Assembly (NCBI GenBank): GCA_934591815.1 | Contig: CAKTPV010000007.1 | Span: 38,919-102,918 of the forward strand | From: an uncultured Oscillospiraceae bacterium | GTDB lineage: Bacteria; Bacillota; Clostridia; Oscillospirales; Oscillospiraceae | DNA: 64,000 bases | Direction of reading: 5' to 3' | Shown here: positions 1 to 64,000 of the stretch, piece after piece | Layout: each line of letters opens with the position of its first letter | Position numbering within the stretch: position 1 is the first letter of the stretch | Position numbers and translations under genes: made by a program | Notes under the pieces: generated by a model | Told to the model about the DNA's origin: nothing | Seen by the model: the letters and a program-made list of their open reading frames with translations, nothing else | Databases searched by the model: none

Positions 1-2439
1 GGCGTCGGCGATACCCTCCACCACGGTGGCGGGGCCGCGCTTGGCGTCACCGGCGGCGTACACACCGGCCACGTTGGTCTGGAAGGCAGGACGGCCCTTC
101 TTATCCAGCTCGATGCCGTTGGCGGCCATCAGGGCGTCGTCCACCTGCTCGCCCACAGCGGAGATCACCAGATCGCAGGGGATATCGAAGAACTCGCCGC
201 TGCCCACGGGACTGCGGCGGCCGGAGGCGTCCGCCTCGCCCAGCACCATCTTCTCACATTGCAGCACACCGTCGGCCTGCTTGACGGGGGCGGCCAGCTC
301 GGCAAATTCCACGCCGTCCGCCAGTGCCAGCGCCAGCTCATGCTCGTCGGCGGGCATATACTTGCGGGTACGGCGGTACACCAGCGTCACATGCTCCGCG
401 CCGCTGCGCTTGGCAAGGCGCGCCGCGTCCATGGCGGTGTTGCCGCCGCCGATGACGGCGATATTCCCGGCCACGCCGATGTTCCCGGCCTTCACGCCCT
501 TCATCCACTGGATGGCGCCTGCCACATCGCCGGCGATATCCAGCTTACCGGGCTTCCATGCGCCCACAGCCAGCAGGATGTGGGTGTAGCCCATCTTCTT
601 CAGCTCGTCCACGGAGGGGGCAGGCGCGCCGCACTTGACCTCCACGCCGTAGCGCTCCATCAGGGCGATATCCTTCTCGATGACCTCGTTGGCGATACGG
701 AAGCCGGGGATCACGTGGCGGGGTACGCCGCCCAGACAGCTCTCCCGCTCGAAGATGGTGGTCTCGATACCGGCTCTGCCGCAAAAGTAGGCGGCAGCGA
801 TGCCGGTGGGGCCGCCGCCGATGATGGCGGCCCGCTTGCCCTCCACCTTGGCGGGGGTCTTGATGGAGGCCATCAGGGCGTTGTAGCCCTTCTGCGCCGC
901 CAGCAGCTTGGTATCCCGGATGCGGACGGACTCGTCATAGAAATTGCGGCTGCACTTGGTCTGGCAGCGGTGGGCGCAGATAGTGCCGGTGATGAACGGC
1001 AGGGGGTTCTTCTCGGTGATGAGCTTCAGCGCCGGGCCGTACAGGCCCTTATTGCACAGCTCCATATACTCGGGAATGTCCTGCGCGATGGGGCAGCCGC
1101 CCTTGCAGGGCGCGGTGAAGCAGTCGATCCAGGGTACCTGCTTCTCGCTCTTACGGCTGGGCAGGGGCTTGATGGGCTTGACATGGTGGACGTCGGTGTG
1201 GCTGGCGCTGCTCATGTCGCAGATAGCCTGCGTATCCGTGCCGGCAAAGGGCTTATACGCCATGGGCTCCACCTTCTCCACCATCTGGTGCAGACGGTTG
1301 TAGCCGCCGGGCTTGAGGATGGTGGTGGCCACGGTGATGGGCCAGATGCCCGCTGCAAACAGCTTGTCGCAGTTGAAATACTCCGCGCCGCCGGCGAAGG
1401 AGATCCGCATCCTGCCCTTGAACTGGCGGGAAATGCGGTGGCACATCTCGATGGTCAGGGGGAACAGGCTGCGGCCGGACATATACATCTCGTCGTTGGG
1501 CAGCTCGCCCCGGGTGGTGTCCACGGGGAAGGTGTTGGAGAGCTTCAGACCGAACTCCAGCCCCTTGCTGTCCGCCAGCGCCTGCAGCCGCTCGAACATA
1601 GGCACGGCGTCGACCCACTGGAGGTCCTCATTGAAGTGGTGCTCATCGAAGACGATGTAGTCATAGCCCATGGAGTCGAGGGTGCGGCGGGCGGTCTCGT
1701 ACCCCAGAATGGTTGGGTTGCACTTGACGAAGGTGTGCAGGTGCTTCTCGGTGATGAGGTAGGAAGCGATGCGCTCGATCTCATCCGGGGGACAGCCGTG
1801 GAGGGTGGAGACGGTGACGCTGCGGCTGACGCGGGGGGAGATGCCGTCGATATAGCCGCTCTCCGCGGGGAACAGCTCCTTCAAAACCGCCTTGCACTCG
1901 CCGAAGATGGCGGTCTTGCCGGCGTCCATCATGCCGTCGATATAGGTGTTGACCTTCTCGCCCTTGATGCCCTCCAGATCGTAGCCCACGGACATATTGA
2001 ACACGAAGCCGTCGGGATCGCCGAAGCCATAGACCTTGCTCAGCACCTTCAGGGCGCACCACGCCTTGATGTACTCGTCCATGGCCTGGGGCACGGTCAG
2101 CTCGGTGGACCACTCCTGGTTATAGCCCTCGTCGTTGGCGAGGATGCAGGGGCGGGGGACGCAGGCGGCCAGATCGGCGCCGTCCATCTTCTGGACGGTC
2201 TTGACCTCGAAGAACCGGGCGCCGGCCATATAGGCGGCGATGATGTTCTGCGCCAGCTGGCTGTTGGGGCCGGCGGCGGGGCCGAAGGGCGTCTCGATGC
2301 GCTCGCCGAAGATAGGCAGGCTCTTGCCCGTGGCGTGGTATGCCTTGCGCACGCCGAAGATCTCGCCGGATGCGGCGTATTCCTCCACCACCCAGTTCAT
2401 CAGAGACTTGAACGGGATGGGATACATTTTCTCAGACAT
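1..2439 (-). CDS. ygfK: YgfK-type FAD/NAD(P) iron-sulfur oxidoreductase (partial, runs off left edge)
   Basis: The frame is open from an ATG at 2439, preceded by AGGAGG, to the window edge (813 codons), so the C-terminus is missing. The N-terminal part (MSEKMYPIPF...) matches the dihydroorotate-dehydrogenase-like domain of YgfK, once annotated as a putative selenate reductase subunit. It is followed by a GltD-like module with a cysteine cluster (CFTAPCKGGCP, CAHRCQTKC) and two nucleotide-binding glycine motifs (IIGGGPTGIAAAY, VIGGGNTAMDAA). E. coli YgfK is about 1030 residues, so roughly 200 residues, normally including a ferredoxin-like tail, lie outside. It is the second gene after ssnA on the same strand. 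In gut anaerobes ssnA and ygfK co-occur in clusters for anaerobic purine/urate breakdown, where YgfK is thought to act as a flavin/Fe-S oxidoreductase. That role is context-based. Confidence 0.85.
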   Translation of the reverse strand, partial: MSEKMYPIPFKSLMNWVVEEYAASGEIFGVRKAYHATGKSLPIFGERIETPFGPAAGPNSQLAQNIIAAYMAGARFFEVKTVQKMDGADLAACVPRPCILANDEGYNQEWSTELTVPQAMDEYIKAWCALKVLSKVYGFGDPDGFVFNMSVGYDLEGIKGEKVNTYIDGMMDAGKTAIFGECKAVLKELFPAESGYIDGISPRVSRSVTVSTLHGCPPDEIERIASYLITEKHLHTFVKCNPTILGYETARRTLDSMGYDYIVFDEHHFNEDLQWVDAVPMFERLQALADSKGLEFGLKLSNTFPVDTTRGELPNDEMYMSGRSLFPLTIEMCHRISRQFKGRMRISFAGGAEYFNCDKLFAAGIWPITVATTILKPGGYNRLHQMVEKVEPMAYKPFAGTDTQAICDMSSASHTDVHHVKPIKPLPSRKSEKQVPWIDCFTAPCKGGCPIAQDIPEYMELCNKGLYGPALKLITEKNPLPFITGTICAHRCQTKCSRNFYDESVRIRDTKLLAAQKGYNALMASIKTPAKVEGKRAAIIGGGPTGIAAAYFCGRAGIETTIFERESCLGGVPRHVIPGFRIANEVIEKDIALMERYGVEVKCGAPAPSVDELKKMGYTHILLAVGAWKPGKLDIAGDVAGAIQWMKGVKAGNIGVAGNIAVIGGGNTAMDAARLAKRSGAEHVTLVYRRTRKYMPADEHELALALADGVEFAELAAPVKQADGVLQCEKMVLGEADASGRRSPVGSGEFFDIPCDLVISAVGEQVDDALMAANGIELDKKGRPAFQTNVAGVYAAGDAKRGPATVVEGIADA

Positions 2440-2472
2440 AGGTCATCCTCCTTTGTGGTGATCGTTGGTGTC

Positions 2473-3816
2473 TCAATAGGTACGGTGGTTCAGGTCGCCC
2501 CACAGCTTCTTGGCGGCCTCGAGGATGTGGGCGTTCTCCGCCTCCTCGTCGATACCCACCAGCACGCGATCCTGCATCAGCACCTTACCGGCGGCGATGG
2601 TGGTCTGGCACTGGCGGCCGGTCATGCCGAAGATCATGTGGCCGTCGATGTTCTCGTCGGAGAACGGAGTGAACGGCTTGTAGTCCATGACGATGATATC
2701 CGCCGCCGCACCGGCCTTCAGCACGCCCAGCTCATCGGGGAAGTACCGCGCGCCGATCTTGGCGTTGTTGTGGAACAGCATATCCGTGACCTCGCACCAG
2801 CCCACATTGGGCAGGCAGTTCTGGCTCCGCTGGGAGCACAGCGCCACCTTCAGGCTTTCCAGCATATCGTTGGTGTAGGCGTCAGTACCCATGCCCAGCA
2901 GGATGCCCCGCTTGTGGAGCTGCAGCACCGGGCAGATGCCGATGGCGTTGCCCATGTTGGACTCAGGGTTGTTCACCACCATGGTGCCGGTCTCCTTGAT
3001 GAGATCCATCTCGGCGGTGTTCACGTGGATGCAGTGGCCGAGGATGGTCTTTTCGCCCAGAATGCCGTGGTCCTGCAAGCGCTGCACCGGGCGGCGGCCG
3101 TAGTTCTGGAGGGAATCGTACACATCGTTCATGCCCTCGGAGACATGGATGTGGTAGCCGGTACGGCCGTTGTTGGCTTCCACCATGCGGTCGAAGGTCT
3201 TGTCGGAGATGGTGAACAGGGCGTGGCCGCCGAACATGGCCGCCAGCATGGGGTCGTGGTTCTTCTCGCACTCGGTGATGAAGTCCGCGTTTTCCTGAAT
3301 GGCTTGCAGGCACTTCTCCTCGCCGTCACGGTCGGAGACCTCGTAGCACAGGCAGGAGCGAAGCCCCAGCCGCTTGCTCTCCTCGGCAATGGTGTGCAGG
3401 GTGCCGGGAATCTCGCCGTAGCTGGCGTGGTGGTCAAAGATGGTGGTGACGCCCTGCTTGATGGAGTCCATATACAGCGCCGTGGCGGAGGCGCGGGTGC
3501 CGTCCATCATCAGGTGGCGGTCGATGGCCCACCATGTGCCGTCCAGCACCTCGTAGAAGTTGGTGGGGTTGTTGCCCACGATGCTCAGGCCACGGGCCAG
3601 CGCGGAGTAGATGTGGGTGTGGGCGTTGATGAGTGCGGGCATGATGACGCCGCCCTTGGCGTCGATGATGTGGGCGTCGGCGTATTTGGCGCGCAGAGCG
3701 GTCTCCTCGCCTACCTCTACGATCTTCGTACCCTCATAGGCCACCGCGCCGTGCTCATAGTAGCCCTTCCCGCCTGCGTCACGGGTGATGAGGCGGCCAT
3801 TTGTCACTAAATTCAT
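2473..3816 (-). CDS. ssnA: SsnA-type amidohydrolase
   Basis: This 447-residue protein belongs to the metal-dependent amidohydrolase (chlorohydrolase/guanine-deaminase-like) family and matches SsnA. The metal site is visible as HTH at residues 66-68, with later LGHCIHVN, HVSE and GTDAYTNDM motifs carrying the other His and Asp ligands. I start at the ATG at 3816, preceded by GGGAGG at good spacing; an upstream in-frame extension to 3945 has no such site. It is separated from ygfK by 33 bases and is surely co-transcribed. The substrate is not established from sequence. The association with ygfK suggests hydrolysis of a purine-derived ring or ureido intermediate. An elaborate palindrome in the leader (3851-3924) suggests dedicated regulation. 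Confidence 0.85.
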   Translation of the reverse strand: MNLVTNGRLITRDAGGKGYYEHGAVAYEGTKIVEVGEETALRAKYADAHIIDAKGGVIMPALINAHTHIYSALARGLSIVGNNPTNFYEVLDGTWWAIDRHLMMDGTRASATALYMDSIKQGVTTIFDHHASYGEIPGTLHTIAEESKRLGLRSCLCYEVSDRDGEEKCLQAIQENADFITECEKNHDPMLAAMFGGHALFTISDKTFDRMVEANNGRTGYHIHVSEGMNDVYDSLQNYGRRPVQRLQDHGILGEKTILGHCIHVNTAEMDLIKETGTMVVNNPESNMGNAIGICPVLQLHKRGILLGMGTDAYTNDMLESLKVALCSQRSQNCLPNVGWCEVTDMLFHNNAKIGARYFPDELGVLKAGAAADIIVMDYKPFTPFSDENIDGHMIFGMTGRQCQTTIAAGKVLMQDRVLVGIDEEAENAHILEAAKKLWGDLNHRTY

Positions 3817-3850
3817 GGTATTACCTCCCGTAAAAAAGTTTTTTCCATCG

Positions 3851-3924
3851 ACTATCACCGGTAAAACAAAGTGTATCAAACCGAAAACCGGTTTGATACA
3901 CTCAAGCAGCAGCCGAGTGATAGT
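3851..3924. promoter_or_regulatory. Nested inverted repeat upstream of ssnA (candidate operator or leader hairpin)
   Basis: A perfect 14-bp inverted repeat (AGTGTATCAAACCG / CGGTTTGATACACT) spans 3870-3902 around a 5-base loop. A second repeat, ACTATCAC at 3851-3858 and GTGATAGT at 3917-3924, is almost concentric with it. There is no T-run on either side, so it is not an ordinary terminator. It lies 35-108 bases before ssnA and would overlap the -35 box of an alternative promoter (TTGATA at 3874-3879, 17 bp, GATAGT at 3851-3856). An operator is the simplest reading; a structured leader RNA is the alternative. Confidence 0.6.
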
Positions 3925-3980
3925 TGCAGCCCGTGCGCGAAGCACTTCCTTACAGCTACCATTCTTGGATTGTCGTCTAT

Positions 3981-4009
3981 ATTTTACAGGACAGCACCGG
4001 AAAAATCAA
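3981..4009 (-). promoter_or_regulatory. Promoter for ssnA-ygfK
   Basis: On the minus strand TTGATT (4004-4009), a 17-bp spacer and TAAAAT (3981-3986) form a good sigma-A promoter. Transcription would start near 3974, leaving about 160 bases of leader that contain the nested palindrome. The rest of the 336-base gap up to aroB holds only the aro promoter. Confidence 0.6.
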
Positions 4010-4092
4010 TCTTTTTTTGCCGTCTCTCACAATTTTTTCGTTTCTGCACCTACGTGTGTGCCGCCGCACCATAGCCGCAGCGGCGGAATTTC

Positions 4093-4121
4093 TTGCAAAA
4101 CCCCTTCCTCCGCGCTACAAT
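4093..4121 (+). promoter_or_regulatory. Promoter of the shikimate operon
   Basis: TTGCAA (4093-4098), 17 bp, TACAAT (4116-4121). It lies 32 bases before the aroB start, with a GGAGGG ribosome-binding site between. Confidence 0.75.
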
Positions 4122-4152
4122 GGATGTACTACGAGCATCGGAGGGATCTTCT

Positions 4153-5199
4153 ATGGAACAGCTCACCGTCCAACTGCAAAACGCCGCCTATCCCGTGTAT
4201 ATCGGCGATGGTCTTCTATCGCAGGCCGGCGCTCTGCTGCGAAGTGCGTCCACCGTCTCCCGCTGGGCGGTGGTGGCCGATGAGAACGCCGCCAAACTGT
4301 ACGGTGATACGGTGCTGGACAGTCTCCGCGCCGCCGGACTGGACGCGGCGCTGTACCCCGTCCCCGCCGGTGAGAACGCCAAGACCCTGCCCGTCTACGA
4401 GGCGCTGTGCCGCCGCATCCTGCGCGGCGGCTTTGACCGCGCCTGCGGTGTAGTGTCGCTGGGCGGCGGCGCCTGCAGCGATCTGGCGGGCTTTGCCGCC
4501 GCCACGCTGCTGCGGGGCGTAGCGCTGGCCCATATCCCCACCACCCTGCTGGCGCAGGCAGACAGTGCCATCGGCGGCAAGACCGGGCTGGATCTGCCAG
4601 AGGGCAAAAACCAGCTGGGCGCATTCTGGCAGCCCTCCCTTGTGCTGTCCGACCCGGCGTGTCTGGCCACACTGCCTCCCCGTCAGCTGTCCTCCGGCAT
4701 GGCGGAGGTCATCAAGTGCGCCTGCATCGCGGACGCCGCCCTGCTGGACTATCTGGAGGAGACGCCGCGTCCCGATCCGGAAAGGCTCATTGCCGCCTGC
4801 TGCCGGGTAAAGGCCCGCTGCATCGCCGCCGACGAGCGGGACGACGGCCCCCGCCGCCTGCTGAACTTCGGCCACACCTTCGGCCACGTTTACGAGGCCG
4901 CCGGGGGCTACGCCGCCTACACCCACGGCGAGGCGGTGTCTGCCGGTATGGCCCAAATGCTCCGTTGGCAGACCGCCCACGGCTTCGGCGGCGATTTCCT
5001 GCTGGCTCGGCTGGAGCGGCTGCTGGCACGGTTCGGCCTGCCCACCGCCGTCGACTGTGACGGCGACACCCTGCGCCGTTACCTGACCCACGACAAAAAG
5101 GCCGCCGGCAGCCGCATCACCATCGTGGTGGTGGAGCGCCCCGGTGAGGGACGATTGGAGGAGTTGCCGCTGGAGAGCCTGTGGGAGGATATGCCATGA
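4153..5199 (+). CDS. aroB: 3-dehydroquinate synthase
   Basis: This 348-residue cytosolic enzyme closes DAHP to 3-dehydroquinate, the second step of chorismate synthesis, using NAD+ and a divalent metal. The NAD-binding GGGACSD (104-110) is present, as are AEVIK (184-188) and the metal-binding HTFGH (241-245). I use the ATG at 4153 because GGAGGG precedes it; an in-frame ATG at 4093 lies inside the promoter. It is the first gene of a six-gene operon covering DAHP to chorismate and on to prephenate. Its stop overlaps the aroA start as ATGA. No DAHP synthase is in the window. Confidence 0.95.
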   Translation: MEQLTVQLQNAAYPVYIGDGLLSQAGALLRSASTVSRWAVVADENAAKLYGDTVLDSLRAAGLDAALYPVPAGENAKTLPVYEALCRRILRGGFDRACGVVSLGGGACSDLAGFAAATLLRGVALAHIPTTLLAQADSAIGGKTGLDLPEGKNQLGAFWQPSLVLSDPACLATLPPRQLSSGMAEVIKCACIADAALLDYLEETPRPDPERLIAACCRVKARCIAADERDDGPRRLLNFGHTFGHVYEAAGGYAAYTHGEAVSAGMAQMLRWQTAHGFGGDFLLARLERLLARFGLPTAVDCDGDTLRRYLTHDKKAAGSRITIVVVERPGEGRLEELPLESLWEDMP

Positions 5200-6386
5200 T
5201 CCTGCGCCTGTACCCCTCCCAACTCAGCGGCACTGTATCCGTGCCGCCGTCCAAGAGCCTGCTCCACCGGGAGCTGATCTGCCGCCGTCTGGCGGGACAA
5301 ACCACGGCGCTGCCGCCCCGCCCCGCTGATGACATCCGGTACACGGCGGCGGCGCTGGTACAGCTGGACGCCCCGGTCCCCACGGTGTACTGCGGTGACA
5401 GCGGCAGCACCCTCCGCTTCCTGCTGCCCCTTTTTATGGCGCTGGGCAAGATGGACGCGGTGTTCACCGGATCTCCCCGGCTTTTGCAGCGCCCCATCCC
5501 CGCCGATCTGGGGCTATGTCCCACGGCGGCCGGTCTGACGCTGACCCGCCCTCTCCGCAGCGGCGCATGGACGCTGTCCGCCGCCGCCACCTCCCAGGTG
5601 GTCAGCGGCCTTCTGATGGCGCTGCCGCTGCTGCCGGGATCGTCTGATATTATGTTAACCGAAAAGCCAGTGTCCCGGCCCTACCTGGATATGACCTGCC
5701 GCGTCCTCCGGCACCACGGCGTCGCCGTGCGGGAGACGCCCAATGGCTATCACATCGACGGCGGGCAGACCTACCGCCCCGCTCCGCTGCTGACGGCGCC
5801 GGACTGGTCAGCGGCGGCCTACTGGCTGGTGCTGGCCCGCGTGCAGCAGCAGCGCGCCTCCGGCGGGACGCAGGGCGATCTGCGCGTGGCGCTGCACGAT
5901 ACGCAGGCAGAGGGTATGCCCCTCTCACGCGGGACATCCTCCGGCTGGCAGGGCGATTCCATCATTGAGGAATACCTGCATGATGTACCGCAGACCGTGG
6001 ATCTGACCGATACCCCCGACCTGCTGATGCCCTTGGCGCTGTACGCGGCCCTACAGCCGGGGCGCACCACCCGCTTCACCGGCTGCGGCTTCCTCCGTGG
6101 TAAGGAGAGCGACCGCCCCCACGCCGTGGCGCAGGTACTGCACACGCTGGGCGCACAGGTGCAGGAGGAGGCAGACAGCCTTACGGTCACAGGCGTTCCC
6201 GGTCTGCACGGCGGCTGCGTGGACAGCTTCGGCGACCACCGTATCGCCATGCTGGCGGGCTGCGCCGCCATGCTGGCGGATGGCCCCGTCACCCTCACCG
6301 GCGGGGAGCAGGTGGCGAAATCCTACCCTGATTTTTGGAAAGATATGGAAGCTCTTGGCGGCAGAACGGAGGTGCTGGAGCCATGA
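5196..6386 (+). CDS. aroA: 3-phosphoshikimate 1-carboxyvinyltransferase (EPSP synthase)
   Basis: This 396-residue protein transfers enolpyruvyl from PEP to shikimate-3-phosphate. The N-terminal substrate loop PPSKSLLHRE (17-26) and the C-terminal GDHRIAM and KSYPDFW motifs are recognisable. It is somewhat shorter than the 427-residue E. coli enzyme but carries both lobes. The ATG at 5196 overlaps the aroB stop by four bases and has GGAGGA at 5183-5188; a GTG further upstream at 5181 is less likely. Translational coupling runs through the whole operon. Confidence 0.93.
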   Translation: MILRLYPSQLSGTVSVPPSKSLLHRELICRRLAGQTTALPPRPADDIRYTAAALVQLDAPVPTVYCGDSGSTLRFLLPLFMALGKMDAVFTGSPRLLQRPIPADLGLCPTAAGLTLTRPLRSGAWTLSAAATSQVVSGLLMALPLLPGSSDIMLTEKPVSRPYLDMTCRVLRHHGVAVRETPNGYHIDGGQTYRPAPLLTAPDWSAAAYWLVLARVQQQRASGGTQGDLRVALHDTQAEGMPLSRGTSSGWQGDSIIEEYLHDVPQTVDLTDTPDLLMPLALYAALQPGRTTRFTGCGFLRGKESDRPHAVAQVLHTLGAQVQEEADSLTVTGVPGLHGGCVDSFGDHRIAMLAGCAAMLADGPVTLTGGEQVAKSYPDFWKDMEALGGRTEVLEP

Positions 6387-7597
6387 TGGAATACACGTTG
6401 TTCGGAGAATCCCACGGCCCCGCCGTAGGCGTTCTCCTGCAAAATGTACCGGCGGGACTGCCGGTGGACAACCAGCTGATACAGGCAGATCTCCTGCGGC
6501 GCAGAGCCTCCGGCGGCTTGGCCACCGGGCGGCATGAAGCGGACGAGGTGGAGTTTCTCTCCGGCGTGTTTCAGGGGAAAACCACCGGCGACGCGCTGGT
6601 GGCGGTGCTGCGCAACCGCGACGTCCGCTCCGCCGACTACGCCGCCCTGAAGGATACCCCCCGCCCCGGCCACGCCGACTACGCCGCCTTTGTCCGCGCC
6701 GGCGGACACAACGACTACCGGGGCGGTGGACGGTTCTCCGGACGGCTGACCGCGCCGCTGACCGTGGCGGGCAGTCTGGCTAAAACATACCTGCAAACGC
6801 AGGGTATCACGGTAAGCGCCCGGATCGTGGACGAGGAAGCCCTGCGGCAGCGTGCCGCCGAAGCCCGTGAAGCCGGAGACAGCGTGGGCGGGCGCATCCG
6901 CTGCACCGTCACCGGCGTTCCCGCCGGACTGGGCGGTCCCGACTGGCGGGACACGGTGGAATCGGAGATCAGCCGCCATGTGTTCGCCGTCCCCGCCGTG
7001 AAGGCCATCGGCTTCGGCGACGGGGAGGGCTTCGCGGCGCTGCGGGGCAGCGAGGCCAACGATGCGTTCTATACGGACGGCGCGTCTGTCTATACGAAAA
7101 CCAACCGCACCGGCGGCATCAACGGCGGCGTCACCAACGGCATGGATATCATATTCACCGTCACGTTCCGGCCTACGCCGTCCATCGCAAGCCCACAGGA
7201 GACGGTGGATCTGCACCGGATGGAGAATACCACCGTCACCGTGGGTGGGCGGCACGACAGCTGCGTGGTGCTGCGGGCAGCCCCGGCGGTGGAGGCGGCG
7301 GCGGCGCTGGCCATCTGCCGTCTGCTGCCCGCCGACAGCGATACGCTGGCGGGACTGCGCCGCCAGCTGGACGATGTAGACGAGCAGATGACCGCTCTGC
7401 TGGCGCGGCGGCTAACGCTGGCCGGAGAGATCGGGCGCGTCAAGGCGGCGCAGGGTCTGCCGGTGCTGGACAAGGCGCGGGAGGCGGCGGTGCTGGCCTC
7501 CCGGGGCGACCTGCTGCCCCAGCGGCGGACGCAGGTGGAGCGGCTGTTCCGGCTGCTGATGGCGGAGAGCCGGGAGGAACAGGAGCGCCATGGGTGA
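6383..7597 (+). CDS. aroC: Chorismate synthase - chorismate mutase fusion
   Basis: The frame is one 404-residue protein. Residues 1 to about 315 are chorismate synthase (EPSP to chorismate, reduced-FMN dependent): FGESHG at 7-12, RPGHADY, DYRGGGR and GRHDSC are present, although the usual ten or so residues before FGESHG are missing. Residues 322-397 are an AroQ-class chorismate mutase helical domain (LRRQLDDVDEQMTALLARR, a later K and REAAVL), which converts chorismate to prephenate. The two modules join without a stop or frameshift. Start and stop overlap aroA and aroK. The fusion couples two successive steps and diverts flux towards Phe/Tyr; it could equally serve as a regulatory domain. 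Confidence 0.88.
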   Translation: MMEYTLFGESHGPAVGVLLQNVPAGLPVDNQLIQADLLRRRASGGLATGRHEADEVEFLSGVFQGKTTGDALVAVLRNRDVRSADYAALKDTPRPGHADYAAFVRAGGHNDYRGGGRFSGRLTAPLTVAGSLAKTYLQTQGITVSARIVDEEALRQRAAEAREAGDSVGGRIRCTVTGVPAGLGGPDWRDTVESEISRHVFAVPAVKAIGFGDGEGFAALRGSEANDAFYTDGASVYTKTNRTGGINGGVTNGMDIIFTVTFRPTPSIASPQETVDLHRMENTTVTVGGRHDSCVVLRAAPAVEAAAALAICRLLPADSDTLAGLRRQLDDVDEQMTALLARRLTLAGEIGRVKAAQGLPVLDKAREAAVLASRGDLLPQRRTQVERLFRLLMAESREEQERHG

Positions 7598-8090
7598 TTT
7601 GATCCTTATCGGGCTGCCCGCCAGCGGTAAGACCACGGTGGGCAGATGCCTGGCACAGCGGCTGGATATGCCGTTTTTCGACTGTGACGAGGCCATCGAG
7701 GCCGCCGCAGGCTGCTCTGTGTCCGATATTTTCGCCTGCCGCGGCGAGGCGTATTTCCGTGAGCTGGAGCACCGGACGCTGGAGACGCTCTGCCGCCGGG
7801 AGGGCTGCGTCATCGCCACTGGCGGCGGCGCGGTGCTGCGGGAGGACAACCGCCTGCTGCTGCGGCGCAGCGGCACGGTGTTCTGGCTGGACAGGCCGCT
7901 TACCGATATTATGTCTACCAACTTTCAGGCGGGGCGTCCCCTGCTGGCGGCGGGGCGGGAGGCGCTGGCGCGTCTGGCGGCGGAGCGGCGGGCACTGTAC
8001 GCCGCCTGCGCCCACCATCGCATCACAGAACCCCTGTTGGAACAGGCAGTTGCGCAAATCGAGGAGATCTGGAAAGGAGCGCGTCCATGA
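7590..8090 (+). CDS. aroK: Shikimate kinase
   Basis: This 166-residue P-loop kinase phosphorylates shikimate at the 3-hydroxyl with ATP. The Walker A motif GLPASGKTT sits at 8-16, the shikimate-binding Asp region FDCDEA at 30-35, and the TGGGAV loop at about 77-82. Size is typical. The start overlaps the aroC stop by eight bases and the stop overlaps aroQ by four. Confidence 0.93.
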   Translation: MGDLILIGLPASGKTTVGRCLAQRLDMPFFDCDEAIEAAAGCSVSDIFACRGEAYFRELEHRTLETLCRREGCVIATGGGAVLREDNRLLLRRSGTVFWLDRPLTDIMSTNFQAGRPLLAAGREALARLAAERRALYAACAHHRITEPLLEQAVAQIEEIWKGARP

Positions 8091-8521
8091 AGCTGCTGAT
8101 ATTGAACGGCCCCAATCTCAACCTGTTGGGCAGCCGTGAGCCGGACATCTACGGCCCGGAGAGCTACGATGCGTTATGTCAACAAATACAGTGCCACGCC
8201 GCCGCCATCGGCTGCACGGCGGAGCTGCTGCAAAGCAACCACGAGGGGGCGCTGATCGACGCCATTCAGGAGGCGCAGGGTGTATACGGCGGCATCGTCA
8301 TCAACCCCGGCGCCTACGCCCATTACAGCTACGCCATCTATGACGCGCTGCGGGCGGTGGACGTCCCGGCGGTGGAGGTGCATATCTCCGATATCACGGC
8401 GCGGGAGCCGTTCCGGGCGGTGTCCGTCACCGCCCCCGCCTGCGTCAAGACCATCTGCGGCCACGGGCTGCGGGGGTATCTGGAGGCCATGGACTATCTG
8501 AAGGAGACGGTGCGCCCATGA
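8087..8521 (+). CDS. aroQ: 3-dehydroquinate dehydratase, type II
   Basis: This 144-residue protein matches the small dodecameric type II dehydroquinase that forms 3-dehydroshikimate by trans elimination. The signature LNGPNLNLLGSREPDIYG near the start holds the conserved Arg and catalytic Tyr. HYSYAIYDAL and EVHISD form the rest of the active site. It overlaps both neighbours by four bases (ATGA). It should not be confused with the AroQ-class chorismate mutase domain fused to aroC. Confidence 0.94.
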   Translation: MKLLILNGPNLNLLGSREPDIYGPESYDALCQQIQCHAAAIGCTAELLQSNHEGALIDAIQEAQGVYGGIVINPGAYAHYSYAIYDALRAVDVPAVEVHISDITAREPFRAVSVTAPACVKTICGHGLRGYLEAMDYLKETVRP

Positions 8522-9354
8522 AGCAGCTCTATGTGATCGGCGACCCGGTGGCGCACAGCCTGTCGCCGCTGCTCCATCAGGCCATGATCGGCCAGACCGG
8601 CGCGGCGTACCGCTACGACGTGCGGACGGTGCGCCCGGAGGAGCTTCCCGCCTTTGTCCGGTGGGCCAAGGACGGCGGCTGCGCCGGCTTCAACGTGACC
8701 ATGCCCCACAAGGAGGCCATCCTTCCCCTGCTGGACGAGGTGGACACGACAGCGGCGTCCTGCGGTGCGGTGAACACCGTGTGCATCCGGGAGGGACGCG
8801 CCATCGGCCACAACACCGACGGCACGGGCTTTCTGGACAGTTTGGCAGGGCAGGGCTTCCACCCCCAGGGTCGAACGGTGCTGCTGTTGGGCGCAGGGGG
8901 CGCGGCCAAGGCCGTGGGCCATGCGCTGGCGGCAGCCGGTGCCGACCGGATCATCGTGTGCGCCCGCCGCTTGGAACGCGCCGCGGCGCTGGCCGCACAG
9001 CTCCCCAACTGCGGGGAGGGTATCGCGCTGGCGCAGGATGCCATGCAGCAGGCGGCAGCCGCATGCGATCTGCTGGTGAACGCCACACCGCTGGGCATGG
9101 CGGGCAGTCCTGCCTTTGCCGGGCTGGACTTTTTGCAGGCCATGCCGCCGCACGCCGTGGTGTACGATCTGGTCTACCACCCCCGGCGCACGGCGCTGCT
9201 GGAGGCGGCGGCGCGGCAGGGGCTGCGGACGGTGGGCGGTATCGACCTGCTGATCCGGCAGGCGGTGCGGGCGTTCACCTTCTTCACCGGTGAGACGCCT
9301 GACACAGCGGCGCTGTACGACGCGCTCCACGAGCCTTTGGGCTTGGGATCGTAG
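8518..9354 (+). CDS. aroE: Shikimate dehydrogenase
   Basis: This 278-residue NADPH-dependent enzyme reduces 3-dehydroshikimate to shikimate. The catalytic Lys is in NVTMPHKEA (K65), NTDGTGF supplies the conserved Asp, and LLGAGGAAKAVG is the nucleotide-binding turn. The SLSPLLH segment binds the substrate carboxylate. It is the last gene of the operon, followed four bases later by a strong terminator. Confidence 0.94.
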   Translation: MKQLYVIGDPVAHSLSPLLHQAMIGQTGAAYRYDVRTVRPEELPAFVRWAKDGGCAGFNVTMPHKEAILPLLDEVDTTAASCGAVNTVCIREGRAIGHNTDGTGFLDSLAGQGFHPQGRTVLLLGAGGAAKAVGHALAAAGADRIIVCARRLERAAALAAQLPNCGEGIALAQDAMQQAAAACDLLVNATPLGMAGSPAFAGLDFLQAMPPHAVVYDLVYHPRRTALLEAAARQGLRTVGGIDLLIRQAVRAFTFFTGETPDTAALYDALHEPLGLGS

Positions 9355-9357
9355 TTT

Positions 9358-9408
9358 ACATAAAAAGAACCGTGCCCATGCGGCACGGTTCTTTTTATGT
9401 TTTTCTTT
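9358..9408 (+). terminator. Bidirectional terminator between aroE and trkA
   Basis: A perfect 19-bp stem (9358-9376 with 9382-9400) around a 5-base loop is followed by a T-rich run on the plus strand. A and T tracts inside the stem make it suitable for both convergent operons. Confidence 0.85.
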
Positions 9409-9416
9409 TGCAGCCG

Positions 9417-10775
9417 TCACGCCAGAATATCCGTCAGGTCGTTCAGCCCCATGGACTGGGCGATGACCAGCACATGGTCGCCCTCCTCGATGGTGGTCAG
9501 GCCGCCGGGGATGATGGTCACATCCTCCCGGACGATGGCGGCCAGCAGCACACCGCTGCGCAGATCCAGATCCTTCAGCGGGATGTGCAGCAGGCGGTCG
9601 GAGGGCCCGGTGGCCAGGAACTCCAGCGCCTCCACCTGTCCGCCCAGCAGCTTGTACAGCGACTCCACGGTCATGCCCTCGGAATTGGCCAGCGCACGGA
9701 CGTAGCGGGTGATCTGGTTGGCGATGATGTCCTTGGGACTGATGATGCTGCCCAGACCGGTGTCCTGCAGCAGCTCCATGTAGTTGGGACGGGTCATCTT
9801 GGCCAGCACCTTCCGCACACCGGCACGGCGGGCGGACATAGCCATCAGCAGGTTCTCCTCGTCGCGGCCGGTCAGGGACACAAAGGCGTCGGCGCCGAAG
9901 ATGTTCTCCGCCTGAATGAGATCGTTGTCCGTACCGTCGCCCTCGATGATCATGGCGTCCGGCAGGTGTTGGGACAGGGTCAGGCACTTCTCATGATCCT
10001 GCTCCACGATGCGGACATGGGTGCCGGTGTGCGCCAGCTCCCAGTACAGGTACATACTGATGCGGCTGCCGCCCAGCATCGCCACCGTCTTGACCCGGTG
10101 GAGCGTGCGGCCCATGGCCTTGAGCATTTTTTGCAGCTCCGTCTTGGTACCCACCATATACAGCCGGTCGTCGGCCTGCGGCACAAAGGAGCCGTTGGGG
10201 ATGATGCACTCGTCGCCCCGCTGAACGGCGCAGATCAGCACATTGGCCTTGCGGTCGCCGTGTGACTCTCCCAGACTGCGGCCCACAAGGAAATCCTCCG
10301 GCTGCGCCTGCAGGCCGATCATGTCGATGAGGCCGCCGGCAAACGGCTCCACGGAGATGGCGGCGGGGAAGCTGAGGATACGGGCGATCTCCTGCGCCGC
10401 CGCCAGATCGGGGTTGATGACCATATCCAGCCCGATCTCCCGCTTGAGGATATCCGCATCCCGGCGGTACTCGGTGTTGCGGACACGGGCGATGGTGTGG
10501 CGGGCGCCCAGACTCTTTGCCATCAGGCAGCAGACCATATTGGTGTCGTCCACGCCGGTGACGGCGATGACCAGATCCGCCGACCGGACACCGGCATCCA
10601 TCAGTACGCTGATGGACGCGCCGCTGCCGTGGATGCACATGACATCCAGCGTGTTGTCCGCCTTGGCCAGATGGGCGATCTCGTTGTCCACCATGACGAT
10701 GTCATGCTTTTCCTGCTCCATCTGGCGTGCAATGGCGTATCCCACCTTACCGCAGCCTACGATAATGATCTTCAT
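9417..10775 (-). CDS. trkA: TrkA-type potassium channel regulatory subunit
   Basis: This 452-residue cytosolic protein has two tandem RCK_N/RCK_C units. The first begins MKIIIVGCGKVGYAIA with the NAD-binding GxGxxG, and the second begins near residue 225 (MLGGSRISMYL). TrkA binds nucleotides and gates a TrkH/KtrB-type K+ pore. I start at ATG 10775, which overlaps the stop of the upstream gene (ATGA) and follows GAGGAGG. No TrkH-type pore gene is in the window, so its partner must be elsewhere. The coupling to a YihY-type protein is unusual. Confidence 0.9.
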   Translation of the reverse strand: MKIIIVGCGKVGYAIARQMEQEKHDIVMVDNEIAHLAKADNTLDVMCIHGSGASISVLMDAGVRSADLVIAVTGVDDTNMVCCLMAKSLGARHTIARVRNTEYRRDADILKREIGLDMVINPDLAAAQEIARILSFPAAISVEPFAGGLIDMIGLQAQPEDFLVGRSLGESHGDRKANVLICAVQRGDECIIPNGSFVPQADDRLYMVGTKTELQKMLKAMGRTLHRVKTVAMLGGSRISMYLYWELAHTGTHVRIVEQDHEKCLTLSQHLPDAMIIEGDGTDNDLIQAENIFGADAFVSLTGRDEENLLMAMSARRAGVRKVLAKMTRPNYMELLQDTGLGSIISPKDIIANQITRYVRALANSEGMTVESLYKLLGGQVEALEFLATGPSDRLLHIPLKDLDLRSGVLLAAIVREDVTIIPGGLTTIEEGDHVLVIAQSMGLNDLTDILA

Positions 10776-11650
10776 GCTTCCTCCTCCCCGCCCGACGGGG
10801 GCGCGGCGTTTTTCTTTTGCTGGGTCAGAGCTGCCGACAGCTCCGCACCCAAAATCAGTACCTGCCCGGACATATACAGCCACAGCAGCACCACCACGAT
10901 GGTGGCGATAGAGCCGTATAGCCGTGCATATTGAGCCACGTTCTCCACATAATAGGAAAATGCCATACTCAGCAGCATCCACGCGGCAAGGGAGCTGCCC
11001 ACGCCGGGCAGCACCTCCCGCAGGGGACGGCGCTGGCCCAGCGCCAGCTGATACAGAAGCCCCAGCGAGATGGCCATGATGAGCGCCAGGATCACAAAGC
11101 GCAGATAGCCCCACACGCTGATGAACGTCTCCGACAGGGGCAGCAGGTGGGACAGAAAGTGCAGGGCGCGGCGGCCCATCACCACCAGCAGCAGCGTCAG
11201 ACCGATGACAACGATCATCCAGACGGTAAACAGCAGATTCCGCAGCTGTCCCAGCAGGATATTCTCCGGCGAGCTGCGGTGAAACGCCTTACGCAGCGAG
11301 TGCATCAGGCAGCCGGTGGAGCGCATGGGAAACCAGATGGAGAAGACCAGGCTGAACCACAGCAGCTGGCGGCTCTGGTTGGCGGCCACATACGCCAGAT
11401 AGGAACGCACCACGCCCACCACGTCGGATGGCAGCAGAGGCGCCAGCACCGCCGTGATACTGTCGATATCCAGCTCCAGAATACCCAGCAGTGTGCTGAC
11501 AAAGATCAGCAGCGGAAACAGGGCAAACAGCAGATAGTATGTCAGAGCTGCGCTGTCCCGCGCCACATCGTGGGCGTAATACCGGCGGATCATGTCCTCC
11601 GCCAAGCGCCCCCCACGGGTCTTCGGTGTATAGAGTTTCGGTGTTTTCAT
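10772..11650 (-). CDS. YihY/BrkB-family inner membrane protein
   Basis: This 292-residue polytopic protein matches the YihY (formerly RNase BN/BrkB) family. It has a typical N-terminal AEDMIRRYYAHDVARDSAALTY stretch region, then about six transmembrane helices. The family's biochemical role is unsettled; the old RNase BN assignment was wrong. The ATG at 11650 follows GGAGGG. It overlaps trkA by four bases, so the two are translationally coupled. The C-terminus is a short charged tail. Confidence 0.8.
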   Translation of the reverse strand: MKTPKLYTPKTRGGRLAEDMIRRYYAHDVARDSAALTYYLLFALFPLLIFVSTLLGILELDIDSITAVLAPLLPSDVVGVVRSYLAYVAANQSRQLLWFSLVFSIWFPMRSTGCLMHSLRKAFHRSSPENILLGQLRNLLFTVWMIVVIGLTLLLVVMGRRALHFLSHLLPLSETFISVWGYLRFVILALIMAISLGLLYQLALGQRRPLREVLPGVGSSLAAWMLLSMAFSYYVENVAQYARLYGSIATIVVVLLWLYMSGQVLILGAELSAALTQQKKNAAPPSGGEEEA

Positions 11651-11674
11651 AAACAGAGTTCCCTCCGAAATTTT

Positions 11675-11703
11675 ATTGTAACACAGTGCGCTATAAATTA
11701 AAA
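11675..11703 (-). promoter_or_regulatory. Probable promoter for the yihY-trkA pair
   Basis: On the minus strand TTTTAA (11698-11703), 17 bp, TACAAT (11675-11680). The -10 box is good and the -35 box is weak. Confidence 0.45.
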
Positions 11704-11798
11704 GGGGCATTTACGGCGTCCTACTCCCGCTATGCACAGCGCCTGTATAAATTCCAAATCGTATTATATTATTTTTTTGTGAATTTTCACTTTTCCTA

Positions 11799-11827
11799 TT
11801 GGCTTGCGCGGAAATTCGTGTTATACT
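11799..11827 (+). promoter_or_regulatory. Promoter of the small HTH regulator
   Basis: TTGGCT (11799-11804), 17 bp, TATACT (11822-11827), 47 bases before the start codon. Confidence 0.6.
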
Positions 11828-11874
11828 TACTGCACTTCAATTGGAAATTCTTTACAGAAAAGCGAGGTTCTGAT

Positions 11875-12195
11875 ATGGATAATCTTACAAAGCTGGTTCG
11901 AGACGAGATCACACGGCAGTATCGGAGCGTGCGGCAGTTCGCTTTCGCGGTGGATATCCCCCTGTCCACCATCAACAGCGCCCTGCACAACGGTGTCGGC
12001 GGTTCCTCCTTCGACACGGTGATGCGCATCTGCAAGATCCTGGGTATCAAGGCCATGTCCGACGACGCCGCCCTCTACCTGACGGACGACACCGAGAAGC
12101 TGCTGACCCAGTATGCAAAGCTGGATGAATACGGCCGACATACCATCGCCTCCGTGATGCAGGTGGAGTATGACCGCTGCATAGGCATGGAATGA
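11875..12195 (+). CDS. Small XRE-like HTH protein
   Basis: This 106-residue protein begins MDNLTKLVRDEITRQYRSVR. Residues about 15-60 have the pattern of a Cro/XRE helix-turn-helix (VRQFAFAVDIPLSTINSALHNG ... FDTVMRICKILGI). The C-terminal 40 residues are helical and probably dimerise. I chose ATG 11875 because GAGG and a promoter precede it; further upstream the frame covers only AT-rich non-coding sequence. It stands alone between convergent neighbours, so its target is not evident; the adjacent Pip operon is one possibility. Confidence 0.75.
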   Translation: MDNLTKLVRDEITRQYRSVRQFAFAVDIPLSTINSALHNGVGGSSFDTVMRICKILGIKAMSDDAALYLTDDTEKLLTQYAKLDEYGRHTIASVMQVEYDRCIGME

Positions 12196-12240
12196 TTCCC
12201 GCCGGATAGATATTCGTTTTTTATAAAGCATAAGCGCCGT

Positions 12241-12273
12241 GAGCCGCCGCCCGAATGGGGCGGCGGCTCTTTT
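12241..12273 (+). terminator. Terminator of the small HTH gene
   Basis: A 12-bp GC-rich stem (12241-12252 with 12258-12269) with a 5-base loop is followed by TTTT. On the minus strand no T-run follows, so it mainly serves the plus strand. Confidence 0.75.
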
Positions 12274-12292
12274 GCTGCCACAAGGCAGGTGT

Positions 12293-14383
12293 TTACATAA
12301 TACCAGACTTCTCCTTGCTGGCGGCGATGGCCGCATTCAGCTTGCGGGCCGGATAATAGACCAGCAGGCCAAAGACGGTGAACAGCACGCACATTCCCAG
12401 CAGGATCAGCGCACAGTGCAGATATGTTTGGCCGTACATTCCGCCGATGGTTTCGCGGATCATGTCCATGCCGTAGTGGAAGGGCATAAAGGGATACAGG
12501 CTTCGGAACAGCGCAGGCAGCACGTCGATGGGGTAGGAGCCGCCGGAGCCGGCCACCTGTAACACCATGATAATGACGGAGATAGCAAGACCCACGTTGT
12601 CCAGCGAGTAGACCAGCGCATAGTTCATAAAGGCAAAGTTCAAAGAACAGATGCAGCACGCCAGCACAAACAGCGCGGGCTCCGCCGCCTCCATGCCCAC
12701 AAAGTGCAGGCAGCCGAAGGCCGTCACCAGCGCTTGGGCAATGGCCATGAGGAAGAAGATCATGAATCGCCCGAAATACCGCTCCACGGCGCGGCACTGC
12801 TGGAATTTCGGCTGGGTCACCGGCACCTTTACCATCACCGCCGTCAGGAGGCTGCCTACAAACAGAGCCAGCATCACATAGTATGGGGACATGGCGGCGC
12901 CGTAGTCCTTGATCTCGTAGATGATCTGGGTGTTCATCTGCACCGGGGAGGCCAGATACGCCGCCATGCTGTCGGAATCGCTGGCCATCAGCTCCACAAA
13001 GCGCTTGAAGGCGTCGCTGTCGGTGATGCGGCGGATGTCCTCCTCCATATCCGCCAGATAGCCGGACACGCTCTCCGCCAGTGTGACGCTGGCTGCCAGC
13101 GTGGGCTGGGCGGCGGAGACAGCGTTGGAATAGGAGCGCAGGGTGCCGGACACGCCGCCCAGCGCGCCGGAGGAGGCGGTCAGGATCTCCTGCACGGAGC
13201 CGAGGGTGGACTGCGCCCGCTCTCCGGCCCTGTGGATGTAGGCGTTGACCTGCTGATTGGTCTTGACGGCGGCGGTACGCAGCAGCTCGCGGACCTCCCC
13301 GATCACCTCCCGCAGCTCGTCCTGCACATGGGACAGGCCGGACTGCTCCACGGCGCTTTTCAGCGTCTCCAGCCGGTCGATGGCGGCCTCCAGCCGATCC
13401 ACCAGCACAGCGTCGTCCGTTCTGTTGCAGACTCTTTGCAGTGCGGCGATCACCTTGTCGATCTGGGAAATGACCTTTTCGTGGGCAATATCCTCGGCAG
13501 GGGTCAGATCCACGCCGTTGAGCATATCCTCCAGATCGGAGAGGACGGTATCGGCGGCGTTCAGCACCTGCAGCAGGTCGTCGGAGGTGTCGTCCGCCGC
13601 CTCGATCCCGGTGTCAATGAGCTGCACGGTGCTGCCGACGGCGGCAGAGGTGCTGTTCATGGTGCTCTGCGCGTCGCTGATGGTGATGGCAGAGGCGGCC
13701 AACAGGCTGCTGGCGCCCTCCATCACATTTTGCAGAGAGCGGAACACCTCCGCCATCTGATCCATATCCTGCTGGGCGGAGGACAGCTTCTCCAGCAGGT
13801 CATTGGCAACGTCCTGCCCGTCAAGTCCCATGGCCTTGAACACAGAACCGGCGGTAGTCAGGGCATCGGCCACCTTCTCCAGAATAGTGGTGTTGATCTC
13901 CTCCTGCACGGCGGTTTTGGCCTTGCCGGTGATCTTGGGGGCAATGGCGTTCTTTTTCTCGTTCTCGTAATACTGGATCTCCGGATGGCGCAGGTCGCCC
14001 TCCAGAATGCTGACAAAGTCGCCGGTAAACTCCGGCGGCAGGACCAGCGCGGCGTAGTAGTCGCCGGCGTTCACGCCGTCCAGCGCTGTCTGGGCATCGT
14101 CCACAAAGACCCAGCCCATCTGATCGTTGGTCTCCAGCCCCTGCAGCACCAGCTCACCGATGTTCAGGTGGAGCCCCAGCACCTCGTAGCCGTCGTCCTC
14201 GCTGGCTACCGCCACCTTGATACGGCCGGTGGAGGCAGGGCCGTAGGGGTCCCAGTTGGACAGAATGTTGAACCACGCATACAGGCAGGGCACCAGACAC
14301 AGGCCCAGCATGACCACCACCGCCACCACGCTGGCAGTCAGGCGCTTCCAATCGGCGCAGAAAATACGCCAGATATTTCTCAT
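12293..14383 (-). CDS. YhgE/Pip-domain membrane protein (second copy)
   Basis: This 696-residue protein has one N-terminal transmembrane helix (about 12-38, followed by the family hallmark NILSNWDPYG). A long helical extracytoplasmic region of about 450 residues follows, and then a C-terminal block of five or so helices resembling an ABC-2 permease. This is the layout of the YhgE/Pip (phage infection protein) family, whose members serve as phage receptors in lactococci and whose homologues sit near type VII secretion genes. Start ATG 14383 overlaps the stop of the middle gene (ATGA) and is preceded by GAGGAGG. It is a paralogue of the gene at 15135-17216 in the same operon. Confidence 0.85.
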   Translation of the reverse strand: MRNIWRIFCADWKRLTASVVAVVVMLGLCLVPCLYAWFNILSNWDPYGPASTGRIKVAVASEDDGYEVLGLHLNIGELVLQGLETNDQMGWVFVDDAQTALDGVNAGDYYAALVLPPEFTGDFVSILEGDLRHPEIQYYENEKKNAIAPKITGKAKTAVQEEINTTILEKVADALTTAGSVFKAMGLDGQDVANDLLEKLSSAQQDMDQMAEVFRSLQNVMEGASSLLAASAITISDAQSTMNSTSAAVGSTVQLIDTGIEAADDTSDDLLQVLNAADTVLSDLEDMLNGVDLTPAEDIAHEKVISQIDKVIAALQRVCNRTDDAVLVDRLEAAIDRLETLKSAVEQSGLSHVQDELREVIGEVRELLRTAAVKTNQQVNAYIHRAGERAQSTLGSVQEILTASSGALGGVSGTLRSYSNAVSAAQPTLAASVTLAESVSGYLADMEEDIRRITDSDAFKRFVELMASDSDSMAAYLASPVQMNTQIIYEIKDYGAAMSPYYVMLALFVGSLLTAVMVKVPVTQPKFQQCRAVERYFGRFMIFFLMAIAQALVTAFGCLHFVGMEAAEPALFVLACCICSLNFAFMNYALVYSLDNVGLAISVIIMVLQVAGSGGSYPIDVLPALFRSLYPFMPFHYGMDMIRETIGGMYGQTYLHCALILLGMCVLFTVFGLLVYYPARKLNAAIAASKEKSGIM

Positions 14384-15117
14384 CTGTCCACCTCCTCCTG
14401 CTGCTGCGCCGCGGCGCGGCGCAGATCGTCAGACAGTCCCTGCAGCGCACGGGTCAGCAGCTCCAGATCGCCCGCCAGCTTCTGCGGGTCACGCAGCAGC
14501 CCCTCCAGCAGCTGTGCGCTGTCGGCAGCGCCGCCCTGCGGCATTTTCCGCACGTTCTGCGCTTCCTGCACGTTCTGCGCTTTCTGCGTCTCCTGACGCT
14601 TCTGCGGTGCCTGCGGCTTCTGCTGCTGCGGCGTCTGTCCGTGTACCTCCTGCAAGATATCCTCCACAGAGTAGCTCTCCTCCGCCATCGGTTCCTGCGC
14701 ATCCTCGGCGGAGACGGGCTCGGACTCGATCACGATATTCGCTGTGGTCTCCTCCCGGCGGCCGTGATACCGGCGGTCAGGTAGGCGCGGCATACGGGGC
14801 AGCTCCGGCAGCTCCAGCAGCGCCCCCATGCTCTCCAGCTCCATCTGGGTGATCTGCTCCAGCTTTTTTTGCAGCTCGTAGTCCGCGTACTCCACGGCGA
14901 TCAGATACGCCGCCACGGCGAACATGGAGAAGATCCACAGCATCAGGGTGAACACCTTGTTGCCCTGTGCCAGGAACATCAGCAGCATCAGTCCCACCGT
15001 CACCACCAGCAGCATCCGCATACCGTTGCGGATGCGCCGCCGGTTGTTCTTGTGCAGCGTTCTCACCTCATCCAGCAGGCGATCGTACAGCTCCTGATAT
15101 TCTTTTTCCGTTGTCAT
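14380..15117 (-). CDS. Two-TM helical protein between two Pip proteins
   Basis: I do not recognise a family. This 245-residue protein has two adjacent transmembrane helices (about 33-50 and 55-75) after a charged N-terminus. A long hydrophilic, coiled-coil-prone tail rich in Gln, Glu and Lys follows (QTPQQQKPQAPQKRQETQKA and similar, about 165-200). The ATG at 15117 follows AGGAGG. It lies 17 bases after the upstream Pip gene and overlaps the downstream one by four bases, which argues for a functional unit of Pip, 2-TM partner and Pip. A cytoplasmic adaptor is one guess. Confidence 0.7.
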   Translation of the reverse strand: MTTEKEYQELYDRLLDEVRTLHKNNRRRIRNGMRMLLVVTVGLMLLMFLAQGNKVFTLMLWIFSMFAVAAYLIAVEYADYELQKKLEQITQMELESMGALLELPELPRMPRLPDRRYHGRREETTANIVIESEPVSAEDAQEPMAEESYSVEDILQEVHGQTPQQQKPQAPQKRQETQKAQNVQEAQNVRKMPQGGAADSAQLLEGLLRDPQKLAGDLELLTRALQGLSDDLRRAAAQQQEEVDR

Positions 15118-15134
15118 GGTACATCCGCCTCCTT

Positions 15135-17216
15135 TCACAGCAGCTCCGTCTCCTCCAGCTTCTCCTCCATAAAGTGGTTCAGTCCCATGAGCGGACGGCG
15201 CACCAGCAGTCCGATGAGCAGCGCGGCAACGGCGAACAGCAGCAGGAACGCAAGCTGCGTTATGTAGTAGTCGCCGTACAAACCGCAGATACACTCGCGC
15301 ATGGCGTCAATGGCATAGGGGAACGGGAAGAAGCGGTAGATTTTCTGATAGATCTCCGGCAGCAGCTCGATGGGGAACGTACCGGAGGAGCCTGCGATCT
15401 GCATGACCATGATGACCACCACCACGGCCTTGCCCACGTCGCCGAAGGCGATGGCAAGGGAGTAGATCAGCAGGCTGAAGGTAAAGGCCGTCAGGGATGC
15501 CGTCAGGTACAGCAGCCCCGGGTTCAGACATTGTATCTTCAGCAGGTACAGGTCGCCGGTGACGATCACCGCCGCCTGTATCTGGCTGATCAGGAAGAAG
15601 AACAGGTACCGGCCGAAGTACAACTCTGCCGGCTTGGGGTCGATGAGCCCGTCGGTGCGGGCGTGGATCTTCACGATGGACGACAGGATGACGCCGCCCA
15701 CCCAGATGGCCAGCGTGGTGTAGAACGGCGCCATGGCGGAGCCGTAGTTCTCAATGGGATAGACCTTGTTCACCGTGGTCTGCACCATCTCCGGGAAATA
15801 CTGGCTGTACGCGGCGGGGTCGCCGCCCAGTATGGTCAGCAGTATATCCGTGTACTCGCTGGTGGTGGCGCCCTCCAGCCTGTCGATGGTCTCGGACAGC
15901 GATGTGACCATCCGCTCCGCCGCCGGACGCAGCAGCTCCATGGTAGTGCTCAGCGCCTGCGTGGTGTTGGCCATCGCCCCCCGCAGGGCCTTGACGTCGT
16001 TGGACAGCGCCTTCACACCCTCCATGGCGTCGGACACATCCGACACCACCGTATCCAGCTGATCCCGCAGCTCATGCTCCGTGACGGGGATCTGGTCGGT
16101 CATCTCACGGATAGCGGCCACCAGCGCGGCGCAATCTTTTTGCAGGCCGCTGATATCGCTGGCGGCGGCCAGCTCGTTCAGCATCTTCTGGAGGGCGGAG
16201 CAGCGGTCAGCCAGCCCGCGGAGGTGCCGGACCTGCGCGGAGACCAGGTGGGTGCCGGAAATGGCGGTGGACTCCAGCCGGTCGGCCAGCGCATTGAGCC
16301 GTGCGCTGAGCTTGCCCATCTCGGCGGCGGCGTCCTCCAGCTCCTTCCGGATCTCCGGCAGGAGCTCCGGAAGCTGGGCATCATTCTGCTTTTGCTCCAG
16401 ACGATCCAGCGCACGCTCCACCTTCTCCAGCGCCGTGTACAGCGCGTGCTGTATGGCGGCGGCGGTATCCGCCACCTCCTCGCCGTCCGGCAGGTTCTGG
16501 TTGATATGGGCAATGGCGGCGGACAGCGCCTCGGCATCGGCGGCGGAGATACCGCCGGAGCCGCCGGCGGCGCGGAAGGCGTCCATCATATGGCTGCACC
16601 CGGACAGTACATCCTGTGTCTGGTACAGAAGGCCCTTCACCGCGGTCTCCGGATCGGTCTCCGTCAGATCGGCGGCCAGCAGATTGCTCTGCTCCATGAT
16701 GCCGCTGATGACCACCTCCAGATAGTTCTCGCTGATGGAGCGCTTCAGCGTCTCCACCGCCGTGTCGGTGATTTTGGTGGCCACGGCGTTTTTCTTGGCG
16801 TTTTCATAGTAGGTGATGGCGGGCTGGCCGGTCCAGTCCGTGAACATCCGGTACATCTTGCGGGAGAAGTCCTCGTCGATGACCACGGCGGCATAGTAGT
16901 CGCCGGCGTACACGCCGTCCACCGCCTCCTGCTCCGTGTCCACGATGACCCAGTTGATGGACGTGGAGGTCTTCAGATCCTCCTGCACGTCCCGGCCCTT
17001 ATTGACATACTCACCGTTGTCGGTGTAGCCCCGGTCCAGTGACGCCACGGCGATGGAGATGCCGCCGGTGTTGCCGTAGGGGTCCCAGTTGGAGTAGATG
17101 TTCAGCCATGCGTACAGGCTGGGCAGCAGGGCAATGGCCACTACCACCACGCTGGCAAAAAAGCACTTGCTCAGCGCGCGGATGTCCGTTTTGAATATCT
17201 TCCAGATATTTCGCAT
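15135..17216 (-). CDS. YhgE/Pip-domain membrane protein (first copy)
   Basis: This 693-residue protein starts at ATG 17216 after GGAGG and opens MRNIWKIFKTDIRALSKC, nearly the same as the second copy. It shows an N-terminal helix, the NIYSNWDPYGNTGG hallmark, a long helical outside domain and a C-terminal ABC-2-like membrane block. It is the first gene of a three-gene operon. Sequence divergence from the second copy in the middle region suggests an old duplication and possibly a heterodimer. Confidence 0.85.
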   Translation of the reverse strand: MRNIWKIFKTDIRALSKCFFASVVVVAIALLPSLYAWLNIYSNWDPYGNTGGISIAVASLDRGYTDNGEYVNKGRDVQEDLKTSTSINWVIVDTEQEAVDGVYAGDYYAAVVIDEDFSRKMYRMFTDWTGQPAITYYENAKKNAVATKITDTAVETLKRSISENYLEVVISGIMEQSNLLAADLTETDPETAVKGLLYQTQDVLSGCSHMMDAFRAAGGSGGISAADAEALSAAIAHINQNLPDGEEVADTAAAIQHALYTALEKVERALDRLEQKQNDAQLPELLPEIRKELEDAAAEMGKLSARLNALADRLESTAISGTHLVSAQVRHLRGLADRCSALQKMLNELAAASDISGLQKDCAALVAAIREMTDQIPVTEHELRDQLDTVVSDVSDAMEGVKALSNDVKALRGAMANTTQALSTTMELLRPAAERMVTSLSETIDRLEGATTSEYTDILLTILGGDPAAYSQYFPEMVQTTVNKVYPIENYGSAMAPFYTTLAIWVGGVILSSIVKIHARTDGLIDPKPAELYFGRYLFFFLISQIQAAVIVTGDLYLLKIQCLNPGLLYLTASLTAFTFSLLIYSLAIAFGDVGKAVVVVIMVMQIAGSSGTFPIELLPEIYQKIYRFFPFPYAIDAMRECICGLYGDYYITQLAFLLLFAVAALLIGLLVRRPLMGLNHFMEEKLEETELL

Positions 17217-17303
17217 ATGTCCTCCGTCAGCGGCGCGGGAGCTTTCCACGCCGCACATCACATAGTTCCGATCCTAAAACGTCCGCAAAAAGGGACATTT
17301 TCC

Positions 17304-17334
17304 ATTATACAGAATGTGACACAGAAAAAACCAA
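17304..17334 (-). promoter_or_regulatory. Probable promoter of the Pip operon
   Basis: A perfect TATAAT (17304-17309, minus strand) is preceded by TTGGTT (17329-17334) at a long 19-bp spacing. Nothing else is visible between the operon and the pyc terminator. Confidence 0.45.
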
Positions 17335-17387
17335 ACACTTTCCCGCTTTTGCCCGAATTTTGTACAGTCGCAGCGGATGGACGAGGC

Positions 17388-17425
17388 AAAACATCCCGCC
17401 GCGGGCGTAGCCGCGGCGGGATGTT
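17388..17425 (-). terminator. Terminator of pyc
   Basis: A perfect 15-bp stem (17390-17404 with 17411-17425) with a 6-base loop is followed on the minus strand by TTTT, 10 bases after the pyc stop. Confidence 0.8.
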
Positions 17426-17435
17426 CGTATAGATG

Positions 17436-20400
17436 TTATTCCAGCACCATCAGAAGCTCCTTGGCCTTGACGGGCTGCCCCTCCTTGACGCGGACGGTCT
17501 TCACCGTACCGGCGGCCCGGGCAGTGATGGCGGTCTCCATCTTCATAGCCTCGATGACGGCCAGCACCTGATCCTTCTCCACATGGTCGCCCTGCTTGAC
17601 GGAGAGCTTGGACACCATGCCGGGGATGGACGTACCCACCTGCATGGGATCGGACTCGTCGGCCAGCGTGGCCTGCCGTGTCTCCTCGGAGGCGTGGGGG
17701 TCACGGACGGTGACCTCGCGGCGCATACCGTTCAGCTCGAACTGGACGTTGATGGTACCGTCGTTGTTGCGGTCGCCCAGACCCAGATACTTGATGACCA
17801 GCGTCTTGCCGTCCTCGATGTTGATCTTGTTCGTCTCGCCCAGCGCCATGCCGTTGAAGAACACATGGCTGCCCATGCGGGTGATGTAGCCGTACTCCTT
17901 GCGGTGGCGGCAGAAATCCTCATAGACCTTGGGATACATGGCGTAGGAGATGAGATCCTTCTTCTCCGGGTCGTCGCGGAACTGCTCCACCTCGTGGCGC
18001 AGCTTGTCGAAGTCCACGGGGGGCAGCAGCTTGCCGGGACGGCAGGTGATGGGCTCCTCGCCCTTGAGCACCACTCTTTGCAGCTCCTTCGGGAAGCCCC
18101 ACGCGGGCTGGCCCATCATGCCCTTGAAGTAGGACACCACGGAATCGGGGAAGGCCAGTGCCTCGCCGCGGCGGACGATATTCTCCGGCGTCAGGTCGTT
18201 CTGCACCATGAAGATGGCCAGATCGCCCACCACCTTGGACGAGGGCGTGACCTTCACCGGGTCGCCCAGCATATCGTTGACGGTCTTGTACATCTCCTTG
18301 ACCTCCTCGAACCGGTCGCCGAGGCCCAGAGACTCCACCTGCGGGCGGAGGTTGGTGTACTGACCGCCGGGGATCTCGTAGCGGTAGATGTCGGTGGTGG
18401 AGGACTTCAGGCCGTGGTCGAAGCTCTCGTACCGCAGGCGCACATCCGCCCAGTAGTTGCTCAGCTCCTGCACCCGGCGCAGGTCAAGGCCGGTGTCGCG
18501 CTCCGTGCCGTGGAGGGCGGCCACCACCGCGTCCAGAGACGGCTGGCTGGTGAGCCCCGCCATCGGCGCGCAGGCCACGTCCACCACGTCCACGCCGGCC
18601 TCGGCAGCCAGCAGCAGCGCCGCCACCTGATTGCCGGTGGTATCGTGGGTGTGCAGGTGGATGGGCAGCCCCACCTCCTGCTTCAGGGTGGTCACCAGCT
18701 TCTTGGCGGCGTAGGGCTTCAGCAGGCCGGACATATCCTTGATGGCCAGCATATGAGCGCCCCGCTTTTCCAGCTCCTTGGCGAGGTTGACATAATATTT
18801 CAGGGTGTACTTGTCCTTCGTCTCGTCCAGAATATCGCCGGTGTAGCACATGGTGGCCTCCAGCAGCTTGTTCTGGCGGAGCACCTCCTCCATGGCCACC
18901 TCCATGCCCGGCACCCAGTTCAGGGAGTCGAAGACACGGAACACGTCGATGCCGCGCTGGGCGGCCTCCTCCACGAAGGCGCGCACCAGATTGTCGGGAT
19001 AGTTTGCGTAGCCCACCAGATTGGAGCCGCGCAGCAGCATCTGGAACGGGATGTTGGGGATCTTCTCCCGCAGCAGGCGCAGGCGCTCCCACGGGGACTC
19101 GTGGAGGAAGCGGTAGGCCACGTCGAAGGTGGCGCCGCCCCACATCTCCAGCGAGAAGCAGTCCCGCAGGATATCGGCCATGCCGTCGGCGCCCTTGACC
19201 ATGTCGCGGGTACGCATACGGGTGGACAGCAGGCTCTGGTGGGCGTCCCGCATGGTGGTGTCGGTGAGCAGCAGCTTCTTCTGCCCCAGCACCCAGTTTT
19301 TCACCGCCTCGGGGCCCTCCGCATCCAAAAGCTGCTTGAGGCCGGGCCCCAGCGGCTCCTTGGCCTCCGGGAAGCGGGGGATGTCGTACTGGTGGCGCTC
19401 AGCGTCGGGGTTGGCCACCTGAATTTCGGAGATATACCGCAGGACGCGGGTAGCACGGTCGCGGGAATCCATGATCTCGAACAGCTCCGGCGTCTCGTCG
19501 ATGAACTTGGTGTGGCACTGGCCGTTGACGAACACCGGGTGCGCCAGAATATTGGTGACGAAGGGGATGTTGGTCTTGACGCCCCGGACGCGCACCTCGT
19601 TGATGGCGCGGGCGGACTTGCGGCAGGCGGCGGCGAAGGTGCGGTCCCAGCTGGTGACCTTCACCAGCAGCGAGTCGTAGTACGGAGAGATGACGGTGCC
19701 CACGCCCACGTTGCCGCCGTCCAGACGGACGCCGAAGCCGCCGGGGGAGTGATACGCCGTGACCTTGCCGTTGTCGGGGGCGAAGTTGTTGGAGGGATCC
19801 TCCGTGGTGACGCGGCACTGGATGGCGTAGCCGTCGATATGTACATCCTCCTGCTTCGTCAGACCGATCTCCGGGCAGCTCAGGGGATACCCGGCGGCGA
19901 TGAGCAGCTGGGCGCGGACGATATCCACGCCGGTGACCATCTCCGTGACGGTATGCTCCACCTGAATGCGGGGGTTCATCTCAATAAAGTAGTAGTTCCC
20001 GGATTTGTCCACCAGGAACTCCACCGTACCGGCGCTGACATAGCGGACGGACTTGGCGATCTTCACCGCGTCACGGCGCAGCGCCTCCACCGTCTCCTCC
20101 GGTACCGACCACGCAGGGGCGAACTCCACCACCTTCTGATACCGGCGCTGGAGGGAGCAGTCACGCTCGCCCAGATGGTAGACGTTGCCGTACTGATCGG
20201 CCAGGATCTGCACCTCGATGTGCTTGGGCTCCTCCAGATACTTCTCCATGAAGATGTCGCCGCAGCCGAAGGACTTCTCCGCCTCGCTGTGTACCAGCTC
20301 ATAGGCGGTCTTGACCTCCTCCGGCCGGTCGCAGCGGCGCATACCGCGTCCGCCGCCGCCGGCAGCGGCCTTCAGGATGACGGGGAAGCCGAAGCTGACG

Positions 20401-20858
20401 GCCTTTTCCAGCGCGTCGTCGGCGTCCCGCAGCGGCTCGGTGCAGCCGGGGATGATGGGTACGCCGCACTGGATGGCGATCTCCTTGGCGCTGAGCTTAT
20501 CGCCCATCTTCGCCAGCACATCGGCGGACGGGCCCACGAACAGGATGCCGTTTTCCTCGCACGCCCGGGCAAAATCGGCGTTCTCGGACAGAAAGCCGTA
20601 GCCGGGATGAATGGCGGTGACGCCCCGGCGGCGGGCAAGGCCGATGATGCCGGGAATGTCCAGATAGGCGCCCAGAGGCGACTTCTTCTCACCCACCAGA
20701 TACGCCTCGTCCGCCTTGGTGCGGAACAGCGAATAGGTATCCTCATTGGAATAGATGGCCACGGTGTGAAGCCCCAGATCGTGGCAGGCGCGGAAAATAC
20801 GCACCGCGATCTCGCCCCGGTTGGCGACCAGTACCTTTTTAAGCTGTGTGATCTGCAT
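17436..20858 (-). CDS. pyc: Pyruvate carboxylase
   Basis: This full-length 1140-residue biotin enzyme carboxylates pyruvate to oxaloacetate, an anaplerotic step. In order it has a biotin carboxylase domain (KKVLVANRGEIAVRIFRA at the start, GYGFLSENADFA, the ATP-grasp glycine-rich loop KAAAGGGGRGMR), a carboxyltransferase TIM barrel (LLTDTTMRDAHQSLL, FRVFDSLNW) and a C-terminal biotinyl domain with EAMKME and K1106 as the attachment site. It is a single gene, unlike the split archaeal type, and no oxaloacetate-decarboxylase membrane subunit is nearby. The ATG at 20858 follows AAGGAG. Confidence 0.96.
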   Translation of the reverse strand: MQITQLKKVLVANRGEIAVRIFRACHDLGLHTVAIYSNEDTYSLFRTKADEAYLVGEKKSPLGAYLDIPGIIGLARRRGVTAIHPGYGFLSENADFARACEENGILFVGPSADVLAKMGDKLSAKEIAIQCGVPIIPGCTEPLRDADDALEKAVSFGFPVILKAAAGGGGRGMRRCDRPEEVKTAYELVHSEAEKSFGCGDIFMEKYLEEPKHIEVQILADQYGNVYHLGERDCSLQRRYQKVVEFAPAWSVPEETVEALRRDAVKIAKSVRYVSAGTVEFLVDKSGNYYFIEMNPRIQVEHTVTEMVTGVDIVRAQLLIAAGYPLSCPEIGLTKQEDVHIDGYAIQCRVTTEDPSNNFAPDNGKVTAYHSPGGFGVRLDGGNVGVGTVISPYYDSLLVKVTSWDRTFAAACRKSARAINEVRVRGVKTNIPFVTNILAHPVFVNGQCHTKFIDETPELFEIMDSRDRATRVLRYISEIQVANPDAERHQYDIPRFPEAKEPLGPGLKQLLDAEGPEAVKNWVLGQKKLLLTDTTMRDAHQSLLSTRMRTRDMVKGADGMADILRDCFSLEMWGGATFDVAYRFLHESPWERLRLLREKIPNIPFQMLLRGSNLVGYANYPDNLVRAFVEEAAQRGIDVFRVFDSLNWVPGMEVAMEEVLRQNKLLEATMCYTGDILDETKDKYTLKYYVNLAKELEKRGAHMLAIKDMSGLLKPYAAKKLVTTLKQEVGLPIHLHTHDTTGNQVAALLLAAEAGVDVVDVACAPMAGLTSQPSLDAVVAALHGTERDTGLDLRRVQELSNYWADVRLRYESFDHGLKSSTTDIYRYEIPGGQYTNLRPQVESLGLGDRFEEVKEMYKTVNDMLGDPVKVTPSSKVVGDLAIFMVQNDLTPENIVRRGEALAFPDSVVSYFKGMMGQPAWGFPKELQRVVLKGEEPITCRPGKLLPPVDFDKLRHEVEQFRDDPEKKDLISYAMYPKVYEDFCRHRKEYGYITRMGSHVFFNGMALGETNKINIEDGKTLVIKYLGLGDRNNDGTINVQFELNGMRREVTVRDPHASEETRQATLADESDPMQVGTSIPGMVSKLSVKQGDHVEKDQVLAVIEAMKMETAITARAAGTVKTVRVKEGQPVKAKELLMVLE

Positions 20859-20880
20859 AAGCCGGTCTCGCTCCTTCCTG

Positions 20881-20897
20881 CCGTGCCGCTGGCACGG
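20881..20897 (-). other. Small hairpin in the pyc leader
   Basis: CCGTGCC and GGCACGG around a 3-base loop lie just upstream of the pyc ribosome-binding site. It could affect mRNA stability or translation. No known riboswitch class is recognisable. Confidence 0.4.
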
Positions 20898-20911
20898 TCT
20901 TGTTTTTCTCC

Positions 20912-20940
20912 ATTATACACGGATAGATGGCTCTGCGCCA
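20912..20940 (-). promoter_or_regulatory. Probable pyc promoter
   Basis: A perfect TATAAT (20912-20917) with a poor -35 (TGGCGC at 20935-20940, 17-bp spacing). The weak -35 may mean an activator is used. Confidence 0.4.
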
Positions 20941-21010
20941 GACGGAAAATGTGTAGAAATGCACAGGTTTCCCGTCAGGAGAATTTGGGACTTCTGCGAG
21001 GGGCGTGGAC

Positions 21011-21044
21011 AAAGAGCGCCCGCCTGTCCATGACAGGCGGGCGC
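21011..21044 (-). terminator. Terminator of the B12-riboswitch operon
   Basis: A perfect 13-bp stem (21016-21028 with 21032-21044) and 3-base loop is followed by TCTTT on the minus strand, seven bases after the last stop. It marks the end of the nine-gene operon. Confidence 0.75.
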
Positions 21045-21050
21045 AGTGAT

Positions 21051-22526
21051 TCAGTTGGTCATGCCGCCGCCGACATCCTTGCCCAGATCGCAGGTGTAGA
21101 CCCAGTGCAGCACATCACCGGAGCGCAGCCGATAGCGGGAGCAGCCGTAGTTGGGGAACCAGTCGTTGACGGTGTACATCCACCCGGACAGGCTGCCGGC
21201 GTCGAACTCGTAGAGGTTGCCGATACCCTCGATATAGGCGCTGTTGTAGAGGGGCGTGAAGCTGGACTCCATGTGGATCTTATTCTCCCGGCAGACCCGC
21301 TGGAGCACGTCAAAGGCGCTCTCCCCGGCGGCGAACGTGACCTGCGTCTCCGGCAGGAGCACGCCGTCCTCCGGCACCAGCGGCCGCTTGTTCTGCGCCA
21401 GCTTGTCCATGTTATCCAGCAGCACCTCGCAGGTGATGGAGATGGTGCAGGTGCAGTCGGCGGTATCGGCCACCTGTGCGTCCTCCGGCTCCACCGGCTG
21501 GGGCTTGCCCTCCGGCACCGGGTCGGTCTGGTAGCGATCCTGCTCCACGGCGGTCATGTCATATAAGCGGGACTGCCCCTTCGTAAAGCGCTGGCACGCC
21601 GCCAGCGCGTAGAATCCCTGCTCCGTGGCGATATTGTCCGGGGTGGTCTGCCCGGCGATGTGGCGGAAGCCGCCGCCCTCCACCGCGAAGGACGCCACGG
21701 CGTCCGGCACCGAGGCGCCGTCCTTGACGAAGCGGCTGTCGGTGAGGGGGTCGATGCCCAGCGATGTCAACGCCACCAGCACCTGCGCCGCGGACTCGCA
21801 ATTCTCCGTACCCATGCTGGCAAAGCCGCCGCTGGGGAGCTGGGCGTCAGACAGCAGCGCCAGCGCCTCATCCACCGCCGCCTGCACCGCCGCCTCCCCC
21901 GTGTAGGGGGCCAGCGCCGTCAGCGTCATGGCGGTGATGTCCACGTCCATCGTGTCGCCCATCAGCGCCCAGCCGCCGTCGGTGCAGCGGGCGGACAGCA
22001 GCTCCGCCACCAGCGCGGCGCGGGTCACAGGCTCCGCGCCCGTTGTGGGCGCAGGGTCGGGATATGCGCCGCAGTCCAGCGCGATCAGCGCCCAGATAGG
22101 GCCGTTCAGTCCCTGACGGCGGAGGTATTCCATGTCGCCCAGCCCCGCCGTCAGATCCACGCCCGCCACATCGGCGGCGTTGTGTCCGGCGGCGGTGACG
22201 CCCAGGATCGTCCGGGAGTTCTCCGAGGACTTATTGGCGTTCAGCCGGTTCCCCTCCGCCTGCGCCGTGTATTCCACGACAGACTCGTAGTAGACGGCGG
22301 CCGTCTCCCGCTCCAGCAGGCCGGCGGCGCGAAGCCCCACCACCGTCCAGTCGCCGTTCACAGGGCCGGCGGATGGGGCGTCCTGCGCCAGCAGGTACTC
22401 CCCGGTCTGCCGGAGGGCGGTCTGCCACGGGGCCTCCTCCCCGCCGGACGGCTGTGCGCCGCAGGCGGTGAGCAGCAGGCTCAGCAGCAGGATAAACGGC
22501 AGGATATACTTTTTCATGGTGGGCAT
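21051..22526 (-). CDS. Lipoprotein with alpha/alpha toroid and DUF4430 (intrinsic-factor-like)
   Basis: This 491-residue lipoprotein has a signal peptide ending in the lipobox LTAC (C22). Residues about 35-330 are a series of prenyltransferase/squalene-cyclase-type repeats (DGGWALMGDTMDVDITAMTL, GGFASMGTENCESAAQVLVA, GGGFRHIAGQTTPDNIATEQ), which form an alpha/alpha toroid. Residues 358-491 are a DUF4430 domain (ESAFDVLQ, SGWMYTVNDWFPNYG, SGDVLHWVYTCDLGKDVG). Toroid plus DUF4430 is the order of domains in animal intrinsic factor and transcobalamin, where cobalamin is held between the two. It is the last gene of the operon, 13 bases after the transglutaminase-like gene, and starts after AGGAGG. 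I infer a surface corrinoid-binding lipoprotein; binding is not shown by sequence alone. Confidence 0.8.
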   Translation of the reverse strand: MPTMKKYILPFILLLSLLLTACGAQPSGGEEAPWQTALRQTGEYLLAQDAPSAGPVNGDWTVVGLRAAGLLERETAAVYYESVVEYTAQAEGNRLNANKSSENSRTILGVTAAGHNAADVAGVDLTAGLGDMEYLRRQGLNGPIWALIALDCGAYPDPAPTTGAEPVTRAALVAELLSARCTDGGWALMGDTMDVDITAMTLTALAPYTGEAAVQAAVDEALALLSDAQLPSGGFASMGTENCESAAQVLVALTSLGIDPLTDSRFVKDGASVPDAVASFAVEGGGFRHIAGQTTPDNIATEQGFYALAACQRFTKGQSRLYDMTAVEQDRYQTDPVPEGKPQPVEPEDAQVADTADCTCTISITCEVLLDNMDKLAQNKRPLVPEDGVLLPETQVTFAAGESAFDVLQRVCRENKIHMESSFTPLYNSAYIEGIGNLYEFDAGSLSGWMYTVNDWFPNYGCSRYRLRSGDVLHWVYTCDLGKDVGGGMTN

Positions 22527-22539
22527 GGACAGTTCCTCC

Positions 22540-24786
22540 TTACAGAAATTCCCTATATTTCAGCCGCAGTCTTTCGCCCAGTCCCGCACGGCGCCATGTC
22601 CGCGTCCAGACCTGCTCCAGCAAATCGAGGGCGCGGCGGCGCTGGGACTCGTCCATGGGTGCGGCGCGGAAGCGTGCCTGCTCCCACAGGGCGGCCACCG
22701 CCAGATACGATGCCCGCAGATCCTCGTCCAGATAGGGGGCGTAGTCGGCGGGGGCGCAGTTGGCGATGGGCATTCCCTTGGCGCGCAGCACGTCCACGGT
22801 GTAGCGGAAGATGGCGTCGATGGCGGTTGGAACGTGGGGATCGGCGAACCGCGCCTTGCGGCGGGCGGTCTTTTTCCGCTCCCATATGATCCAGCCGGCG
22901 AACAGGCACACCACGGCGGCGGTCAGCAGAATGGACAGCGTCAGCAGGATGGTCAGCCGGTGCTTGAGCCAGAACTCCCGCAGAGTCCGGCTCAGATCGC
23001 TGTCCGGCGCGTCCGGCTCCTCGCTGTTCTCCGTGTCCGGCGGCGCCTGTCCCACAAGGCCGGAGATATCCCGATAGCTCTCCGCCTGCTCCATAATGCT
23101 GAGGTAGGGCGGCGCCACCTCGAAGGGCAGCCAGCCCACGCCGTCCTGATAGTACTCCACCCATGTGTGGCCGCTCTGCCCGGTGAGGGTCAGGGGCTGT
23201 CCCGGCGTCATGGACGCGGCGGCATCCCTCGTCACCAGAAAGCCCTCCACACAGCGGGCGGGGATGCCGTAGTAGCGGAACATCATGGCAGCCGCCGCCG
23301 CATATTGGGCGTCGCCGCCGGTCTGCGAACCGTCCAGAAAGTAGAGGATGGGGTCTGTACCGGCAGGCGGCGCAGACGCTGTCTCCGTATAGGTGGTGTA
23401 GGTGGTCAGGTAGAACAGGATGTTCTGCTTGGCGCGCTGGCAGTCGAAGTGGATCTGCCCCGGCTCCCTCTCCCAGCCGCTGAGCTTCTCCGCCAGGAAA
23501 CGGCGGATATCGTCGGGAACATCCGTGTAGTGTTGATAGGCAAAGCGGTTGTAGGCGCTCTCCGCCTCCAGAAAGGCGGCGTTGGCGGCGGTGTCCTCCG
23601 CCAGAGACGCACCGATACGGCGGTACTTGGTGAGAAGGCCCCCGGTGGTGCGGATCATATAGGCCCGCTGTCCCCGAAGGCCGGGCGCGGACAGCGCCGC
23701 CTCCCCCACGGCATTTTCGTCAGGTATAGGTGTATCATACCGCAATTCATACGGCGCGTAAAGATATTTCGACGAGGCGCCGGTATTTTCCACCGTCATG
23801 GTGTTATCCGCCTCCGGCAGCTCCGGCACGGCGGCGTGTGCCGCCGCTGTCAGCTGGGTCAGGGGGCGGAAGCCGTTCTTGTGCAGCCAGTAGAATGTGT
23901 CAGCGCTGTCCGCCAGCGCGGAGCTGTCCAGCGTCGTCCAGCGGCCATTCGCATACGCCTCCCCCACAAAGCCCCGCAGATAGCAGGAGGCGGGGTCGGT
24001 CATGGTCACGGCGAGCATCGGCGTCTCCGTCCGGGCGGGCGCAGCGGCGGTCAGGTCGCCTCCCGGCAGACCGGCGGCGGCATTACCCCCGTAGCGCAGG
24101 GCATCCACGCCTGCAAGGACGGCAGTTCTGCCATCGTCCAGCCACGCGGGATGGGCGGCGTCGCCGCTCCAGCCTCCCAGCACCGTGACCGCCAGCAGTA
24201 TCGCGGCGGCGGCGCGGCACCAGACGCGCAGGGCGGCAGCCCCCCTCCCGGTAAAGGCCAGAAGGTACAAAAGGAGCAGTGTCAGTGCCGCCAGCGCCAT
24301 CCACCACAGGGGCGCGGCGGGCGCCAGCACCACGACCGCCGCCGCCAGCGGCAGCGCCGTCAGGCACAGAGGCAGATAATGGGGACGCAGGACACAGCGG
24401 GCGCTCCACACACCCCAGAGGGCGGCGGCCACTGTCAGCAGCGCCGTCAGCGCCCCGTTGTCCTCCGGTGCGGCAAATACGGGATAGATCCGGGGGAACA
24501 CCTGCTGCCATGTGTGCAGCGCGGCATTCACCAGCGCAGCCAGCCCTCCGGCCAAGGCCTCGCCTGTCACCAGCAGCGCGGCGGCGCACAGGGCGACCCA
24601 GCACAGGGGCGGGAGCCACGGGCGGCGGCTGTTGGAAAAGGCCGTCACCGTCCCGGCGGACAGCAGGGCGGCCAGCAGGGGCAGCCATAGGGATACGGAC
24701 AGCTCCAAAAGTCCCGTCAGCAGCAGTGGGAAGGATGCCGCCAGCAATGCGGCAGGCACGAAACGCCGAAAAGCATCAGAGCGCAA
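22540..24786 (-). CDS. TgpA-like membrane protein with degenerate transglutaminase domain
   Basis: This 748-residue protein has about six N-terminal helices (up to residue 205), an outer transglutaminase-fold domain, a helix at about 620-650 and a C-terminal DUF4129-like tail. This matches the TgpA family that accompanies MoxR and DUF58. The catalytic Cys expected in the GxCxxxA motif is replaced: GGDAQYA has Asp at 492. His remains (H540 in SGHTWVEYY), and the usual FDPTP is FEVAPP (E556). It therefore looks catalytically dead, perhaps a binding or scaffold domain. A TTG start at 24786 is chosen because GGAGGG precedes it at good spacing and no nearby ATG fits. It overlaps the DUF58 gene by 11 bases. 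Confidence 0.8.
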   Translation of the reverse strand: MRSDAFRRFVPAALLAASFPLLLTGLLELSVSLWLPLLAALLSAGTVTAFSNSRRPWLPPLCWVALCAAALLVTGEALAGGLAALVNAALHTWQQVFPRIYPVFAAPEDNGALTALLTVAAALWGVWSARCVLRPHYLPLCLTALPLAAAVVVLAPAAPLWWMALAALTLLLLYLLAFTGRGAAALRVWCRAAAAILLAVTVLGGWSGDAAHPAWLDDGRTAVLAGVDALRYGGNAAAGLPGGDLTAAAPARTETPMLAVTMTDPASCYLRGFVGEAYANGRWTTLDSSALADSADTFYWLHKNGFRPLTQLTAAAHAAVPELPEADNTMTVENTGASSKYLYAPYELRYDTPIPDENAVGEAALSAPGLRGQRAYMIRTTGGLLTKYRRIGASLAEDTAANAAFLEAESAYNRFAYQHYTDVPDDIRRFLAEKLSGWEREPGQIHFDCQRAKQNILFYLTTYTTYTETASAPPAGTDPILYFLDGSQTGGDAQYAAAAAMMFRYYGIPARCVEGFLVTRDAAASMTPGQPLTLTGQSGHTWVEYYQDGVGWLPFEVAPPYLSIMEQAESYRDISGLVGQAPPDTENSEEPDAPDSDLSRTLREFWLKHRLTILLTLSILLTAAVVCLFAGWIIWERKKTARRKARFADPHVPTAIDAIFRYTVDVLRAKGMPIANCAPADYAPYLDEDLRASYLAVAALWEQARFRAAPMDESQRRRALDLLEQVWTRTWRRAGLGERLRLKYREFL

Positions 24787-25867
24787 CGGTCAGTCCCTCC
24801 TTTCCACGAAGCGCCGGCGGGGTGACGGTGCAGAACACCATGGCGGCGGACGGCTCCCCGGCGGGGCGCAGCGTCAGCACCAGCATCCGGGCGGCGTCGG
24901 CAGCCCGGCAGGACAGCAGGCGGGCAGGCACCTCCTCCGCTTCCACCTCTGTTTCGGCGGAGAGGATGTCCGGCAGCGCCTCTGTCAGCTCCTCCATGGA
25001 GGAGACGGCGCGGAAGGCCAATTCGCCGCCGGGACGATCCAGCCAAGCGATGCGGTGCGCCACGTCCTGTTGGCACAGGGCAGCGGAGACGGATACCACC
25101 GCCTCACCCAACGCCTCCCGTTCCGCCGGGGACGGCGGCGCGGCGGCGGAGTTGTCCAGCACCAGCAGCAGGGTGTCGTCCACCGGCAGGCCAAGCTGCC
25201 GCACCATCAGCGCGTCCGTTTTCTCCGACAGCTTCCAGTGGATGCTGCGCAGGCGGTCTCCGGCCTGGTACTCCCGGAGGCCAAAAGGCTCGCTGGGGTC
25301 GTCGCCGGGGCGGGTCATGGAGTATTCTGCGCTGTCCGCATCCGGCGTACAGTGCTCCGACAGGGACAGCGCGACCGGCCACAGCTCCGGCAGCACCAGC
25401 GCCGAGGCGGCGAGGGATACCGGCTGCCGTGCCGCCCACAGTCCCAGCAGATCAAAGACCGCCAGCGTCTGTACCGTCAGCTCCAGCTTGCCGCAATGGG
25501 GCAGCGCAAAGGCCGTGTCGGCGCAGCCCTCCCCCCTGCCGGGTACGGCGAGGCGCAGGGTCTTTTCCCACTGCTCGCCGGTGAGCAGGTCGCGGCAGCG
25601 CACCACGGCGCGCACCTGTGGGGCGGTGAAAAATCCGGCGTTGGTCACGGTGAGCGTTACCGGCAGCGGCTGCCCCTTCCCGCAGGAAAGGCCGGCGGTC
25701 AGCGCCGCCGACAGCCGCCGCCGGATACGGCGGGTCAGTACGAGCTCCCCCGCCGCCAGCAGCAAGCTGCCCAGCAGTATGCCGCCGGACACGTTGCCCG
25801 CGCCCAGCGCCCACGCCGCCAGCCACAGCAGCAGCCAGAGCGCAAACAAAATACGGTTTCCTGCCAT
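24776..25867 (-). CDS. DUF58 domain protein
   Basis: This 363-residue protein has two N-terminal transmembrane helices (about 5-45) and then a soluble region with the DUF58 hallmark REYQAGDRLRSIHWK (198-212). A von Willebrand A-like fold follows, with TLLLVLDNS resembling the start of a MIDAS strand. DUF58 proteins almost always sit between a MoxR ATPase and a transglutaminase-like membrane protein, exactly as here. The trio is thought to act as an AAA-driven assembly or maturation machine for envelope proteins. It starts two bases after the MoxR stop. Confidence 0.85.
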   Translation of the reverse strand: MAGNRILFALWLLLWLAAWALGAGNVSGGILLGSLLLAAGELVLTRRIRRRLSAALTAGLSCGKGQPLPVTLTVTNAGFFTAPQVRAVVRCRDLLTGEQWEKTLRLAVPGRGEGCADTAFALPHCGKLELTVQTLAVFDLLGLWAARQPVSLAASALVLPELWPVALSLSEHCTPDADSAEYSMTRPGDDPSEPFGLREYQAGDRLRSIHWKLSEKTDALMVRQLGLPVDDTLLLVLDNSAAAPPSPAEREALGEAVVSVSAALCQQDVAHRIAWLDRPGGELAFRAVSSMEELTEALPDILSAETEVEAEEVPARLLSCRAADAARMLVLTLRPAGEPSAAMVFCTVTPPALRGKEGLTVAL

Positions 25868-25869
25868 GG

Positions 25870-26805
25870 TCAGACGCGGTCAGGGCGGGGTACCGCCGCC
25901 AGCACCTCCGCCAGCACGTCGGAGGCCGACGTCTCCGTGATGCGCGCCTTGGCGGACAGGATGAGCCGGTGGGCGCAGACGTCGGAGAAGATGTACGCCA
26001 CATCATCGGGCAGCACATAGTCCCGCCCCTCCATCAGGGCGCGGCTGCGGCACATGCGGCAGACTGCCAGCGCACCGCGGGGGCTGATGCCCAGCGTCAC
26101 CAGCGGATGGGTGCGGCTGGCCTCCGCCAGATGGGTGATATATTCCAGCAGGGCGTCCGCCACATGGACGGCGCGGGCCTGTGCCTGCATTTCCAGCAGC
26201 GCGGCGGCAGAGGACACGGTCTCCACCGTCTCCAGCGGATCACCGGTACGGCGGTCGCGGAGGATATTCACCTGACTGGCAAAATCGGGGTAGCCCATGA
26301 CCAGACGGACCATGAACCGGTCCAGCTGCGCCTGCGGCAGCAGCTGGGTACCGGCGGAGCCCACCGGGTTCTGGGTGGCGATGACCACAAAGGGGTCGGG
26401 CAGCGGATGGGTCACCCCGTCCACCGTGACCTGCCGCTCCTCCATCACCTCCAGCAGCGCCGACTGGGTCTTGCTGGAGGTGCGGTTGACCTCGTCCGCC
26501 AGCAGCAGGTTGGTCATCACCGCGCCGGGCTGGTAGGTGAACGTGCCGCTGTCCCGCCGGTACAGGGAGAAGCCCACGATATCCGAGGGCAGCACGTCGG
26601 GAGTGAATTGGATACGGCCATATTGCAGGCCGAGGGCGCGGCTGAACGCCAGCGCCGTGGTGGTCTTGCCGGTGCCGGGTACGTCGTCCAGCAGCACATG
26701 GCCGCCGGAGAGGATCGTCATGAGGATCTTTTCCAACACGTCGTCCTTGCCCACAATGACCTTCTGCACCTCGTGCAGGATGCTTTCTACGCCGGTATGC
26801 ATCAT
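25870..26805 (-). CDS. MoxR-family AAA+ ATPase
   Basis: This 311-residue ATPase has Walker A PGTGKTTT (43-50), Walker B LLLADEVNRT (100-109), a sensor segment VIATQNPVGSAGT and a C-terminal lid domain. MoxR proteins act as chaperone-like ATPases on VWA/DUF58 clients. The start at 26805 (two consecutive ATG codons) follows AAGGAG; a longer in-frame start inside the upstream gene lacks a site. It is 10 bases after the membrane-anchored DUF4430 gene and two before DUF58. Confidence 0.93.
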   Translation of the reverse strand: MMHTGVESILHEVQKVIVGKDDVLEKILMTILSGGHVLLDDVPGTGKTTTALAFSRALGLQYGRIQFTPDVLPSDIVGFSLYRRDSGTFTYQPGAVMTNLLLADEVNRTSSKTQSALLEVMEERQVTVDGVTHPLPDPFVVIATQNPVGSAGTQLLPQAQLDRFMVRLVMGYPDFASQVNILRDRRTGDPLETVETVSSAAALLEMQAQARAVHVADALLEYITHLAEASRTHPLVTLGISPRGALAVCRMCRSRALMEGRDYVLPDDVAYIFSDVCAHRLILSAKARITETSASDVLAEVLAAVPRPDRV

Positions 26806-26815
26806 CGTTTCTCCT

Positions 26816-28906
26816 TTACCATTCTCTGTAATAATTGCCGCTGGACTCGCCGTAGGCGCCGCCGGAGCCGTCATAGGCGCCGATGTCCTTGCCCATGGCC
26901 AGTGTGAAGCGCAGGCGCAGCACCGCGCCGTCCTGCGGCGCGTAGGATGCCATGCTGATGCCGGGATAGCCCCCGTTGACGGAGAACATCCACCCCGACC
27001 AGCGGTAGAAGTCGAATTCCCCCAGACGATCCTCCGAGGCAGGCGTCGGGTCGTATCCGGCGCCCTGTGCGTCCATGCCGTCCGCCACGATCAGTTCCTT
27101 CAGCTCCGGGTCGATCGAATAGCCGGTGCAGATGCCGGGGCCGCAGATGGCGGACAGGTATTCGCCCCGATCCAGGGCGGCGGTGTAGCCGTACTGCGCC
27201 AGCGCCTCCTCCAGAATGGTAAGGGCGCTGGTGCCGCCGGGAACGGTGATGGCGGTGGCCGGCACCAGCATACCAAGGCCCACGGTGGTGGCCTCCACGC
27301 TGATGGTGACGGTGATCTCCCCCGCCTTGTAGTACACCGTCCATGTGCGGGCGGCGCTGACGCCCTCATTGTCCACCGCGGTGACGGTGATGGTGTTGGC
27401 GCCCTCGTACAGCAGGTAGGCATCGTACCCGAACAAGCTGCCGGTCTGGGCAGTGGGGGCGGGGATGGCAGTACCGTTGACGGTGACGGTGAAATTGTTG
27501 CTGTAAAGCTGCTCACCCTTTCCGCTGCGTCCCTCCACCAGCAGAAGAACGGCGGGGTTCTTCAGCACCAGGCCGTCCGTCAGCCCCATGGTGGTGCCGT
27601 CTGCCTCGATCTGGGCGGAGATGGTGGGTGGGAGCAGCGCCTCGCCGCTGTCGGTGCGCCGGAAGCGCAGGATATAGCTGTATTCCCGGGAAGCGCCGTC
27701 CGAGTCGGTGTAGTACAGCGTCATAGTCACGGGAGCCCGGGCGTTCAGGGTCACGGCATAGCCGCCGTCGGCTCCCGGCGAAAGGCGGCGTCCGTCCAGA
27801 CGCAGCTCCTCCAGCCTCTCCAGGCCGGTGACGCCCTCCACGGACACCCAGACGCGGGCGCTTTCACTGCCGCCCTCCACGGTGACGGCCTCCGAGCCGT
27901 CGGCGGGTGTGTCACCGGTGATGGTGCGGGTCTGCCCGTCGGAGAACGCGGTGTCGATGCGGAAGGACGGGGCGGTATAGGTGACGGTGTATGTCTCCGT
28001 CAGGCCGATGCTCCCGCCGGCCTCCACGGTGATCTCATTATTTCCGGCACGCAGCACGGCGGTGTAGAGATCGCCGCTGCCGGTAACGGTACTGCCGTTG
28101 ACACGGACGGTCTGTACCGGCTGCTGCATATCGCCCTGTACCGCCACCGCCGAAAATGTCAGCGTCCGCTCCGCCACAGTCAGCCCGCGGAGGGAGGCGT
28201 GATCCGACGCCCGCTGGACGATCAGCAGCCACTGTCCGTCCAGATAGTACAGGGTGTAGGTGCGTGACGCCTTCACAACGCGCTCAGCCGTCTGGTACTG
28301 GGCGGTGACGGTGACGGTGTTGGCGCCGCCGGTCAGGGTAAGCGTTCCGGCGGCGGTATTGGCGGCATAGTCCGTGGCCGCGCCGTTGACGGCGACGGAC
28401 AGTCCCAGCACCTGCGCCTCCGGCTTCAGATGGCGTATGGTGAAGGGGTAGGCGGCTGCCGTCACTCGGTCGCCATCCACGATGGAGGTGGTGAACCACG
28501 CATCGCCCTCCTCTGGCTGCTCCGGCTGGCCGCCGGTCTCTCCGCCGGTATCCCGATCGGGCAGCTGGCCGCCGGAGCCACCGCCTCCGTCTATGATATT
28601 CTGTATATCATCCAGCCCGCCCTTATCCGACGGTTCGGTGGGCGGCATATCCGGCGGCTCCTCCGGCGCGTCGTCCGATATATCCGGCAGCGTGTTGGGC
28701 AGCCCGCCGGTGAGAGAGGCGTCGGTGCCCGCCAGTGCCTCCCCGTCGTACAGCAGCTCGCCCTCCGTCACCAGCGTGCGGGAGGCGGCCTGCACCTCCG
28801 TCTGCGGTGGGGCGGACGGCTCCATGCGGAGCGCCAGCCACACGGAGGCCAGTGCCAGTACCAGTGCCGCCGTCAGGCGCAGCGCCTGTATGACCCATTT
28901 TTTCAT
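26816..28906 (-). CDS. Membrane-anchored surface protein ending in DUF4430
   Basis: This 696-residue protein opens with a hydrophobic N-terminal helix (MKKWVIQALRLTAALVLALA) that may be an uncleaved anchor. An acidic, Pro/Gly-rich linker follows (about 60-135), then several beta-sandwich modules resembling cadherin-like or Ig-like repeats. The C-terminal DUF4430 domain (531-696) contains SALTILEEALAQYGY, WSGWMFSVNGGYPGI and LAMGKDIG. The last two motifs line up with those of the operon's lipoprotein. Start ATG 28906 overlaps the preceding stop (ATGA) and has AAGGAG. I infer an envelope-tethered corrinoid or ligand-binding protein. It lacks the toroid domain, so the binding mode would differ. 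Confidence 0.75.
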   Translation of the reverse strand: MKKWVIQALRLTAALVLALASVWLALRMEPSAPPQTEVQAASRTLVTEGELLYDGEALAGTDASLTGGLPNTLPDISDDAPEEPPDMPPTEPSDKGGLDDIQNIIDGGGGSGGQLPDRDTGGETGGQPEQPEEGDAWFTTSIVDGDRVTAAAYPFTIRHLKPEAQVLGLSVAVNGAATDYAANTAAGTLTLTGGANTVTVTAQYQTAERVVKASRTYTLYYLDGQWLLIVQRASDHASLRGLTVAERTLTFSAVAVQGDMQQPVQTVRVNGSTVTGSGDLYTAVLRAGNNEITVEAGGSIGLTETYTVTYTAPSFRIDTAFSDGQTRTITGDTPADGSEAVTVEGGSESARVWVSVEGVTGLERLEELRLDGRRLSPGADGGYAVTLNARAPVTMTLYYTDSDGASREYSYILRFRRTDSGEALLPPTISAQIEADGTTMGLTDGLVLKNPAVLLLVEGRSGKGEQLYSNNFTVTVNGTAIPAPTAQTGSLFGYDAYLLYEGANTITVTAVDNEGVSAARTWTVYYKAGEITVTISVEATTVGLGMLVPATAITVPGGTSALTILEEALAQYGYTAALDRGEYLSAICGPGICTGYSIDPELKELIVADGMDAQGAGYDPTPASEDRLGEFDFYRWSGWMFSVNGGYPGISMASYAPQDGAVLRLRFTLAMGKDIGAYDGSGGAYGESSGNYYREW

Positions 28907-31900
28907 GAGTACCACTCCTTACTGTTGTCCGACCGTTTCCGGACGGTACGGCGGGCGCCGGCAAACCATGCGCCGATAAAGGCGATGACGCCGCCGCAGA
29001 CCGCCACGCCCAGCGACATCCAGACAAGGCTCCAATCAAAGGCACGGGCCGCCGGCTCCAGCGCCGGGGACGGTGCGGCGGGTGCAACGGGAACCGGCTG
29101 CTCCGGCGGGGTCGGCTGTGCCGTCAGCACCTGATAGTCGCTCCACGCCGTGCGCAGACTTGCCAGCATCCCCGGCAACACCAATAGTCTCTGGGCGGTG
29201 GGCAGGGCGTCGTAGGCGTTCTGCGCCCGCTGGAGGGCGGCAAGGCTGTCGGGTGTCACCGTGCCGATGGCGGCGATCAGCGCCTCCACCTGCCGGGCAG
29301 CGGCCAGATCCTGTTCAAACCGGTGGCAGCGCTCCTGTGCCGCCAGCAGCGCCTCTGTCAAGGATACCAGCTTCTTCTGCACACGGGTGAGCTGGTCATA
29401 GGCCTCCTGCGCCCGCTGCACATTCCGCTGATACAGCATACCCTCGTCCAAGGTCAGCAGCTCCGGGACGGGGCCGATGGCGGTGATGAGAACCTCCGCC
29501 ACACCGGCGCAGTAGGTATCCAGCGCAGCGGTCATCTTCTCTGCGGTTCTGGCGTCATCCAGGGCCTGACGAGTCTCTCCAAACAGGTCGGTAAGCCGTA
29601 TCGTCACATCGGCGTAGGCTCTTTTGTCCTCCCACGTCCATTTTTCCAGCTTCTCCACGCTCTGTCGGTAGAGCGCCAGCAGCGCCTGCAATTCCGGAAG
29701 CTTGCCGTAATAGAGCAGCAGCCCCCGCTGCGTATCCGTGAGAGCTGCGGCGGCACGCTCCGCCGCCGGAAGCTGCTCCTCCAGCTCCTTCATGGTGATG
29801 CCGTCCATATCCAGCAGCAGGCAGTCCACCACACCGGCGGCAAAGCCGTCCGGCACGGTGTCCGTCTCCACGGCAGCGGTACAGTCCGCCAGCGCCGCGC
29901 ACTGCTTTTTATACAGGGTGTTCAGTTCCTTTGCGATGTACGGATAGGCCCTGCGCGCCGCCTTATAGAGCGCCGTCAGTTTTTCTTTAGCGGCGGCAAT
30001 GGCCTGCTGCAGCAGCTCCGGAGAGGTCAGCGCGGCCATGGCATCGTCATAGGCGGACAGGATACCGTCCGTACTCTCCGCGCCGCGGATGACACCGGCG
30101 GTATCCGCCAGCATCTGCCGCAGCGTCTGCCGCTGGGCGGCGGAGGCATAAGGCTCCACATACCGGGTGTAATACGTCTCCAGATAGGCGATGGCGGTCT
30201 CGCGGCTGCGGCTCTCCAAAAGCTGCCAGTCAAACAGCGGATAGCCGCCATTCAGACCGCCGATGCTGCGCACAAGGCCGGGGAACACCTCCGGCGGCAG
30301 CGTATCCCGCAGGGCGACGCTGTCGCCCTGGCTGCTGCGCCAGCCCAGAGGGGCGCGGGCGCAGCCTGCCAGCACCGTCAGCCCGTCCCGGTAGCAGCCG
30401 TCCAGCGGATAGCCCGCCAGCGAGCCGATCCGCTGGGTAGATGCACCGGTACGCAGGACGCCCGCGTTGTAGCAATTCTGCACCGCAAGGGCGCTGTTGC
30501 CGGCGTAGGAGGGGATGCTGGCGGCGTAGTCGCCGCTCTCGCCGCCCAGAATTCCGCCGACGATGGTGTGACCGGCGACAACGCCGGTGTTGTAGCACCT
30601 GTCGATGGTGACGCTTCCGGAGGCAGCCAGCCCGGCGATGCCGCCGGTGCCCCCCCGCCGGAGCAGCGAGGCGGCGGTGTCGTTGGATACCTGCCCCTGA
30701 TTGGCGCACTGCGTCACGGTGATAGCGGCGTCTCCCCCGTCCAGACGGCCTGCGATGCCGCCCACGCCGGCGGCGCGGCCAACGGTGACCGTGCCGGTGT
30801 TGACGCAGCGCGTCAGCACCGCAGCGGACGTGATGCTGCCTGCGATGCCGCCTGCACCGCCCTGTCCGCCGCCGCCCGGATGGCGGCTGCCCGCCGCCAG
30901 CGTCACGGTAAGGCTGCCCTCGCTGCGGCAGTCCGCCAGGTGATGCTCGCCGTCACCGGCAAGGCGTCCGGCAACACCGCCCAGCGCCGCGGAGCGGCTG
31001 GCATCGGCATTAGGCAGCGAGGCGGTGATATCCACCTGCGCGGTGCAGCCCTCCACGGCCGTGCCGCCGTCAGCACGGCCCAGCAGACCGCCGACGCTGA
31101 GCATCTCCGGTATATCGGCCATATCCGCACCGGCTAGGTCTATGGTGCCGGACACGGTGAGATCGCGCAGCACGGCGTTCTCCGCCGCGCTGAAAAGTCC
31201 CAGCGCCGCGCGGCCGGACAGTGCGCCGATGTAGAGGCCGGACACGGTGTACCCTTGCCCGTCCAGCGTGCCGGTGAAGGGCGCGGACGTGCCGATGCCG
31301 CACCACGGCTGATAGCTCAGATCGATATTCGCCGTCAGCACGGCGCAAAGCCCGCGCTCCGTCCCGCCGTTCACCGTCTGCGCCAGCCATGCCAGCTCCT
31401 GCGCGGTGCCGATGCGGTAGGGCGCGTCGGCGGTGCCGCTGCCGTCAGGCCGCTGCACGGAGACGCCGTCCCAGTCGCCGGTGCTGTCCAGCAGGCGGCG
31501 GATACGGGGCAGCGCCTCGCCATAGGCCGTCTCCACGGCGGCGGACGCCTCCTCCAGCGCCTCCGCCACAGCCCCGTAGGCGGGCAGCGCGGAAAAATCC
31601 CTGTTCGCCGCTTCCCGGATGGCGGCGGCGGAATAGGCCAGCGCCGCCGTGATCTGCTGGCGGCGGGCAGCGGGATACTGCGCCAGCTCGCCTGCCAGCG
31701 CAGACAGCGCGGCAATACGGCTGTCCGCCAGTGCGGACAGCGTCTGCTGCGCCCGGGTATGGGCCAGCTCCAGCGCCATGGCGGCGGCCCTGTCCATATC
31801 CGGCGGCACATCCGTCTGCCGGAAGGAGGCGGCCAGCCGGGACAGCGCCTGCCGCGCGTCGGCATACAGGGCGTCCACCGCCTGCACCGCGTCGGCGCGC

Positions 31901-34900
31901 TGCATTTGCAGACACCAGTCCTCGTAGGCGCACAGCAGCGCCGCCATATCCTCCAGTGTGTAGCTCTTCTGATAGATAAAGGTGTTGTACAGCTCCTGCC
32001 CCTTGCGGGCGGGATAGGTGGGGACGCGCTGAAGCAGGCCGTCCAATCGGTCAGTACCCATGTAGGTCTGGCGCAGCAGCTCCACGCCCCGCAGCGTAAC
32101 GGCGGCTGCCACGTCCTTTGCCGCCTGTGCCAGCAGCTTCTCCACCTGCGCTGCTTCCTCCGGGCCGTAGAGCCGGGCGGCGGCGTAATCGCTCATATCC
32201 GCCAGCAGCTGCACCCCGGCTGCCGCTGCGCCGGTCAGCACTCCCTTGAGCTGCGTCTCGCAGTCGGTCAGGAGCGTCTGCGTCTCCTCAGCGGAGGCGG
32301 ACAGCTCCACCCTCCGCAGATAGGTCAGCAGGATGTCGTTGTAGACGGCGCTCTGCGCCGCGCCGTAGATGGTAAAGCGGGTGTCGGTGGGTGTGATGCG
32401 CTTGGCGATCAGGGTGCGGGAGGCGGTGGTCTTATCCCAACGGCTGCCGGAGGGTGTCACGTCCGGTGTAAGGACAGATACCCGTGCAGCGTCCTCGGCG
32501 GTGGTGCCAAGCGTCTCCGCCACGCCCCAGAGCCGGTTAGCAGACGCGCTCTGCCCGTGGGTGACGCGGCCCGTCTTCCAGTTGCCGATCAAGCCGCCGC
32601 AGGCCGTTCCTCCGGTGGTGCCTCCGGCGGTGACGGTACCGCTGTTGTACAGGTAGGACAACGCCGCAAGGCCGGTATAGCCGCCGTCCTCCACGGCGCC
32701 GACCCACCCGGCGATACCACCTGTGCCGCAGGCGTTGCCGCTGCTGCCGCTGATGCTGCCGTGGTTGACCGCGTGGGTCACCACCACGTCCAGCTCATCG
32801 GAGAAATGGTTGTTCTTGTCGAGACGGCCCGCGATGCCGCCCACGCCGATGGTGCCGGAGACGGCGGCGCGGTTCTCACACTCCCGGAGCTGCGCCCCGC
32901 CGGTGAGAAATCCCGCGATACCGCCCACGCTGCGCAGGCCCGCCACCGTTCCCTCGCTGCGGCAATAGCGCACCACGGCGTTCTGCCGCACCGTACCGGC
33001 GATGCCGCCGGCGTTGGACAGCTCGCCGTGCAGCGTGCCGAAGCTCACACAGCCATCCACGATGCCGCTGCCGCCTGCCTGTCCCACAATGCCGCCCACA
33101 TGGACGGCGGGGCGCATGCCGGCGTCGGTGATATGCACCGATGTCTCACAGCGGTAGATCACGCCGGTGCTGCGGCCCGCGATGCCGCCGGCGGCGTAAT
33201 TGAGGATGCGGTTGCCGCCGCTGTCAGGCTGGTCGCAAACGATGCTGCCCGCCAGGCGGACGTTGCGGATCACACCGCCGTCCGACACGGTGCCGAACAA
33301 GCCGGTATAGCTGCGCTCTGCGGCGGCGGGATCGGTGACGGACAGGCCATGAATGATGAAGCCGCCGCCGTCAAAGGTGCCGCAGTAGCCGCCGGAGGTG
33401 TCCACGCCGGTGGAGGCTCCGATGGGCGTCCACGGCATATCGCTAAGATCCAGCGGCTCCGTGACACGGGCGCACAAAGCGGTGCTGCCTTCGTTGACCC
33501 GGTCAGCAAACCACGCCAGCTCCGCGCCGGTGGTGATGAGAAACGGCTCGTTGTCCGTTCCCGCACCGCTGGGGCGGCGTCTCGCAGCGCCATCCCAGCG
33601 TTTATCCGCAGAAACGCCATTGCCGCCGATGGTGTTTTCCACACCGGCGGCGGTCTGCTCCATGGCCGTGCGGCTCTCCGCCGCATGGCGCTGTATTTCA
33701 TCTATATCCCCGGCGGCCTCCAGCGCCGCCAGCGCCTCGCTGCGCTGACGCTCCAGCTGGGCAGCGGCCTCCTCTGCCGTCTGCCGCGCCGCGCCGTACA
33801 GCTCGTACCAGAGGCCGGTGCGTCCCGTCACCGCCGTCAAGCGCGTCTGCACACGGGCGACGGCGGCGGCAAAGGCGTCCTCCACCTCTCCGGCGGCAGT
33901 CTGCCGGGCAGCCGCCAGACGCTCCTCGTCCGACAGCGGCTGCTCCCAGCGGAGCAGCGGCCATCCCTGCTCCGGCGGCAGCAGGAAGGTGCAGCCGTCG
34001 GACAGGTCGTCTGTACCGGCGTTGAGCGACGCCAGCAGCGCCTCACGGCGGTCGGCGCCGTACTCTGTGAACAGGCCGGAATCCGGCAGGAAAAAGGCGT
34101 CGTCGCTGCCTACCGGCGCGGCGATCCAGAAGCAGCGGCTGCCCGTCAGGGAGCCGCCATCCTCCACCGCGCCGCAGAGAGCGCCCGCTATATCGGCGGA
34201 CACCCGCCGCTGCGTCCCCCACGCGGTCAGCGCGGCGCTGCGGTCTCGCGGCGAGGCGGCCGACCAGCAGCTCTGCACCGCAGCGTCGCCGCCAACACCG
34301 CCGATAAGTCCGCCGGCGCACATCCCCTCTTCCCCGCCGCCGGCAACGTCCGCCGCCTGATAGCACGCCCGCATCGCCATGACGGCGTAGGGCTCCTGCC
34401 GTCCCACAAGACCTCCGGCATAGACGGCGGCGGGCGCGTGGATGTCTCCGCCGCCCACGCATCCGATGACCGTCAGGCTCCCGCTGCGCTGGAGTGCCAC
34501 AAGACCTCCCACCGCCGCATCAGAGGCGGCTATATCCAGCGCGCTCTGATTTTTGCAGGCGGTGACGGTCACATCCCCGTCGGCGGTGCCGACGAGGGCG
34601 GCGGCATAGCTGATGCCGCTTTCCGCACCGGCGGATACGGAGCCGGCCAGCAGCAGATCGGTAAAGGACGCGCCGTCCGCCTCCGGAAAGAGTGCCAGAG
34701 CGGCGGTATCCTCCTCCGCTGTCAGCGCCAGCGTCACCGTGTGGCCACCTCCGTCAAGGCTGCCGGTAAAGACGGCGGCAAACGGTGTCGTCACCGTTAT
34801 ATCCTCCGTCAGGCGGTAGCAGCCGCCGGGGTCCATGGCGGCAAATTCCGCCGCCGTGGCGATGGGCTGCGCTCCCTCCTCTCCGGCGGGGGCGGCCCAT

Positions 34901-34968
34901 ATAGTCGCCGGCAGCAGACCCAGCGCCAGCGCGCCGGTCAGCAGCAGGGCGATGATCCTCTTTCTCAT
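28903..34968 (-). CDS. Giant membrane-anchored GLUG-repeat protein
   Basis: This 2021-residue protein has a signal peptide (MRKRIIALLLTGALALGLLP, cleavage after ATIWA) and a C-terminal transmembrane anchor (about 1980-2004) followed by a basic tail, so it spans the wall from the membrane. Repeated blocks of beta-helix-type GLUG motifs (DIDLSY...GTFDGGGF, VGGIAGRL, ENRAAVSGTIGVGGIAG) alternate with long alpha-helical, FIVAR-like spacers (for example around 350-440 and near the C-terminus). GLUG and FIVAR modules occur in adhesins and stalk proteins. No dockerin or catalytic domain is seen. It overlaps the next gene by four bases. It may act as the membrane stalk of the complex. Confidence 0.75.
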   Translation of the reverse strand: MRKRIIALLLTGALALGLLPATIWAAPAGEEGAQPIATAAEFAAMDPGGCYRLTEDITVTTPFAAVFTGSLDGGGHTVTLALTAEEDTAALALFPEADGASFTDLLLAGSVSAGAESGISYAAALVGTADGDVTVTACKNQSALDIAASDAAVGGLVALQRSGSLTVIGCVGGGDIHAPAAVYAGGLVGRQEPYAVMAMRACYQAADVAGGGEEGMCAGGLIGGVGGDAAVQSCWSAASPRDRSAALTAWGTQRRVSADIAGALCGAVEDGGSLTGSRCFWIAAPVGSDDAFFLPDSGLFTEYGADRREALLASLNAGTDDLSDGCTFLLPPEQGWPLLRWEQPLSDEERLAAARQTAAGEVEDAFAAAVARVQTRLTAVTGRTGLWYELYGAARQTAEEAAAQLERQRSEALAALEAAGDIDEIQRHAAESRTAMEQTAAGVENTIGGNGVSADKRWDGAARRRPSGAGTDNEPFLITTGAELAWFADRVNEGSTALCARVTEPLDLSDMPWTPIGASTGVDTSGGYCGTFDGGGFIIHGLSVTDPAAAERSYTGLFGTVSDGGVIRNVRLAGSIVCDQPDSGGNRILNYAAGGIAGRSTGVIYRCETSVHITDAGMRPAVHVGGIVGQAGGSGIVDGCVSFGTLHGELSNAGGIAGTVRQNAVVRYCRSEGTVAGLRSVGGIAGFLTGGAQLRECENRAAVSGTIGVGGIAGRLDKNNHFSDELDVVVTHAVNHGSISGSSGNACGTGGIAGWVGAVEDGGYTGLAALSYLYNSGTVTAGGTTGGTACGGLIGNWKTGRVTHGQSASANRLWGVAETLGTTAEDAARVSVLTPDVTPSGSRWDKTTASRTLIAKRITPTDTRFTIYGAAQSAVYNDILLTYLRRVELSASAEETQTLLTDCETQLKGVLTGAAAAGVQLLADMSDYAAARLYGPEEAAQVEKLLAQAAKDVAAAVTLRGVELLRQTYMGTDRLDGLLQRVPTYPARKGQELYNTFIYQKSYTLEDMAALLCAYEDWCLQMQRADAVQAVDALYADARQALSRLAASFRQTDVPPDMDRAAAMALELAHTRAQQTLSALADSRIAALSALAGELAQYPAARRQQITAALAYSAAAIREAANRDFSALPAYGAVAEALEEASAAVETAYGEALPRIRRLLDSTGDWDGVSVQRPDGSGTADAPYRIGTAQELAWLAQTVNGGTERGLCAVLTANIDLSYQPWCGIGTSAPFTGTLDGQGYTVSGLYIGALSGRAALGLFSAAENAVLRDLTVSGTIDLAGADMADIPEMLSVGGLLGRADGGTAVEGCTAQVDITASLPNADASRSAALGGVAGRLAGDGEHHLADCRSEGSLTVTLAAGSRHPGGGGQGGAGGIAGSITSAAVLTRCVNTGTVTVGRAAGVGGIAGRLDGGDAAITVTQCANQGQVSNDTAASLLRRGGTGGIAGLAASGSVTIDRCYNTGVVAGHTIVGGILGGESGDYAASIPSYAGNSALAVQNCYNAGVLRTGASTQRIGSLAGYPLDGCYRDGLTVLAGCARAPLGWRSSQGDSVALRDTLPPEVFPGLVRSIGGLNGGYPLFDWQLLESRSRETAIAYLETYYTRYVEPYASAAQRQTLRQMLADTAGVIRGAESTDGILSAYDDAMAALTSPELLQQAIAAAKEKLTALYKAARRAYPYIAKELNTLYKKQCAALADCTAAVETDTVPDGFAAGVVDCLLLDMDGITMKELEEQLPAAERAAAALTDTQRGLLLYYGKLPELQALLALYRQSVEKLEKWTWEDKRAYADVTIRLTDLFGETRQALDDARTAEKMTAALDTYCAGVAEVLITAIGPVPELLTLDEGMLYQRNVQRAQEAYDQLTRVQKKLVSLTEALLAAQERCHRFEQDLAAARQVEALIAAIGTVTPDSLAALQRAQNAYDALPTAQRLLVLPGMLASLRTAWSDYQVLTAQPTPPEQPVPVAPAAPSPALEPAARAFDWSLVWMSLGVAVCGGVIAFIGAWFAGARRTVRKRSDNSKEWYS

Positions 34969-35002
34969 GGTTTTTTCTCCTGTTCACGGGCGGCGCGGCA
35001 TC

Positions 35003-38000
35003 TTACCGGCCCGTATCGGTCAGATATGCGGCATAGATCTGCGCCGCGTCGTTTTGATCCACCAGACCGTCGCCGTTGATGTCCGCCCGGAGCATCTGCT
35101 CGTCAGTGAGCGTCAGTCTCCCGTTGACATGGCCGTAGACCAGCGCGGCGTCCACATCGTCCACCACCCCGTCACCGTTGACATCACCGGCAGCGACAGT
35201 GCTGATGGTCAGCGACAGCATGACGGAGGGCTTCACGCAGGCAACACCGGTCTGGCCGTCGGCGTTCTGGTACATGGCGTAGGGGAACTCCAGCCGGAAG
35301 CGGGTGTCCTCCGCCGTCAGAGGCGCAGTGCTCCATGTGACGTACTTTGTTACGTCCCGCGTATAGCCGTTGGCGTAGTGCGCCGTGATCCGCATCCCGG
35401 CGGGGTCGAAGCTCTCGCCCTCCCGGTACGCCGTCTTGTCCGGCGCGGCGGTGATCTCCAGCTTTGTGATGGTGCTGGTCAGCGCCATCAGGAAGGCGGA
35501 GTCGTTCTTGAAGTAGATGGTGCCGCTCTCATCGGTGATGGGGCTGCATATGGCGTACTGCTGCTGGGCGCCGCTGGGGGTGAACAGCACAGGCGCCGTG
35601 TCGTAGGTGACGGTCTGCCCACCGGCCACGATGGTCTCCGGCGTGGTGACATCCGGCGCGGTCTGCCCCGGCTTGTCCCGCAGCAGCCGCAGCTTGCCGG
35701 GGGTGAAGTTGTCAAAGAAATATACATACACATAGCCCGTCTCCGCCTCATAGGCGGTGGTCAGCAGCGCGCTGGTCTGGGGATAGCCCTGCGTGCGGAC
35801 GGTGTAGGCGATGCGCCAGGACGCCAGATCGACGACGGTGATGTTGTGGCCGGAATAGGCCTTGAACTGTCCCACGCCGGACACGCCCACATATGCCCGG
35901 CCGTTATACACGGTGGGGGTAGAGGTGCTCATGGCGGGATTGGCGGCGTCATTGGCGTAGTTGTACAGCTTCAGCCCCCGCAGGCTGCCCGGCTCGAAGG
36001 CGCCGTCATTCCGCAGGCCGATGCGATAGAAGTAGCCGCCCTTGGAGGTGAAATAGCACTGTCCGTTGTCGTAGGTCACGGCACTTCGCAGATCGCCCGG
36101 CTCCGCCATGGTGACGGCATCCTGCAAAAAGCCGGTTTTGGGCGACAGCGACAGCAGCCGGGCGTGTCCGGTGACATAGCCGTTGGCGCCGTCGTCCGTC
36201 GGCACCACCACGGCGGTATCGCAGACATAAGCCCCCGCCCAGTAGAAGCCGCCCTTGGAGGTATACGTCCATGTGGCCAGCTTGGCCTCGTCGCCCCGCG
36301 CGGGGTCCTCATCGGTGACGCTGAGGCAGACATAATTGGCGTCCTTCTCCTCGCCGTTCCAGAACCCGGTGTAGAGGTAGCCGTCGTGGTAGACGATGGG
36401 GCTGTTGGGCTGCCCCTTCAGCGGATCGCGGTAGATCCACACGGAGCGGAGCGTCACGGCGTCAAACGCCTGTATGGTGCCGTCGGACAGGCCCACGAAG
36501 ATCATGCCCTCGGCGTAGGTGGGGTTGTTGATGGCGAAGCTGGAGCTGTGATCCATAGCGCCGGTGGCCAGCACCTGGCCGGATACGGCGTCCACCTTGT
36601 ACAGCGTGGAGCGGGCGTAGGTGTACAGGCAGCCATCCACCAGAATGGGACAGCCGCAGGCGTCAGCGCCGTAGCCCTCGCCCAATTGGGTGGCCCAGCT
36701 CAGCATGGCCTGCTCATCCGATGCAGGCACAGGCGCGCTCACCACGCCGTTGTTGCTCCTGTCTGCCCGGAAGGAGGGCCATGCGGCATCCAGCATCTGC
36801 TTTTCACCGGCAACGCGGGTCAGGCGGATGGGTACCACCGTATCGGTATCCGGCGCCGTATAGTCCGCGGAAACGCCGGCGCAGCCATGGCAGGTGACGG
36901 TGTAGCGGTACGTCACGCCGGGCATCAGGCTCCACACGTTATCGCGGGTCGGAGCGATACGCTTACCGCTGCGGGTGTCCGTCAGGAACACCGTGGCGCC
37001 GGCGGGGTCAGCGGCAAAGGTCACATTCACCGGCTCCTGCTTGCGGACGGTAACGGTATAGACCGCCGGGACAGCGGCGCTGTTCGCCCCGCAGACGCGG
37101 ATCGTCACCGTCTCGCTGTCCTTGGCAGGATTTAGCGTTGCCTCCACATCGGCGGAGCCGTCGTACCGGATGCCGTTCACCTCCGCCGTATAGCCGCTGC
37201 CCACAAAGGTACCGGCGACGGACAGCGCCGTCAGACCCTTGGGTACGGTGACGGTATAGGCCGTGTCCTCGCTGCGGAACGCGCAGAGCGCACCGGAGGC
37301 GTCGCACAGGCGCAGTTCCTCCCCGTCGGCGCGGAGGGCCATGGTCTTGAGCTGCGTCCGGCGAACCAGATGCAGCGTATGCTCCTGATAATACTCCACG
37401 TCGGAGACGGTCTTGGAAAGGCGCACGGTCACCGTCTGGCTGTTGTCGCCGGTGGCCACGCACTGACCCATCATGACGGCGCTGCCGGAGTCGCTGACAG
37501 GGTACTTGATGACAACGGATGCCGCCCGTCCGGTGGAGGTCTTATAATAACAGGCGGTCGCCGTATAGCCGGAGGCCACCGTCGCCTGCATATACAGGCG
37601 CTGCTGGTTGTCGGGGATGGTATAGGTCAGGGTGCGCCGGGCGGGTGAGAAGCCCTCCGCGCTGTCGTGCGTCTTTCGGGTGGCGGCGGGCGCGCTGTCA
37701 TACAGCGCCAGCGCCGTCAGCGCGTCCACCCGCTCCGGCTGCGGCGCGGTCATGGACAGTCCGGCGGACGCGGTAAACGCCCGGTCGGCACGGTACACGC
37801 CGCCGACGGCGGCGGTGCAGGTATAGGCCGCACCGGGCAGCAGCCGGTACACATCGCCCGTCGGGGTGATCTCCGCACCGGCGGCATTGGTCACACTCAC
37901 CGCCGTATCCCCAGAGGGCGCGGCAATCCGCACCGGCACGGCCTCCACTCTTTGCAGATGCAGGGTGTACACGCTGGTGCGGCCACCGGCGGTGACGGAT

Positions 38001-39307
38001 ACGGCGTGATCCTGCTTTTCCGCCGTCAGGCGCACCGTGCCGCTGCCCGCCACGGTGTAGCCGCCGTCATAGGGCGCAGCCGACACCACAACGGTATCGG
38101 CGATCACAGGCAGGGTGTAGTCCGTCTGATCCGGTGAAAACTCCATGGGCTGTACAACGCCGTCGACGGTGACCGCGAGGCGGCTGAGGGTGGGTGTGCG
38201 ATGCAGGGTAACGGCGTAGGACTGGATCTGGGTGCAGTCGCCCATGGTATACCGCGCCTCCAACGAGAAGGTGCGTCCCTCCATGCCGTTGTCAAGTATC
38301 CGGAACAGGGATACACGGGGGTCATCCCATTCCCGGGGGATATTGGAGCAATCGCTGCCGTTGACGTCTACAAAGATCGTGCGCAGACGGGCGTTGGCGG
38401 GGATGTCCGCCCCCCGCCCTGCATACAGGCAGAGCCCCGTTTTCCCCACCATATCCGGCACGTCGCAGACCAGTGTACGGGCCGCCGCGTCCTGCGTACC
38501 GGGCAGCGCCGCGCCGTCGTACATGATCTGGATCGCGCCGAACCACTCCCCGTTCGGAAGATCGGCGGACAGTGCCGTATCGCCGGTGACGGTGAGCCTG
38601 CCCTCTGTGCGGTCGCTGCCGTCAGCGGCGGTAAAGGTATAGTCTCCCGCCACCACCCGCAGCGTGCCGGAGGTGGTGGACGTCACGTTGCCGTAGCTGT
38701 CCGTCAGCGTCAGTCGTGCGCCGGGCACGGCGGCGTCCCCCCGCGTGATGGCGGCGGTAATGGTGTACTGCGGGCCGCTGAGAATAGCCTCGTACGCCGC
38801 GATGCTCGCCTCCAGCGCAGTGCAGGCGGCAGCCCATCCGCTGCTGCGCAGGGCAGTAAGGCCGTCTGCGTAGGCATCGGCGGCGGGCTTATAGTGCAGA
38901 ACATTGTTGGTCATGGCGCGGCAGCGTCCCATCAGGGCTGCCAGCCGGGTCTGGGAATCGTCATACGCGCCGGTATACTCGGAAAAAACGATGGCGGTCT
39001 TCACCTCGGACGCCGGAGCGTCCAGCGCGTATGCGCCGCCGTCGTAAAAGACGGTGTAGTTGCCCGCCTGTCCGTCGATAGCCGTGACAAAGCCGCCGGA
39101 CAGCTCAAAGGCATGGCCGCTGCCCTGCAGCGCCTGCAAAACCGTCTGTCCCGCCGTATAGGAGATCTCCACCGGCTCGACCAGCGTCCGCTCGGCGGTG
39201 GAGGCGGTGAGATAGAACGTGCCGCCGCCCGGTGCGGCATACACCGGCGTCGGGCAGGTCAGCGCCAGCACCAAGGCCAGCAGCAGAGAGAGCATACGTT
39301 TTTTCAT
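35003..39307 (-). CDS. Dockerin protein with N-terminal DUF4430-like domain and beta-propeller
   Basis: This 1434-residue secreted protein has a signal peptide (MKKRMLSLLLALVLALT). Residues about 28-112 are a DUF4430-like domain (EISYTAGQTVLQALQG...NYTVFYDG). Several cadherin-like/PEGA-like beta modules follow, then a PQQ-type beta-propeller (about 880-1210: WPSFRADRSNNG, SFAINNPTYAEGMIFVGLSDG). Next comes an Ig-like module (KTAYREGESFDPAGM), and a type I dockerin closes the protein at 1371-1434 with two calcium loops, DVNGDGVVDDVD (from 1375) and DINGDGLVDQND (from 1409). Start ATG 39307 follows AGGAGG. The dockerin should bind the cohesin encoded just upstream (39453-41999). Confidence 0.8.
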   Translation of the reverse strand: MKKRMLSLLLALVLALTCPTPVYAAPGGGTFYLTASTAERTLVEPVEISYTAGQTVLQALQGSGHAFELSGGFVTAIDGQAGNYTVFYDGGAYALDAPASEVKTAIVFSEYTGAYDDSQTRLAALMGRCRAMTNNVLHYKPAADAYADGLTALRSSGWAAACTALEASIAAYEAILSGPQYTITAAITRGDAAVPGARLTLTDSYGNVTSTTSGTLRVVAGDYTFTAADGSDRTEGRLTVTGDTALSADLPNGEWFGAIQIMYDGAALPGTQDAAARTLVCDVPDMVGKTGLCLYAGRGADIPANARLRTIFVDVNGSDCSNIPREWDDPRVSLFRILDNGMEGRTFSLEARYTMGDCTQIQSYAVTLHRTPTLSRLAVTVDGVVQPMEFSPDQTDYTLPVIADTVVVSAAPYDGGYTVAGSGTVRLTAEKQDHAVSVTAGGRTSVYTLHLQRVEAVPVRIAAPSGDTAVSVTNAAGAEITPTGDVYRLLPGAAYTCTAAVGGVYRADRAFTASAGLSMTAPQPERVDALTALALYDSAPAATRKTHDSAEGFSPARRTLTYTIPDNQQRLYMQATVASGYTATACYYKTSTGRAASVVIKYPVSDSGSAVMMGQCVATGDNSQTVTVRLSKTVSDVEYYQEHTLHLVRRTQLKTMALRADGEELRLCDASGALCAFRSEDTAYTVTVPKGLTALSVAGTFVGSGYTAEVNGIRYDGSADVEATLNPAKDSETVTIRVCGANSAAVPAVYTVTVRKQEPVNVTFAADPAGATVFLTDTRSGKRIAPTRDNVWSLMPGVTYRYTVTCHGCAGVSADYTAPDTDTVVPIRLTRVAGEKQMLDAAWPSFRADRSNNGVVSAPVPASDEQAMLSWATQLGEGYGADACGCPILVDGCLYTYARSTLYKVDAVSGQVLATGAMDHSSSFAINNPTYAEGMIFVGLSDGTIQAFDAVTLRSVWIYRDPLKGQPNSPIVYHDGYLYTGFWNGEEKDANYVCLSVTDEDPARGDEAKLATWTYTSKGGFYWAGAYVCDTAVVVPTDDGANGYVTGHARLLSLSPKTGFLQDAVTMAEPGDLRSAVTYDNGQCYFTSKGGYFYRIGLRNDGAFEPGSLRGLKLYNYANDAANPAMSTSTPTVYNGRAYVGVSGVGQFKAYSGHNITVVDLASWRIAYTVRTQGYPQTSALLTTAYEAETGYVYVYFFDNFTPGKLRLLRDKPGQTAPDVTTPETIVAGGQTVTYDTAPVLFTPSGAQQQYAICSPITDESGTIYFKNDSAFLMALTSTITKLEITAAPDKTAYREGESFDPAGMRITAHYANGYTRDVTKYVTWSTAPLTAEDTRFRLEFPYAMYQNADGQTGVACVKPSVMLSLTISTVAAGDVNGDGVVDDVDAALVYGHVNGRLTLTDEQMLRADINGDGLVDQNDAAQIYAAYLTDTGR

Positions 39308-39337
39308 AGAAAGAACCTCCTGTTGAAATACACGGGG

Positions 39338-39436
39338 ATCGTTCTCTGCGCTTTCACGGGGAAAACGCACAGAACGATGCCCGTCAAAACGACAGCTTCC
39401 GCTGTCTCCCCCGCTATGCGGTGGGGGAGACAGCGG
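39338..39436 (-). other. Two hairpins between the cohesin and second dockerin genes
   Basis: In the 145-base gap a perfect 14-bp stem (39399-39412 with 39423-39436) follows the cohesin stop. A 13-bp stem with one mismatch (39338-39350 with 39366-39378) lies before the next ribosome-binding site. Neither has an adjacent T-run in the direction of transcription, so they look like stabilising or processing hairpins, not a full terminator. No internal promoter is convincing. Confidence 0.5.
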
Positions 39437-39452
39437 ATATGCTGTTTTGCCC

Positions 39453-41999
39453 TTACTTGGCGACGGCGCTGACGCCGGTCTTGTCAAAGCCGGGGCTGAG
39501 CTTGCCGTCAACGGAGATGCCGCGGACGGTGTAGGTGTACTTCACGCCCGCCTTGACATTCGTATCCGTCCAGCCGGTGCCGGTCACGTTGACGAGACCG
39601 ACCCACTTCGCATCGCCGGGGCCAATGCGGTACACGCGGTACTTTTCCGCACCTGCCGCCGTCTTCCACGTCACCTGAATGCCGCTGCTGCCGGCCGTGG
39701 CGCCGATCAGCGTCACATTCGCCGGGGTGATGGGCACAGGCGTTACAGTCGCCGTCGTGCTGACGCCGAGGTTGTTGTAGGTGGGGCTGAGGGTCTTGCC
39801 GTCAGCACCGATGCCGCGCACCGTGTAGGTGTACTTCGCACCGGCCTTGACGCCTCTATCCGTCCAGCTGATGCCGGTCACGTTGACGAGGCCCTTCCAC
39901 TTCGTCTCGCCGGGGCCCTTGCGGTACACGCGGTACTCCTTCGCACCTGCCGCCGCCTTCCACTTCACGGTGATGCCGTCGCTGCCGGCCACAGCGCCGA
40001 TCAGCGTTACCTCTGCCGGGGTGGTGGGCGCAGGCGTAGGCGCTCCGGGAACGGTGGCGCTGACGCCGGTGGTGTCGAAGCCGGGGCTGAGGGTGCCGTT
40101 GGCACTGATGCCGCGGACGGTGTAGGTATATTTCACGCCCGCCTGCGCAGTCTTATCCGTCCAGCTGGTGCCGGTCACGTTCGCAATACCCTTCCACTTG
40201 GTGTTCACCGCGTCCTTCCGGTATACGCGGTACTCCGCCGCGCCGTTGGCTGCCTGCCACGTCACCACGATGGTGCTGCCGCTGACCTTGGCGCTGCCAA
40301 GGGTCACGTTGTCCGGCGTGGTGGGCGTAGGCGTAGGCGCTGCGGGGATGGTGGCGCTGACGCCGGTGGTGTCAAAGCCGGGGCTGAGGGTGCCGTTGGC
40401 ACTGATGCCGCGGACGGTATAGGTGTACTTCACACCCGCCTGCGCGGTCTTATCCGTCCAGCTGGTGCCGGTCACATTGGCAATGCCCTTCCACTTGGGA
40501 TTGGCGGCGTCCTTGCGGTACACACGGTACTGGGCTGCGCCGTTGGCCGCCTGCCACGTCACCACGATGGTGCTGCCGCTGACCTTGGCGCTGCCAAGGG
40601 TCACATTAGCGGGCGTGGTGGGCGTAGGCGTTCCGGGGATGGTGGCACTGACACCGGTGGTGTCATAGCCGGGACTGAGGGTGCCGTTGGCACTGATGCC
40701 GCGAACGGTGTAGGTGTACTTCACACCTGCCTGCGCGGTCTTATCCGTCCAGCTGGTGCCGGTCACATTGGCAATGCCCTTCCACTTGGGATTGGCAGCG
40801 TCCTTCCGGTACACGCGGTACTCCGCCGCACCGTTGGCCGCCTGCCACGTCACCACGATGGTGCTGCCGTTGACCTTGGCGCTGCCAAGGGTCACATTGT
40901 CCGGTGTGGTAGGCGTAGGCGCTGCGGGGATGGTGGCGCTGACGCCGGTGGTGTCAAAACCGGGGCTGAGGGTGCCGTTGGCACTGATGCCGCGGACGGT
41001 ATAGGTGTACTTCACACCTGCCACAGCGGTCTTATCCGTCCAGCTGGTGCCGGTCACATTGGCGATGCCCTTCCACTTGGGATTGGCAGCGTCCTTCCGG
41101 TACACACGGTACTGCGCTGCGCCGTTGGCTGCCTGCCACGTCACCACGATGGTGCTGCCGCTGACCTTGGCGCTGCCAAGGGTCACGTTAGCGGGCGTGG
41201 TGGGCGTAGGCGCTGCGGGGATGGTGGCACTGACACCGGTGGTGTCATAGCCTACACTGAGCTTTCCGTCAGCGTTGACACCCTGCACGGTGTAGATGTA
41301 CTTCACACCTGCCTTGGCTGTCTTATCCTTGTAGCTGGTCGCTGTGATCTGCTCTGCGAGCACTGTCCACTCGCTGTCCGCCGTCTTGCGCAGCACCTTG
41401 TAGGCCACTGCATGCTCGGCTGCTGCCCATGTCACGGTAATGCCGTCGCTATCAGCCTTGGCTGTGCCCAGCTTTACATCCGCAGGGATGGGCGCCACGA
41501 TCTTCACCGTGACTTCCCCATTGTCCACCACGCCATCATCCATGGGCTTCATGGCGCCATCCTCAATGGCGTACACATACGCTTTGACGAGGGTGAGCTT
41601 GGAGGTATCCCCCACCTTTGCCCCGTCCTTGACCTTGAAGGCCAGCGTGTACAGGTCGCCGCTGACCGCGAGGCCGGCGCTGGTGGTATCCAGCAGGGAC
41701 ACGGCGTAGTAGCTGCCCCGGTCGTCTGTTTTGAGCGCCGTCAGCTTCGCGCCCTCGAAATCAGCTGCGGATGCCTCTGCATCCAGTTCAAAAAATGCGG
41801 GGTCAAAGTATACCCGATAGTTCAGGCATACCACGCCGGTCAGTTTCTCCTCCTCGGACGCTGTGACCGTCAGTTTGACGGTCTGATCCGCCGTGATCTC
41901 GGTCGCGTCTGCTTTGGGGCTGACAACGGCGGCCAGCGCCTCGGTGGTGAGACTCAGGGTCAGCACCAGCGCCAGCAGGAAAGATACGAGCTTTTTCAT
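39453..41999 (-). CDS. Cohesin-FN3 scaffold protein
   Basis: This 848-residue secreted protein starts with a signal peptide (MKKLVSFLLALVLTLSLT). Residues about 26-168 fit a cohesin domain, the dockerin receptor of cellulosomes: CLNYRVYFDPAFFEL, LYTLAFKVKDGAKVGD and the closing NGEVTV strand. Seven fibronectin type III-like repeats of 90-99 residues follow (172-848), joined by short Pro/Thr linkers. No sortase motif, SLH domain or membrane helix is present, so the protein must attach through its FN3 array or a partner. Genes for two dockerin proteins flank it directly, 15 bases upstream and 145 bases downstream. No cellulase or other glycosidase is in the operon. Confidence 0.8.
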   Translation of the reverse strand: MKKLVSFLLALVLTLSLTTEALAAVVSPKADATEITADQTVKLTVTASEEEKLTGVVCLNYRVYFDPAFFELDAEASAADFEGAKLTALKTDDRGSYYAVSLLDTTSAGLAVSGDLYTLAFKVKDGAKVGDTSKLTLVKAYVYAIEDGAMKPMDDGVVDNGEVTVKIVAPIPADVKLGTAKADSDGITVTWAAAEHAVAYKVLRKTADSEWTVLAEQITATSYKDKTAKAGVKYIYTVQGVNADGKLSVGYDTTGVSATIPAAPTPTTPANVTLGSAKVSGSTIVVTWQAANGAAQYRVYRKDAANPKWKGIANVTGTSWTDKTAVAGVKYTYTVRGISANGTLSPGFDTTGVSATIPAAPTPTTPDNVTLGSAKVNGSTIVVTWQAANGAAEYRVYRKDAANPKWKGIANVTGTSWTDKTAQAGVKYTYTVRGISANGTLSPGYDTTGVSATIPGTPTPTTPANVTLGSAKVSGSTIVVTWQAANGAAQYRVYRKDAANPKWKGIANVTGTSWTDKTAQAGVKYTYTVRGISANGTLSPGFDTTGVSATIPAAPTPTPTTPDNVTLGSAKVSGSTIVVTWQAANGAAEYRVYRKDAVNTKWKGIANVTGTSWTDKTAQAGVKYTYTVRGISANGTLSPGFDTTGVSATVPGAPTPAPTTPAEVTLIGAVAGSDGITVKWKAAAGAKEYRVYRKGPGETKWKGLVNVTGISWTDRGVKAGAKYTYTVRGIGADGKTLSPTYNNLGVSTTATVTPVPITPANVTLIGATAGSSGIQVTWKTAAGAEKYRVYRIGPGDAKWVGLVNVTGTGWTDTNVKAGVKYTYTVRGISVDGKLSPGFDKTGVSAVAK
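40020..41195 (-). repeat. Four nearly identical FN3-coding tandem repeats
   Basis: Repeat units 2-5 of the cohesin protein (291-297 bases each) are close to identical in DNA as well as protein. They differ in a few codons such as VSGS/VNGS and AQYR/AEYR. Units 1, 6 and 7 are more diverged. This pattern points to recent expansion or homogenisation and probable copy-number variation between strains. Confidence 0.85.
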
Positions 42000-42014
42000 A
42001 TGTCTTTCCCCTCC

Positions 42015-45000
42015 TTAGTTGTTAGCGGTGAGGGAGGTCAGCTCCCCCAGATAGAAGGCGTAGATGATCTCCGCGTCCTTTGCCGTCACCTGACCGTCGC
42101 CGTTGATATCGGCGGCGTCCTGCTGGCTGAGGTCGGCGGTAAGCTTGCCGTTGGCGAAGGCATAGACCAGCGCAGCGTCCACATCGTCCACCAAGCCGTC
42201 GTTGTTCACATCGCCCTTGGCGTACTTCTGCGCCACGGTGATGGGCTGCTCAGCGGAGAAGTCGCCGTACTTCACGGTGACGGCGGTGGTCTCCGCCTTG
42301 AGCGCCTTGTCGTTCTCCATGGTGTAGTCCTGGATCTCCACCTCGGTGTTGTCGTCATACACCGCCACCACCGTCATGCCGGCGGGATCGAAGTCCTCGC
42401 CCGCAAGATACGCGGTCTTGGCGGGCTGCGCGGTGATCTTCAGGCCCGTCAGCACCGGCTCTGCACCGGCCTGCCACTTCAGGATGGGATAGCCGCTGTT
42501 GAGGCCCTTGGTATCCGCCGTGAAGCTGTCGCCCAGCTCGGAGGCCAGCGCCTTCAGCTCACCGGCGGTCTTGGCGGTGCCCAGACCGGTGACGCCGTAC
42601 TTGGGGCTCTCGCCGGAGACAGTACCCGTCAGATAGAAGCTGTTGACATAGTGCGCCGCCGTCTTGTCCGGGGACAGACCGCCCACATAGGAGGCGTTGC
42701 CGTCCGTGCCGATGACTGCACCGACGCTGTAGCAGTTGGTCAGCGTGGCGCCCGCCGTGTTGCTGAAGCCGGAGCCGCAGATGCCGCCCAGATAGCACTC
42801 ATTGGCGGCGCTGCTGCGGATCGTGCCGGTGGCGTAGCAGTCGGTGATGACCGCGCCGGTGGCGGTGTAGCCCGCGATGCCGCCGGCATGCTTATTGCTG
42901 GTGACATGCACGGCGCTCCAGCACTGGGTGATGGATGCCTTGTCGTACATATAGCCTGCGATGCCGCCCGCCTGTGCGTTTCTATTGTTGGTGCAGGTCA
43001 CGCTGCCGGTGATGCCCAGCCGCGTAACGGCGGCTCCTTCGTTCAGGTAGCCAAACAGGCCCGCGGGATAGCTGCTGCTGTTGATATACAGATTGCGGAT
43101 GACGTGACCCTGTCCGTCGAAGGTACCGTAGAACTTCTTCAGCGGTGTCCAATCATAGCCCGCCAGCTCGATATCGGCGGTGAGCTTGGCGCTGCTTTTG
43201 CCGTCGGTGGCGGCGAACCATGCCAACTCCGCAGCGGAGCTGATGAGGTAGACGCCGTTGTCATCCTTCTGGGGCTCGGTGCTGGCTGCGCCGTCCCAAG
43301 GATCGGCGCCGACAGTCTGCATGGAGGCCATGACGGTCAGAACGCCGTCCTGCACCTTGTCCGCGTCGGCGCTGCCCAGCAAGAAGCTGCCGCGCTCCAC
43401 CGCGTAGCCATCCTTGCGCAGGGTGTACAGATAGGTGCCGTAGCCCAGCAGGAAGCGTCCGTCCGCACCGGGCTCCACGACCTTGCCGCTGTTGTCGGTG
43501 ATGGTGACGGCCACGCCGTCCAGCACGCTGCCGGCATCGTCGGAGATGCGCAGCGCCACGTTAAAGAACACCTTGCGGTAGACCGTGACCGCAGCGTCGG
43601 CATAGTGGTTCATGTAATAGTTGACGGTGACGGCGTTGAAGTTGGTGCCCACGCCGGTATCCGTCATGCCGTACAGGAATGCGAAGGGGTTGGCGGCGGA
43701 ATACATACTGCCGTAGGTGTAGCCGTTGGTGAATACGCACACCGCCGTGTCCGCACCGTCGGCAAAGGCCAGATCCTCCGGGATGGTCACGGTGACGGAG
43801 GAGTTGTCCATCCGCTGGTACTGACCCAGCGTTCCGTCGAACTTGCTCTCACCGTTGTGATAGGTGGGCTTGAACAGGGTGGGGTTGAAGATACCGGAGA
43901 TCTTGTTGACGCCGCGGAACATACCGCTGAACGTCAGCTTCACCTGATCGCCGGGCATGATGTCCTCACCCTTGTGGCTGGCGTTCTCCGCGGTGATGGT
44001 GACCTTGGCCACCCGCACCAGCCGGTAGCTGACACCGCTCTCGTCGGTCATCCGGAGGATGACGGTGCCGCCCATGCCGTTGCCGGCGGTGTTGAAGGCC
44101 TCCAGCGGCACGGTGTACCGGCCATCCTCACCGGCGGAGGCGGTCTGGAAGGCGGAAACACTGGTCACCATGGCGTCGTTGGTGGCGACGAAGGCGTACT
44201 CCACCATGACGCTGCCGGTACTCTTCACAACGGCAAAGCGCAGGGCGGGATCGGTCTCGCCGGCCTCGTAGTACCATGTGTCGTAGTTGTAGTCCCACTC
44301 CATGGAACGGGTGGTGGTGACACCGTGCGCCATGTTGAAATCCACATCCGCGTCGGCGCTGCCGTGGGTCACGCCGGTACCGCCCACCACGATCACGCCC
44401 ACGCGCTGGGGCTGGGTGGCGGGATACAGGCCGCCGTGGCTGCCTGCGGCCTGCGTGCCGGCATTGGGGTTTGCCTCGGTGACATCCACGCTGTCATAGT
44501 AGACGGTGATGATGGAATCCTTCGTGCCGGGGGTCACATCTGCCCAGTTGGCGGTGGTATTGCCGCCGTTGACCGTCTGGATCCGGGCGTCGCCGTCCCC
44601 CATCACGTTCCAGTGGAAATCGGGCTCCACCATGATATTGCCGGCGTCGGAGTTGATGATCTGCCAGTGGCGGTAGGCCCGGACACGGGTGGTGCCGTCC
44701 AGCACCTCAAAGCCGCTGGGATCCAGATTCACCTGCAGATCGGCCTCGTCGCGGGTGGCGGTAACCGTACCCAACTGGCTGAAGTCGTGGGACAGGCGAT
44801 CCGTCGCGGCGCTGGCGGTAAGGTTCAGCTCCCGATCCGCGGTCAAGCCGCTGAGCCAACCGGCGCGGGTCACGTGGCCGGGCTGGCTGAGACGCCACGT
44901 GTAGTTGCCGCTGCTCTTGGAGATGAAGTAGTCGGCGGACTTGGTGTCGCCGCTGATGCGCCAGCCGTCGTCACCCTCCGTCACGCCCAGAGGCTCCACC

Positions 45001-48000
45001 TCCGTGGTGTTGAAGTTGTTCCACTGGAAGTACAGGCCGAAGGCAGCTTCGGCGGGCACGGTGACGGTGAGCTTCACGCCGGTATTGATGGTCAGGCCCT
45101 TGGTTCCGGCGCTGGAGCCGGCACGGAAGGTCTGGTTGATGGCCTGCGTGAAGATGTAACCGTCAATATCGGGATAGGCATAGGTATTGTACAGGCAGGC
45201 GTTGCCGGCCGCGTACAGCACCGTGGGATAATAGGCGTAGTTGCCCCGGACATAGGGCGTACCCATGACGCAGGAGGTCTTCATGATGGGGCAGTCCACC
45301 TGCACATGGTACTCCTCCGCCGTGAAATAGGTGTTGTCCGTCTTGCGGCTGCTGACATAGAAGGAGTTGCACTGGAGGTAGACGTTGGTGCCGCCGCCGG
45401 CGCCGCCGTCCACGTTGCTGTCGGTGGGCAGCTCCAGCGTCATGCCGCCCAGCTCCACATCGTAGGCGCCGGTCTCCGCGTTCTTGGCAAAGGCGCGGTA
45501 GGCGTAGCGTCCGGCGGTGAGGCTGGCATAGAACATCTGATAGCCGTCGACCAGTTGGCCGTCAGCAGGCGCATAGGCTTCCTGTCCCTCCGGCAGGGTG
45601 TCGGTGAAGCTGCTGTACAGGAAGCAGTCCTTCAGCTCCTCGCCCAGCACCTCGCTGCCCTGCGCGTCCGTCTTCACGCTGTACAGCTTGATGACGGGAT
45701 AGCCGCCGGTGTAGTCCTTGCTCACATAAAATGTGAAGTTCATGCGGGGCGCGTCCTCCACATGGAGGGTCAGCGTCCAGGTGTCCTTGGAGAAGTGCTT
45801 CCCGTCGTGGGAGGCGCAGAAGCGATAGGTATAGTCGCCCGCCTCCAGCTCGGTAAGCTGGATGGTGGTAGCGCCGAACATCGCCTCAGAGAAGCTCTGC
45901 ATGGCGCCCCATGTCTGGCCGCCGTCGGTGGAGCGCTGGTAGTAGTAATTCTTGTAGTTCAGCGTCTGGCCGTCCACGGGTGCGAAGATCTTGCCCGCCT
46001 GCAAATCGCTGAGCAGATACGCCATGCCCGTCTGGACGGTGGCCTCGGTGGCCGCGGGATACCCCTCCTTGCGGGTAGGCACAGGGGCATCGCTCTTGCC
46101 GCAGGTGTCGCAGACACCGTCGTCGTTGCCGTCCTTGTGCTCCGCCGCCGTCTGGCCCTTCAGGACGGGGGCGGGGCAGCTATCGGCATAGGCGTCGCCC
46201 AGTGCCGCGGCGCTGAGGCCCTCCGCTGCGGAGAAGGCAGTCCCCTTGACGGTGACGGTCGCGGTGGACGCGCCGCTGGTCTGCACCGCGCTGTCCAGAT
46301 AGTAGCAGTTGTTCGCCGTCAGGGTGGTCTTTTCGTTGTCCGCGACCTCGCCGACCAGCGCACCCATGCGGGCCTGATCGTCATACTGACCGCTGACAGT
46401 GCCGGTGGCGTAGCAGTTGGTCAGCGTGATCGTGCTGGCGTGGCTGCTTTCCCCCGCGAGACCCACGATGCCGCCGGCGGCCTGCTGGATCTTCTGCGTC
46501 TTGTAATAGAAGCTGATCGCGCCGGTGTTATAGCAGTTGGTGATGTTGACCTCCGCGCTGGCGTTGCCGACAATGCCGCCGACGCCGCGGAATTGATGGT
46601 GCCAGCCGCGCAGCAGGATCGCACCGGTATTCCAGCAGTTCTCGATGGTCGTCGTCCCATGCGAGGCGACCGCCACGATGCCGCCGGTGTAGCCCTGATA
46701 GCCGGTGATGTCGGCGCTATTGGAGCAGCCGCGGATCACCGTGTCCTGCGCGCTCGCCACCACGCCGGCATGACCGTAGATCTGATCGTTGGTGGGCTCG
46801 CCGGTCAGCGTCACATAGTTGTGGCAGTTCTCGATGGTGCAGGTGCGTTTGGTGGAAATGCCACAGGCGCGGCCCACGATACCCGCCACATAGCGGGTGA
46901 TGGCCTTGGCCTCGCCGTACACGCTGACGTTCTTGATGGCCGCGCCGTCGCACAGGCCGAACAGCGCGGTATAGTAGCTGCTGACGTTGGCAAGGCTGCC
47001 CTTGTTCTCCAGATACAGCCCGGTGATCTTATGGTTCTGTCCGTCGAAGGTGCCGCGGTAGTCCTGATTGTTGGCCTGATCGCCGATGGGCGTCCAGGGC
47101 GTTGCCGCTCTGCACACGCCACTCAGGTCGATATCGGCGGTGAGACGGGCGTTCAGCTCGGGCTTGCCGCTGTTCACCTCGTCGGCGAACCACTTGAGTT
47201 GTCCGGCGGTGGCGATCTCGTAGTAACCGTCCTCCGCCTGTGCGGGCTTGTTGACATCCGTCACCGTCACGGTACACTTGGCCATGAACGCGCCGTCATC
47301 CGTGGTCACGGTGATCAGCGCCGTACCCTCGGCAATACCGGTGACCAGACCGCTGCGGTCTACCTGCGCCACGGCGGGTGCGCCGCTTCGCCACGTCACC
47401 TTCTGGTTCGTGGCGTTCGCAGGCTCCACCGCAGCCGTCAGCTGCGCCGTGCCGTTGCGGTCCACCGTCAGCTCCGAATGGCTCAGCGTCACGCCGGTAA
47501 CAGCCACCTCACCGGTGCCGCCGCCGGGCTTGGTGTTGTCACCCACCACGAAGCCGAAGCAGTTGAAGTACTCGTAGTTGTTGTCGTTGTCCTCCGCCGC
47601 GATGTACAGCCCCTTCTCCAGCAGGAACGCGGCGGGCAGCGCCAGCGTATGGCTGCCGTCCCCGTTCTCCGTTACGGTGTACGCGTAGTCGGAGCCGGCG
47701 TAGTAGCTCCAGTCCACCTCGCCGTCGGCATTGAAGAGTGCGCAGTACGCCGCGATGTTGATGGCGAAGTCCGCCGGATAGGTGACATACACGGTCTCCG
47801 TGCCCTTGGGAACGGTGACGGTGTAGACCTTCTTCTCGCCGGGGTTGCTGTAGTGCGCCACCTCCATGGTGCTCTCCGCGATGTGGTAGAGGTAATCCGT
47901 CCCCTCCGCATCCAGAGAGATGCTGGCAAAATCGAAATCCTTATAATACTCGTTGGGGTCGAAGGGCTTCGCACCGCCGCCCACCGTCACTCTTGCGGTG

Positions 48001-49301
48001 GCCGGTGCGTAGCAGGCGTCCTCCGTACCGGCGTTGGGATCCGTCGCCAGCAGGTAGTAGGTACCCTCCTTCTCAAACGTATAGGTGTAGCTGCTGCCGT
48101 CGCCGCTGTGTGCCGCGACCTCGCCCACCTCCTGCCAGTCGGCGTCATAGACCTTCACGGTCAGGCCGGTGATGGGCTCAAAGCTCTCCGTGCCGCCGTC
48201 CGCCACAGAGCGCGTGTCGTACTTCTGGGTCTGGACGGTCAGGCTGCCGCCGGGTCTGACGGCGTAGCTGTCCCGATCGAAGGCAGCAAAGGCGCCGCTT
48301 TGCCAGAAGCTCCAGTTGCTGAACATGGCCACGTCGATGGTGTCCCCGTCAGACAGCAGCACATAATCCGCCGTGGCGCCCCAGCCGGCGCTCATCAGTG
48401 GGTACACATGGTTGCGGTAGTACATGAGGTTCTCGTCGTGACCCCAGAACTGCTGCATATACATGGACGTGGCGCTGCCGGTGATGTTCAGCGCCAGACT
48501 GCTGTCGTCATACGGCTGACCGCCGGTCATGTCGGTGACGCCCACGCCGCCGTCGTGGCCCCTGATGATCTCGTCACCATTGATGACCTGCTCCGGCGTA
48601 AGGCCCAGATAGTACACACCCAGCAGGTAGAGGTACAGGTGCAGAGCGGTAGGGCGCTTTACCACCTGATCGTCCACATAGCCGCCCTGTCCGTTCTCCG
48701 TATGGTAGCGGTAGAATTCGGACAGATCCTGCTTGTCCAGATCGAAGTAGGGCACGTCCAGCTCCAGATGGGACAGCACCGTGCCTTCGTTGCCCACCAG
48801 CGGGATGCCGTCGTGGGAAACGGTGACATAGACCTTTACGGAGGCGGCGTCCGTCTCATCGTAGCCGTACTGGGCTGCATCGCCGTCGGCCGCCTCGTTC
48901 ACCGTAATGGTGAGCTGCACGGACGCCGCAGCCTTCTCCGCACAGGTGGCGGTGATGGTGGGCGTGTATGTACCCGCAGTCGGGTTGGTGAAGGACAGGA
49001 TGGCTCTGCCGTCCTTGTCAGTGGTCACCTTGGTCTGCGTACCGTAGTCGCCGCCGTCCAGCGTGTAGGTCAGCCCATGGCTGCCGCTGTCCTGAAACAG
49101 CTCATCCAGTTGGACGGTCAGCAGGCCGCCTGCGGCCACCTCATACGCGGTCTTGGCGCCGTCCTTCACGGTCACGCAGGCTGCCGCGCCGCCGGACACA
49201 TCCGACGTGGCGAACACCGTCTGCGGCACCAGAGACAGGCACAGCACCAGACTCAACAGCATGGCCAATACACGGTTGGTCATGCTTCTTTTATGGTTCA
49301 T
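42015..49301 (-). CDS. Giant dockerin-bearing surface protein, first gene of the B12 operon
   Basis: This 2428-residue secreted protein has a signal peptide (RVLAMLLSLVLCLSLVPQTVF). A beta module (about 35-135) precedes a region at about 155-330 that looks like a divergent DUF4430 (VKVYVTVSHDG ... GWGATADYVLLSDGD). A BIG2 Ig-like domain (598-680) and a GLUG/beta-helix block (about 692-1045) follow. Several beta-sandwich modules come next, then a second GLUG block (about 2010-2270), an Ig-like module (KTAYLAGEDFDPAGM) shared with the other dockerin protein, and a C-terminal dockerin with calcium loops DVNNDGLVDDVD and DINGDGQVTAKD. Start ATG 49301 follows AGGAGG. It is the first gene behind the riboswitch. 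Its ligand is unknown. Confidence 0.8.
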   Translation of the reverse strand: MNHKRSMTNRVLAMLLSLVLCLSLVPQTVFATSDVSGGAAACVTVKDGAKTAYEVAAGGLLTVQLDELFQDSGSHGLTYTLDGGDYGTQTKVTTDKDGRAILSFTNPTAGTYTPTITATCAEKAAASVQLTITVNEAADGDAAQYGYDETDAASVKVYVTVSHDGIPLVGNEGTVLSHLELDVPYFDLDKQDLSEFYRYHTENGQGGYVDDQVVKRPTALHLYLYLLGVYYLGLTPEQVINGDEIIRGHDGGVGVTDMTGGQPYDDSSLALNITGSATSMYMQQFWGHDENLMYYRNHVYPLMSAGWGATADYVLLSDGDTIDVAMFSNWSFWQSGAFAAFDRDSYAVRPGGSLTVQTQKYDTRSVADGGTESFEPITGLTVKVYDADWQEVGEVAAHSGDGSSYTYTFEKEGTYYLLATDPNAGTEDACYAPATARVTVGGGAKPFDPNEYYKDFDFASISLDAEGTDYLYHIAESTMEVAHYSNPGEKKVYTVTVPKGTETVYVTYPADFAINIAAYCALFNADGEVDWSYYAGSDYAYTVTENGDGSHTLALPAAFLLEKGLYIAAEDNDNNYEYFNCFGFVVGDNTKPGGGTGEVAVTGVTLSHSELTVDRNGTAQLTAAVEPANATNQKVTWRSGAPAVAQVDRSGLVTGIAEGTALITVTTDDGAFMAKCTVTVTDVNKPAQAEDGYYEIATAGQLKWFADEVNSGKPELNARLTADIDLSGVCRAATPWTPIGDQANNQDYRGTFDGQNHKITGLYLENKGSLANVSSYYTALFGLCDGAAIKNVSVYGEAKAITRYVAGIVGRACGISTKRTCTIENCHNYVTLTGEPTNDQIYGHAGVVASAQDTVIRGCSNSADITGYQGYTGGIVAVASHGTTTIENCWNTGAILLRGWHHQFRGVGGIVGNASAEVNITNCYNTGAISFYYKTQKIQQAAGGIVGLAGESSHASTITLTNCYATGTVSGQYDDQARMGALVGEVADNEKTTLTANNCYYLDSAVQTSGASTATVTVKGTAFSAAEGLSAAALGDAYADSCPAPVLKGQTAAEHKDGNDDGVCDTCGKSDAPVPTRKEGYPAATEATVQTGMAYLLSDLQAGKIFAPVDGQTLNYKNYYYQRSTDGGQTWGAMQSFSEAMFGATTIQLTELEAGDYTYRFCASHDGKHFSKDTWTLTLHVEDAPRMNFTFYVSKDYTGGYPVIKLYSVKTDAQGSEVLGEELKDCFLYSSFTDTLPEGQEAYAPADGQLVDGYQMFYASLTAGRYAYRAFAKNAETGAYDVELGGMTLELPTDSNVDGGAGGGTNVYLQCNSFYVSSRKTDNTYFTAEEYHVQVDCPIMKTSCVMGTPYVRGNYAYYPTVLYAAGNACLYNTYAYPDIDGYIFTQAINQTFRAGSSAGTKGLTINTGVKLTVTVPAEAAFGLYFQWNNFNTTEVEPLGVTEGDDGWRISGDTKSADYFISKSSGNYTWRLSQPGHVTRAGWLSGLTADRELNLTASAATDRLSHDFSQLGTVTATRDEADLQVNLDPSGFEVLDGTTRVRAYRHWQIINSDAGNIMVEPDFHWNVMGDGDARIQTVNGGNTTANWADVTPGTKDSIITVYYDSVDVTEANPNAGTQAAGSHGGLYPATQPQRVGVIVVGGTGVTHGSADADVDFNMAHGVTTTRSMEWDYNYDTWYYEAGETDPALRFAVVKSTGSVMVEYAFVATNDAMVTSVSAFQTASAGEDGRYTVPLEAFNTAGNGMGGTVILRMTDESGVSYRLVRVAKVTITAENASHKGEDIMPGDQVKLTFSGMFRGVNKISGIFNPTLFKPTYHNGESKFDGTLGQYQRMDNSSVTVTIPEDLAFADGADTAVCVFTNGYTYGSMYSAANPFAFLYGMTDTGVGTNFNAVTVNYYMNHYADAAVTVYRKVFFNVALRISDDAGSVLDGVAVTITDNSGKVVEPGADGRFLLGYGTYLYTLRKDGYAVERGSFLLGSADADKVQDGVLTVMASMQTVGADPWDGAASTEPQKDDNGVYLISSAAELAWFAATDGKSSAKLTADIELAGYDWTPLKKFYGTFDGQGHVIRNLYINSSSYPAGLFGYLNEGAAVTRLGITGSVTCTNNRNAQAGGIAGYMYDKASITQCWSAVHVTSNKHAGGIAGYTATGAVITDCYATGTIRSSAANECYLGGICGSGFSNTAGATLTNCYSVGAVIGTDGNASYVGGLSPDKTAAHYVNSFYLTGTVSGESPKYGVTGLGTAKTAGELKALASELGDSFTADTKGLNSGYPILKWQAGAEPVLTGLKITAQPAKTAYLAGEDFDPAGMTVVAVYDDNTEVEIQDYTMENDKALKAETTAVTVKYGDFSAEQPITVAQKYAKGDVNNDGLVDDVDAALVYAFANGKLTADLSQQDAADINGDGQVTAKDAEIIYAFYLGELTSLTANN

Positions 49302-49393
49302 GTGATCTCCTCCTTATCAGGATTTTCTCTATCTCTAACGCATACGCGGAAAAAGGAGTAAGGCTCCCTTGGCCAATGCGGCGGAGGTATGTC

Positions 49394-49452
49394 CTTTCCA
49401 TAAAAAGAGAGGAGGCGGAAGAGGCTTTCGCCTCTCCCGCCCTTATGGAAAG
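49394..49452 (-). terminator. Second leader hairpin, terminator-like
   Basis: An inner 12-bp stem (49414-49425 with 49430-49441) is closed by a GAAA tetraloop on the minus strand and followed by a CT-rich stretch with TTTTT. An outer 10-bp stem (49394-49403 with 49443-49452) encloses it. It lies about 95 bases before the first gene. It may be a second attenuator or a readthrough checkpoint after the riboswitch terminator. Confidence 0.6.
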
Positions 49453-49552
49453 CAGACGGCTGGAAAAACCGTCTCGACTTGACTTATCACATGCAGAAAA
49501 AACGCCGGTCCCCCTCCGTTCCGCGGAGAATGACCAGCGGGATCTGCGACAG

Positions 49553-49592
49553 AAAAAGCACCGGCGTTTTCCCATACGGGAAACGTCGGCGC
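49553..49592 (-). terminator. Riboswitch expression platform: intrinsic terminator
   Basis: A strong hairpin (49558-49592, a stem of about 15 bp with one mismatch and one bulge) is followed directly by TTTTT on the minus strand. It stands about 50 bases after the aptamer and 250 before the first gene, as expected for B12-induced premature termination. Confidence 0.75.
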
Positions 49593-49639
49593 ACACCCCT
49601 GCCTATCCATACACCACGGAGAGAGCGCCCGCTGTTGGC

Positions 49640-49850
49640 GATCCTCTGCTATGTAAGTCTTCTGACTCGCGCCGTGGAGAGCTCTCTCCTCGTTCGTGAC
49701 CTGTCTTCTCACAGACATGACGTCTGCAATGACGGACTTTCGTCCCAGCGGCTCACGCCGCCTCGGTACGTTCTTGCGCTTACAGTGCCGTTCGCGTGGG
49801 GCCTTGCACCCCGTTCCTTTGAAGCCGCCGCCTGACCCCTATCGGAGTCG
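49640..49850 (-). ncRNA. Cobalamin (B12) riboswitch
   Basis: Read on the minus strand, the leader shows the order of conserved segments of the cobalamin aptamer. These are GATAGGGGTC near the 5' end, AAGGAACGGGGTGCAAGGCCCC in the middle (GGTGCAAG at 49803-49810), GGCACTGTAAG at 49779-49789, GTCATTGCAGACG, and the B12 box AGTCAGAAGACTTAC at 49653-49667. Cobalamin riboswitches normally switch genes off when adenosyl- or another cobalamin is plentiful. A covariance-model search against the cobalamin family would settle the exact ends. Confidence 0.85.
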
Positions 49851-49900
49851 TTGCGGCAAGCGGCTGCACAGCATCTTTGGATCTTGTATTTAATTGGCCT

Positions 49901-49914
49901 GCGGCTTTCGCCGC
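49901..49914 (-). other. 5'-end hairpin of the leader RNA
   Basis: GCGGC-GAAA-GCCGC, a 5-bp stem with a GNRA loop, falls within the first bases of the predicted transcript and may protect its 5' end. Confidence 0.5.
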
Positions 49915-49922
49915 TGCATATC

Positions 49923-49951
49923 ATTATATGTTGGAAAAAACAGGATGTCAA
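49923..49951 (-). promoter_or_regulatory. Perfect consensus promoter of the B12 operon
   Basis: On the minus strand TTGACA (49946-49951), exactly 17 bp, TATAAT (49923-49928). Transcription would begin near 49916, about 65 bases before the aptamer and 615 bases before the first start codon. Such a strong promoter suggests heavy expression when the riboswitch allows it. Confidence 0.9.
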
Positions 49952-49991
49952 CAAAAACGTGCATTCTCCCCAGCACAAAATTTTCCCCGGC

Positions 49992-50025
49992 AAAAAAACG
50001 CCCCGCCGCCTCGTGCGGCAGGGCG
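49992..50025 (-). terminator. Terminator of the acetyltransferase gene
   Basis: An 11-bp GC-rich stem (49999-50009 with 50015-50025, one G-T pair) is followed by seven T on the minus strand, insulating the B12 operon from the upstream gene. Confidence 0.85.
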
Positions 50026-50037
50026 CTTTCGATCTGC

Positions 50038-51324
50038 TCAATAGTCGGCGTTGAGCCACGGCTTCTGCCCCCAGTGCAGCAGCCGTGCCAGCTCCATGGC
50101 CTTTTCCCCGTCGTCGGCGGAGGCAGCGCCCAGCCGCAGCAGCCCCTCCAGGCCACAGGAGCCCATCAGCAGCGATGCCAGATCCCCCTGCCGGCAGTCG
50201 ACGGTCACATCCGCCGCCGCGTCCGGTACAGCTACCGTCCAGTGTCCCGCCGCAAAGGTGAGGCGCAGGCAGCGCTGCCCGCCCGCCAGCTCGTCCCGGT
50301 AGCGGAACGCCGCCGTCAGCGTCCCCGCCGGGAACGGGCGGTAGGCGGTTTTTTCCACAAAACGCTGGCCGTCCACCAGCTTGAACATCGTGCCTACGGC
50401 GGACACGTTGGTCTGCAAAAAGCCGTAGTCGATGTAGTTCTTCGACACGTCCTGCGGGTCGTCCAGCAGGTGGTGGAAGTCCTCCTCTCCGGTACGCAGG
50501 CACACGGTCTGCGCCAGATCCTCCTGCATCCGCAGGCCGCCCAGCAGCGCCCGCAGCACGCTACCGTTCTCATAGGCCAGCTCCTCTACACTGAGGCGGT
50601 TCTGGGTGTAGTTAACGTCGCTGGCGCTCTCAAAGCGGTACGCCGCGTAGCCCCGCAGCGTGCCGCCGTCGTCGTACCAGCCCATGCGCCGCACCTGTAT
50701 ATCGGCTCTGGCGGCCCGCACCTCCTCATCGAATTTCTCCACCATACCGTGGTTTTTCGCCGCAAAGCGGCGCTGACATTCCAGCACGGCGTCAAAATCC
50801 TCCGGCTGCAAAAGCCGCAGATGCCGCCGCGCCTCCTCATCCGGCCCCGGCAGCGCCGCTGTCGGCAGATGGTATTCGTACAGCTTCCCGGCGAAGCCGT
50901 AGCCCATCCGGCGGTAGAAGTCGATGCGGAACGGCAGCAGCAGCGTCAGCAGCGCGCCGTTTTCCCGGGCATAGTCCTCGAAATACCGCACCATGGCCAG
51001 CGCCGCACCCTTTTTCTTGTGGAGCGGATGCACCTCCAGCGCCATCAGGCCGCAGGCTGGCTGCATCTGCCCGAAGAAGTTCATAGAGAACAGGATGAGC
51101 TTCATGGTACCGATGAGCGTATCGTCCTCGAAAAGCCCCACTGTGCGGGTCTGGCTGTCCTCCCGCAGTTCCAGAAGGTGCTTCTCCCGGTAGTGCCGCC
51201 GGCACCCGGCGTCCAGCGCCTTGTACGCCGGATAGGCGTTCAGGTAGATATCCAGATAGGCCTCGATGTCGCCCTCCGTCAGAGGCCGGAACGCCCACTT
51301 GCGGGCAGCTTTCTCGTTGCGCAT
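50038..51324 (-). CDS. GNAT / Eis-like N-acetyltransferase
   Basis: This 428-residue protein has the Eis-type layout: an N-terminal GNAT domain (FRPLTEGDIEAYLDIYLNAY; acetyl-CoA loop region HPLHKKKGAALAMVRYF), a second GNAT-fold region (about 180-310) and a C-terminal sterol-carrier-like domain (RCLRLTFAAGHWTVAVPDAA). Eis enzymes acetylate amines, including aminoglycosides in mycobacteria; the native substrate here is unknown. The ATG at 51324 follows AAGGAG. It is monocistronic with its own promoter and terminator. Confidence 0.8.
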   Translation of the reverse strand: MRNEKAARKWAFRPLTEGDIEAYLDIYLNAYPAYKALDAGCRRHYREKHLLELREDSQTRTVGLFEDDTLIGTMKLILFSMNFFGQMQPACGLMALEVHPLHKKKGAALAMVRYFEDYARENGALLTLLLPFRIDFYRRMGYGFAGKLYEYHLPTAALPGPDEEARRHLRLLQPEDFDAVLECQRRFAAKNHGMVEKFDEEVRAARADIQVRRMGWYDDGGTLRGYAAYRFESASDVNYTQNRLSVEELAYENGSVLRALLGGLRMQEDLAQTVCLRTGEEDFHHLLDDPQDVSKNYIDYGFLQTNVSAVGTMFKLVDGQRFVEKTAYRPFPAGTLTAAFRYRDELAGGQRCLRLTFAAGHWTVAVPDAAADVTVDCRQGDLASLLMGSCGLEGLLRLGAASADDGEKAMELARLLHWGQKPWLNADY

Positions 51325-51360
51325 AAGCCGTACTCCTTTCGCCGCGTACCGCGTACCACG

Positions 51361-51389
51361 ATTATACCGCCATTCCCGCCGCTTGGCAA
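51361..51389 (-). promoter_or_regulatory. Promoter of the acetyltransferase gene
   Basis: On the minus strand TTGCCA (51384-51389), 17 bp, TATAAT (51361-51366). Confidence 0.8.
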
Positions 51390-51464
51390 CAGAAATGCCG
51401 GTACTGGAACGGCGTTTGGCGGCATACAATGGCACTAAAAAACCGAAAGGGGCGCGGATGCGAT

Positions 51465-52241
51465 ATGAAAAGGGTAAAGGTATTCCTGCTGCGGCGTTGG
51501 TACATGGTGGGAGGCGCGGCGCTGGTGCTGGCGGCGGCGATCTTCTATGTGGTGAGCTATCCGGCCTCCGTCAGCACCGCCGCCTCCGCGCGGCAGCTCC
51601 CCATCTATTCCGTAGAGCGAAGCCAGCGGGTCTGTGCCATCAGCTTCGACGCCGCGTGGGGCAACGAGGACACCCAGACGCTCATCGACATTCTGGAGAA
51701 ATTCCACGTCAAGACCACCTTCTTTGTGGTGGGTGACTGGGCGGAGAAGTACCCGGAATCGGTGAAGGCGCTGCATGACGCAGGCCACGAGGTGATGAGC
51801 CACTCCAACCACCACGACCATTTCAACAGTCTCTCCGCCGATCAGATCGTCGCGGATGTCACCGCCAGCAACGAGCGCATCGCCGCCGCCAGCGGCGTGA
51901 CGCCCACGCTGATCCGCTGCCCCTACGGAGAGTACGACGACCACGTTATCTCTGCCATCCGCTCCATGGGCATGGAGCCCATTCAGTGGGATGTGGACTC
52001 CCTCGATTGGAAGGATTACGACGCGGACACCATCTGCCGGCGGGTGACCTCCAAGGTACAGCCGGGGAGCATCGTGCTGTTCCACAACGCCGCCCTCCAC
52101 ACGCCGGAGGCGCTGCCCACTATCCTCACCTGCCTCATCAACGACGGCTACACCGTCCTCCCCGTCTCCCAGCTCATTCTGTCCCCGCCCTACACCATCG
52201 ACCACACCGGCCGGCAGTTCCCGGCAGAGGAATTGTCTTAA
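51465..52241 (+). CDS. Polysaccharide deacetylase, PdaB-like
   Basis: This 258-residue protein has an N-terminal membrane helix (about 12-32) and an outer NodB domain. The motif SFDAAWGNEDT (60-70) is typical of the sporulation PdaB-like group. It is followed by the metal-binding HSNHHDH (113-119), RCPYGEYDD (151-159) and a closing LFHN instead of the usual LHD. It probably deacetylates peptidoglycan or another N-acetylated polymer during cortex or wall formation. I use ATG 51465; an in-frame ATG at 51429 overlaps a likely -10 box (TACAAT, 51425-51430) and has no ribosome-binding site. Confidence 0.83.
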   Translation: MKRVKVFLLRRWYMVGGAALVLAAAIFYVVSYPASVSTAASARQLPIYSVERSQRVCAISFDAAWGNEDTQTLIDILEKFHVKTTFFVVGDWAEKYPESVKALHDAGHEVMSHSNHHDHFNSLSADQIVADVTASNERIAAASGVTPTLIRCPYGEYDDHVISAIRSMGMEPIQWDVDSLDWKDYDADTICRRVTSKVQPGSIVLFHNAALHTPEALPTILTCLINDGYTVLPVSQLILSPPYTIDHTGRQFPAEELS

Positions 52242-52280
52242 GAGCGGCGGGATAGGCTTATGTTTTACAAAAGTCATCAT

Positions 52281-52315
52281 AAAAGCGCGTGCGATACTCG
52301 CACGCGCTTTTCTGG
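52281..52315 (+). terminator. Terminator of the deacetylase gene
   Basis: A perfect 14-bp stem (52281-52294 with 52298-52311) has a 3-base loop and A/T-rich flanks. Confidence 0.8.
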
Positions 52316-52319
52316 TAAA

Positions 52320-52520
52320 CACGGAGGTCTATAACCGTACTTCGACCTCCGGGAAAAGTTTTTTCACACTGCCGCAACCGTGGATGTCTAATGCCTGCTA
52401 CACTGAACAGGGGCCGCATAACCAATAACAAAAAGAATAACCCGCCTCCCTCGCAACATTGAACACGGTGGGAGGTCATTGCGTTTCATAAAAAGGTGCA
52501 GACAGCGTGACGGAACGGTA
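52320..52520. other. Intergenic stretch with weak hairpins and a possible gene remnant
   Basis: No convincing gene is seen. A short minus-strand run ending at 52329 reads as a plausible protein tail (HGCGSVKKLFPEVEVRL, stop), but an in-frame stop cuts it off about 25 codons upstream. It may be the relic of a lost gene. A small hairpin (52322-52329 with 52344-52351) overlaps it. Confidence 0.3.
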
Positions 52521-53030
52521 TTACTCCGCCAGTTCGAAGGTGTCCCGCTGGTTCACGGCGTCCAGCGCCAGCTGCGCGCGGGACAACGTATCGGCGGTCT
52601 TTTCATAGTCCGCCTCCACCGCCGCCAGATCGTAGTTGGCATAGGTGTAGTCGATGATGTTGGACTGTCGTCCATACTGCTCCTCTACCCGCTCCTTGGG
52701 CAGCCGCGCCTTCATATCCGCCAGCTTGTTCTTTCGCTGGGTGAGCTGGGGGATATAGACCAGCATCTCGTCGATGGTCATGTGGAAGCCGGGGATAACA
52801 TGGGTGGCGTTGAACACATTGATGGCGTGCTTTACCTTGCGGATCCGCTGCTCCAGCTCCGCCAGCCGGTTCTGGGTGTCGGCATAATCGTAGGCGGGGC
52901 GCACGGACTCCACATCCTCGCCCATGGCGGCGCGGAAATCCTTGCTGCGGCTCTCTCTATCCAGCAGGGCGGCGTGCTCGTCGTTCAGCTTTTTCAGCAG
53001 CTTGTTGGCCTGTGCAGAGGTGTATGTCAT
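52521..53030 (-). CDS. DIP1984-like helical protein
   Basis: This 169-residue soluble protein is almost wholly helical and matches the DIP1984 family, known from a structural-genomics structure but without an assigned function. Coiled-coil segments occur at about 1-25 and 55-120, and a conserved TYANYDLAAVEADYEKT stretch lies near the C-terminus. ATG 53030 follows AAAGGA. It is monocistronic with a promoter at 53069-53097. Confidence 0.75.
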   Translation of the reverse strand: MTYTSAQANKLLKKLNDEHAALLDRESRSKDFRAAMGEDVESVRPAYDYADTQNRLAELEQRIRKVKHAINVFNATHVIPGFHMTIDEMLVYIPQLTQRKNKLADMKARLPKERVEEQYGRQSNIIDYTYANYDLAAVEADYEKTADTLSRAQLALDAVNQRDTFELAE

Positions 53031-53068
53031 AGTCGTTCGTCCTTTCTCTTTTGTAAATTCCCGCTCCT

Positions 53069-53097
53069 ATTGTACAGGATTCTGCGGCGCAAGTCCA
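53069..53097 (-). promoter_or_regulatory. Promoter of the DIP1984-like gene
   Basis: On the minus strand TGGACT (53092-53097), 17 bp, TACAAT (53069-53074). Confidence 0.55.
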
Positions 53098-53139
53098 GCA
53101 AATTACCGTTCTTTTTCAGGTGCCGTCCATGAATGTCCC

Positions 53140-53169
53140 TTGCATTCCCCCTTGAAAATGGTGTATGCT
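53140..53169 (+). promoter_or_regulatory. Promoter of nagB-ROK
   Basis: TTGCAT (53140-53145), 18 bp, TATGCT (53164-53169), 67 bases before nagB. No clear operator repeat is visible. Confidence 0.5.
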
Positions 53170-53235
53170 ATCGGCAAATAACACACGCCGCACCGGTCGA
53201 CCGGCGGGCGTTTCCGACAGCAAAGGAGAAAAGCT

Positions 53236-53976
53236 ATGCTGCATCTGAACATCTGCAAGGCGGAAAACGCCGAAGAGGCGGCTCGTCTGGCGGCAGACCG
53301 TTTTCAGGAACTGCTCTGCACCAAGCCTGCCTGTGTGCTGGGTCTGGCCACCGGCTCCACTCCCATCCCCCTGTACCGGGAACTGATCGCCCGGGAGCAG
53401 GCGGGGCGCATCGACTTCTCCCGCGTGCGCTCCGTGAATCTGGACGAGTACAAGGGACTTGCCCCCGACCATCCTCAGAGCTACCGCCGCTTCATGCAGG
53501 AGAACCTGTTCGACCACATCTCCATCCGTCCGGAGAACACCTATGTGCCGGACGGTCTGGCCACGGATGTGGACGCTATGTGCAGCGCCTACGAGCGCAC
53601 CATCGAGGATCTGGGCGGCGTGGACTTGCAGCTGCTGGGGCTGGGACACGACGGACACATTGGCTTCAACGAGCCCTGCGGCCATTTCCCCGTCTGCACC
53701 CACGAGACGGCGCTGACGGAGATCACCCGGCAGGCCAACACCCGCTTCTTTGCCAGCGCCGCAGAGGTGCCCACCGCCGCCTATACCATGGGCGTGGGTA
53801 CGGTGATGGCCGCCCGAAAGATCCTGATGATCGTCACCGGCGCGGACAAATCGGACATTCTCCACAAGGCGTTCTTCGGCCCGGTGACGCCGTGGGTCCC
53901 CGCGTCCATTTTGCAGTTCCACCCCGATGTGACACTGATCTGTGACCGCGCCGCATGGGACGGCGTCGGACGCTGA
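53236..53976 (+). CDS. nagB: Glucosamine-6-phosphate deaminase
   Basis: This 246-residue enzyme converts glucosamine-6-phosphate to fructose-6-phosphate and ammonia. GLATGSTPIPLY (36-47) binds phosphate, NLDEYKGL (68-75) carries the general base D70, and GLGHDGHIGFNEP (135-147) is the active-site loop. It is the short, non-allosteric Firmicute form. ATG 53236 follows AAGGAG. It is followed after 14 bases by a ROK-family gene, together suggesting amino-sugar use. nagA is not in the window. Confidence 0.95.
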   Translation: MLHLNICKAENAEEAARLAADRFQELLCTKPACVLGLATGSTPIPLYRELIAREQAGRIDFSRVRSVNLDEYKGLAPDHPQSYRRFMQENLFDHISIRPENTYVPDGLATDVDAMCSAYERTIEDLGGVDLQLLGLGHDGHIGFNEPCGHFPVCTHETALTEITRQANTRFFASAAEVPTAAYTMGVGTVMAARKILMIVTGADKSDILHKAFFGPVTPWVPASILQFHPDVTLICDRAAWDGVGR

Positions 53977-53990
53977 AGGGAGCAGCCGCT

Positions 53991-55358
53991 ATGGACTATC
54001 TGGGTATTCCCTGCCACATCAAAAACAAGCCCGCGCTGGACAGCGGCTTCATCCCCTTCGCCCCGTGGCGCGGCGCCTATCTGGCGGAGGCTCACCGTCC
54101 CGTCCGCATCGCCGTGGAGCGGCAGGACGGGCAGACGGCGGTGTTTGACACCCGGCTGCGGGATGCTGCGTACCACGCCGCCAACCTGCGGTTTCTGGAG
54201 CGCACCGTCAAGCTGCTGCTGTGGAGCGTAGGCGGCTGGCGTGTCCGCATCTGCGGCTGCGACGAGCTGACGGAGGCGCTGCGGCACATCTATTGCCGGG
54301 GCGGCGGCCGGGCGTTTGACGCGGATTTTATGGAGACGGTGTTCCAACGTCCCTTTGTGCTGGAGGCCGTGTCCGAGGCGGGCTTCCCCGTCCCCCGCAG
54401 CGGCGCACGGCGGATCGGCGGCCACCTCAACGGCTGCCGCATCGGCTTTGACGCCGGCGGCTCCGACCGGAAGGTCTCCGCCGTCATCGACGGTAAGACC
54501 GTCTACTCCGAGGAGGTGGTCTGGCACCCCAAGACCCAGACCGACCCCGCCTACCACTATGCGGAGATCGTATCCGCCCTCCGCACGGCGGCGTCCAAGC
54601 TGCCCCGCGTGGATGGCATCGGCGTGTCCTCCGCCGGTGTGTTCATCGGCAACGCGCCTATGGTGTCCTCCCTGTTCATCAGCGTGCCGCCGGAAGCACG
54701 CGGCCCCATCCACACCATCTACGACCGTGCGGCCGCCGCCATCGGTGACGTTCCCATCGTGGTGGCAAACGACGGCGACGTGACGGCGCTGGCCGGCGCC
54801 ATGAGCCTCCGGGACACCGGCGTGATGGGACTTGCCATGGGTACCAGCGAGGCGGCAGGTTATGTAAACCGCGAGGGCAGCATTCCGGGTTGGTTCAACG
54901 AGCTGGCCTTCGCCCCCGTCGACCTGAACCCCCACGCGGCGCAGGACGAGTGGTCCGGCGACGTAGGCGTGGGCTGCAAGTATTTCTCACAGGATGCGGT
55001 GAGCAAGCTGGCACCCGCCGCCGGCATCCCACTGGGTGATGCCCTGACCCCGGCGGAAAAACTGACTGCGGTGCAGCAGCTGGCGAGGCAGGGCGACGAC
55101 CGGGCGCTTGCCGTCTTCCGGGATATCGGCGTGTATCTGGGACACACCCTGCCGCTGTACGCCTCGGTGTACGACCTGAAGCACCTGCTGGTGCTGGGGC
55201 GTGTGGCCTCCGGCATCGGCGGCGAGCAGATCGTAACGGTGTGCCGCCGCGTGCTGGCGGAGGAGTACCCGGCGCTGGCGGTGTCCGTCACATTGCCGGA
55301 TGAGCAGTTCCGCCGGGTGGGGCAGTCCATGGCGGCAGCCAGTCTGCCGGAGGTGTGA
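53991..55358 (+). CDS. ROK-family sugar kinase-like protein with N-terminal extension
   Basis: This 455-residue protein has an ASKHA/ROK domain from about residue 150, with the phosphate-1 loop GFDAGGSDRK (152-161) and the catalytic Asp region VVANDGDVTALAGAM. ROK kinases are usually about 300 residues. The first 145 residues (LGIPCHIKNKPALDSGFIPF...) are an extra domain I do not recognise; it lacks a helix-turn-helix, so it is not a NagC-type repressor. The zinc-binding Cys cluster of classical ROK kinases is not apparent. Coupling to nagB suggests an amino-sugar kinase. ATG 53991 follows AAGGGAG. Confidence 0.75.
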   Translation: MDYLGIPCHIKNKPALDSGFIPFAPWRGAYLAEAHRPVRIAVERQDGQTAVFDTRLRDAAYHAANLRFLERTVKLLLWSVGGWRVRICGCDELTEALRHIYCRGGGRAFDADFMETVFQRPFVLEAVSEAGFPVPRSGARRIGGHLNGCRIGFDAGGSDRKVSAVIDGKTVYSEEVVWHPKTQTDPAYHYAEIVSALRTAASKLPRVDGIGVSSAGVFIGNAPMVSSLFISVPPEARGPIHTIYDRAAAAIGDVPIVVANDGDVTALAGAMSLRDTGVMGLAMGTSEAAGYVNREGSIPGWFNELAFAPVDLNPHAAQDEWSGDVGVGCKYFSQDAVSKLAPAAGIPLGDALTPAEKLTAVQQLARQGDDRALAVFRDIGVYLGHTLPLYASVYDLKHLLVLGRVASGIGGEQIVTVCRRVLAEEYPALAVSVTLPDEQFRRVGQSMAAASLPEV

Positions 55359-55431
55359 GACGCGGCTTGCAAATAGCCCTATATTCCCCAACATCCTTCA
55401 CCCGGCATCGGTATCTGTTCCACATCGATAT

Positions 55432-55464
55432 AAAAGGCCCTCCGGCTGTGCCGGAGGGCCTTTT
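55432..55464 (+). terminator. Bidirectional terminator between the ROK and LysR genes
   Basis: A perfect 15-bp stem (55432-55446 with 55450-55464) with A and T tracts at its base lies between two convergent genes. Confidence 0.85.
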
Positions 55465-55476
55465 CGTCGTGCTGTT

Positions 55477-56361
55477 TTACTTGCCGCCGTTTTCCGCCAC
55501 CCAGCCCCGGACATACTCCACAAAGCGGCGGGTGGAGGCGGACAGCGCCTTCTCATCCTTTACCGCGATGCCGATGTTCCGGTAAAACGTCATGGGCGGG
55601 CGGCAGGCCGTCACTGGGTAGGGGCTGTGGCGCACCATCAGCTCCGGCAGCAGGCTGATGCCCAGTCCCTTGGACACCATGGCCAAAATGGTGCGGTCCT
55701 CCCGTGCGGTGTATTTCACGTTGGGCCGCACGCCCATCTCATCAAAGGCCGCCCGGATCTCGTAGTCCTCGCCCTCCTCCAACTGGATGAACGGCTCCTC
55801 TGCCAGCGCCTCCGCCGGAAAGGGGTTCATCCGGGCGTAGGGGTGGTCGCAGGGAACGATGACCTGCAGCTCGTCCCGGTGCAGCGCGTAGGTCTGTAAG
55901 CGCTTCACCGAGGGCAATCGCAGAAAACCGCAGTCCACCGTGCCCTTCAGGATCCACTCCTCCACCTGCTCGTAGAAGTCGCTGGTGACCACATCGAACT
56001 CAATGCTGGGGTACTGTCCGCCAAAGCTCTTGAGGATGGACGGCAGCCACTGGGCCGACACGCTGGAGAAGGTGGCGACCTTGACAAGACCGGCGTCCAT
56101 GCCCCGCAGGCTGGCTGCCGACTGCATCAGCGCGTGGTGGGCGGCGCACAGCTTTTCGATCTCCGGCAGCAGCGCCCGGCCGTCCGCCGTCAGCACCACG
56201 CCGCCCCGGTTGCGGCTCAGCAGCGTGACGCCCAGCTCCTCCTCCAGCGACTGCACCGCGTGGCTGACGCCGGACTGGGTGAAGTTCAGCGCCTGCGCCG
56301 CCTTGGAGAAGTTGCCGCAGGCCGCCGTTTTCAGGAACATCTGATATTTGGTTATGCTCAT
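55477..56361 (-). CDS. LysR-family transcriptional regulator
   Basis: This 294-residue protein has the N-terminal winged HTH of LysR regulators (MSITKYQMFLKTAACGNFSK...QSGVSHAVQSLEEELG, residues 1-60) and a two-lobed ligand-binding domain (about 90-290). It is divergent from a small zinc-ribbon gene, and the 141-base space between them carries back-to-back promoters, the usual arrangement for a LysR regulator and its target. The effector is unknown. ATG 56361 follows GAGGTGA. Confidence 0.92.
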   Translation of the reverse strand: MSITKYQMFLKTAACGNFSKAAQALNFTQSGVSHAVQSLEEELGVTLLSRNRGGVVLTADGRALLPEIEKLCAAHHALMQSAASLRGMDAGLVKVATFSSVSAQWLPSILKSFGGQYPSIEFDVVTSDFYEQVEEWILKGTVDCGFLRLPSVKRLQTYALHRDELQVIVPCDHPYARMNPFPAEALAEEPFIQLEEGEDYEIRAAFDEMGVRPNVKYTAREDRTILAMVSKGLGISLLPELMVRHSPYPVTACRPPMTFYRNIGIAVKDEKALSASTRRFVEYVRGWVAENGGK

Positions 56362-56384
56362 GCGCTCACCTCATTTCTAATTCA

Positions 56385-56414
56385 ATTATATCATACATTT
56401 GCTCATAGTTGCAA
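56385..56414 (-). promoter_or_regulatory. Promoter of the lysR gene
   Basis: On the minus strand TTGCAA (56409-56414), 18 bp, TATAAT (56385-56390). Confidence 0.75.
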
Positions 56415-56428
56415 GTACAATAATGCGT

Positions 56429-56457
56429 TTTACAAATAACAAATCCTGTGCTATGAT
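56429..56457 (+). promoter_or_regulatory. Promoter of the zinc-ribbon gene
   Basis: TTTACA (56429-56434), 17 bp, TATGAT (56452-56457). It lies 15 bases from the divergent lysR -35 box, so a bound LysR tetramer could control both. Confidence 0.7.
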
Positions 56458-56502
56458 TCTATTGTCGACAGGAAAATTTGAAATATATGGAGGTAACGAA
56501 TT

Positions 56503-56754
56503 ATGGCACTGGTAACGAAAGCGATCCGCTGCGCTGTCTGCGGCAGCAGCGATGTAGCATACGACGGGAAGACCTATCACTGCGCCGCTTGTGGTACGAA
56601 CAGCGACGCCCCCATGTCCGCCGCCGATCTGGCCGTGGTGAACCGCATTGCCGCTCTGGGCGGTGACAACGAGGAGCTGACCCGTCTGCGCCGGCAGTAC
56701 CGGAATCTGGACATCACCAGCTGGGACAGCGAGAACCGCCTGCAGATGAAGTAA
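56503..56754 (+). CDS. Zinc-ribbon miniprotein
   Basis: This 83-residue protein has four Cys in CxxC pairs (C10, C13 and C27, C30) forming a zinc ribbon or rubredoxin-like knuckle (RCAVCGSSDVAYDGKTYHCAAC). A helical C-terminal half ends DITSWDSENRLQMK. I do not recognise a function. It has a strong GGAGGT site, a good promoter and its own T8 terminator, so it is a real and probably well expressed gene. It is the likely target of the divergent LysR protein. Confidence 0.75.
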   Translation: MALVTKAIRCAVCGSSDVAYDGKTYHCAACGTNSDAPMSAADLAVVNRIAALGGDNEELTRLRRQYRNLDITSWDSENRLQMK

Positions 56755-56804
56755 GGCGCACCAAACCGCACAATTTGTCTTTTCCATGGGGTTTACCCCT
56801 CTTT

Positions 56805-56838
56805 CCGTGTCCGGCTCCGGCCGGGCACGGTTTTTTTT
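56805..56838 (+). terminator. Terminator of the zinc-ribbon gene
   Basis: A 10-bp stem (56805-56814 with 56821-56830, one G-T pair) is followed by eight T. Confidence 0.85.
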
Positions 56839-56843
56839 GCAGC

Positions 56844-56875
56844 AAAGGACGGCGGCCTCTTGGCCGCCGTCCTTT
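56844..56875 (-). terminator. Terminator of the kinase/beta-helix operon
   Basis: A perfect 14-bp stem (56844-56857 with 56862-56875) and 4-base loop lies two bases after the stop codon at 56878. Confidence 0.7.
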
Positions 56876-56877
56876 TA

Positions 56878-58215
56878 TCAGGTCTGCTTCAGGCAGTTCT
56901 CATCAAATGCCACCTCCGCACCGCAGAGGTTGTCCAGCAGCGTGTCATTGCCATAAAAAGCGCTCTCTTGGACCCGCAGGGTCATCCAATCGCCCGGCAG
57001 CTCCGCCAGCTGGATGGCGGTGCCGTTGCGGATGAAGCGTCCGCCGTGGATATCGCTGCCCCAGGAGCTGCTGCCGTTGGTGTCGATGCACAGCGCCACA
57101 CCGTTATGACTGAAATCGGAGCGCTGCACCCAGATCCAGCCGCCGTCCGCCGCCAGCGCGCCCACATCCCAGCCGGAGATCTCGCAGCGATTGAGGTAGG
57201 TGGGCGCCTGCGCTTTTATACCGGTACCGCCGTTGCCCCGGAGCCGGCAGTTCTGCAGCACAACGTGCATATCCACCGCCGTATTCTCCGGCAGACGCCC
57301 CACCGTCACCGGTGAGGTAAAGATGGTACCGTCGTCATGGGCCACCAGCTTCACGGGACGCCGGATGGTCAGCGGCTGGTCATACGTCACCGCCGGCAGA
57401 TAGACAGTCACAGCCGTCTCAAAGCTGACCTCCTCGGCCAGCCTGTCCAGCAGCGCTTGGAGATCCTCCGTCGTGTCCAGCGCCGTATCCTCCCAGCTAT
57501 ACGACTGGACGGGCTGCTCGCCGCACTCCACCACCTGCCGCAGGGTGATCTCGTCGCCGTTTTTCATATACAGCGTCCAGATAATGTCGTTATAGGTGCA
57601 TTTGCTGGTGACATGGTGCTCGTGGGCATACAGCGCCCCGGCGGCGGCGTAGTGATCTGTGGCTTCGTCCACCACGCAGGCGTCGCCCTCCTGTGCCACG
57701 GCCTGAATGGTATGACGCTCCACCAGCGCCGAAAACGCCGCGCGCACGTCCGCCTCCCGGTCATCCGCCTTCACCACAAACAGGCACAGCGGGCTGCTGC
57801 CCTCCTCACCCCGGAGCAGCAGCTCCTTCCGGTGGCTGGCAGGCACACCGCCGCCATCGGGCTGCGGACTGAAGCAGGCAAATACATGATAGAGCGTACC
57901 GTCCGCCCCATCGTACCACACCTGCCCTGAATCCTGCTTCAGCGTACCCTCCAGACTGTCTGGCTGCTGGGGATCCGGCACAGGCGGGTCATATCCAACG
58001 GCAGCTCCGCCGCCGGCCAGCGCCCAGAGTCCCGCTCCCGCCAGCAGCAGCGCCAACGCCGTGCAGAGCCATACCCGGCGGCGCTTCCTGCCGCCGTTGG
58101 ACGGCGGCGCCACTACGGACCGGCGCTCCATCTGGCTGGCCGTGCAGCAGGGGCAGAAGGAGGCCTCCTCCGGCAGCACGGCGCCGCATTTGATACAATA
58201 CTTCTCTTTTTTCAC
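56878..58215 (-). CDS. Zinc-ribbon, single-TM, beta-helix protein
   Basis: This 445-residue protein starts with a zinc ribbon (C7, C10, C21, C24: EKYCIKCGAVLPEEASFCPCC). A basic stretch and one transmembrane helix (about 48-66) follow. The outer region carries a charged middle domain and then a right-handed parallel beta-helix (about 290-445: NCRLRGNGGTGIKAQ, RSDFSHNGVALCIDTNG, GGRFIRNGTAIQLAEL). I use a GTG at 58215, preceded by TGAGGT seven bases after the kinase stop; an in-frame ATG at 58251 lies inside the kinase gene. It is coupled to a cytosolic Hanks-type kinase and is its likely substrate or output. The extracellular ligand is unknown. Confidence 0.65.
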   Translation of the reverse strand: MKKEKYCIKCGAVLPEEASFCPCCTASQMERRSVVAPPSNGGRKRRRVWLCTALALLLAGAGLWALAGGGAAVGYDPPVPDPQQPDSLEGTLKQDSGQVWYDGADGTLYHVFACFSPQPDGGGVPASHRKELLLRGEEGSSPLCLFVVKADDREADVRAAFSALVERHTIQAVAQEGDACVVDEATDHYAAAGALYAHEHHVTSKCTYNDIIWTLYMKNGDEITLRQVVECGEQPVQSYSWEDTALDTTEDLQALLDRLAEEVSFETAVTVYLPAVTYDQPLTIRRPVKLVAHDDGTIFTSPVTVGRLPENTAVDMHVVLQNCRLRGNGGTGIKAQAPTYLNRCEISGWDVGALAADGGWIWVQRSDFSHNGVALCIDTNGSSSWGSDIHGGRFIRNGTAIQLAELPGDWMTLRVQESAFYGNDTLLDNLCGAEVAFDENCLKQT

Positions 58216-58222
58216 AGTGACC

Positions 58223-58921
58223 TCACAAAGCGTCCCGCAGCTCCAGCACATCGCGGAACCGCTGGTCAGGATTCATCATGGTGCAGCGACGGACGATCCG
58301 CCCCGCACGACCCTCCGCCAACCGGCGGGAGGGGTGCTGCCCCGTCAGCATCACGTTCAGCAGCACGCCCAGCGAATAGATATCTGCCCGGCCGTCTGTC
58401 TGGGACATACCGAACTGCTCCGGCGCCGCATACCCGGTGGTCCCCAGGATCACCGTGTCAGCGGGATGCTCCGGCTTGACGATGCGGGAGGCGTCAAAGT
58501 CGATGAGCACCGCGTCGCCGCCCCGGAGAATGACGTTGCTCTCCTTCACATCCCTGTGTACCGCGCCCATGCTGTGCAGCACCCACAGCGCCCCGCAGAT
58601 ATCCGCCGTCACCTTCCGCGCCTCGCTCCAATCCAGCACGCCGCCCTCCAGCAAGTACAGCAGCGTGTCGCCCTGCACATACTCCTCCAGCACCGCCACA
58701 CGGCCGCGGGACTCCGCCGCCTCCTCGATGCGGGGCAGATAGGGGCAGTCCACCGTCAGGAGGCGGCGGTACACCTCGTCGCTGCCGTCGAAACAGCGGA
58801 AGATGTAGCGCTTGCCCGTGTCCCGATGGCGCACCAGCGTCACCGTCCCCCGCGCCCCGCGTTTGAGCACCTTGAGCTCATCGAAATATGTCTCCACCGC
58901 CCGGATCAGCGTATCGTACAC
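58223..58921 (-). CDS. Hanks-type Ser/Thr kinase, minimal and atypical
   Basis: This 232-residue kinase domain has no membrane helix or sensor. HRDVKESN (122-129), IDFDASR (140-146) and GYAAPEQ (163-169) mark the catalytic, magnesium and APE segments. The glycine loop is RGARGTV. Two positions are unusual: the ATP-anchoring Lys of the VAIK strand appears to be Arg (R42 in YIFRCF), and the DFG triplet is DFD. The domain is also shorter than the usual 260 residues. The start is a GTG at 58921 with GAGGGGGG before it. It is followed by the zinc-ribbon beta-helix gene and diverges from an HTH gene. Confidence 0.85.
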   Translation of the reverse strand: MYDTLIRAVETYFDELKVLKRGARGTVTLVRHRDTGKRYIFRCFDGSDEVYRRLLTVDCPYLPRIEEAAESRGRVAVLEEYVQGDTLLYLLEGGVLDWSEARKVTADICGALWVLHSMGAVHRDVKESNVILRGGDAVLIDFDASRIVKPEHPADTVILGTTGYAAPEQFGMSQTDGRADIYSLGVLLNVMLTGQHPSRRLAEGRAGRIVRRCTMMNPDQRFRDVLELRDAL

Positions 58922-58945
58922 GACCGTCCCCCCCTCTTTTCTATC

Positions 58946-58974
58946 AGTATAGCGGTTCGCAGCATATCTGTAAA
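58946..58974 (-). promoter_or_regulatory. Promoter of the kinase operon
   Basis: On the minus strand TTTACA (58969-58974), 17 bp, TATACT (58946-58951). Confidence 0.75.
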
Positions 58975-59027
58975 GAATTTCGCCTTCCTGTAAGGCAGAA
59001 AAAGCGCAGAACTATGCAGACAGCATA

Positions 59028-59056
59028 TTGTTTTTCCTGTCGCTTTTGGGTAAAAT
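59028..59056 (+). promoter_or_regulatory. Promoter of the divergent HTH gene
   Basis: TTGTTT (59028-59033), 17 bp, TAAAAT (59051-59056), 34 bases before the start codon. Confidence 0.65.
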
Positions 59057-59089
59057 AGGAAATAAGAACATGAGAAGGACGGCTGAACC

Positions 59090-59515
59090 ATGACAGAGAA
59101 GAACACAACCCAGCTCCTGCATGAGCTGATGGATGCCAATGATCTGGATCGCATTCTCTCGGAAAACACCGCCAGCTTCCGCGCAGGCAGCCTGCCCGAT
59201 GCGCTGCAAGCGCTGTTTGAGACGCGGGACACCACCAAGTCGGCGCTGGCCAAGGCCTCCGGCATCAGCGAGGTCTATCTGCATCAGGTCTTTTCAGGGC
59301 GGCGCACCCCCTCCCGCGACCGGCTTTTGTGCCTGTGCATCGGTCTGCACGCCAGTCTGGAGGAGGCTCAGAGTCTGCTGGTACAGGCGCACCACGCGCC
59401 GCTGTACCCGCGGGAGCAGCGGGACGCCATCCTGATCTATGGACTGAGCCACGAGCTGACGCTGCAGGAGGTCAACGACGCCCTGTTTGAGATCAAGGCG
59501 GAGGCGCTCTGTTAA
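59090..59515 (+). CDS. XRE-like HTH protein divergent from the kinase
   Basis: This 141-residue protein has a helix-turn-helix in the middle (about 47-85: TTKSALAKASGISEVYLHQVFSGRRTPSRDRL). A helical N-terminal segment and a helical tail flank it. It is transcribed away from the kinase operon with only 168 bases between, suggesting that the regulator, kinase and membrane protein form one signalling unit. The target DNA site is not evident. ATG 59090 follows AAGGAC. Confidence 0.75.
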   Translation: MTEKNTTQLLHELMDANDLDRILSENTASFRAGSLPDALQALFETRDTTKSALAKASGISEVYLHQVFSGRRTPSRDRLLCLCIGLHASLEEAQSLLVQAHHAPLYPREQRDAILIYGLSHELTLQEVNDALFEIKAEALC

Positions 59516-59531
59516 CTGCCGCCATTCCATA

Positions 59532-59568
59532 CAGCAGAAGTCCCGACCAATGGTCGGGACTTCTGCTG
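59532..59568 (+). terminator. Terminator between the HTH gene and hppA
   Basis: A perfect 17-bp stem (59532-59548 with 59552-59568) with a 3-base loop lies between convergent genes and probably serves both. Confidence 0.75.
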
Positions 59569-59591
59569 TTCTCTATCGCTCGGGGACTTAC

Positions 59592-61682
59592 TTACAGAAT
59601 GGAGTAGTTGACGATCAGGCCGGCGAACACGATGGATACCATGCTCAGCAGCTTGATGAGGATGTTGATGGCGGGGCCGGAGGTATCCTTGAAGGGATCG
59701 CCCACGGTGTCGCCCACGACGCCGGCCTTGTGGCACTCGCTGCCCTTGCCGCCGAAGTTGCCCGCCTCGATGTACTTCTTGGCGTTATCCCATGCGCCGC
59801 CGGCGTTGGCCATGTAGATGGCCATCAGGAAGCCGGTAACGGTAGCGCCGGCCAGCAGGCCTACAACGCCCTTATAGCCCAGCACCATACCCACAACGAT
59901 GGGGGTCACCACCGCGATCACGGTGGGCAGAACCATTTCCTTCAGGCTGGCCTTGGTGCACAGATCCACGCAGCGGGCATAGTCGGGATCGGCCTTGCCG
60001 TCCATCAGGCCCGCGATCTCCTTGAACTGACGGCGCACCTCCAGCACCACGCTCTGCGCGGCGCGGCCCACGGAGTTCATGGTCAGGGCGGCAAACACGA
60101 AGGGCAGGCAGGCGCCGATGAACAGTCCCACCAGCACCAGCGGGTTCATCAGGGAGAAGTCGTTGAACGTAACCTCGGCAGCGCCCACCTCCTTGACCTT
60201 CTCGATGTAGGAGGCCATAAGGGCCAGCGCGGTCAGGGCGGCGGAGCCGATGGCGAAGCCTTTACCGGTGGCGGCGGTGGTGTTGCCCAGAGAGTCCAGC
60301 GCGTCTGTGCGCTTGCGGACCTCCGGCTCCAGGCCGGCCATCTCGGCGATGCCGCCGGCGTTATCGGCCACGGGGCCGTAGGCGTCGGTGGCCAGCGTGA
60401 TACCCAGTGTGCTCAGCATACCCACGGCGGCCAGCGCGATACCGTACAGACCCATACCGGCGCTGGCAGCGCCGCCGGACAGGAAGAAGGCCAGCAGGAT
60501 GCAGACCGCCACGATGATGATGGGCATGGCGGTGGACAGCATACCCAGACCCAGGCCGCCGATGATGATGGTGGCTGCGCCGGTCTGGCTCTTGCCGCTC
60601 AGCTCCTGGGTGGGCTTAAAGGTGTCGGAGGTGTAATACTCGGTAGCCTTGCCGATGAGCACGCCTGCCACCAGACCGGACAGGATGGCCACATATAGGC
60701 CCCAGTGCTCCAGACCCAGCAGAGCCCAGACAAGGAAGAAAGAGATGATGGCGATGAGGATGGCGGACAGGTTGGTGCCCCGGGACAGCGCCTTCAGCAG
60801 CGTGCGCTGGTCGGCGTTCTCCTCGGTCTTGACGAAGAAGGAGCCGATGATGGAGCAGAGGATGCCCACAGCCGCCATGACCATGGGGATAGCCATGGCC
60901 TTGAACGCCTGATCGGAGAAGGCGGCCACGCCCAGCGCGGAGGCAGAGATGATGGAGCCGACGTAGGACTCGTACAGATCGGCGCCCATGCCCGCCACGT
61001 CGCCCACGTTGTCGCCCACGTTATCGGCGATAACGGCGGGGTTACGGGGGTCATCCTCGGGGATACCGGCCTCCACCTTACCCACCAGGTCGGCGCCCAC
61101 GTCGGCGGCCTTGGTGAAGATACCGCCGCCCACACGGGCAAACAGCGCCATGGAGCTGGCGCCCATGCCGAAGGTCAGCATGGCACTGGTGATGTCAGCA
61201 GCCCCCAGATTGAATACGAAGCGCAGCAGCGCAAACCAGACAGAGATATCGAACAGGCCCAGACCCACCACGGTGAAGCCCATGACAGAGCCGGCGGAGA
61301 ACGCCACCCGCAGACCTCTGTTCAGGCCGTCGCGGCAGGCGTTGGCGGTGCGGCAGTTGGACTTGGTGGCGATACGCATTCCCACGAAGCCGCTGAGACC
61401 AGAGAAGAAGCCGCCGGTCAGGAATGCGAAGGGCACGAACCATGTCAGCAGATGGCAGGCAGCCATGATGCACAGCACCACGATCATGCAGGCAAAGAAA
61501 ATACCGACGACGGTGTACTGCCGCCGCAGGTAGGCGTTGGCGCCCTCGCGGATCGAGCGGGAGATCTTGCTCATCAGAGGGGTGCCCTCCTCAAAGCGCA
61601 GTACCCGCTTGCCCGTGAAAAGCGCGAACAAAAGCGCGATGACGGAGCCAACAAATGTGGCAAGGACCAGATACTTTTCCAT
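59592..61682 (-). CDS. hppA: Membrane-bound ion-translocating pyrophosphatase, K+-dependent
   Basis: This 696-residue polytopic protein (about 16 helices) hydrolyses pyrophosphate and pumps Na+ or H+ outward. The substrate-binding [21 protein letters not shown] (194-214 region) and DNVGDNVGD (220-228) are intact, as is the C-terminal [12 protein letters not shown]. At the K+-dependence site [10 protein letters not shown], positions 470 and 473 are Ala and Gly, the pattern of K+-requiring enzymes (K+-independent ones have Lys and Thr). Such enzymes are commonly Na+ pumps, but the ion cannot be fixed from sequence alone. ATG 61682 follows AGAGGA. Confidence 0.93.
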
Positions 61683-61743
61683 GTGTGTTTTCCTCTTTCC
61701 TCCCCCTGTTGCAGGGGATATTCACTTTTTTGTTCCGCACAGT

Positions 61744-61772
61744 ATTATAAAAAATTTCCAATTTCCCGTCAA
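61744..61772 (-). promoter_or_regulatory. Promoter of hppA
   Basis: On the minus strand TTGACG (61767-61772), 17 bp, TATAAT (61744-61749), with A/T-rich flanks. Confidence 0.85.
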
Positions 61773-61774
61773 AT

Positions 61775-62135
61775 TTTCACACGGATTTTGTGCTATGCTA
61801 AAAAAAAGTGTATGAGTGTCCGTCATTTTGACCGGAATTTTTTTCTTATAAATAGACGCATTTTATCCATCTTTCCTGTTGTTTTGAACGGTTTTAATTT
61901 TTCGTTTGACAGATTTCTGTCATTTTGAGCGCCATATTCCCCCGTCCCGCTTTGCCTCGAAAAATTTTTATGCAACTTTTTCTGTGCAAAAGAAAAAAAT
62001 TCCACGCAAAATGCAGAAAAAACCTTTTCGGTATATTTTTTGTATTCCCCCGATGCGAAATGATTTTTCCCTCGCGCGTCGTTGGAGATTTGCACAAACC
62101 CGTTTTGCAACAAATTGACCGCCGGGAAACAGCAG
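61775..62135. other. AT-rich intergenic region with short repeats
   Basis: This stretch is far more AT-rich than its surroundings and holds no credible gene: short open frames here lack ribosome-binding sites and family features. It carries a palindrome TGACAGATTTCTGTCA (61907-61922) and two copies of GTCATTTTGA (near 61822 and 61919). It may act as an upstream element or binding region for hppA. Confidence 0.4.
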
Positions 62136-62167
62136 AAAAAGGAGCATCCCTCCGGATGCTCCTTTTT
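62131..62167 (-). terminator. Terminator of thrS
   Basis: A perfect 14-bp stem (62136-62149 with 62154-62167) with a 4-base loop starts with A5 and ends with T5 in the stem, 13 bases after the thrS stop. Confidence 0.85.
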
Positions 62168-62180
62168 GGCAAATATACGC

Positions 62181-63974
62181 TTACTTACGGGCCTTGCTGT
62201 CTACCACGTCGTGCAGCAGGCGGCTGAAGTCCGCCAGAGACATGGCACCCAGATCCTCGCCGGTACGGGTACGGACGGAGACGGTACCCGCCTCCATGTC
62301 GCGGTCGCCCACCACCAGCATATAGGGGATCTTCTCCAGCGTAGCCTCGCGGATCTTCTTGCCCACCTTCTCGTTGCGGCTGTCCACCTCCACGCGGAAG
62401 CCCTGCTTGCGCAGCTCCGCGGCCTGCTGGACGCAGTAGTCGGCGGCGCGGTCGGTAATGGGCAGGAAGCGCACCTGCTCCGGCATCATCCACGTGGGCA
62501 GCGCACCGGCGTACTCCTCGATGAGGTACGCCAGCGTCCGCTCGTAGCAGCCCAGAGACGTGCGGTGGATGATATAGGGCAGCGCCTTGTTGCCGTTCTC
62601 GTCGATATAGTACATACCGAAGCGCTCGGCCAGCAGCATATCGATCTGGATGGTGACAAGGGTATCCTCCTTGCCGTAGACGTTCTTGTACTGGATATCC
62701 AGCTTGGGGCCGTAGAACGCGGCCTCGTCGATGCCGATGGTGTAGTCCACGTCCAGATCCTTCAGGATGCGCTCCATGACGGACTGTGCGTGATCCCACT
62801 GCTCCGCCGTGCCCTCGTACTTGTTGTTGGGGTTGGCGGGGTCCCACTGGGAGAAGCGGAACGTACACTTATCCAGCAGACCCACAGTACCCAGACAGTA
62901 CTTGGCCAGATCGAGGCACTGCTTGAACTCCTCCTCCAGCTGGTCGGGGCGCAGCACCAGATGGCCCTCGGAGATGGTGAACTGGCGGACGCGGATCAGG
63001 CCGTGCATCTCGCCGGAATCCTCGTTGCGGAACAGGGTAGACGTCTCGCCCAGACGCATAGGCAGGTCGCGGTAGCTGCGGCCCCGGTTCAGGAAGACCT
63101 GATACTGGAACGGGCAGGTCATGGGACGCAGGGCGAAGCACTCCTTCGTCTCGTCCATGGGGTCGCCCATGATGAACATACCGTCCAGATAGTGATCCCA
63201 GTGGCCGGAGATCTTATACAGCTCGCGCTTGGCCATCAGGGGCGTCTTGGTCAGCAGATAGCCTCTCTCCTGCTCGGTATCCTCCACCCAGCGCTGCAGC
63301 AGCTGGATGACCCGCGCGCCCTTGGGCAGCAGGATGGGCAGGCCCTGACCGATGCAGTCCACGGTGGTGAAATACTCCAGCTCGCGGCCCAGCTTGTTGT
63401 GGTCGCGCTTCACCGCGTCCTCGCGCTCCTTGAGATACGCCTCCAGCTCGTCCTTATTGGGGAACGCCACGCCGTAGATACGCTGGAGCTGCTGGCGGCT
63501 GGAATCGCCGCGCCAGTAGGCGGCGTTGCAGGCGGTCAGCTTGATGCCGTTGCCCTTGATGCGGCCGGTGGAGTCCACGTGGGGGCCGGCGCACAGGTCG
63601 GTAAACTCGCCCTGCTTGTAGAAGCTGATGACCGCGTCCTCCGGCAGGTCATTGATCAGCTCCACCTTGTAGGGCTCCTCCTTCTCCTCCATGAACTTGA
63701 TGGCCTCGGCGCGGGGCAGTTCAAAGCGCTCCAGCTTCAGCTTCTCCTTGCAGATCTTCCGCATCTCTGCCTCGATCTCCGTCAGGTTGTCGGGGGTAAA
63801 GGCAAAGGGCGCGTCCAGATCGTAGTAAAAGCCGTTGTCGATGCTGGGGCCGATGGCCAGCTTCACCTCGGGCCACAGGCGCTTCACCGCCTGCGCCAGA
63901 ATGTGGGAGCAGGTATGCCAGTACGTCTTGCGGTACTGCTCGTTTTCAAACGTGTAGATGTTTTCCTCGCTCAT
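62181..63974 (-). CDS. thrS: Threonyl-tRNA synthetase without TGS domain
   Basis: This 597-residue class II synthetase charges tRNA-Thr. It begins directly with the N2 editing domain (HTCSHILAQAV, with the H20/H24 pair). The catalytic core follows, with RPMTCPFQYQVF supplying the zinc Cys and EMHGLIRVRQFT the motif 2 loop. The C-terminal anticodon-binding domain (from about 490) completes it. The usual N-terminal TGS domain of about 60 residues is absent, which also occurs in other Clostridia. The ATG at 63974 follows AAGGAGG; only 26 bases remain upstream, so a T-box leader could lie just beyond the window. Confidence 0.94.
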   Translation of the reverse strand: MSEENIYTFENEQYRKTYWHTCSHILAQAVKRLWPEVKLAIGPSIDNGFYYDLDAPFAFTPDNLTEIEAEMRKICKEKLKLERFELPRAEAIKFMEEKEEPYKVELINDLPEDAVISFYKQGEFTDLCAGPHVDSTGRIKGNGIKLTACNAAYWRGDSSRQQLQRIYGVAFPNKDELEAYLKEREDAVKRDHNKLGRELEYFTTVDCIGQGLPILLPKGARVIQLLQRWVEDTEQERGYLLTKTPLMAKRELYKISGHWDHYLDGMFIMGDPMDETKECFALRPMTCPFQYQVFLNRGRSYRDLPMRLGETSTLFRNEDSGEMHGLIRVRQFTISEGHLVLRPDQLEEEFKQCLDLAKYCLGTVGLLDKCTFRFSQWDPANPNNKYEGTAEQWDHAQSVMERILKDLDVDYTIGIDEAAFYGPKLDIQYKNVYGKEDTLVTIQIDMLLAERFGMYYIDENGNKALPYIIHRTSLGCYERTLAYLIEEYAGALPTWMMPEQVRFLPITDRAADYCVQQAAELRKQGFRVEVDSRNEKVGKKIREATLEKIPYMLVVGDRDMEAGTVSVRTRTGEDLGAMSLADFSRLLHDVVDSKARK

Positions 63975-64000
63975 GGTACAGTCCTCCTTGTTTTGGGGGC

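Follow-up and report, generated by a model that had tools for sequence, protein, structure and literature searches.

We posit that nine genes, all on the minus strand and running from position 49301 down to 21051 of the window (the whole 64,000-nucleotide stretch of DNA that was analyzed), form a corrinoid-repressible operon with which a Gram-positive, Oscillospiraceae-like bacterium catches B12-type corrinoids at its surface; we give this reading a probability of about three in four. The operon probably represents a route of vitamin B12 capture that is little known. A first-pass annotation had described a perfect promoter, a cobalamin riboswitch, and a terminator ahead of nine co-directional genes, and this layout is borne out, as are the intergenic gaps of 15, 145, 34, -4, 10, 2, -11, and 13 bases from g1 to g9 (the g5-g6 gap is 10 bases from an internal g6 ATG at 26805 and -59 from the first ATG). 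Domain scans likewise recover the listed contents, namely, one cohesin, two dockerins, a MoxR/DUF58/TgpA-like trio, and a toroid-DUF4430 lipoprotein (Table 1). NCBIfam and PADLOC returned no match that gives the system a name.

Table 1. Features of the operon and its leader, in order of transcription (positions in the window)
Feature	Position	Strand	Evidence
Promoter TTGACA-17-TATAAT	49923..49951	-	12/12 consensus matches
Cobalamin riboswitch aptamer with closing P1 helix; core 49820-49654	49640..49885	-	
Terminator-like hairpin and U-run	49498..49539	-	fold of 49490-49620, z -4.71; unlisted by pattern scan
Second terminator-like hairpin, ahead of g1	49413..49442	-	
g1, secreted, 2428 aa; Big and GLUG repeats, C-terminal dockerin	42015..49301	-	
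g2, secreted, 848 aa; N-terminal cohesin, fn3 repeats	39453..41999	-	PF00963, 38.7 bits on domain
g3, secreted, 1434 aa; cadherin-like domain, PQQ-type propeller, C-terminal dockerin	35003..39307	-	
g4, 2021 aa; signal sequence, C-terminal membrane segment, weak GLUG match (below cut-off)	28903..34968	-	
g5, N-terminally anchored; C-terminal DUF4430 domain	26816..28906	-	trained profile 71.5 bits, alignment; Pfam below cut-off
g6, MoxR-type AAA ATPase, intact P-loop; likely start 26805	25870..26874	-	
g7, DUF58 protein	24776..25867	-	PF01882, 29.9 bits
g8, TgpA-like membrane protein; transglutaminase core with Asp at catalytic Cys position	22540..24786	-	
g9, lipoprotein; toroid and DUF4430 domain, intrinsic-factor-like	21051..22526	-	
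Terminator-like hairpin after g9	21016..21044	-	

Cobalamin riboswitches display OFF behavior. The window's element scores 24.7 bits with RF00174 (E 7.6e-4, 1.7 kb searched), which falls short of the gathering score (31.5), and a scan at that cut-off does not list it. This shortfall, the 145-base gap between g2 and g3, and one weak internal promoter-like site at 23762 on the minus strand would suit a decayed or nonfunctional riboswitch and nine genes that do not form one B12-regulated transcript. We consider such decay very improbable. The core and the B12 box are kept, the closing P1 helix is intact (fold z -3.99), and a model trained on other genomes without the window's element (R1; 7 of the 80 relative loci, just 11 base pairs) finds positions 49820-49654 with 61.5 bits and E 2.4e-14 as its single match in the 64 kb. 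The promoter is the sole 12/12 site among five promoter-like sites in the surrounding 11.6 kb (2.4 in shuffles). Positions 20700-38600 hold two such sites, against a shuffled mean of 2.0, and the corresponding operons of relatives are preceded by a riboswitch. The hairpin with the U-run is likely the expression platform.

Linkage across many genomes supports the B12-riboswitch control that the first-pass annotation had proposed from sequence. The relatives' loci are the best 80 of at least 584 confirmed matches; they include near-copies (e.g., three R. bromii strains), and many have short flanks. Among these best 80 of at least 584, a riboswitch lies on the same strand and no more than 10 kb upstream in 40 of the 73 DUF4430/toroid loci outside the R1 training set; 33 have none, some for lack of flank. 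Riboswitch density is 86 per Mb upstream of the loci and 1.03 per Mb genome-wide, an approximate enrichment because the loci were scanned with R1 and the genome-wide value comes from 50 genomes scanned with RF00174 under stricter filters. Downstream, an EcfT-like gene lies within 3 kb in 58 of the 65 loci with room for one (again among the best 80 of at least 584). Genes for EcfT, two fused ATPases, and an S component accompany relatives of the module; the single S component compared, that of locus L049, matches CbrT (6FNP) with E 2e-7. The window itself contains no homolog of EcfT, EcfA, or a CbrT-like S component. The ECF link, the compact operon form, and the altered transglutaminase were absent from the first-pass annotation.

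A role in corrinoid capture is supported by this linkage, by the CbrT-like S component of one relative, and by the predicted fold of g9. In its AF2 model, g9 has the two-domain architecture of intrinsic factor and transcobalamin, a toroid plus a beta domain, and its 15 best Foldseek matches in the PDB are transcobalamin, intrinsic factor, and haptocorrin, at 11-15% identity. VIA-align, a second structural aligner, returned toroid folds only, among them terpene cyclases and sugar epimerases, and none of the PDB B12 carriers was matched from the g9 sequence, a g9 profile, its DUF4430 domain, or a DUF4430 alignment. Three or four DUF4430 or DUF4430-like proteins had been anticipated. Two stand: g9, with 60.2 bits in Pfam, and g5, for which Pfam gives 20-22 bits (cut-off 23.8) and a profile built from relatives gives 71.5 bits (E 4e-23). 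The other two candidates, g1 and g3, lack a DUF4430 match, in g3 with both Pfam and the trained profile. The N-terminal domain of g1 resembles DUF4430 in motif order by eye; hhalign gave a probability of 0.2% (from a low-diversity alignment), Pfam had no match, and an AF2 model with a mean pLDDT of 59 had no Foldseek match with E <0.5. Residues 147-495 of g1 resemble the N-terminal part of toroid-dockerin proteins in relatives.

The breadth of the toroid matches, together with the cohesin, dockerin, fn3, Big, GLUG, and cadherin-like domains, which adhesins and glycan complexes typically have, could also describe a surface adhesion or glycan-binding complex related to the cellulosome or amylosome, in which the toroid and the DUF4430 domain would be binding folds of a generic kind and B12 control reflects only a B12-replaceable function or niche. 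This account is quite unlikely: Pfam scans found no catalytic carbohydrate-active domain in any of the nine proteins, and in relatives the module directly precedes an ECF transporter, with the one S component compared matching CbrT. Cellulosomes and amylosomes, as far as the available part of PMC6118326 describes them, share with the window secreted proteins that carry cohesin and dockerin modules; they differ in the catalytic domains that the nine proteins lack by Pfam, the GH85_C and Glucodextran_B matches being noncatalytic domains.

The docking modules appear to belong to corrinoid capture. The dockerins of g1 and g3 score 43.2 and 43.8 bits (Pfam cut-off 22.9); the g2 cohesin, unlisted in a full-length Pfam scan, exceeds its cut-off of 24.1 when the domain is scanned alone. 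From sequence, the g2 cohesin is expected to pair with both dockerins. The dockerin, cohesin, toroid, and DUF4430 profiles came from iterative training on the 80 loci themselves, with a subset of matches checked in Pfam; a single-seed cohesin profile gave no matches and worked once Pfam-identified seeds were added, and in 6 of the 80 loci a plus-strand DUF4430 gene is missing because ORF selection discards any gene overlapped by a longer antisense ORF. In relatives, cohesins are membrane anchored, and one relative has an SLH anchor on a g3-like protein. Recurrent linkage of riboswitch, dockerin, cohesin, and DUF4430 genes, suggested earlier as a check, was found: riboswitch, toroid-dockerin, cohesin, and DUF4430 occur together in 12 of the best 80 of at least 584 loci.

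Alternatively, g9 and g5 might capture corrinoid while the cohesin-dockerin proteins and the MoxR trio serve separate surface functions and share the operon by chance of location. The pairing proposed here is read from sequence, g1 and g3 rather than g9 carry the dockerins in the window, and most MoxR trios (56 of 60 fetched) have no corrinoid link. We nevertheless hold this division of labor to be unlikely. Among the best 80 of at least 584 loci, a cohesin adjoins DUF4430 in 20 and a dockerin in 30, the distance between cohesin and DUF4430 genes is at most 7 bases in 17 of those 20, and toroid and dockerin are fused in one protein in 27; moreover, trio and module co-occur in eight operons besides the window, with a common loss of the catalytic Cys.

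That loss marks the MoxR-DUF58-altered transglutaminase trio as a specialized branch of a common trio. It shares with the usual MoxR-DUF58-TgpA trio the three genes, their order, and the intact P-loop (PGTGKT at residue 66 of g6) but differs at what we take to be the catalytic Cys of the transglutaminase core, which is Asp in g8 and Ser or Asp in all 10 module-linked members; Cys is retained in 37 of 43 others, with 6 of the 43 also lacking it, four of these six (L198, L200, L204, and L206) showing a divergent motif. A core without this Cys argues against covalent maturation by g8, and the maturation by the trio that the first-pass annotation had suggested is not supported. A riboswitch precedes 8 of the 9 module-bearing MoxR-type operons with enough upstream DNA, so homologous operons do not consistently lack it, and none of the 56 MoxR loci without the module, that is, with neither DUF4430 nor toroid in the stretch examined (3.4 to 20 kb). 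No cohesin was found in those 56 loci. One locus, G870, has module and trio and no riboswitch within the 20 kb examined. Nested within the module-linked clade are eight MoxR loci that have neither riboswitch nor module, so the clade is not exclusively corrinoid linked.

We propose that when cobalamin is low, the riboswitch, if it shares the OFF behavior of its family, lets transcription proceed. Judging by fold and linkage, g9, the lipoprotein that resembles intrinsic factor, and g5, the anchored protein with a DUF4430 domain, would then bind corrinoid. The g2 cohesin would hold the large secreted proteins g1 and g3 to the complex through their dockerins; co-occurrence of cohesin and dockerin is observed. 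The corrinoid would be passed to a CbrT-type ECF importer, encoded in the same row of genes in many relatives and presumably elsewhere in this genome. The role that seems most likely for the trio, a membrane-bound assembly or loading device, is a tentative assignment and the weakest step.

A bolder and doubtful version is a "corrinosome," an extracellular device built like a cellulosome and controlled by a riboswitch. In it, often-split intrinsic-factor-like modules (a toroid half and a DUF4430 half), joined by cohesin-dockerin docking, would clamp corrinoids and supply them to a CbrT-type ECF importer; a MoxR ATPase, together with a transglutaminase that is catalytically dead, would be the energy-driven assembler or loader. 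If so, cellulosome docking would gain a second use, vitamin scavenging, and the vertebrate carrier with its two domains would look like the fused counterpart of a device that bacteria build from two proteins. The consulted part of PMC6118326 notes that some noncellulosomal Clostridia have a few dockerins and gives no reason there; corrinoid capture is a possible one. The locus and its relatives offer concrete candidate corrinoid receptors, with separable parts, for Gram-positive gut bacteria, and place an intrinsic-factor-like architecture in bacteria next to B12 riboswitches and importers; the Cys-to-Ser/Asp signature, which is new, marks the specialized trio and provides a handle on its role.

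Known B12 systems offer partial likenesses. The ECF-CbrT cobalamin importer of Lactobacillus delbrueckii (6FNP; PMC5997447) resembles the EcfT, fused ATPases, and S component (one compared) of the relatives; the available part of its description includes no extracellular binder, and the window has no ECF gene. Vertebrate transcobalamin, intrinsic factor, and haptocorrin share the toroid and DUF4430/beta domain with g9, which is, however, a bacterial lipoprotein with 11-15% identity and predicted binding, and in many relatives the two halves lie on separate genes. BtuG/BtuB of Bacteroides (PMC6143338, PMC10404256), in the portions consulted, likewise involve surface lipoproteins for B12 capture but are other proteins in outer-membrane organisms, and the window has no BtuB-type partner. 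Earlier hints of a B12 link, for small lipoproteins and for DUF4430, come from PMC9963975, where a table carries the label "Additional lipoprotein component of putative cobalamin ECF transporter" and the L. rhamnosus DUF4430 protein LGG_02295 adjoins rtpR; in the part available, these are table labels and a neighborhood remark, without docking, toroid, or riboswitch.

The window's exact operon type is not common in a sample of 400 genomes of one family, where g9 has no match at E 1e-80 or better. A toroid and a DUF4430 gene, on two contigs, occurs in one of seven genomes of the genus with the nearest pyruvate carboxylase match.

Computation recovered the perfect promoter, cobalamin aptamer and nine co-directional genes that the first-pass annotation had described, and found terminator-like hairpins where it had placed a terminator (Table). 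The aptamer falls below the cut-off of Rfam's cobalamin model (RF00174; 24.7 against 31.5 bits) and scores 61.5 bits (E 2.4e-14) with an independent covariance model that was trained on 13 riboswitches, all from genomes other than the window's, and that scores mostly sequence because it has just 11 base pairs. This is that model's sole match in the 64 kb, and the element, closed by a P1 helix, folds with a z of -3.99. The pyruvate carboxylase of the host organism shares 81% identity with one from a genome in the family of an uncultured Pseudoflavonifractor, which makes the host Oscillospiraceae-like.

Operon in the window and its control elements
Feature	Position	Strand	Remark
Operon with control elements	49951 to 21016	minus	promoter through last hairpin
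Sigma-70 promoter	upstream end of 49951-21016	minus	perfect consensus
Terminator-like hairpins (plural)	between cobalamin riboswitch and g1	minus	
Genes g1-g9	within 49951-21016	minus	nine genes, closely packed
Terminator-like hairpin	downstream of g9, ends 21016	minus	

Most of the domains ascribed to the products could be computed as well. Of the one cohesin and two dockerins that had been claimed, the cohesin lies at the N-terminal start of g2 and the dockerins form the C-terminal ends of g1 and g3; g3 also carries a PQQ-type propeller, and g4 has a C-terminal membrane segment. The three or four proteins with DUF4430 or DUF4430-like domains are reduced to g9 and g5, the latter below the Pfam cut-off and at 71.5 bits with a trained profile; such domains in g1 and g3 found no support. 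The last product, g9, combines toroid and DUF4430 domains with a lipobox. The 15 top PDB matches of its AF2 model (mean pLDDT 85.9, pTM 0.64) are all transcobalamin, intrinsic factor or haptocorrin (E 2.7e-11 to 1.4e-8), and the 470 to 491 aligned columns mean that the predicted likeness to these vertebrate carriers covers both domains. The TM-scores are low (0.31-0.42 of the query; rmsd near 21), which we read as two domains placed differently around a low-confidence linker in the model. A second structural aligner returned toroid folds only, and sequence profiles of g9 did not reach the three carriers in the PDB. Ahead of the DUF4430 domain, g9 residues 335-347 carry the motif DPVPxGKPxPVEP, which recurs at 33 of the 80 loci described next and in stand-alone DUF4430 proteins; this linker is perhaps a docking strand.

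To gather relatives, 13 g9-like proteins were aligned and the alignment served as scan query; the best 80 of at least 584 confirmed matches were used. The first-pass annotation had proposed looking for conserved linkage in related genomes, and it is found: a same-strand riboswitch lies within 10 kb upstream at 47 of these 80 loci (40 of the 73 outside the training set) and at 30 of the 45 that have at least 5 kb of upstream sequence. The 13-riboswitch model gave 72 matches at E <=0.1 over the 80 and four extended loci. With training loci excluded, density was 86 per Mb upstream versus 16 per Mb downstream, with 2 matches in 984 kb on the opposite strand; the genome-wide figure from 50 genomes, 1.03 per Mb, comes from Rfam's model, unlike that for the loci. 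In three R. bromii genomes, the sole RF00174 match (below cut-off in two) directly precedes a DUF4430-toroid-dockerin gene. Arrangements vary: at L003, L004, L007 and L076 the riboswitch is followed by a single protein joining DUF4430, a g3-type propeller and a toroid; L090 (8330-9178 and 12485-12621, minus strand) has three tandem cobalamin riboswitches directly before the corresponding operon of genome G630, with a fourth some kb further upstream; and in L099 (Candidatus Formimonas warabiya, G011:C1 about 5455521-5519686) some ten in about 64 kb surround a DUF4430-ECF locus.

Docking genes also recur among the relatives. Trained profiles found a plus-strand dockerin at 30, a cohesin at 20 and a toroid-dockerin fusion at 27 of the 80 best loci, compared with no cohesin and one dockerin in a background of 56 MoxR loci lacking DUF4430 and toroid genes. 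Riboswitch, cohesin and dockerin coincide at 13 loci, 12 of which share one order: riboswitch, toroid-dockerin, cohesin, DUF4430. At 17 of the 20 cohesin loci, at most 7 bases separate the cohesin stop from the DUF4430 start. Pfam, run on ten chosen proteins, confirmed the dockerin with scores above cut-off in eight; cohesin passed the cut-off in one and fell short of it in two more. The L035 cohesin protein has a hydrophobic, membrane-like N-terminal segment, and three of the examined DUF4430 proteins of the 12-locus row (L035, L052, L075) have lipobox-like starts. That this compact row recurs suggests an intrinsic-factor-like clamp whose two halves reside, in many Clostridia, on separate proteins: the toroid half would sit, via its dockerin, on a membrane-anchored cohesin, next to the DUF4430 lipoprotein. 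The window has the fused form of this putative clamp, supplemented by large surface proteins with dockerins.

Importer genes lie nearby in many relatives. An EcfT homologue lies on the same strand within 3 kb downstream at 58, and within 100 bases at 50, of the 65 best-80 loci where the sequence runs on for 1 kb or more. In annotated relatives, the DUF4430 gene is followed by one of CbiQ/EcfT type (PF02361, scoring above cut-off in two and slightly under it in one), and in two a fused ATPase-ATPase-S-component protein is encoded downstream of it. The one S component compared with solved structures, from L049, had a single significant match, 6FNP (E 2e-7), which PMC5997447 presents as ECF-CbrT, for vitamin B12. 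No EcfT, EcfA or S-component homologue was found in the 64-kb window. The operon products would capture corrinoid at the surface, held together by cohesin-dockerin docking, and pass it to an importer; the MoxR trio may act as a membrane-bound device for assembly or loading.

That trio (MoxR, DUF58, TgpA-like transglutaminase) accompanies the module, that is, DUF4430 and/or toroid genes, also in G630, G003 (two places), G632, G136, G206, G986 and G870. A riboswitch precedes eight of these nine operons, the window included, G870 having none within the 20 kb covered; homologous operons consistently lacking the riboswitch, which the first-pass annotation had named as telling against its reading, are not what is seen. 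At one place in G003 the riboswitch directly precedes MoxR, and the toroid, with a second riboswitch ahead of it, comes 9 kb later. G986 has the following in a single row: riboswitch, EcfT, EcfA, S component, DUF4430, MoxR, DUF58, TgpA, toroid lipoprotein, DUF4430 and a g3-like protein. The g3-like protein of G206 ends in C-terminal SLH domains, and the dockerin is absent. Among 60 MoxR loci picked by similarity, a riboswitch occurs in three of four with the module versus none of 56 without. A tree built from 64 MoxR proteins places all nine module-linked ones in a single group of 17 rows (support 93/84), the module label changing 2 times as against 8.6 in shuffles; module and riboswitch are missing from the remaining eight members. 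These nested MoxR-DUF58 loci (L160, L163, L167, L172-L175, L196), in which no module, TgpA or riboswitch was detected, may have replaced the module with a different surface partner. The g6 P-loop is intact, as in the usual trio, and the transglutaminases differ: at the position where the family is expected to have the catalytic Cys of the core, the ten module-linked proteins (window, G630, G003 twice, G632, G136, G206, G870, G986, L051) have Ser or Asp without exception, and 37 of 43 others retain Cys (Fisher P 4e-7, relatedness ignored). The module-linked trio therefore looks like a branch in which, judging from these residues, an enzyme has taken on a binding or structural role.

B12 uptake systems with surface capture have been described before. 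PMC9963975 applies the label "Additional lipoprotein component of putative cobalamin ECF transporter" to a small protein and remarks on a DUF4430 gene adjoining rtpR, so a B12 link was already suspected. In the open-licence literature, where six papers mention DUF4430, we found no description of the present assembly and no paper joining "cobalamin riboswitch" with dockerin or cohesin. Elsewhere in the window, an ssnA RNA element (RF03031; 3918-3965, minus strand; 70.5 bits) is the sole Rfam match above gathering cut-off, and two adjacent large proteins at 12293-17261 (minus strand) contain ABC2_membrane_3 domains.
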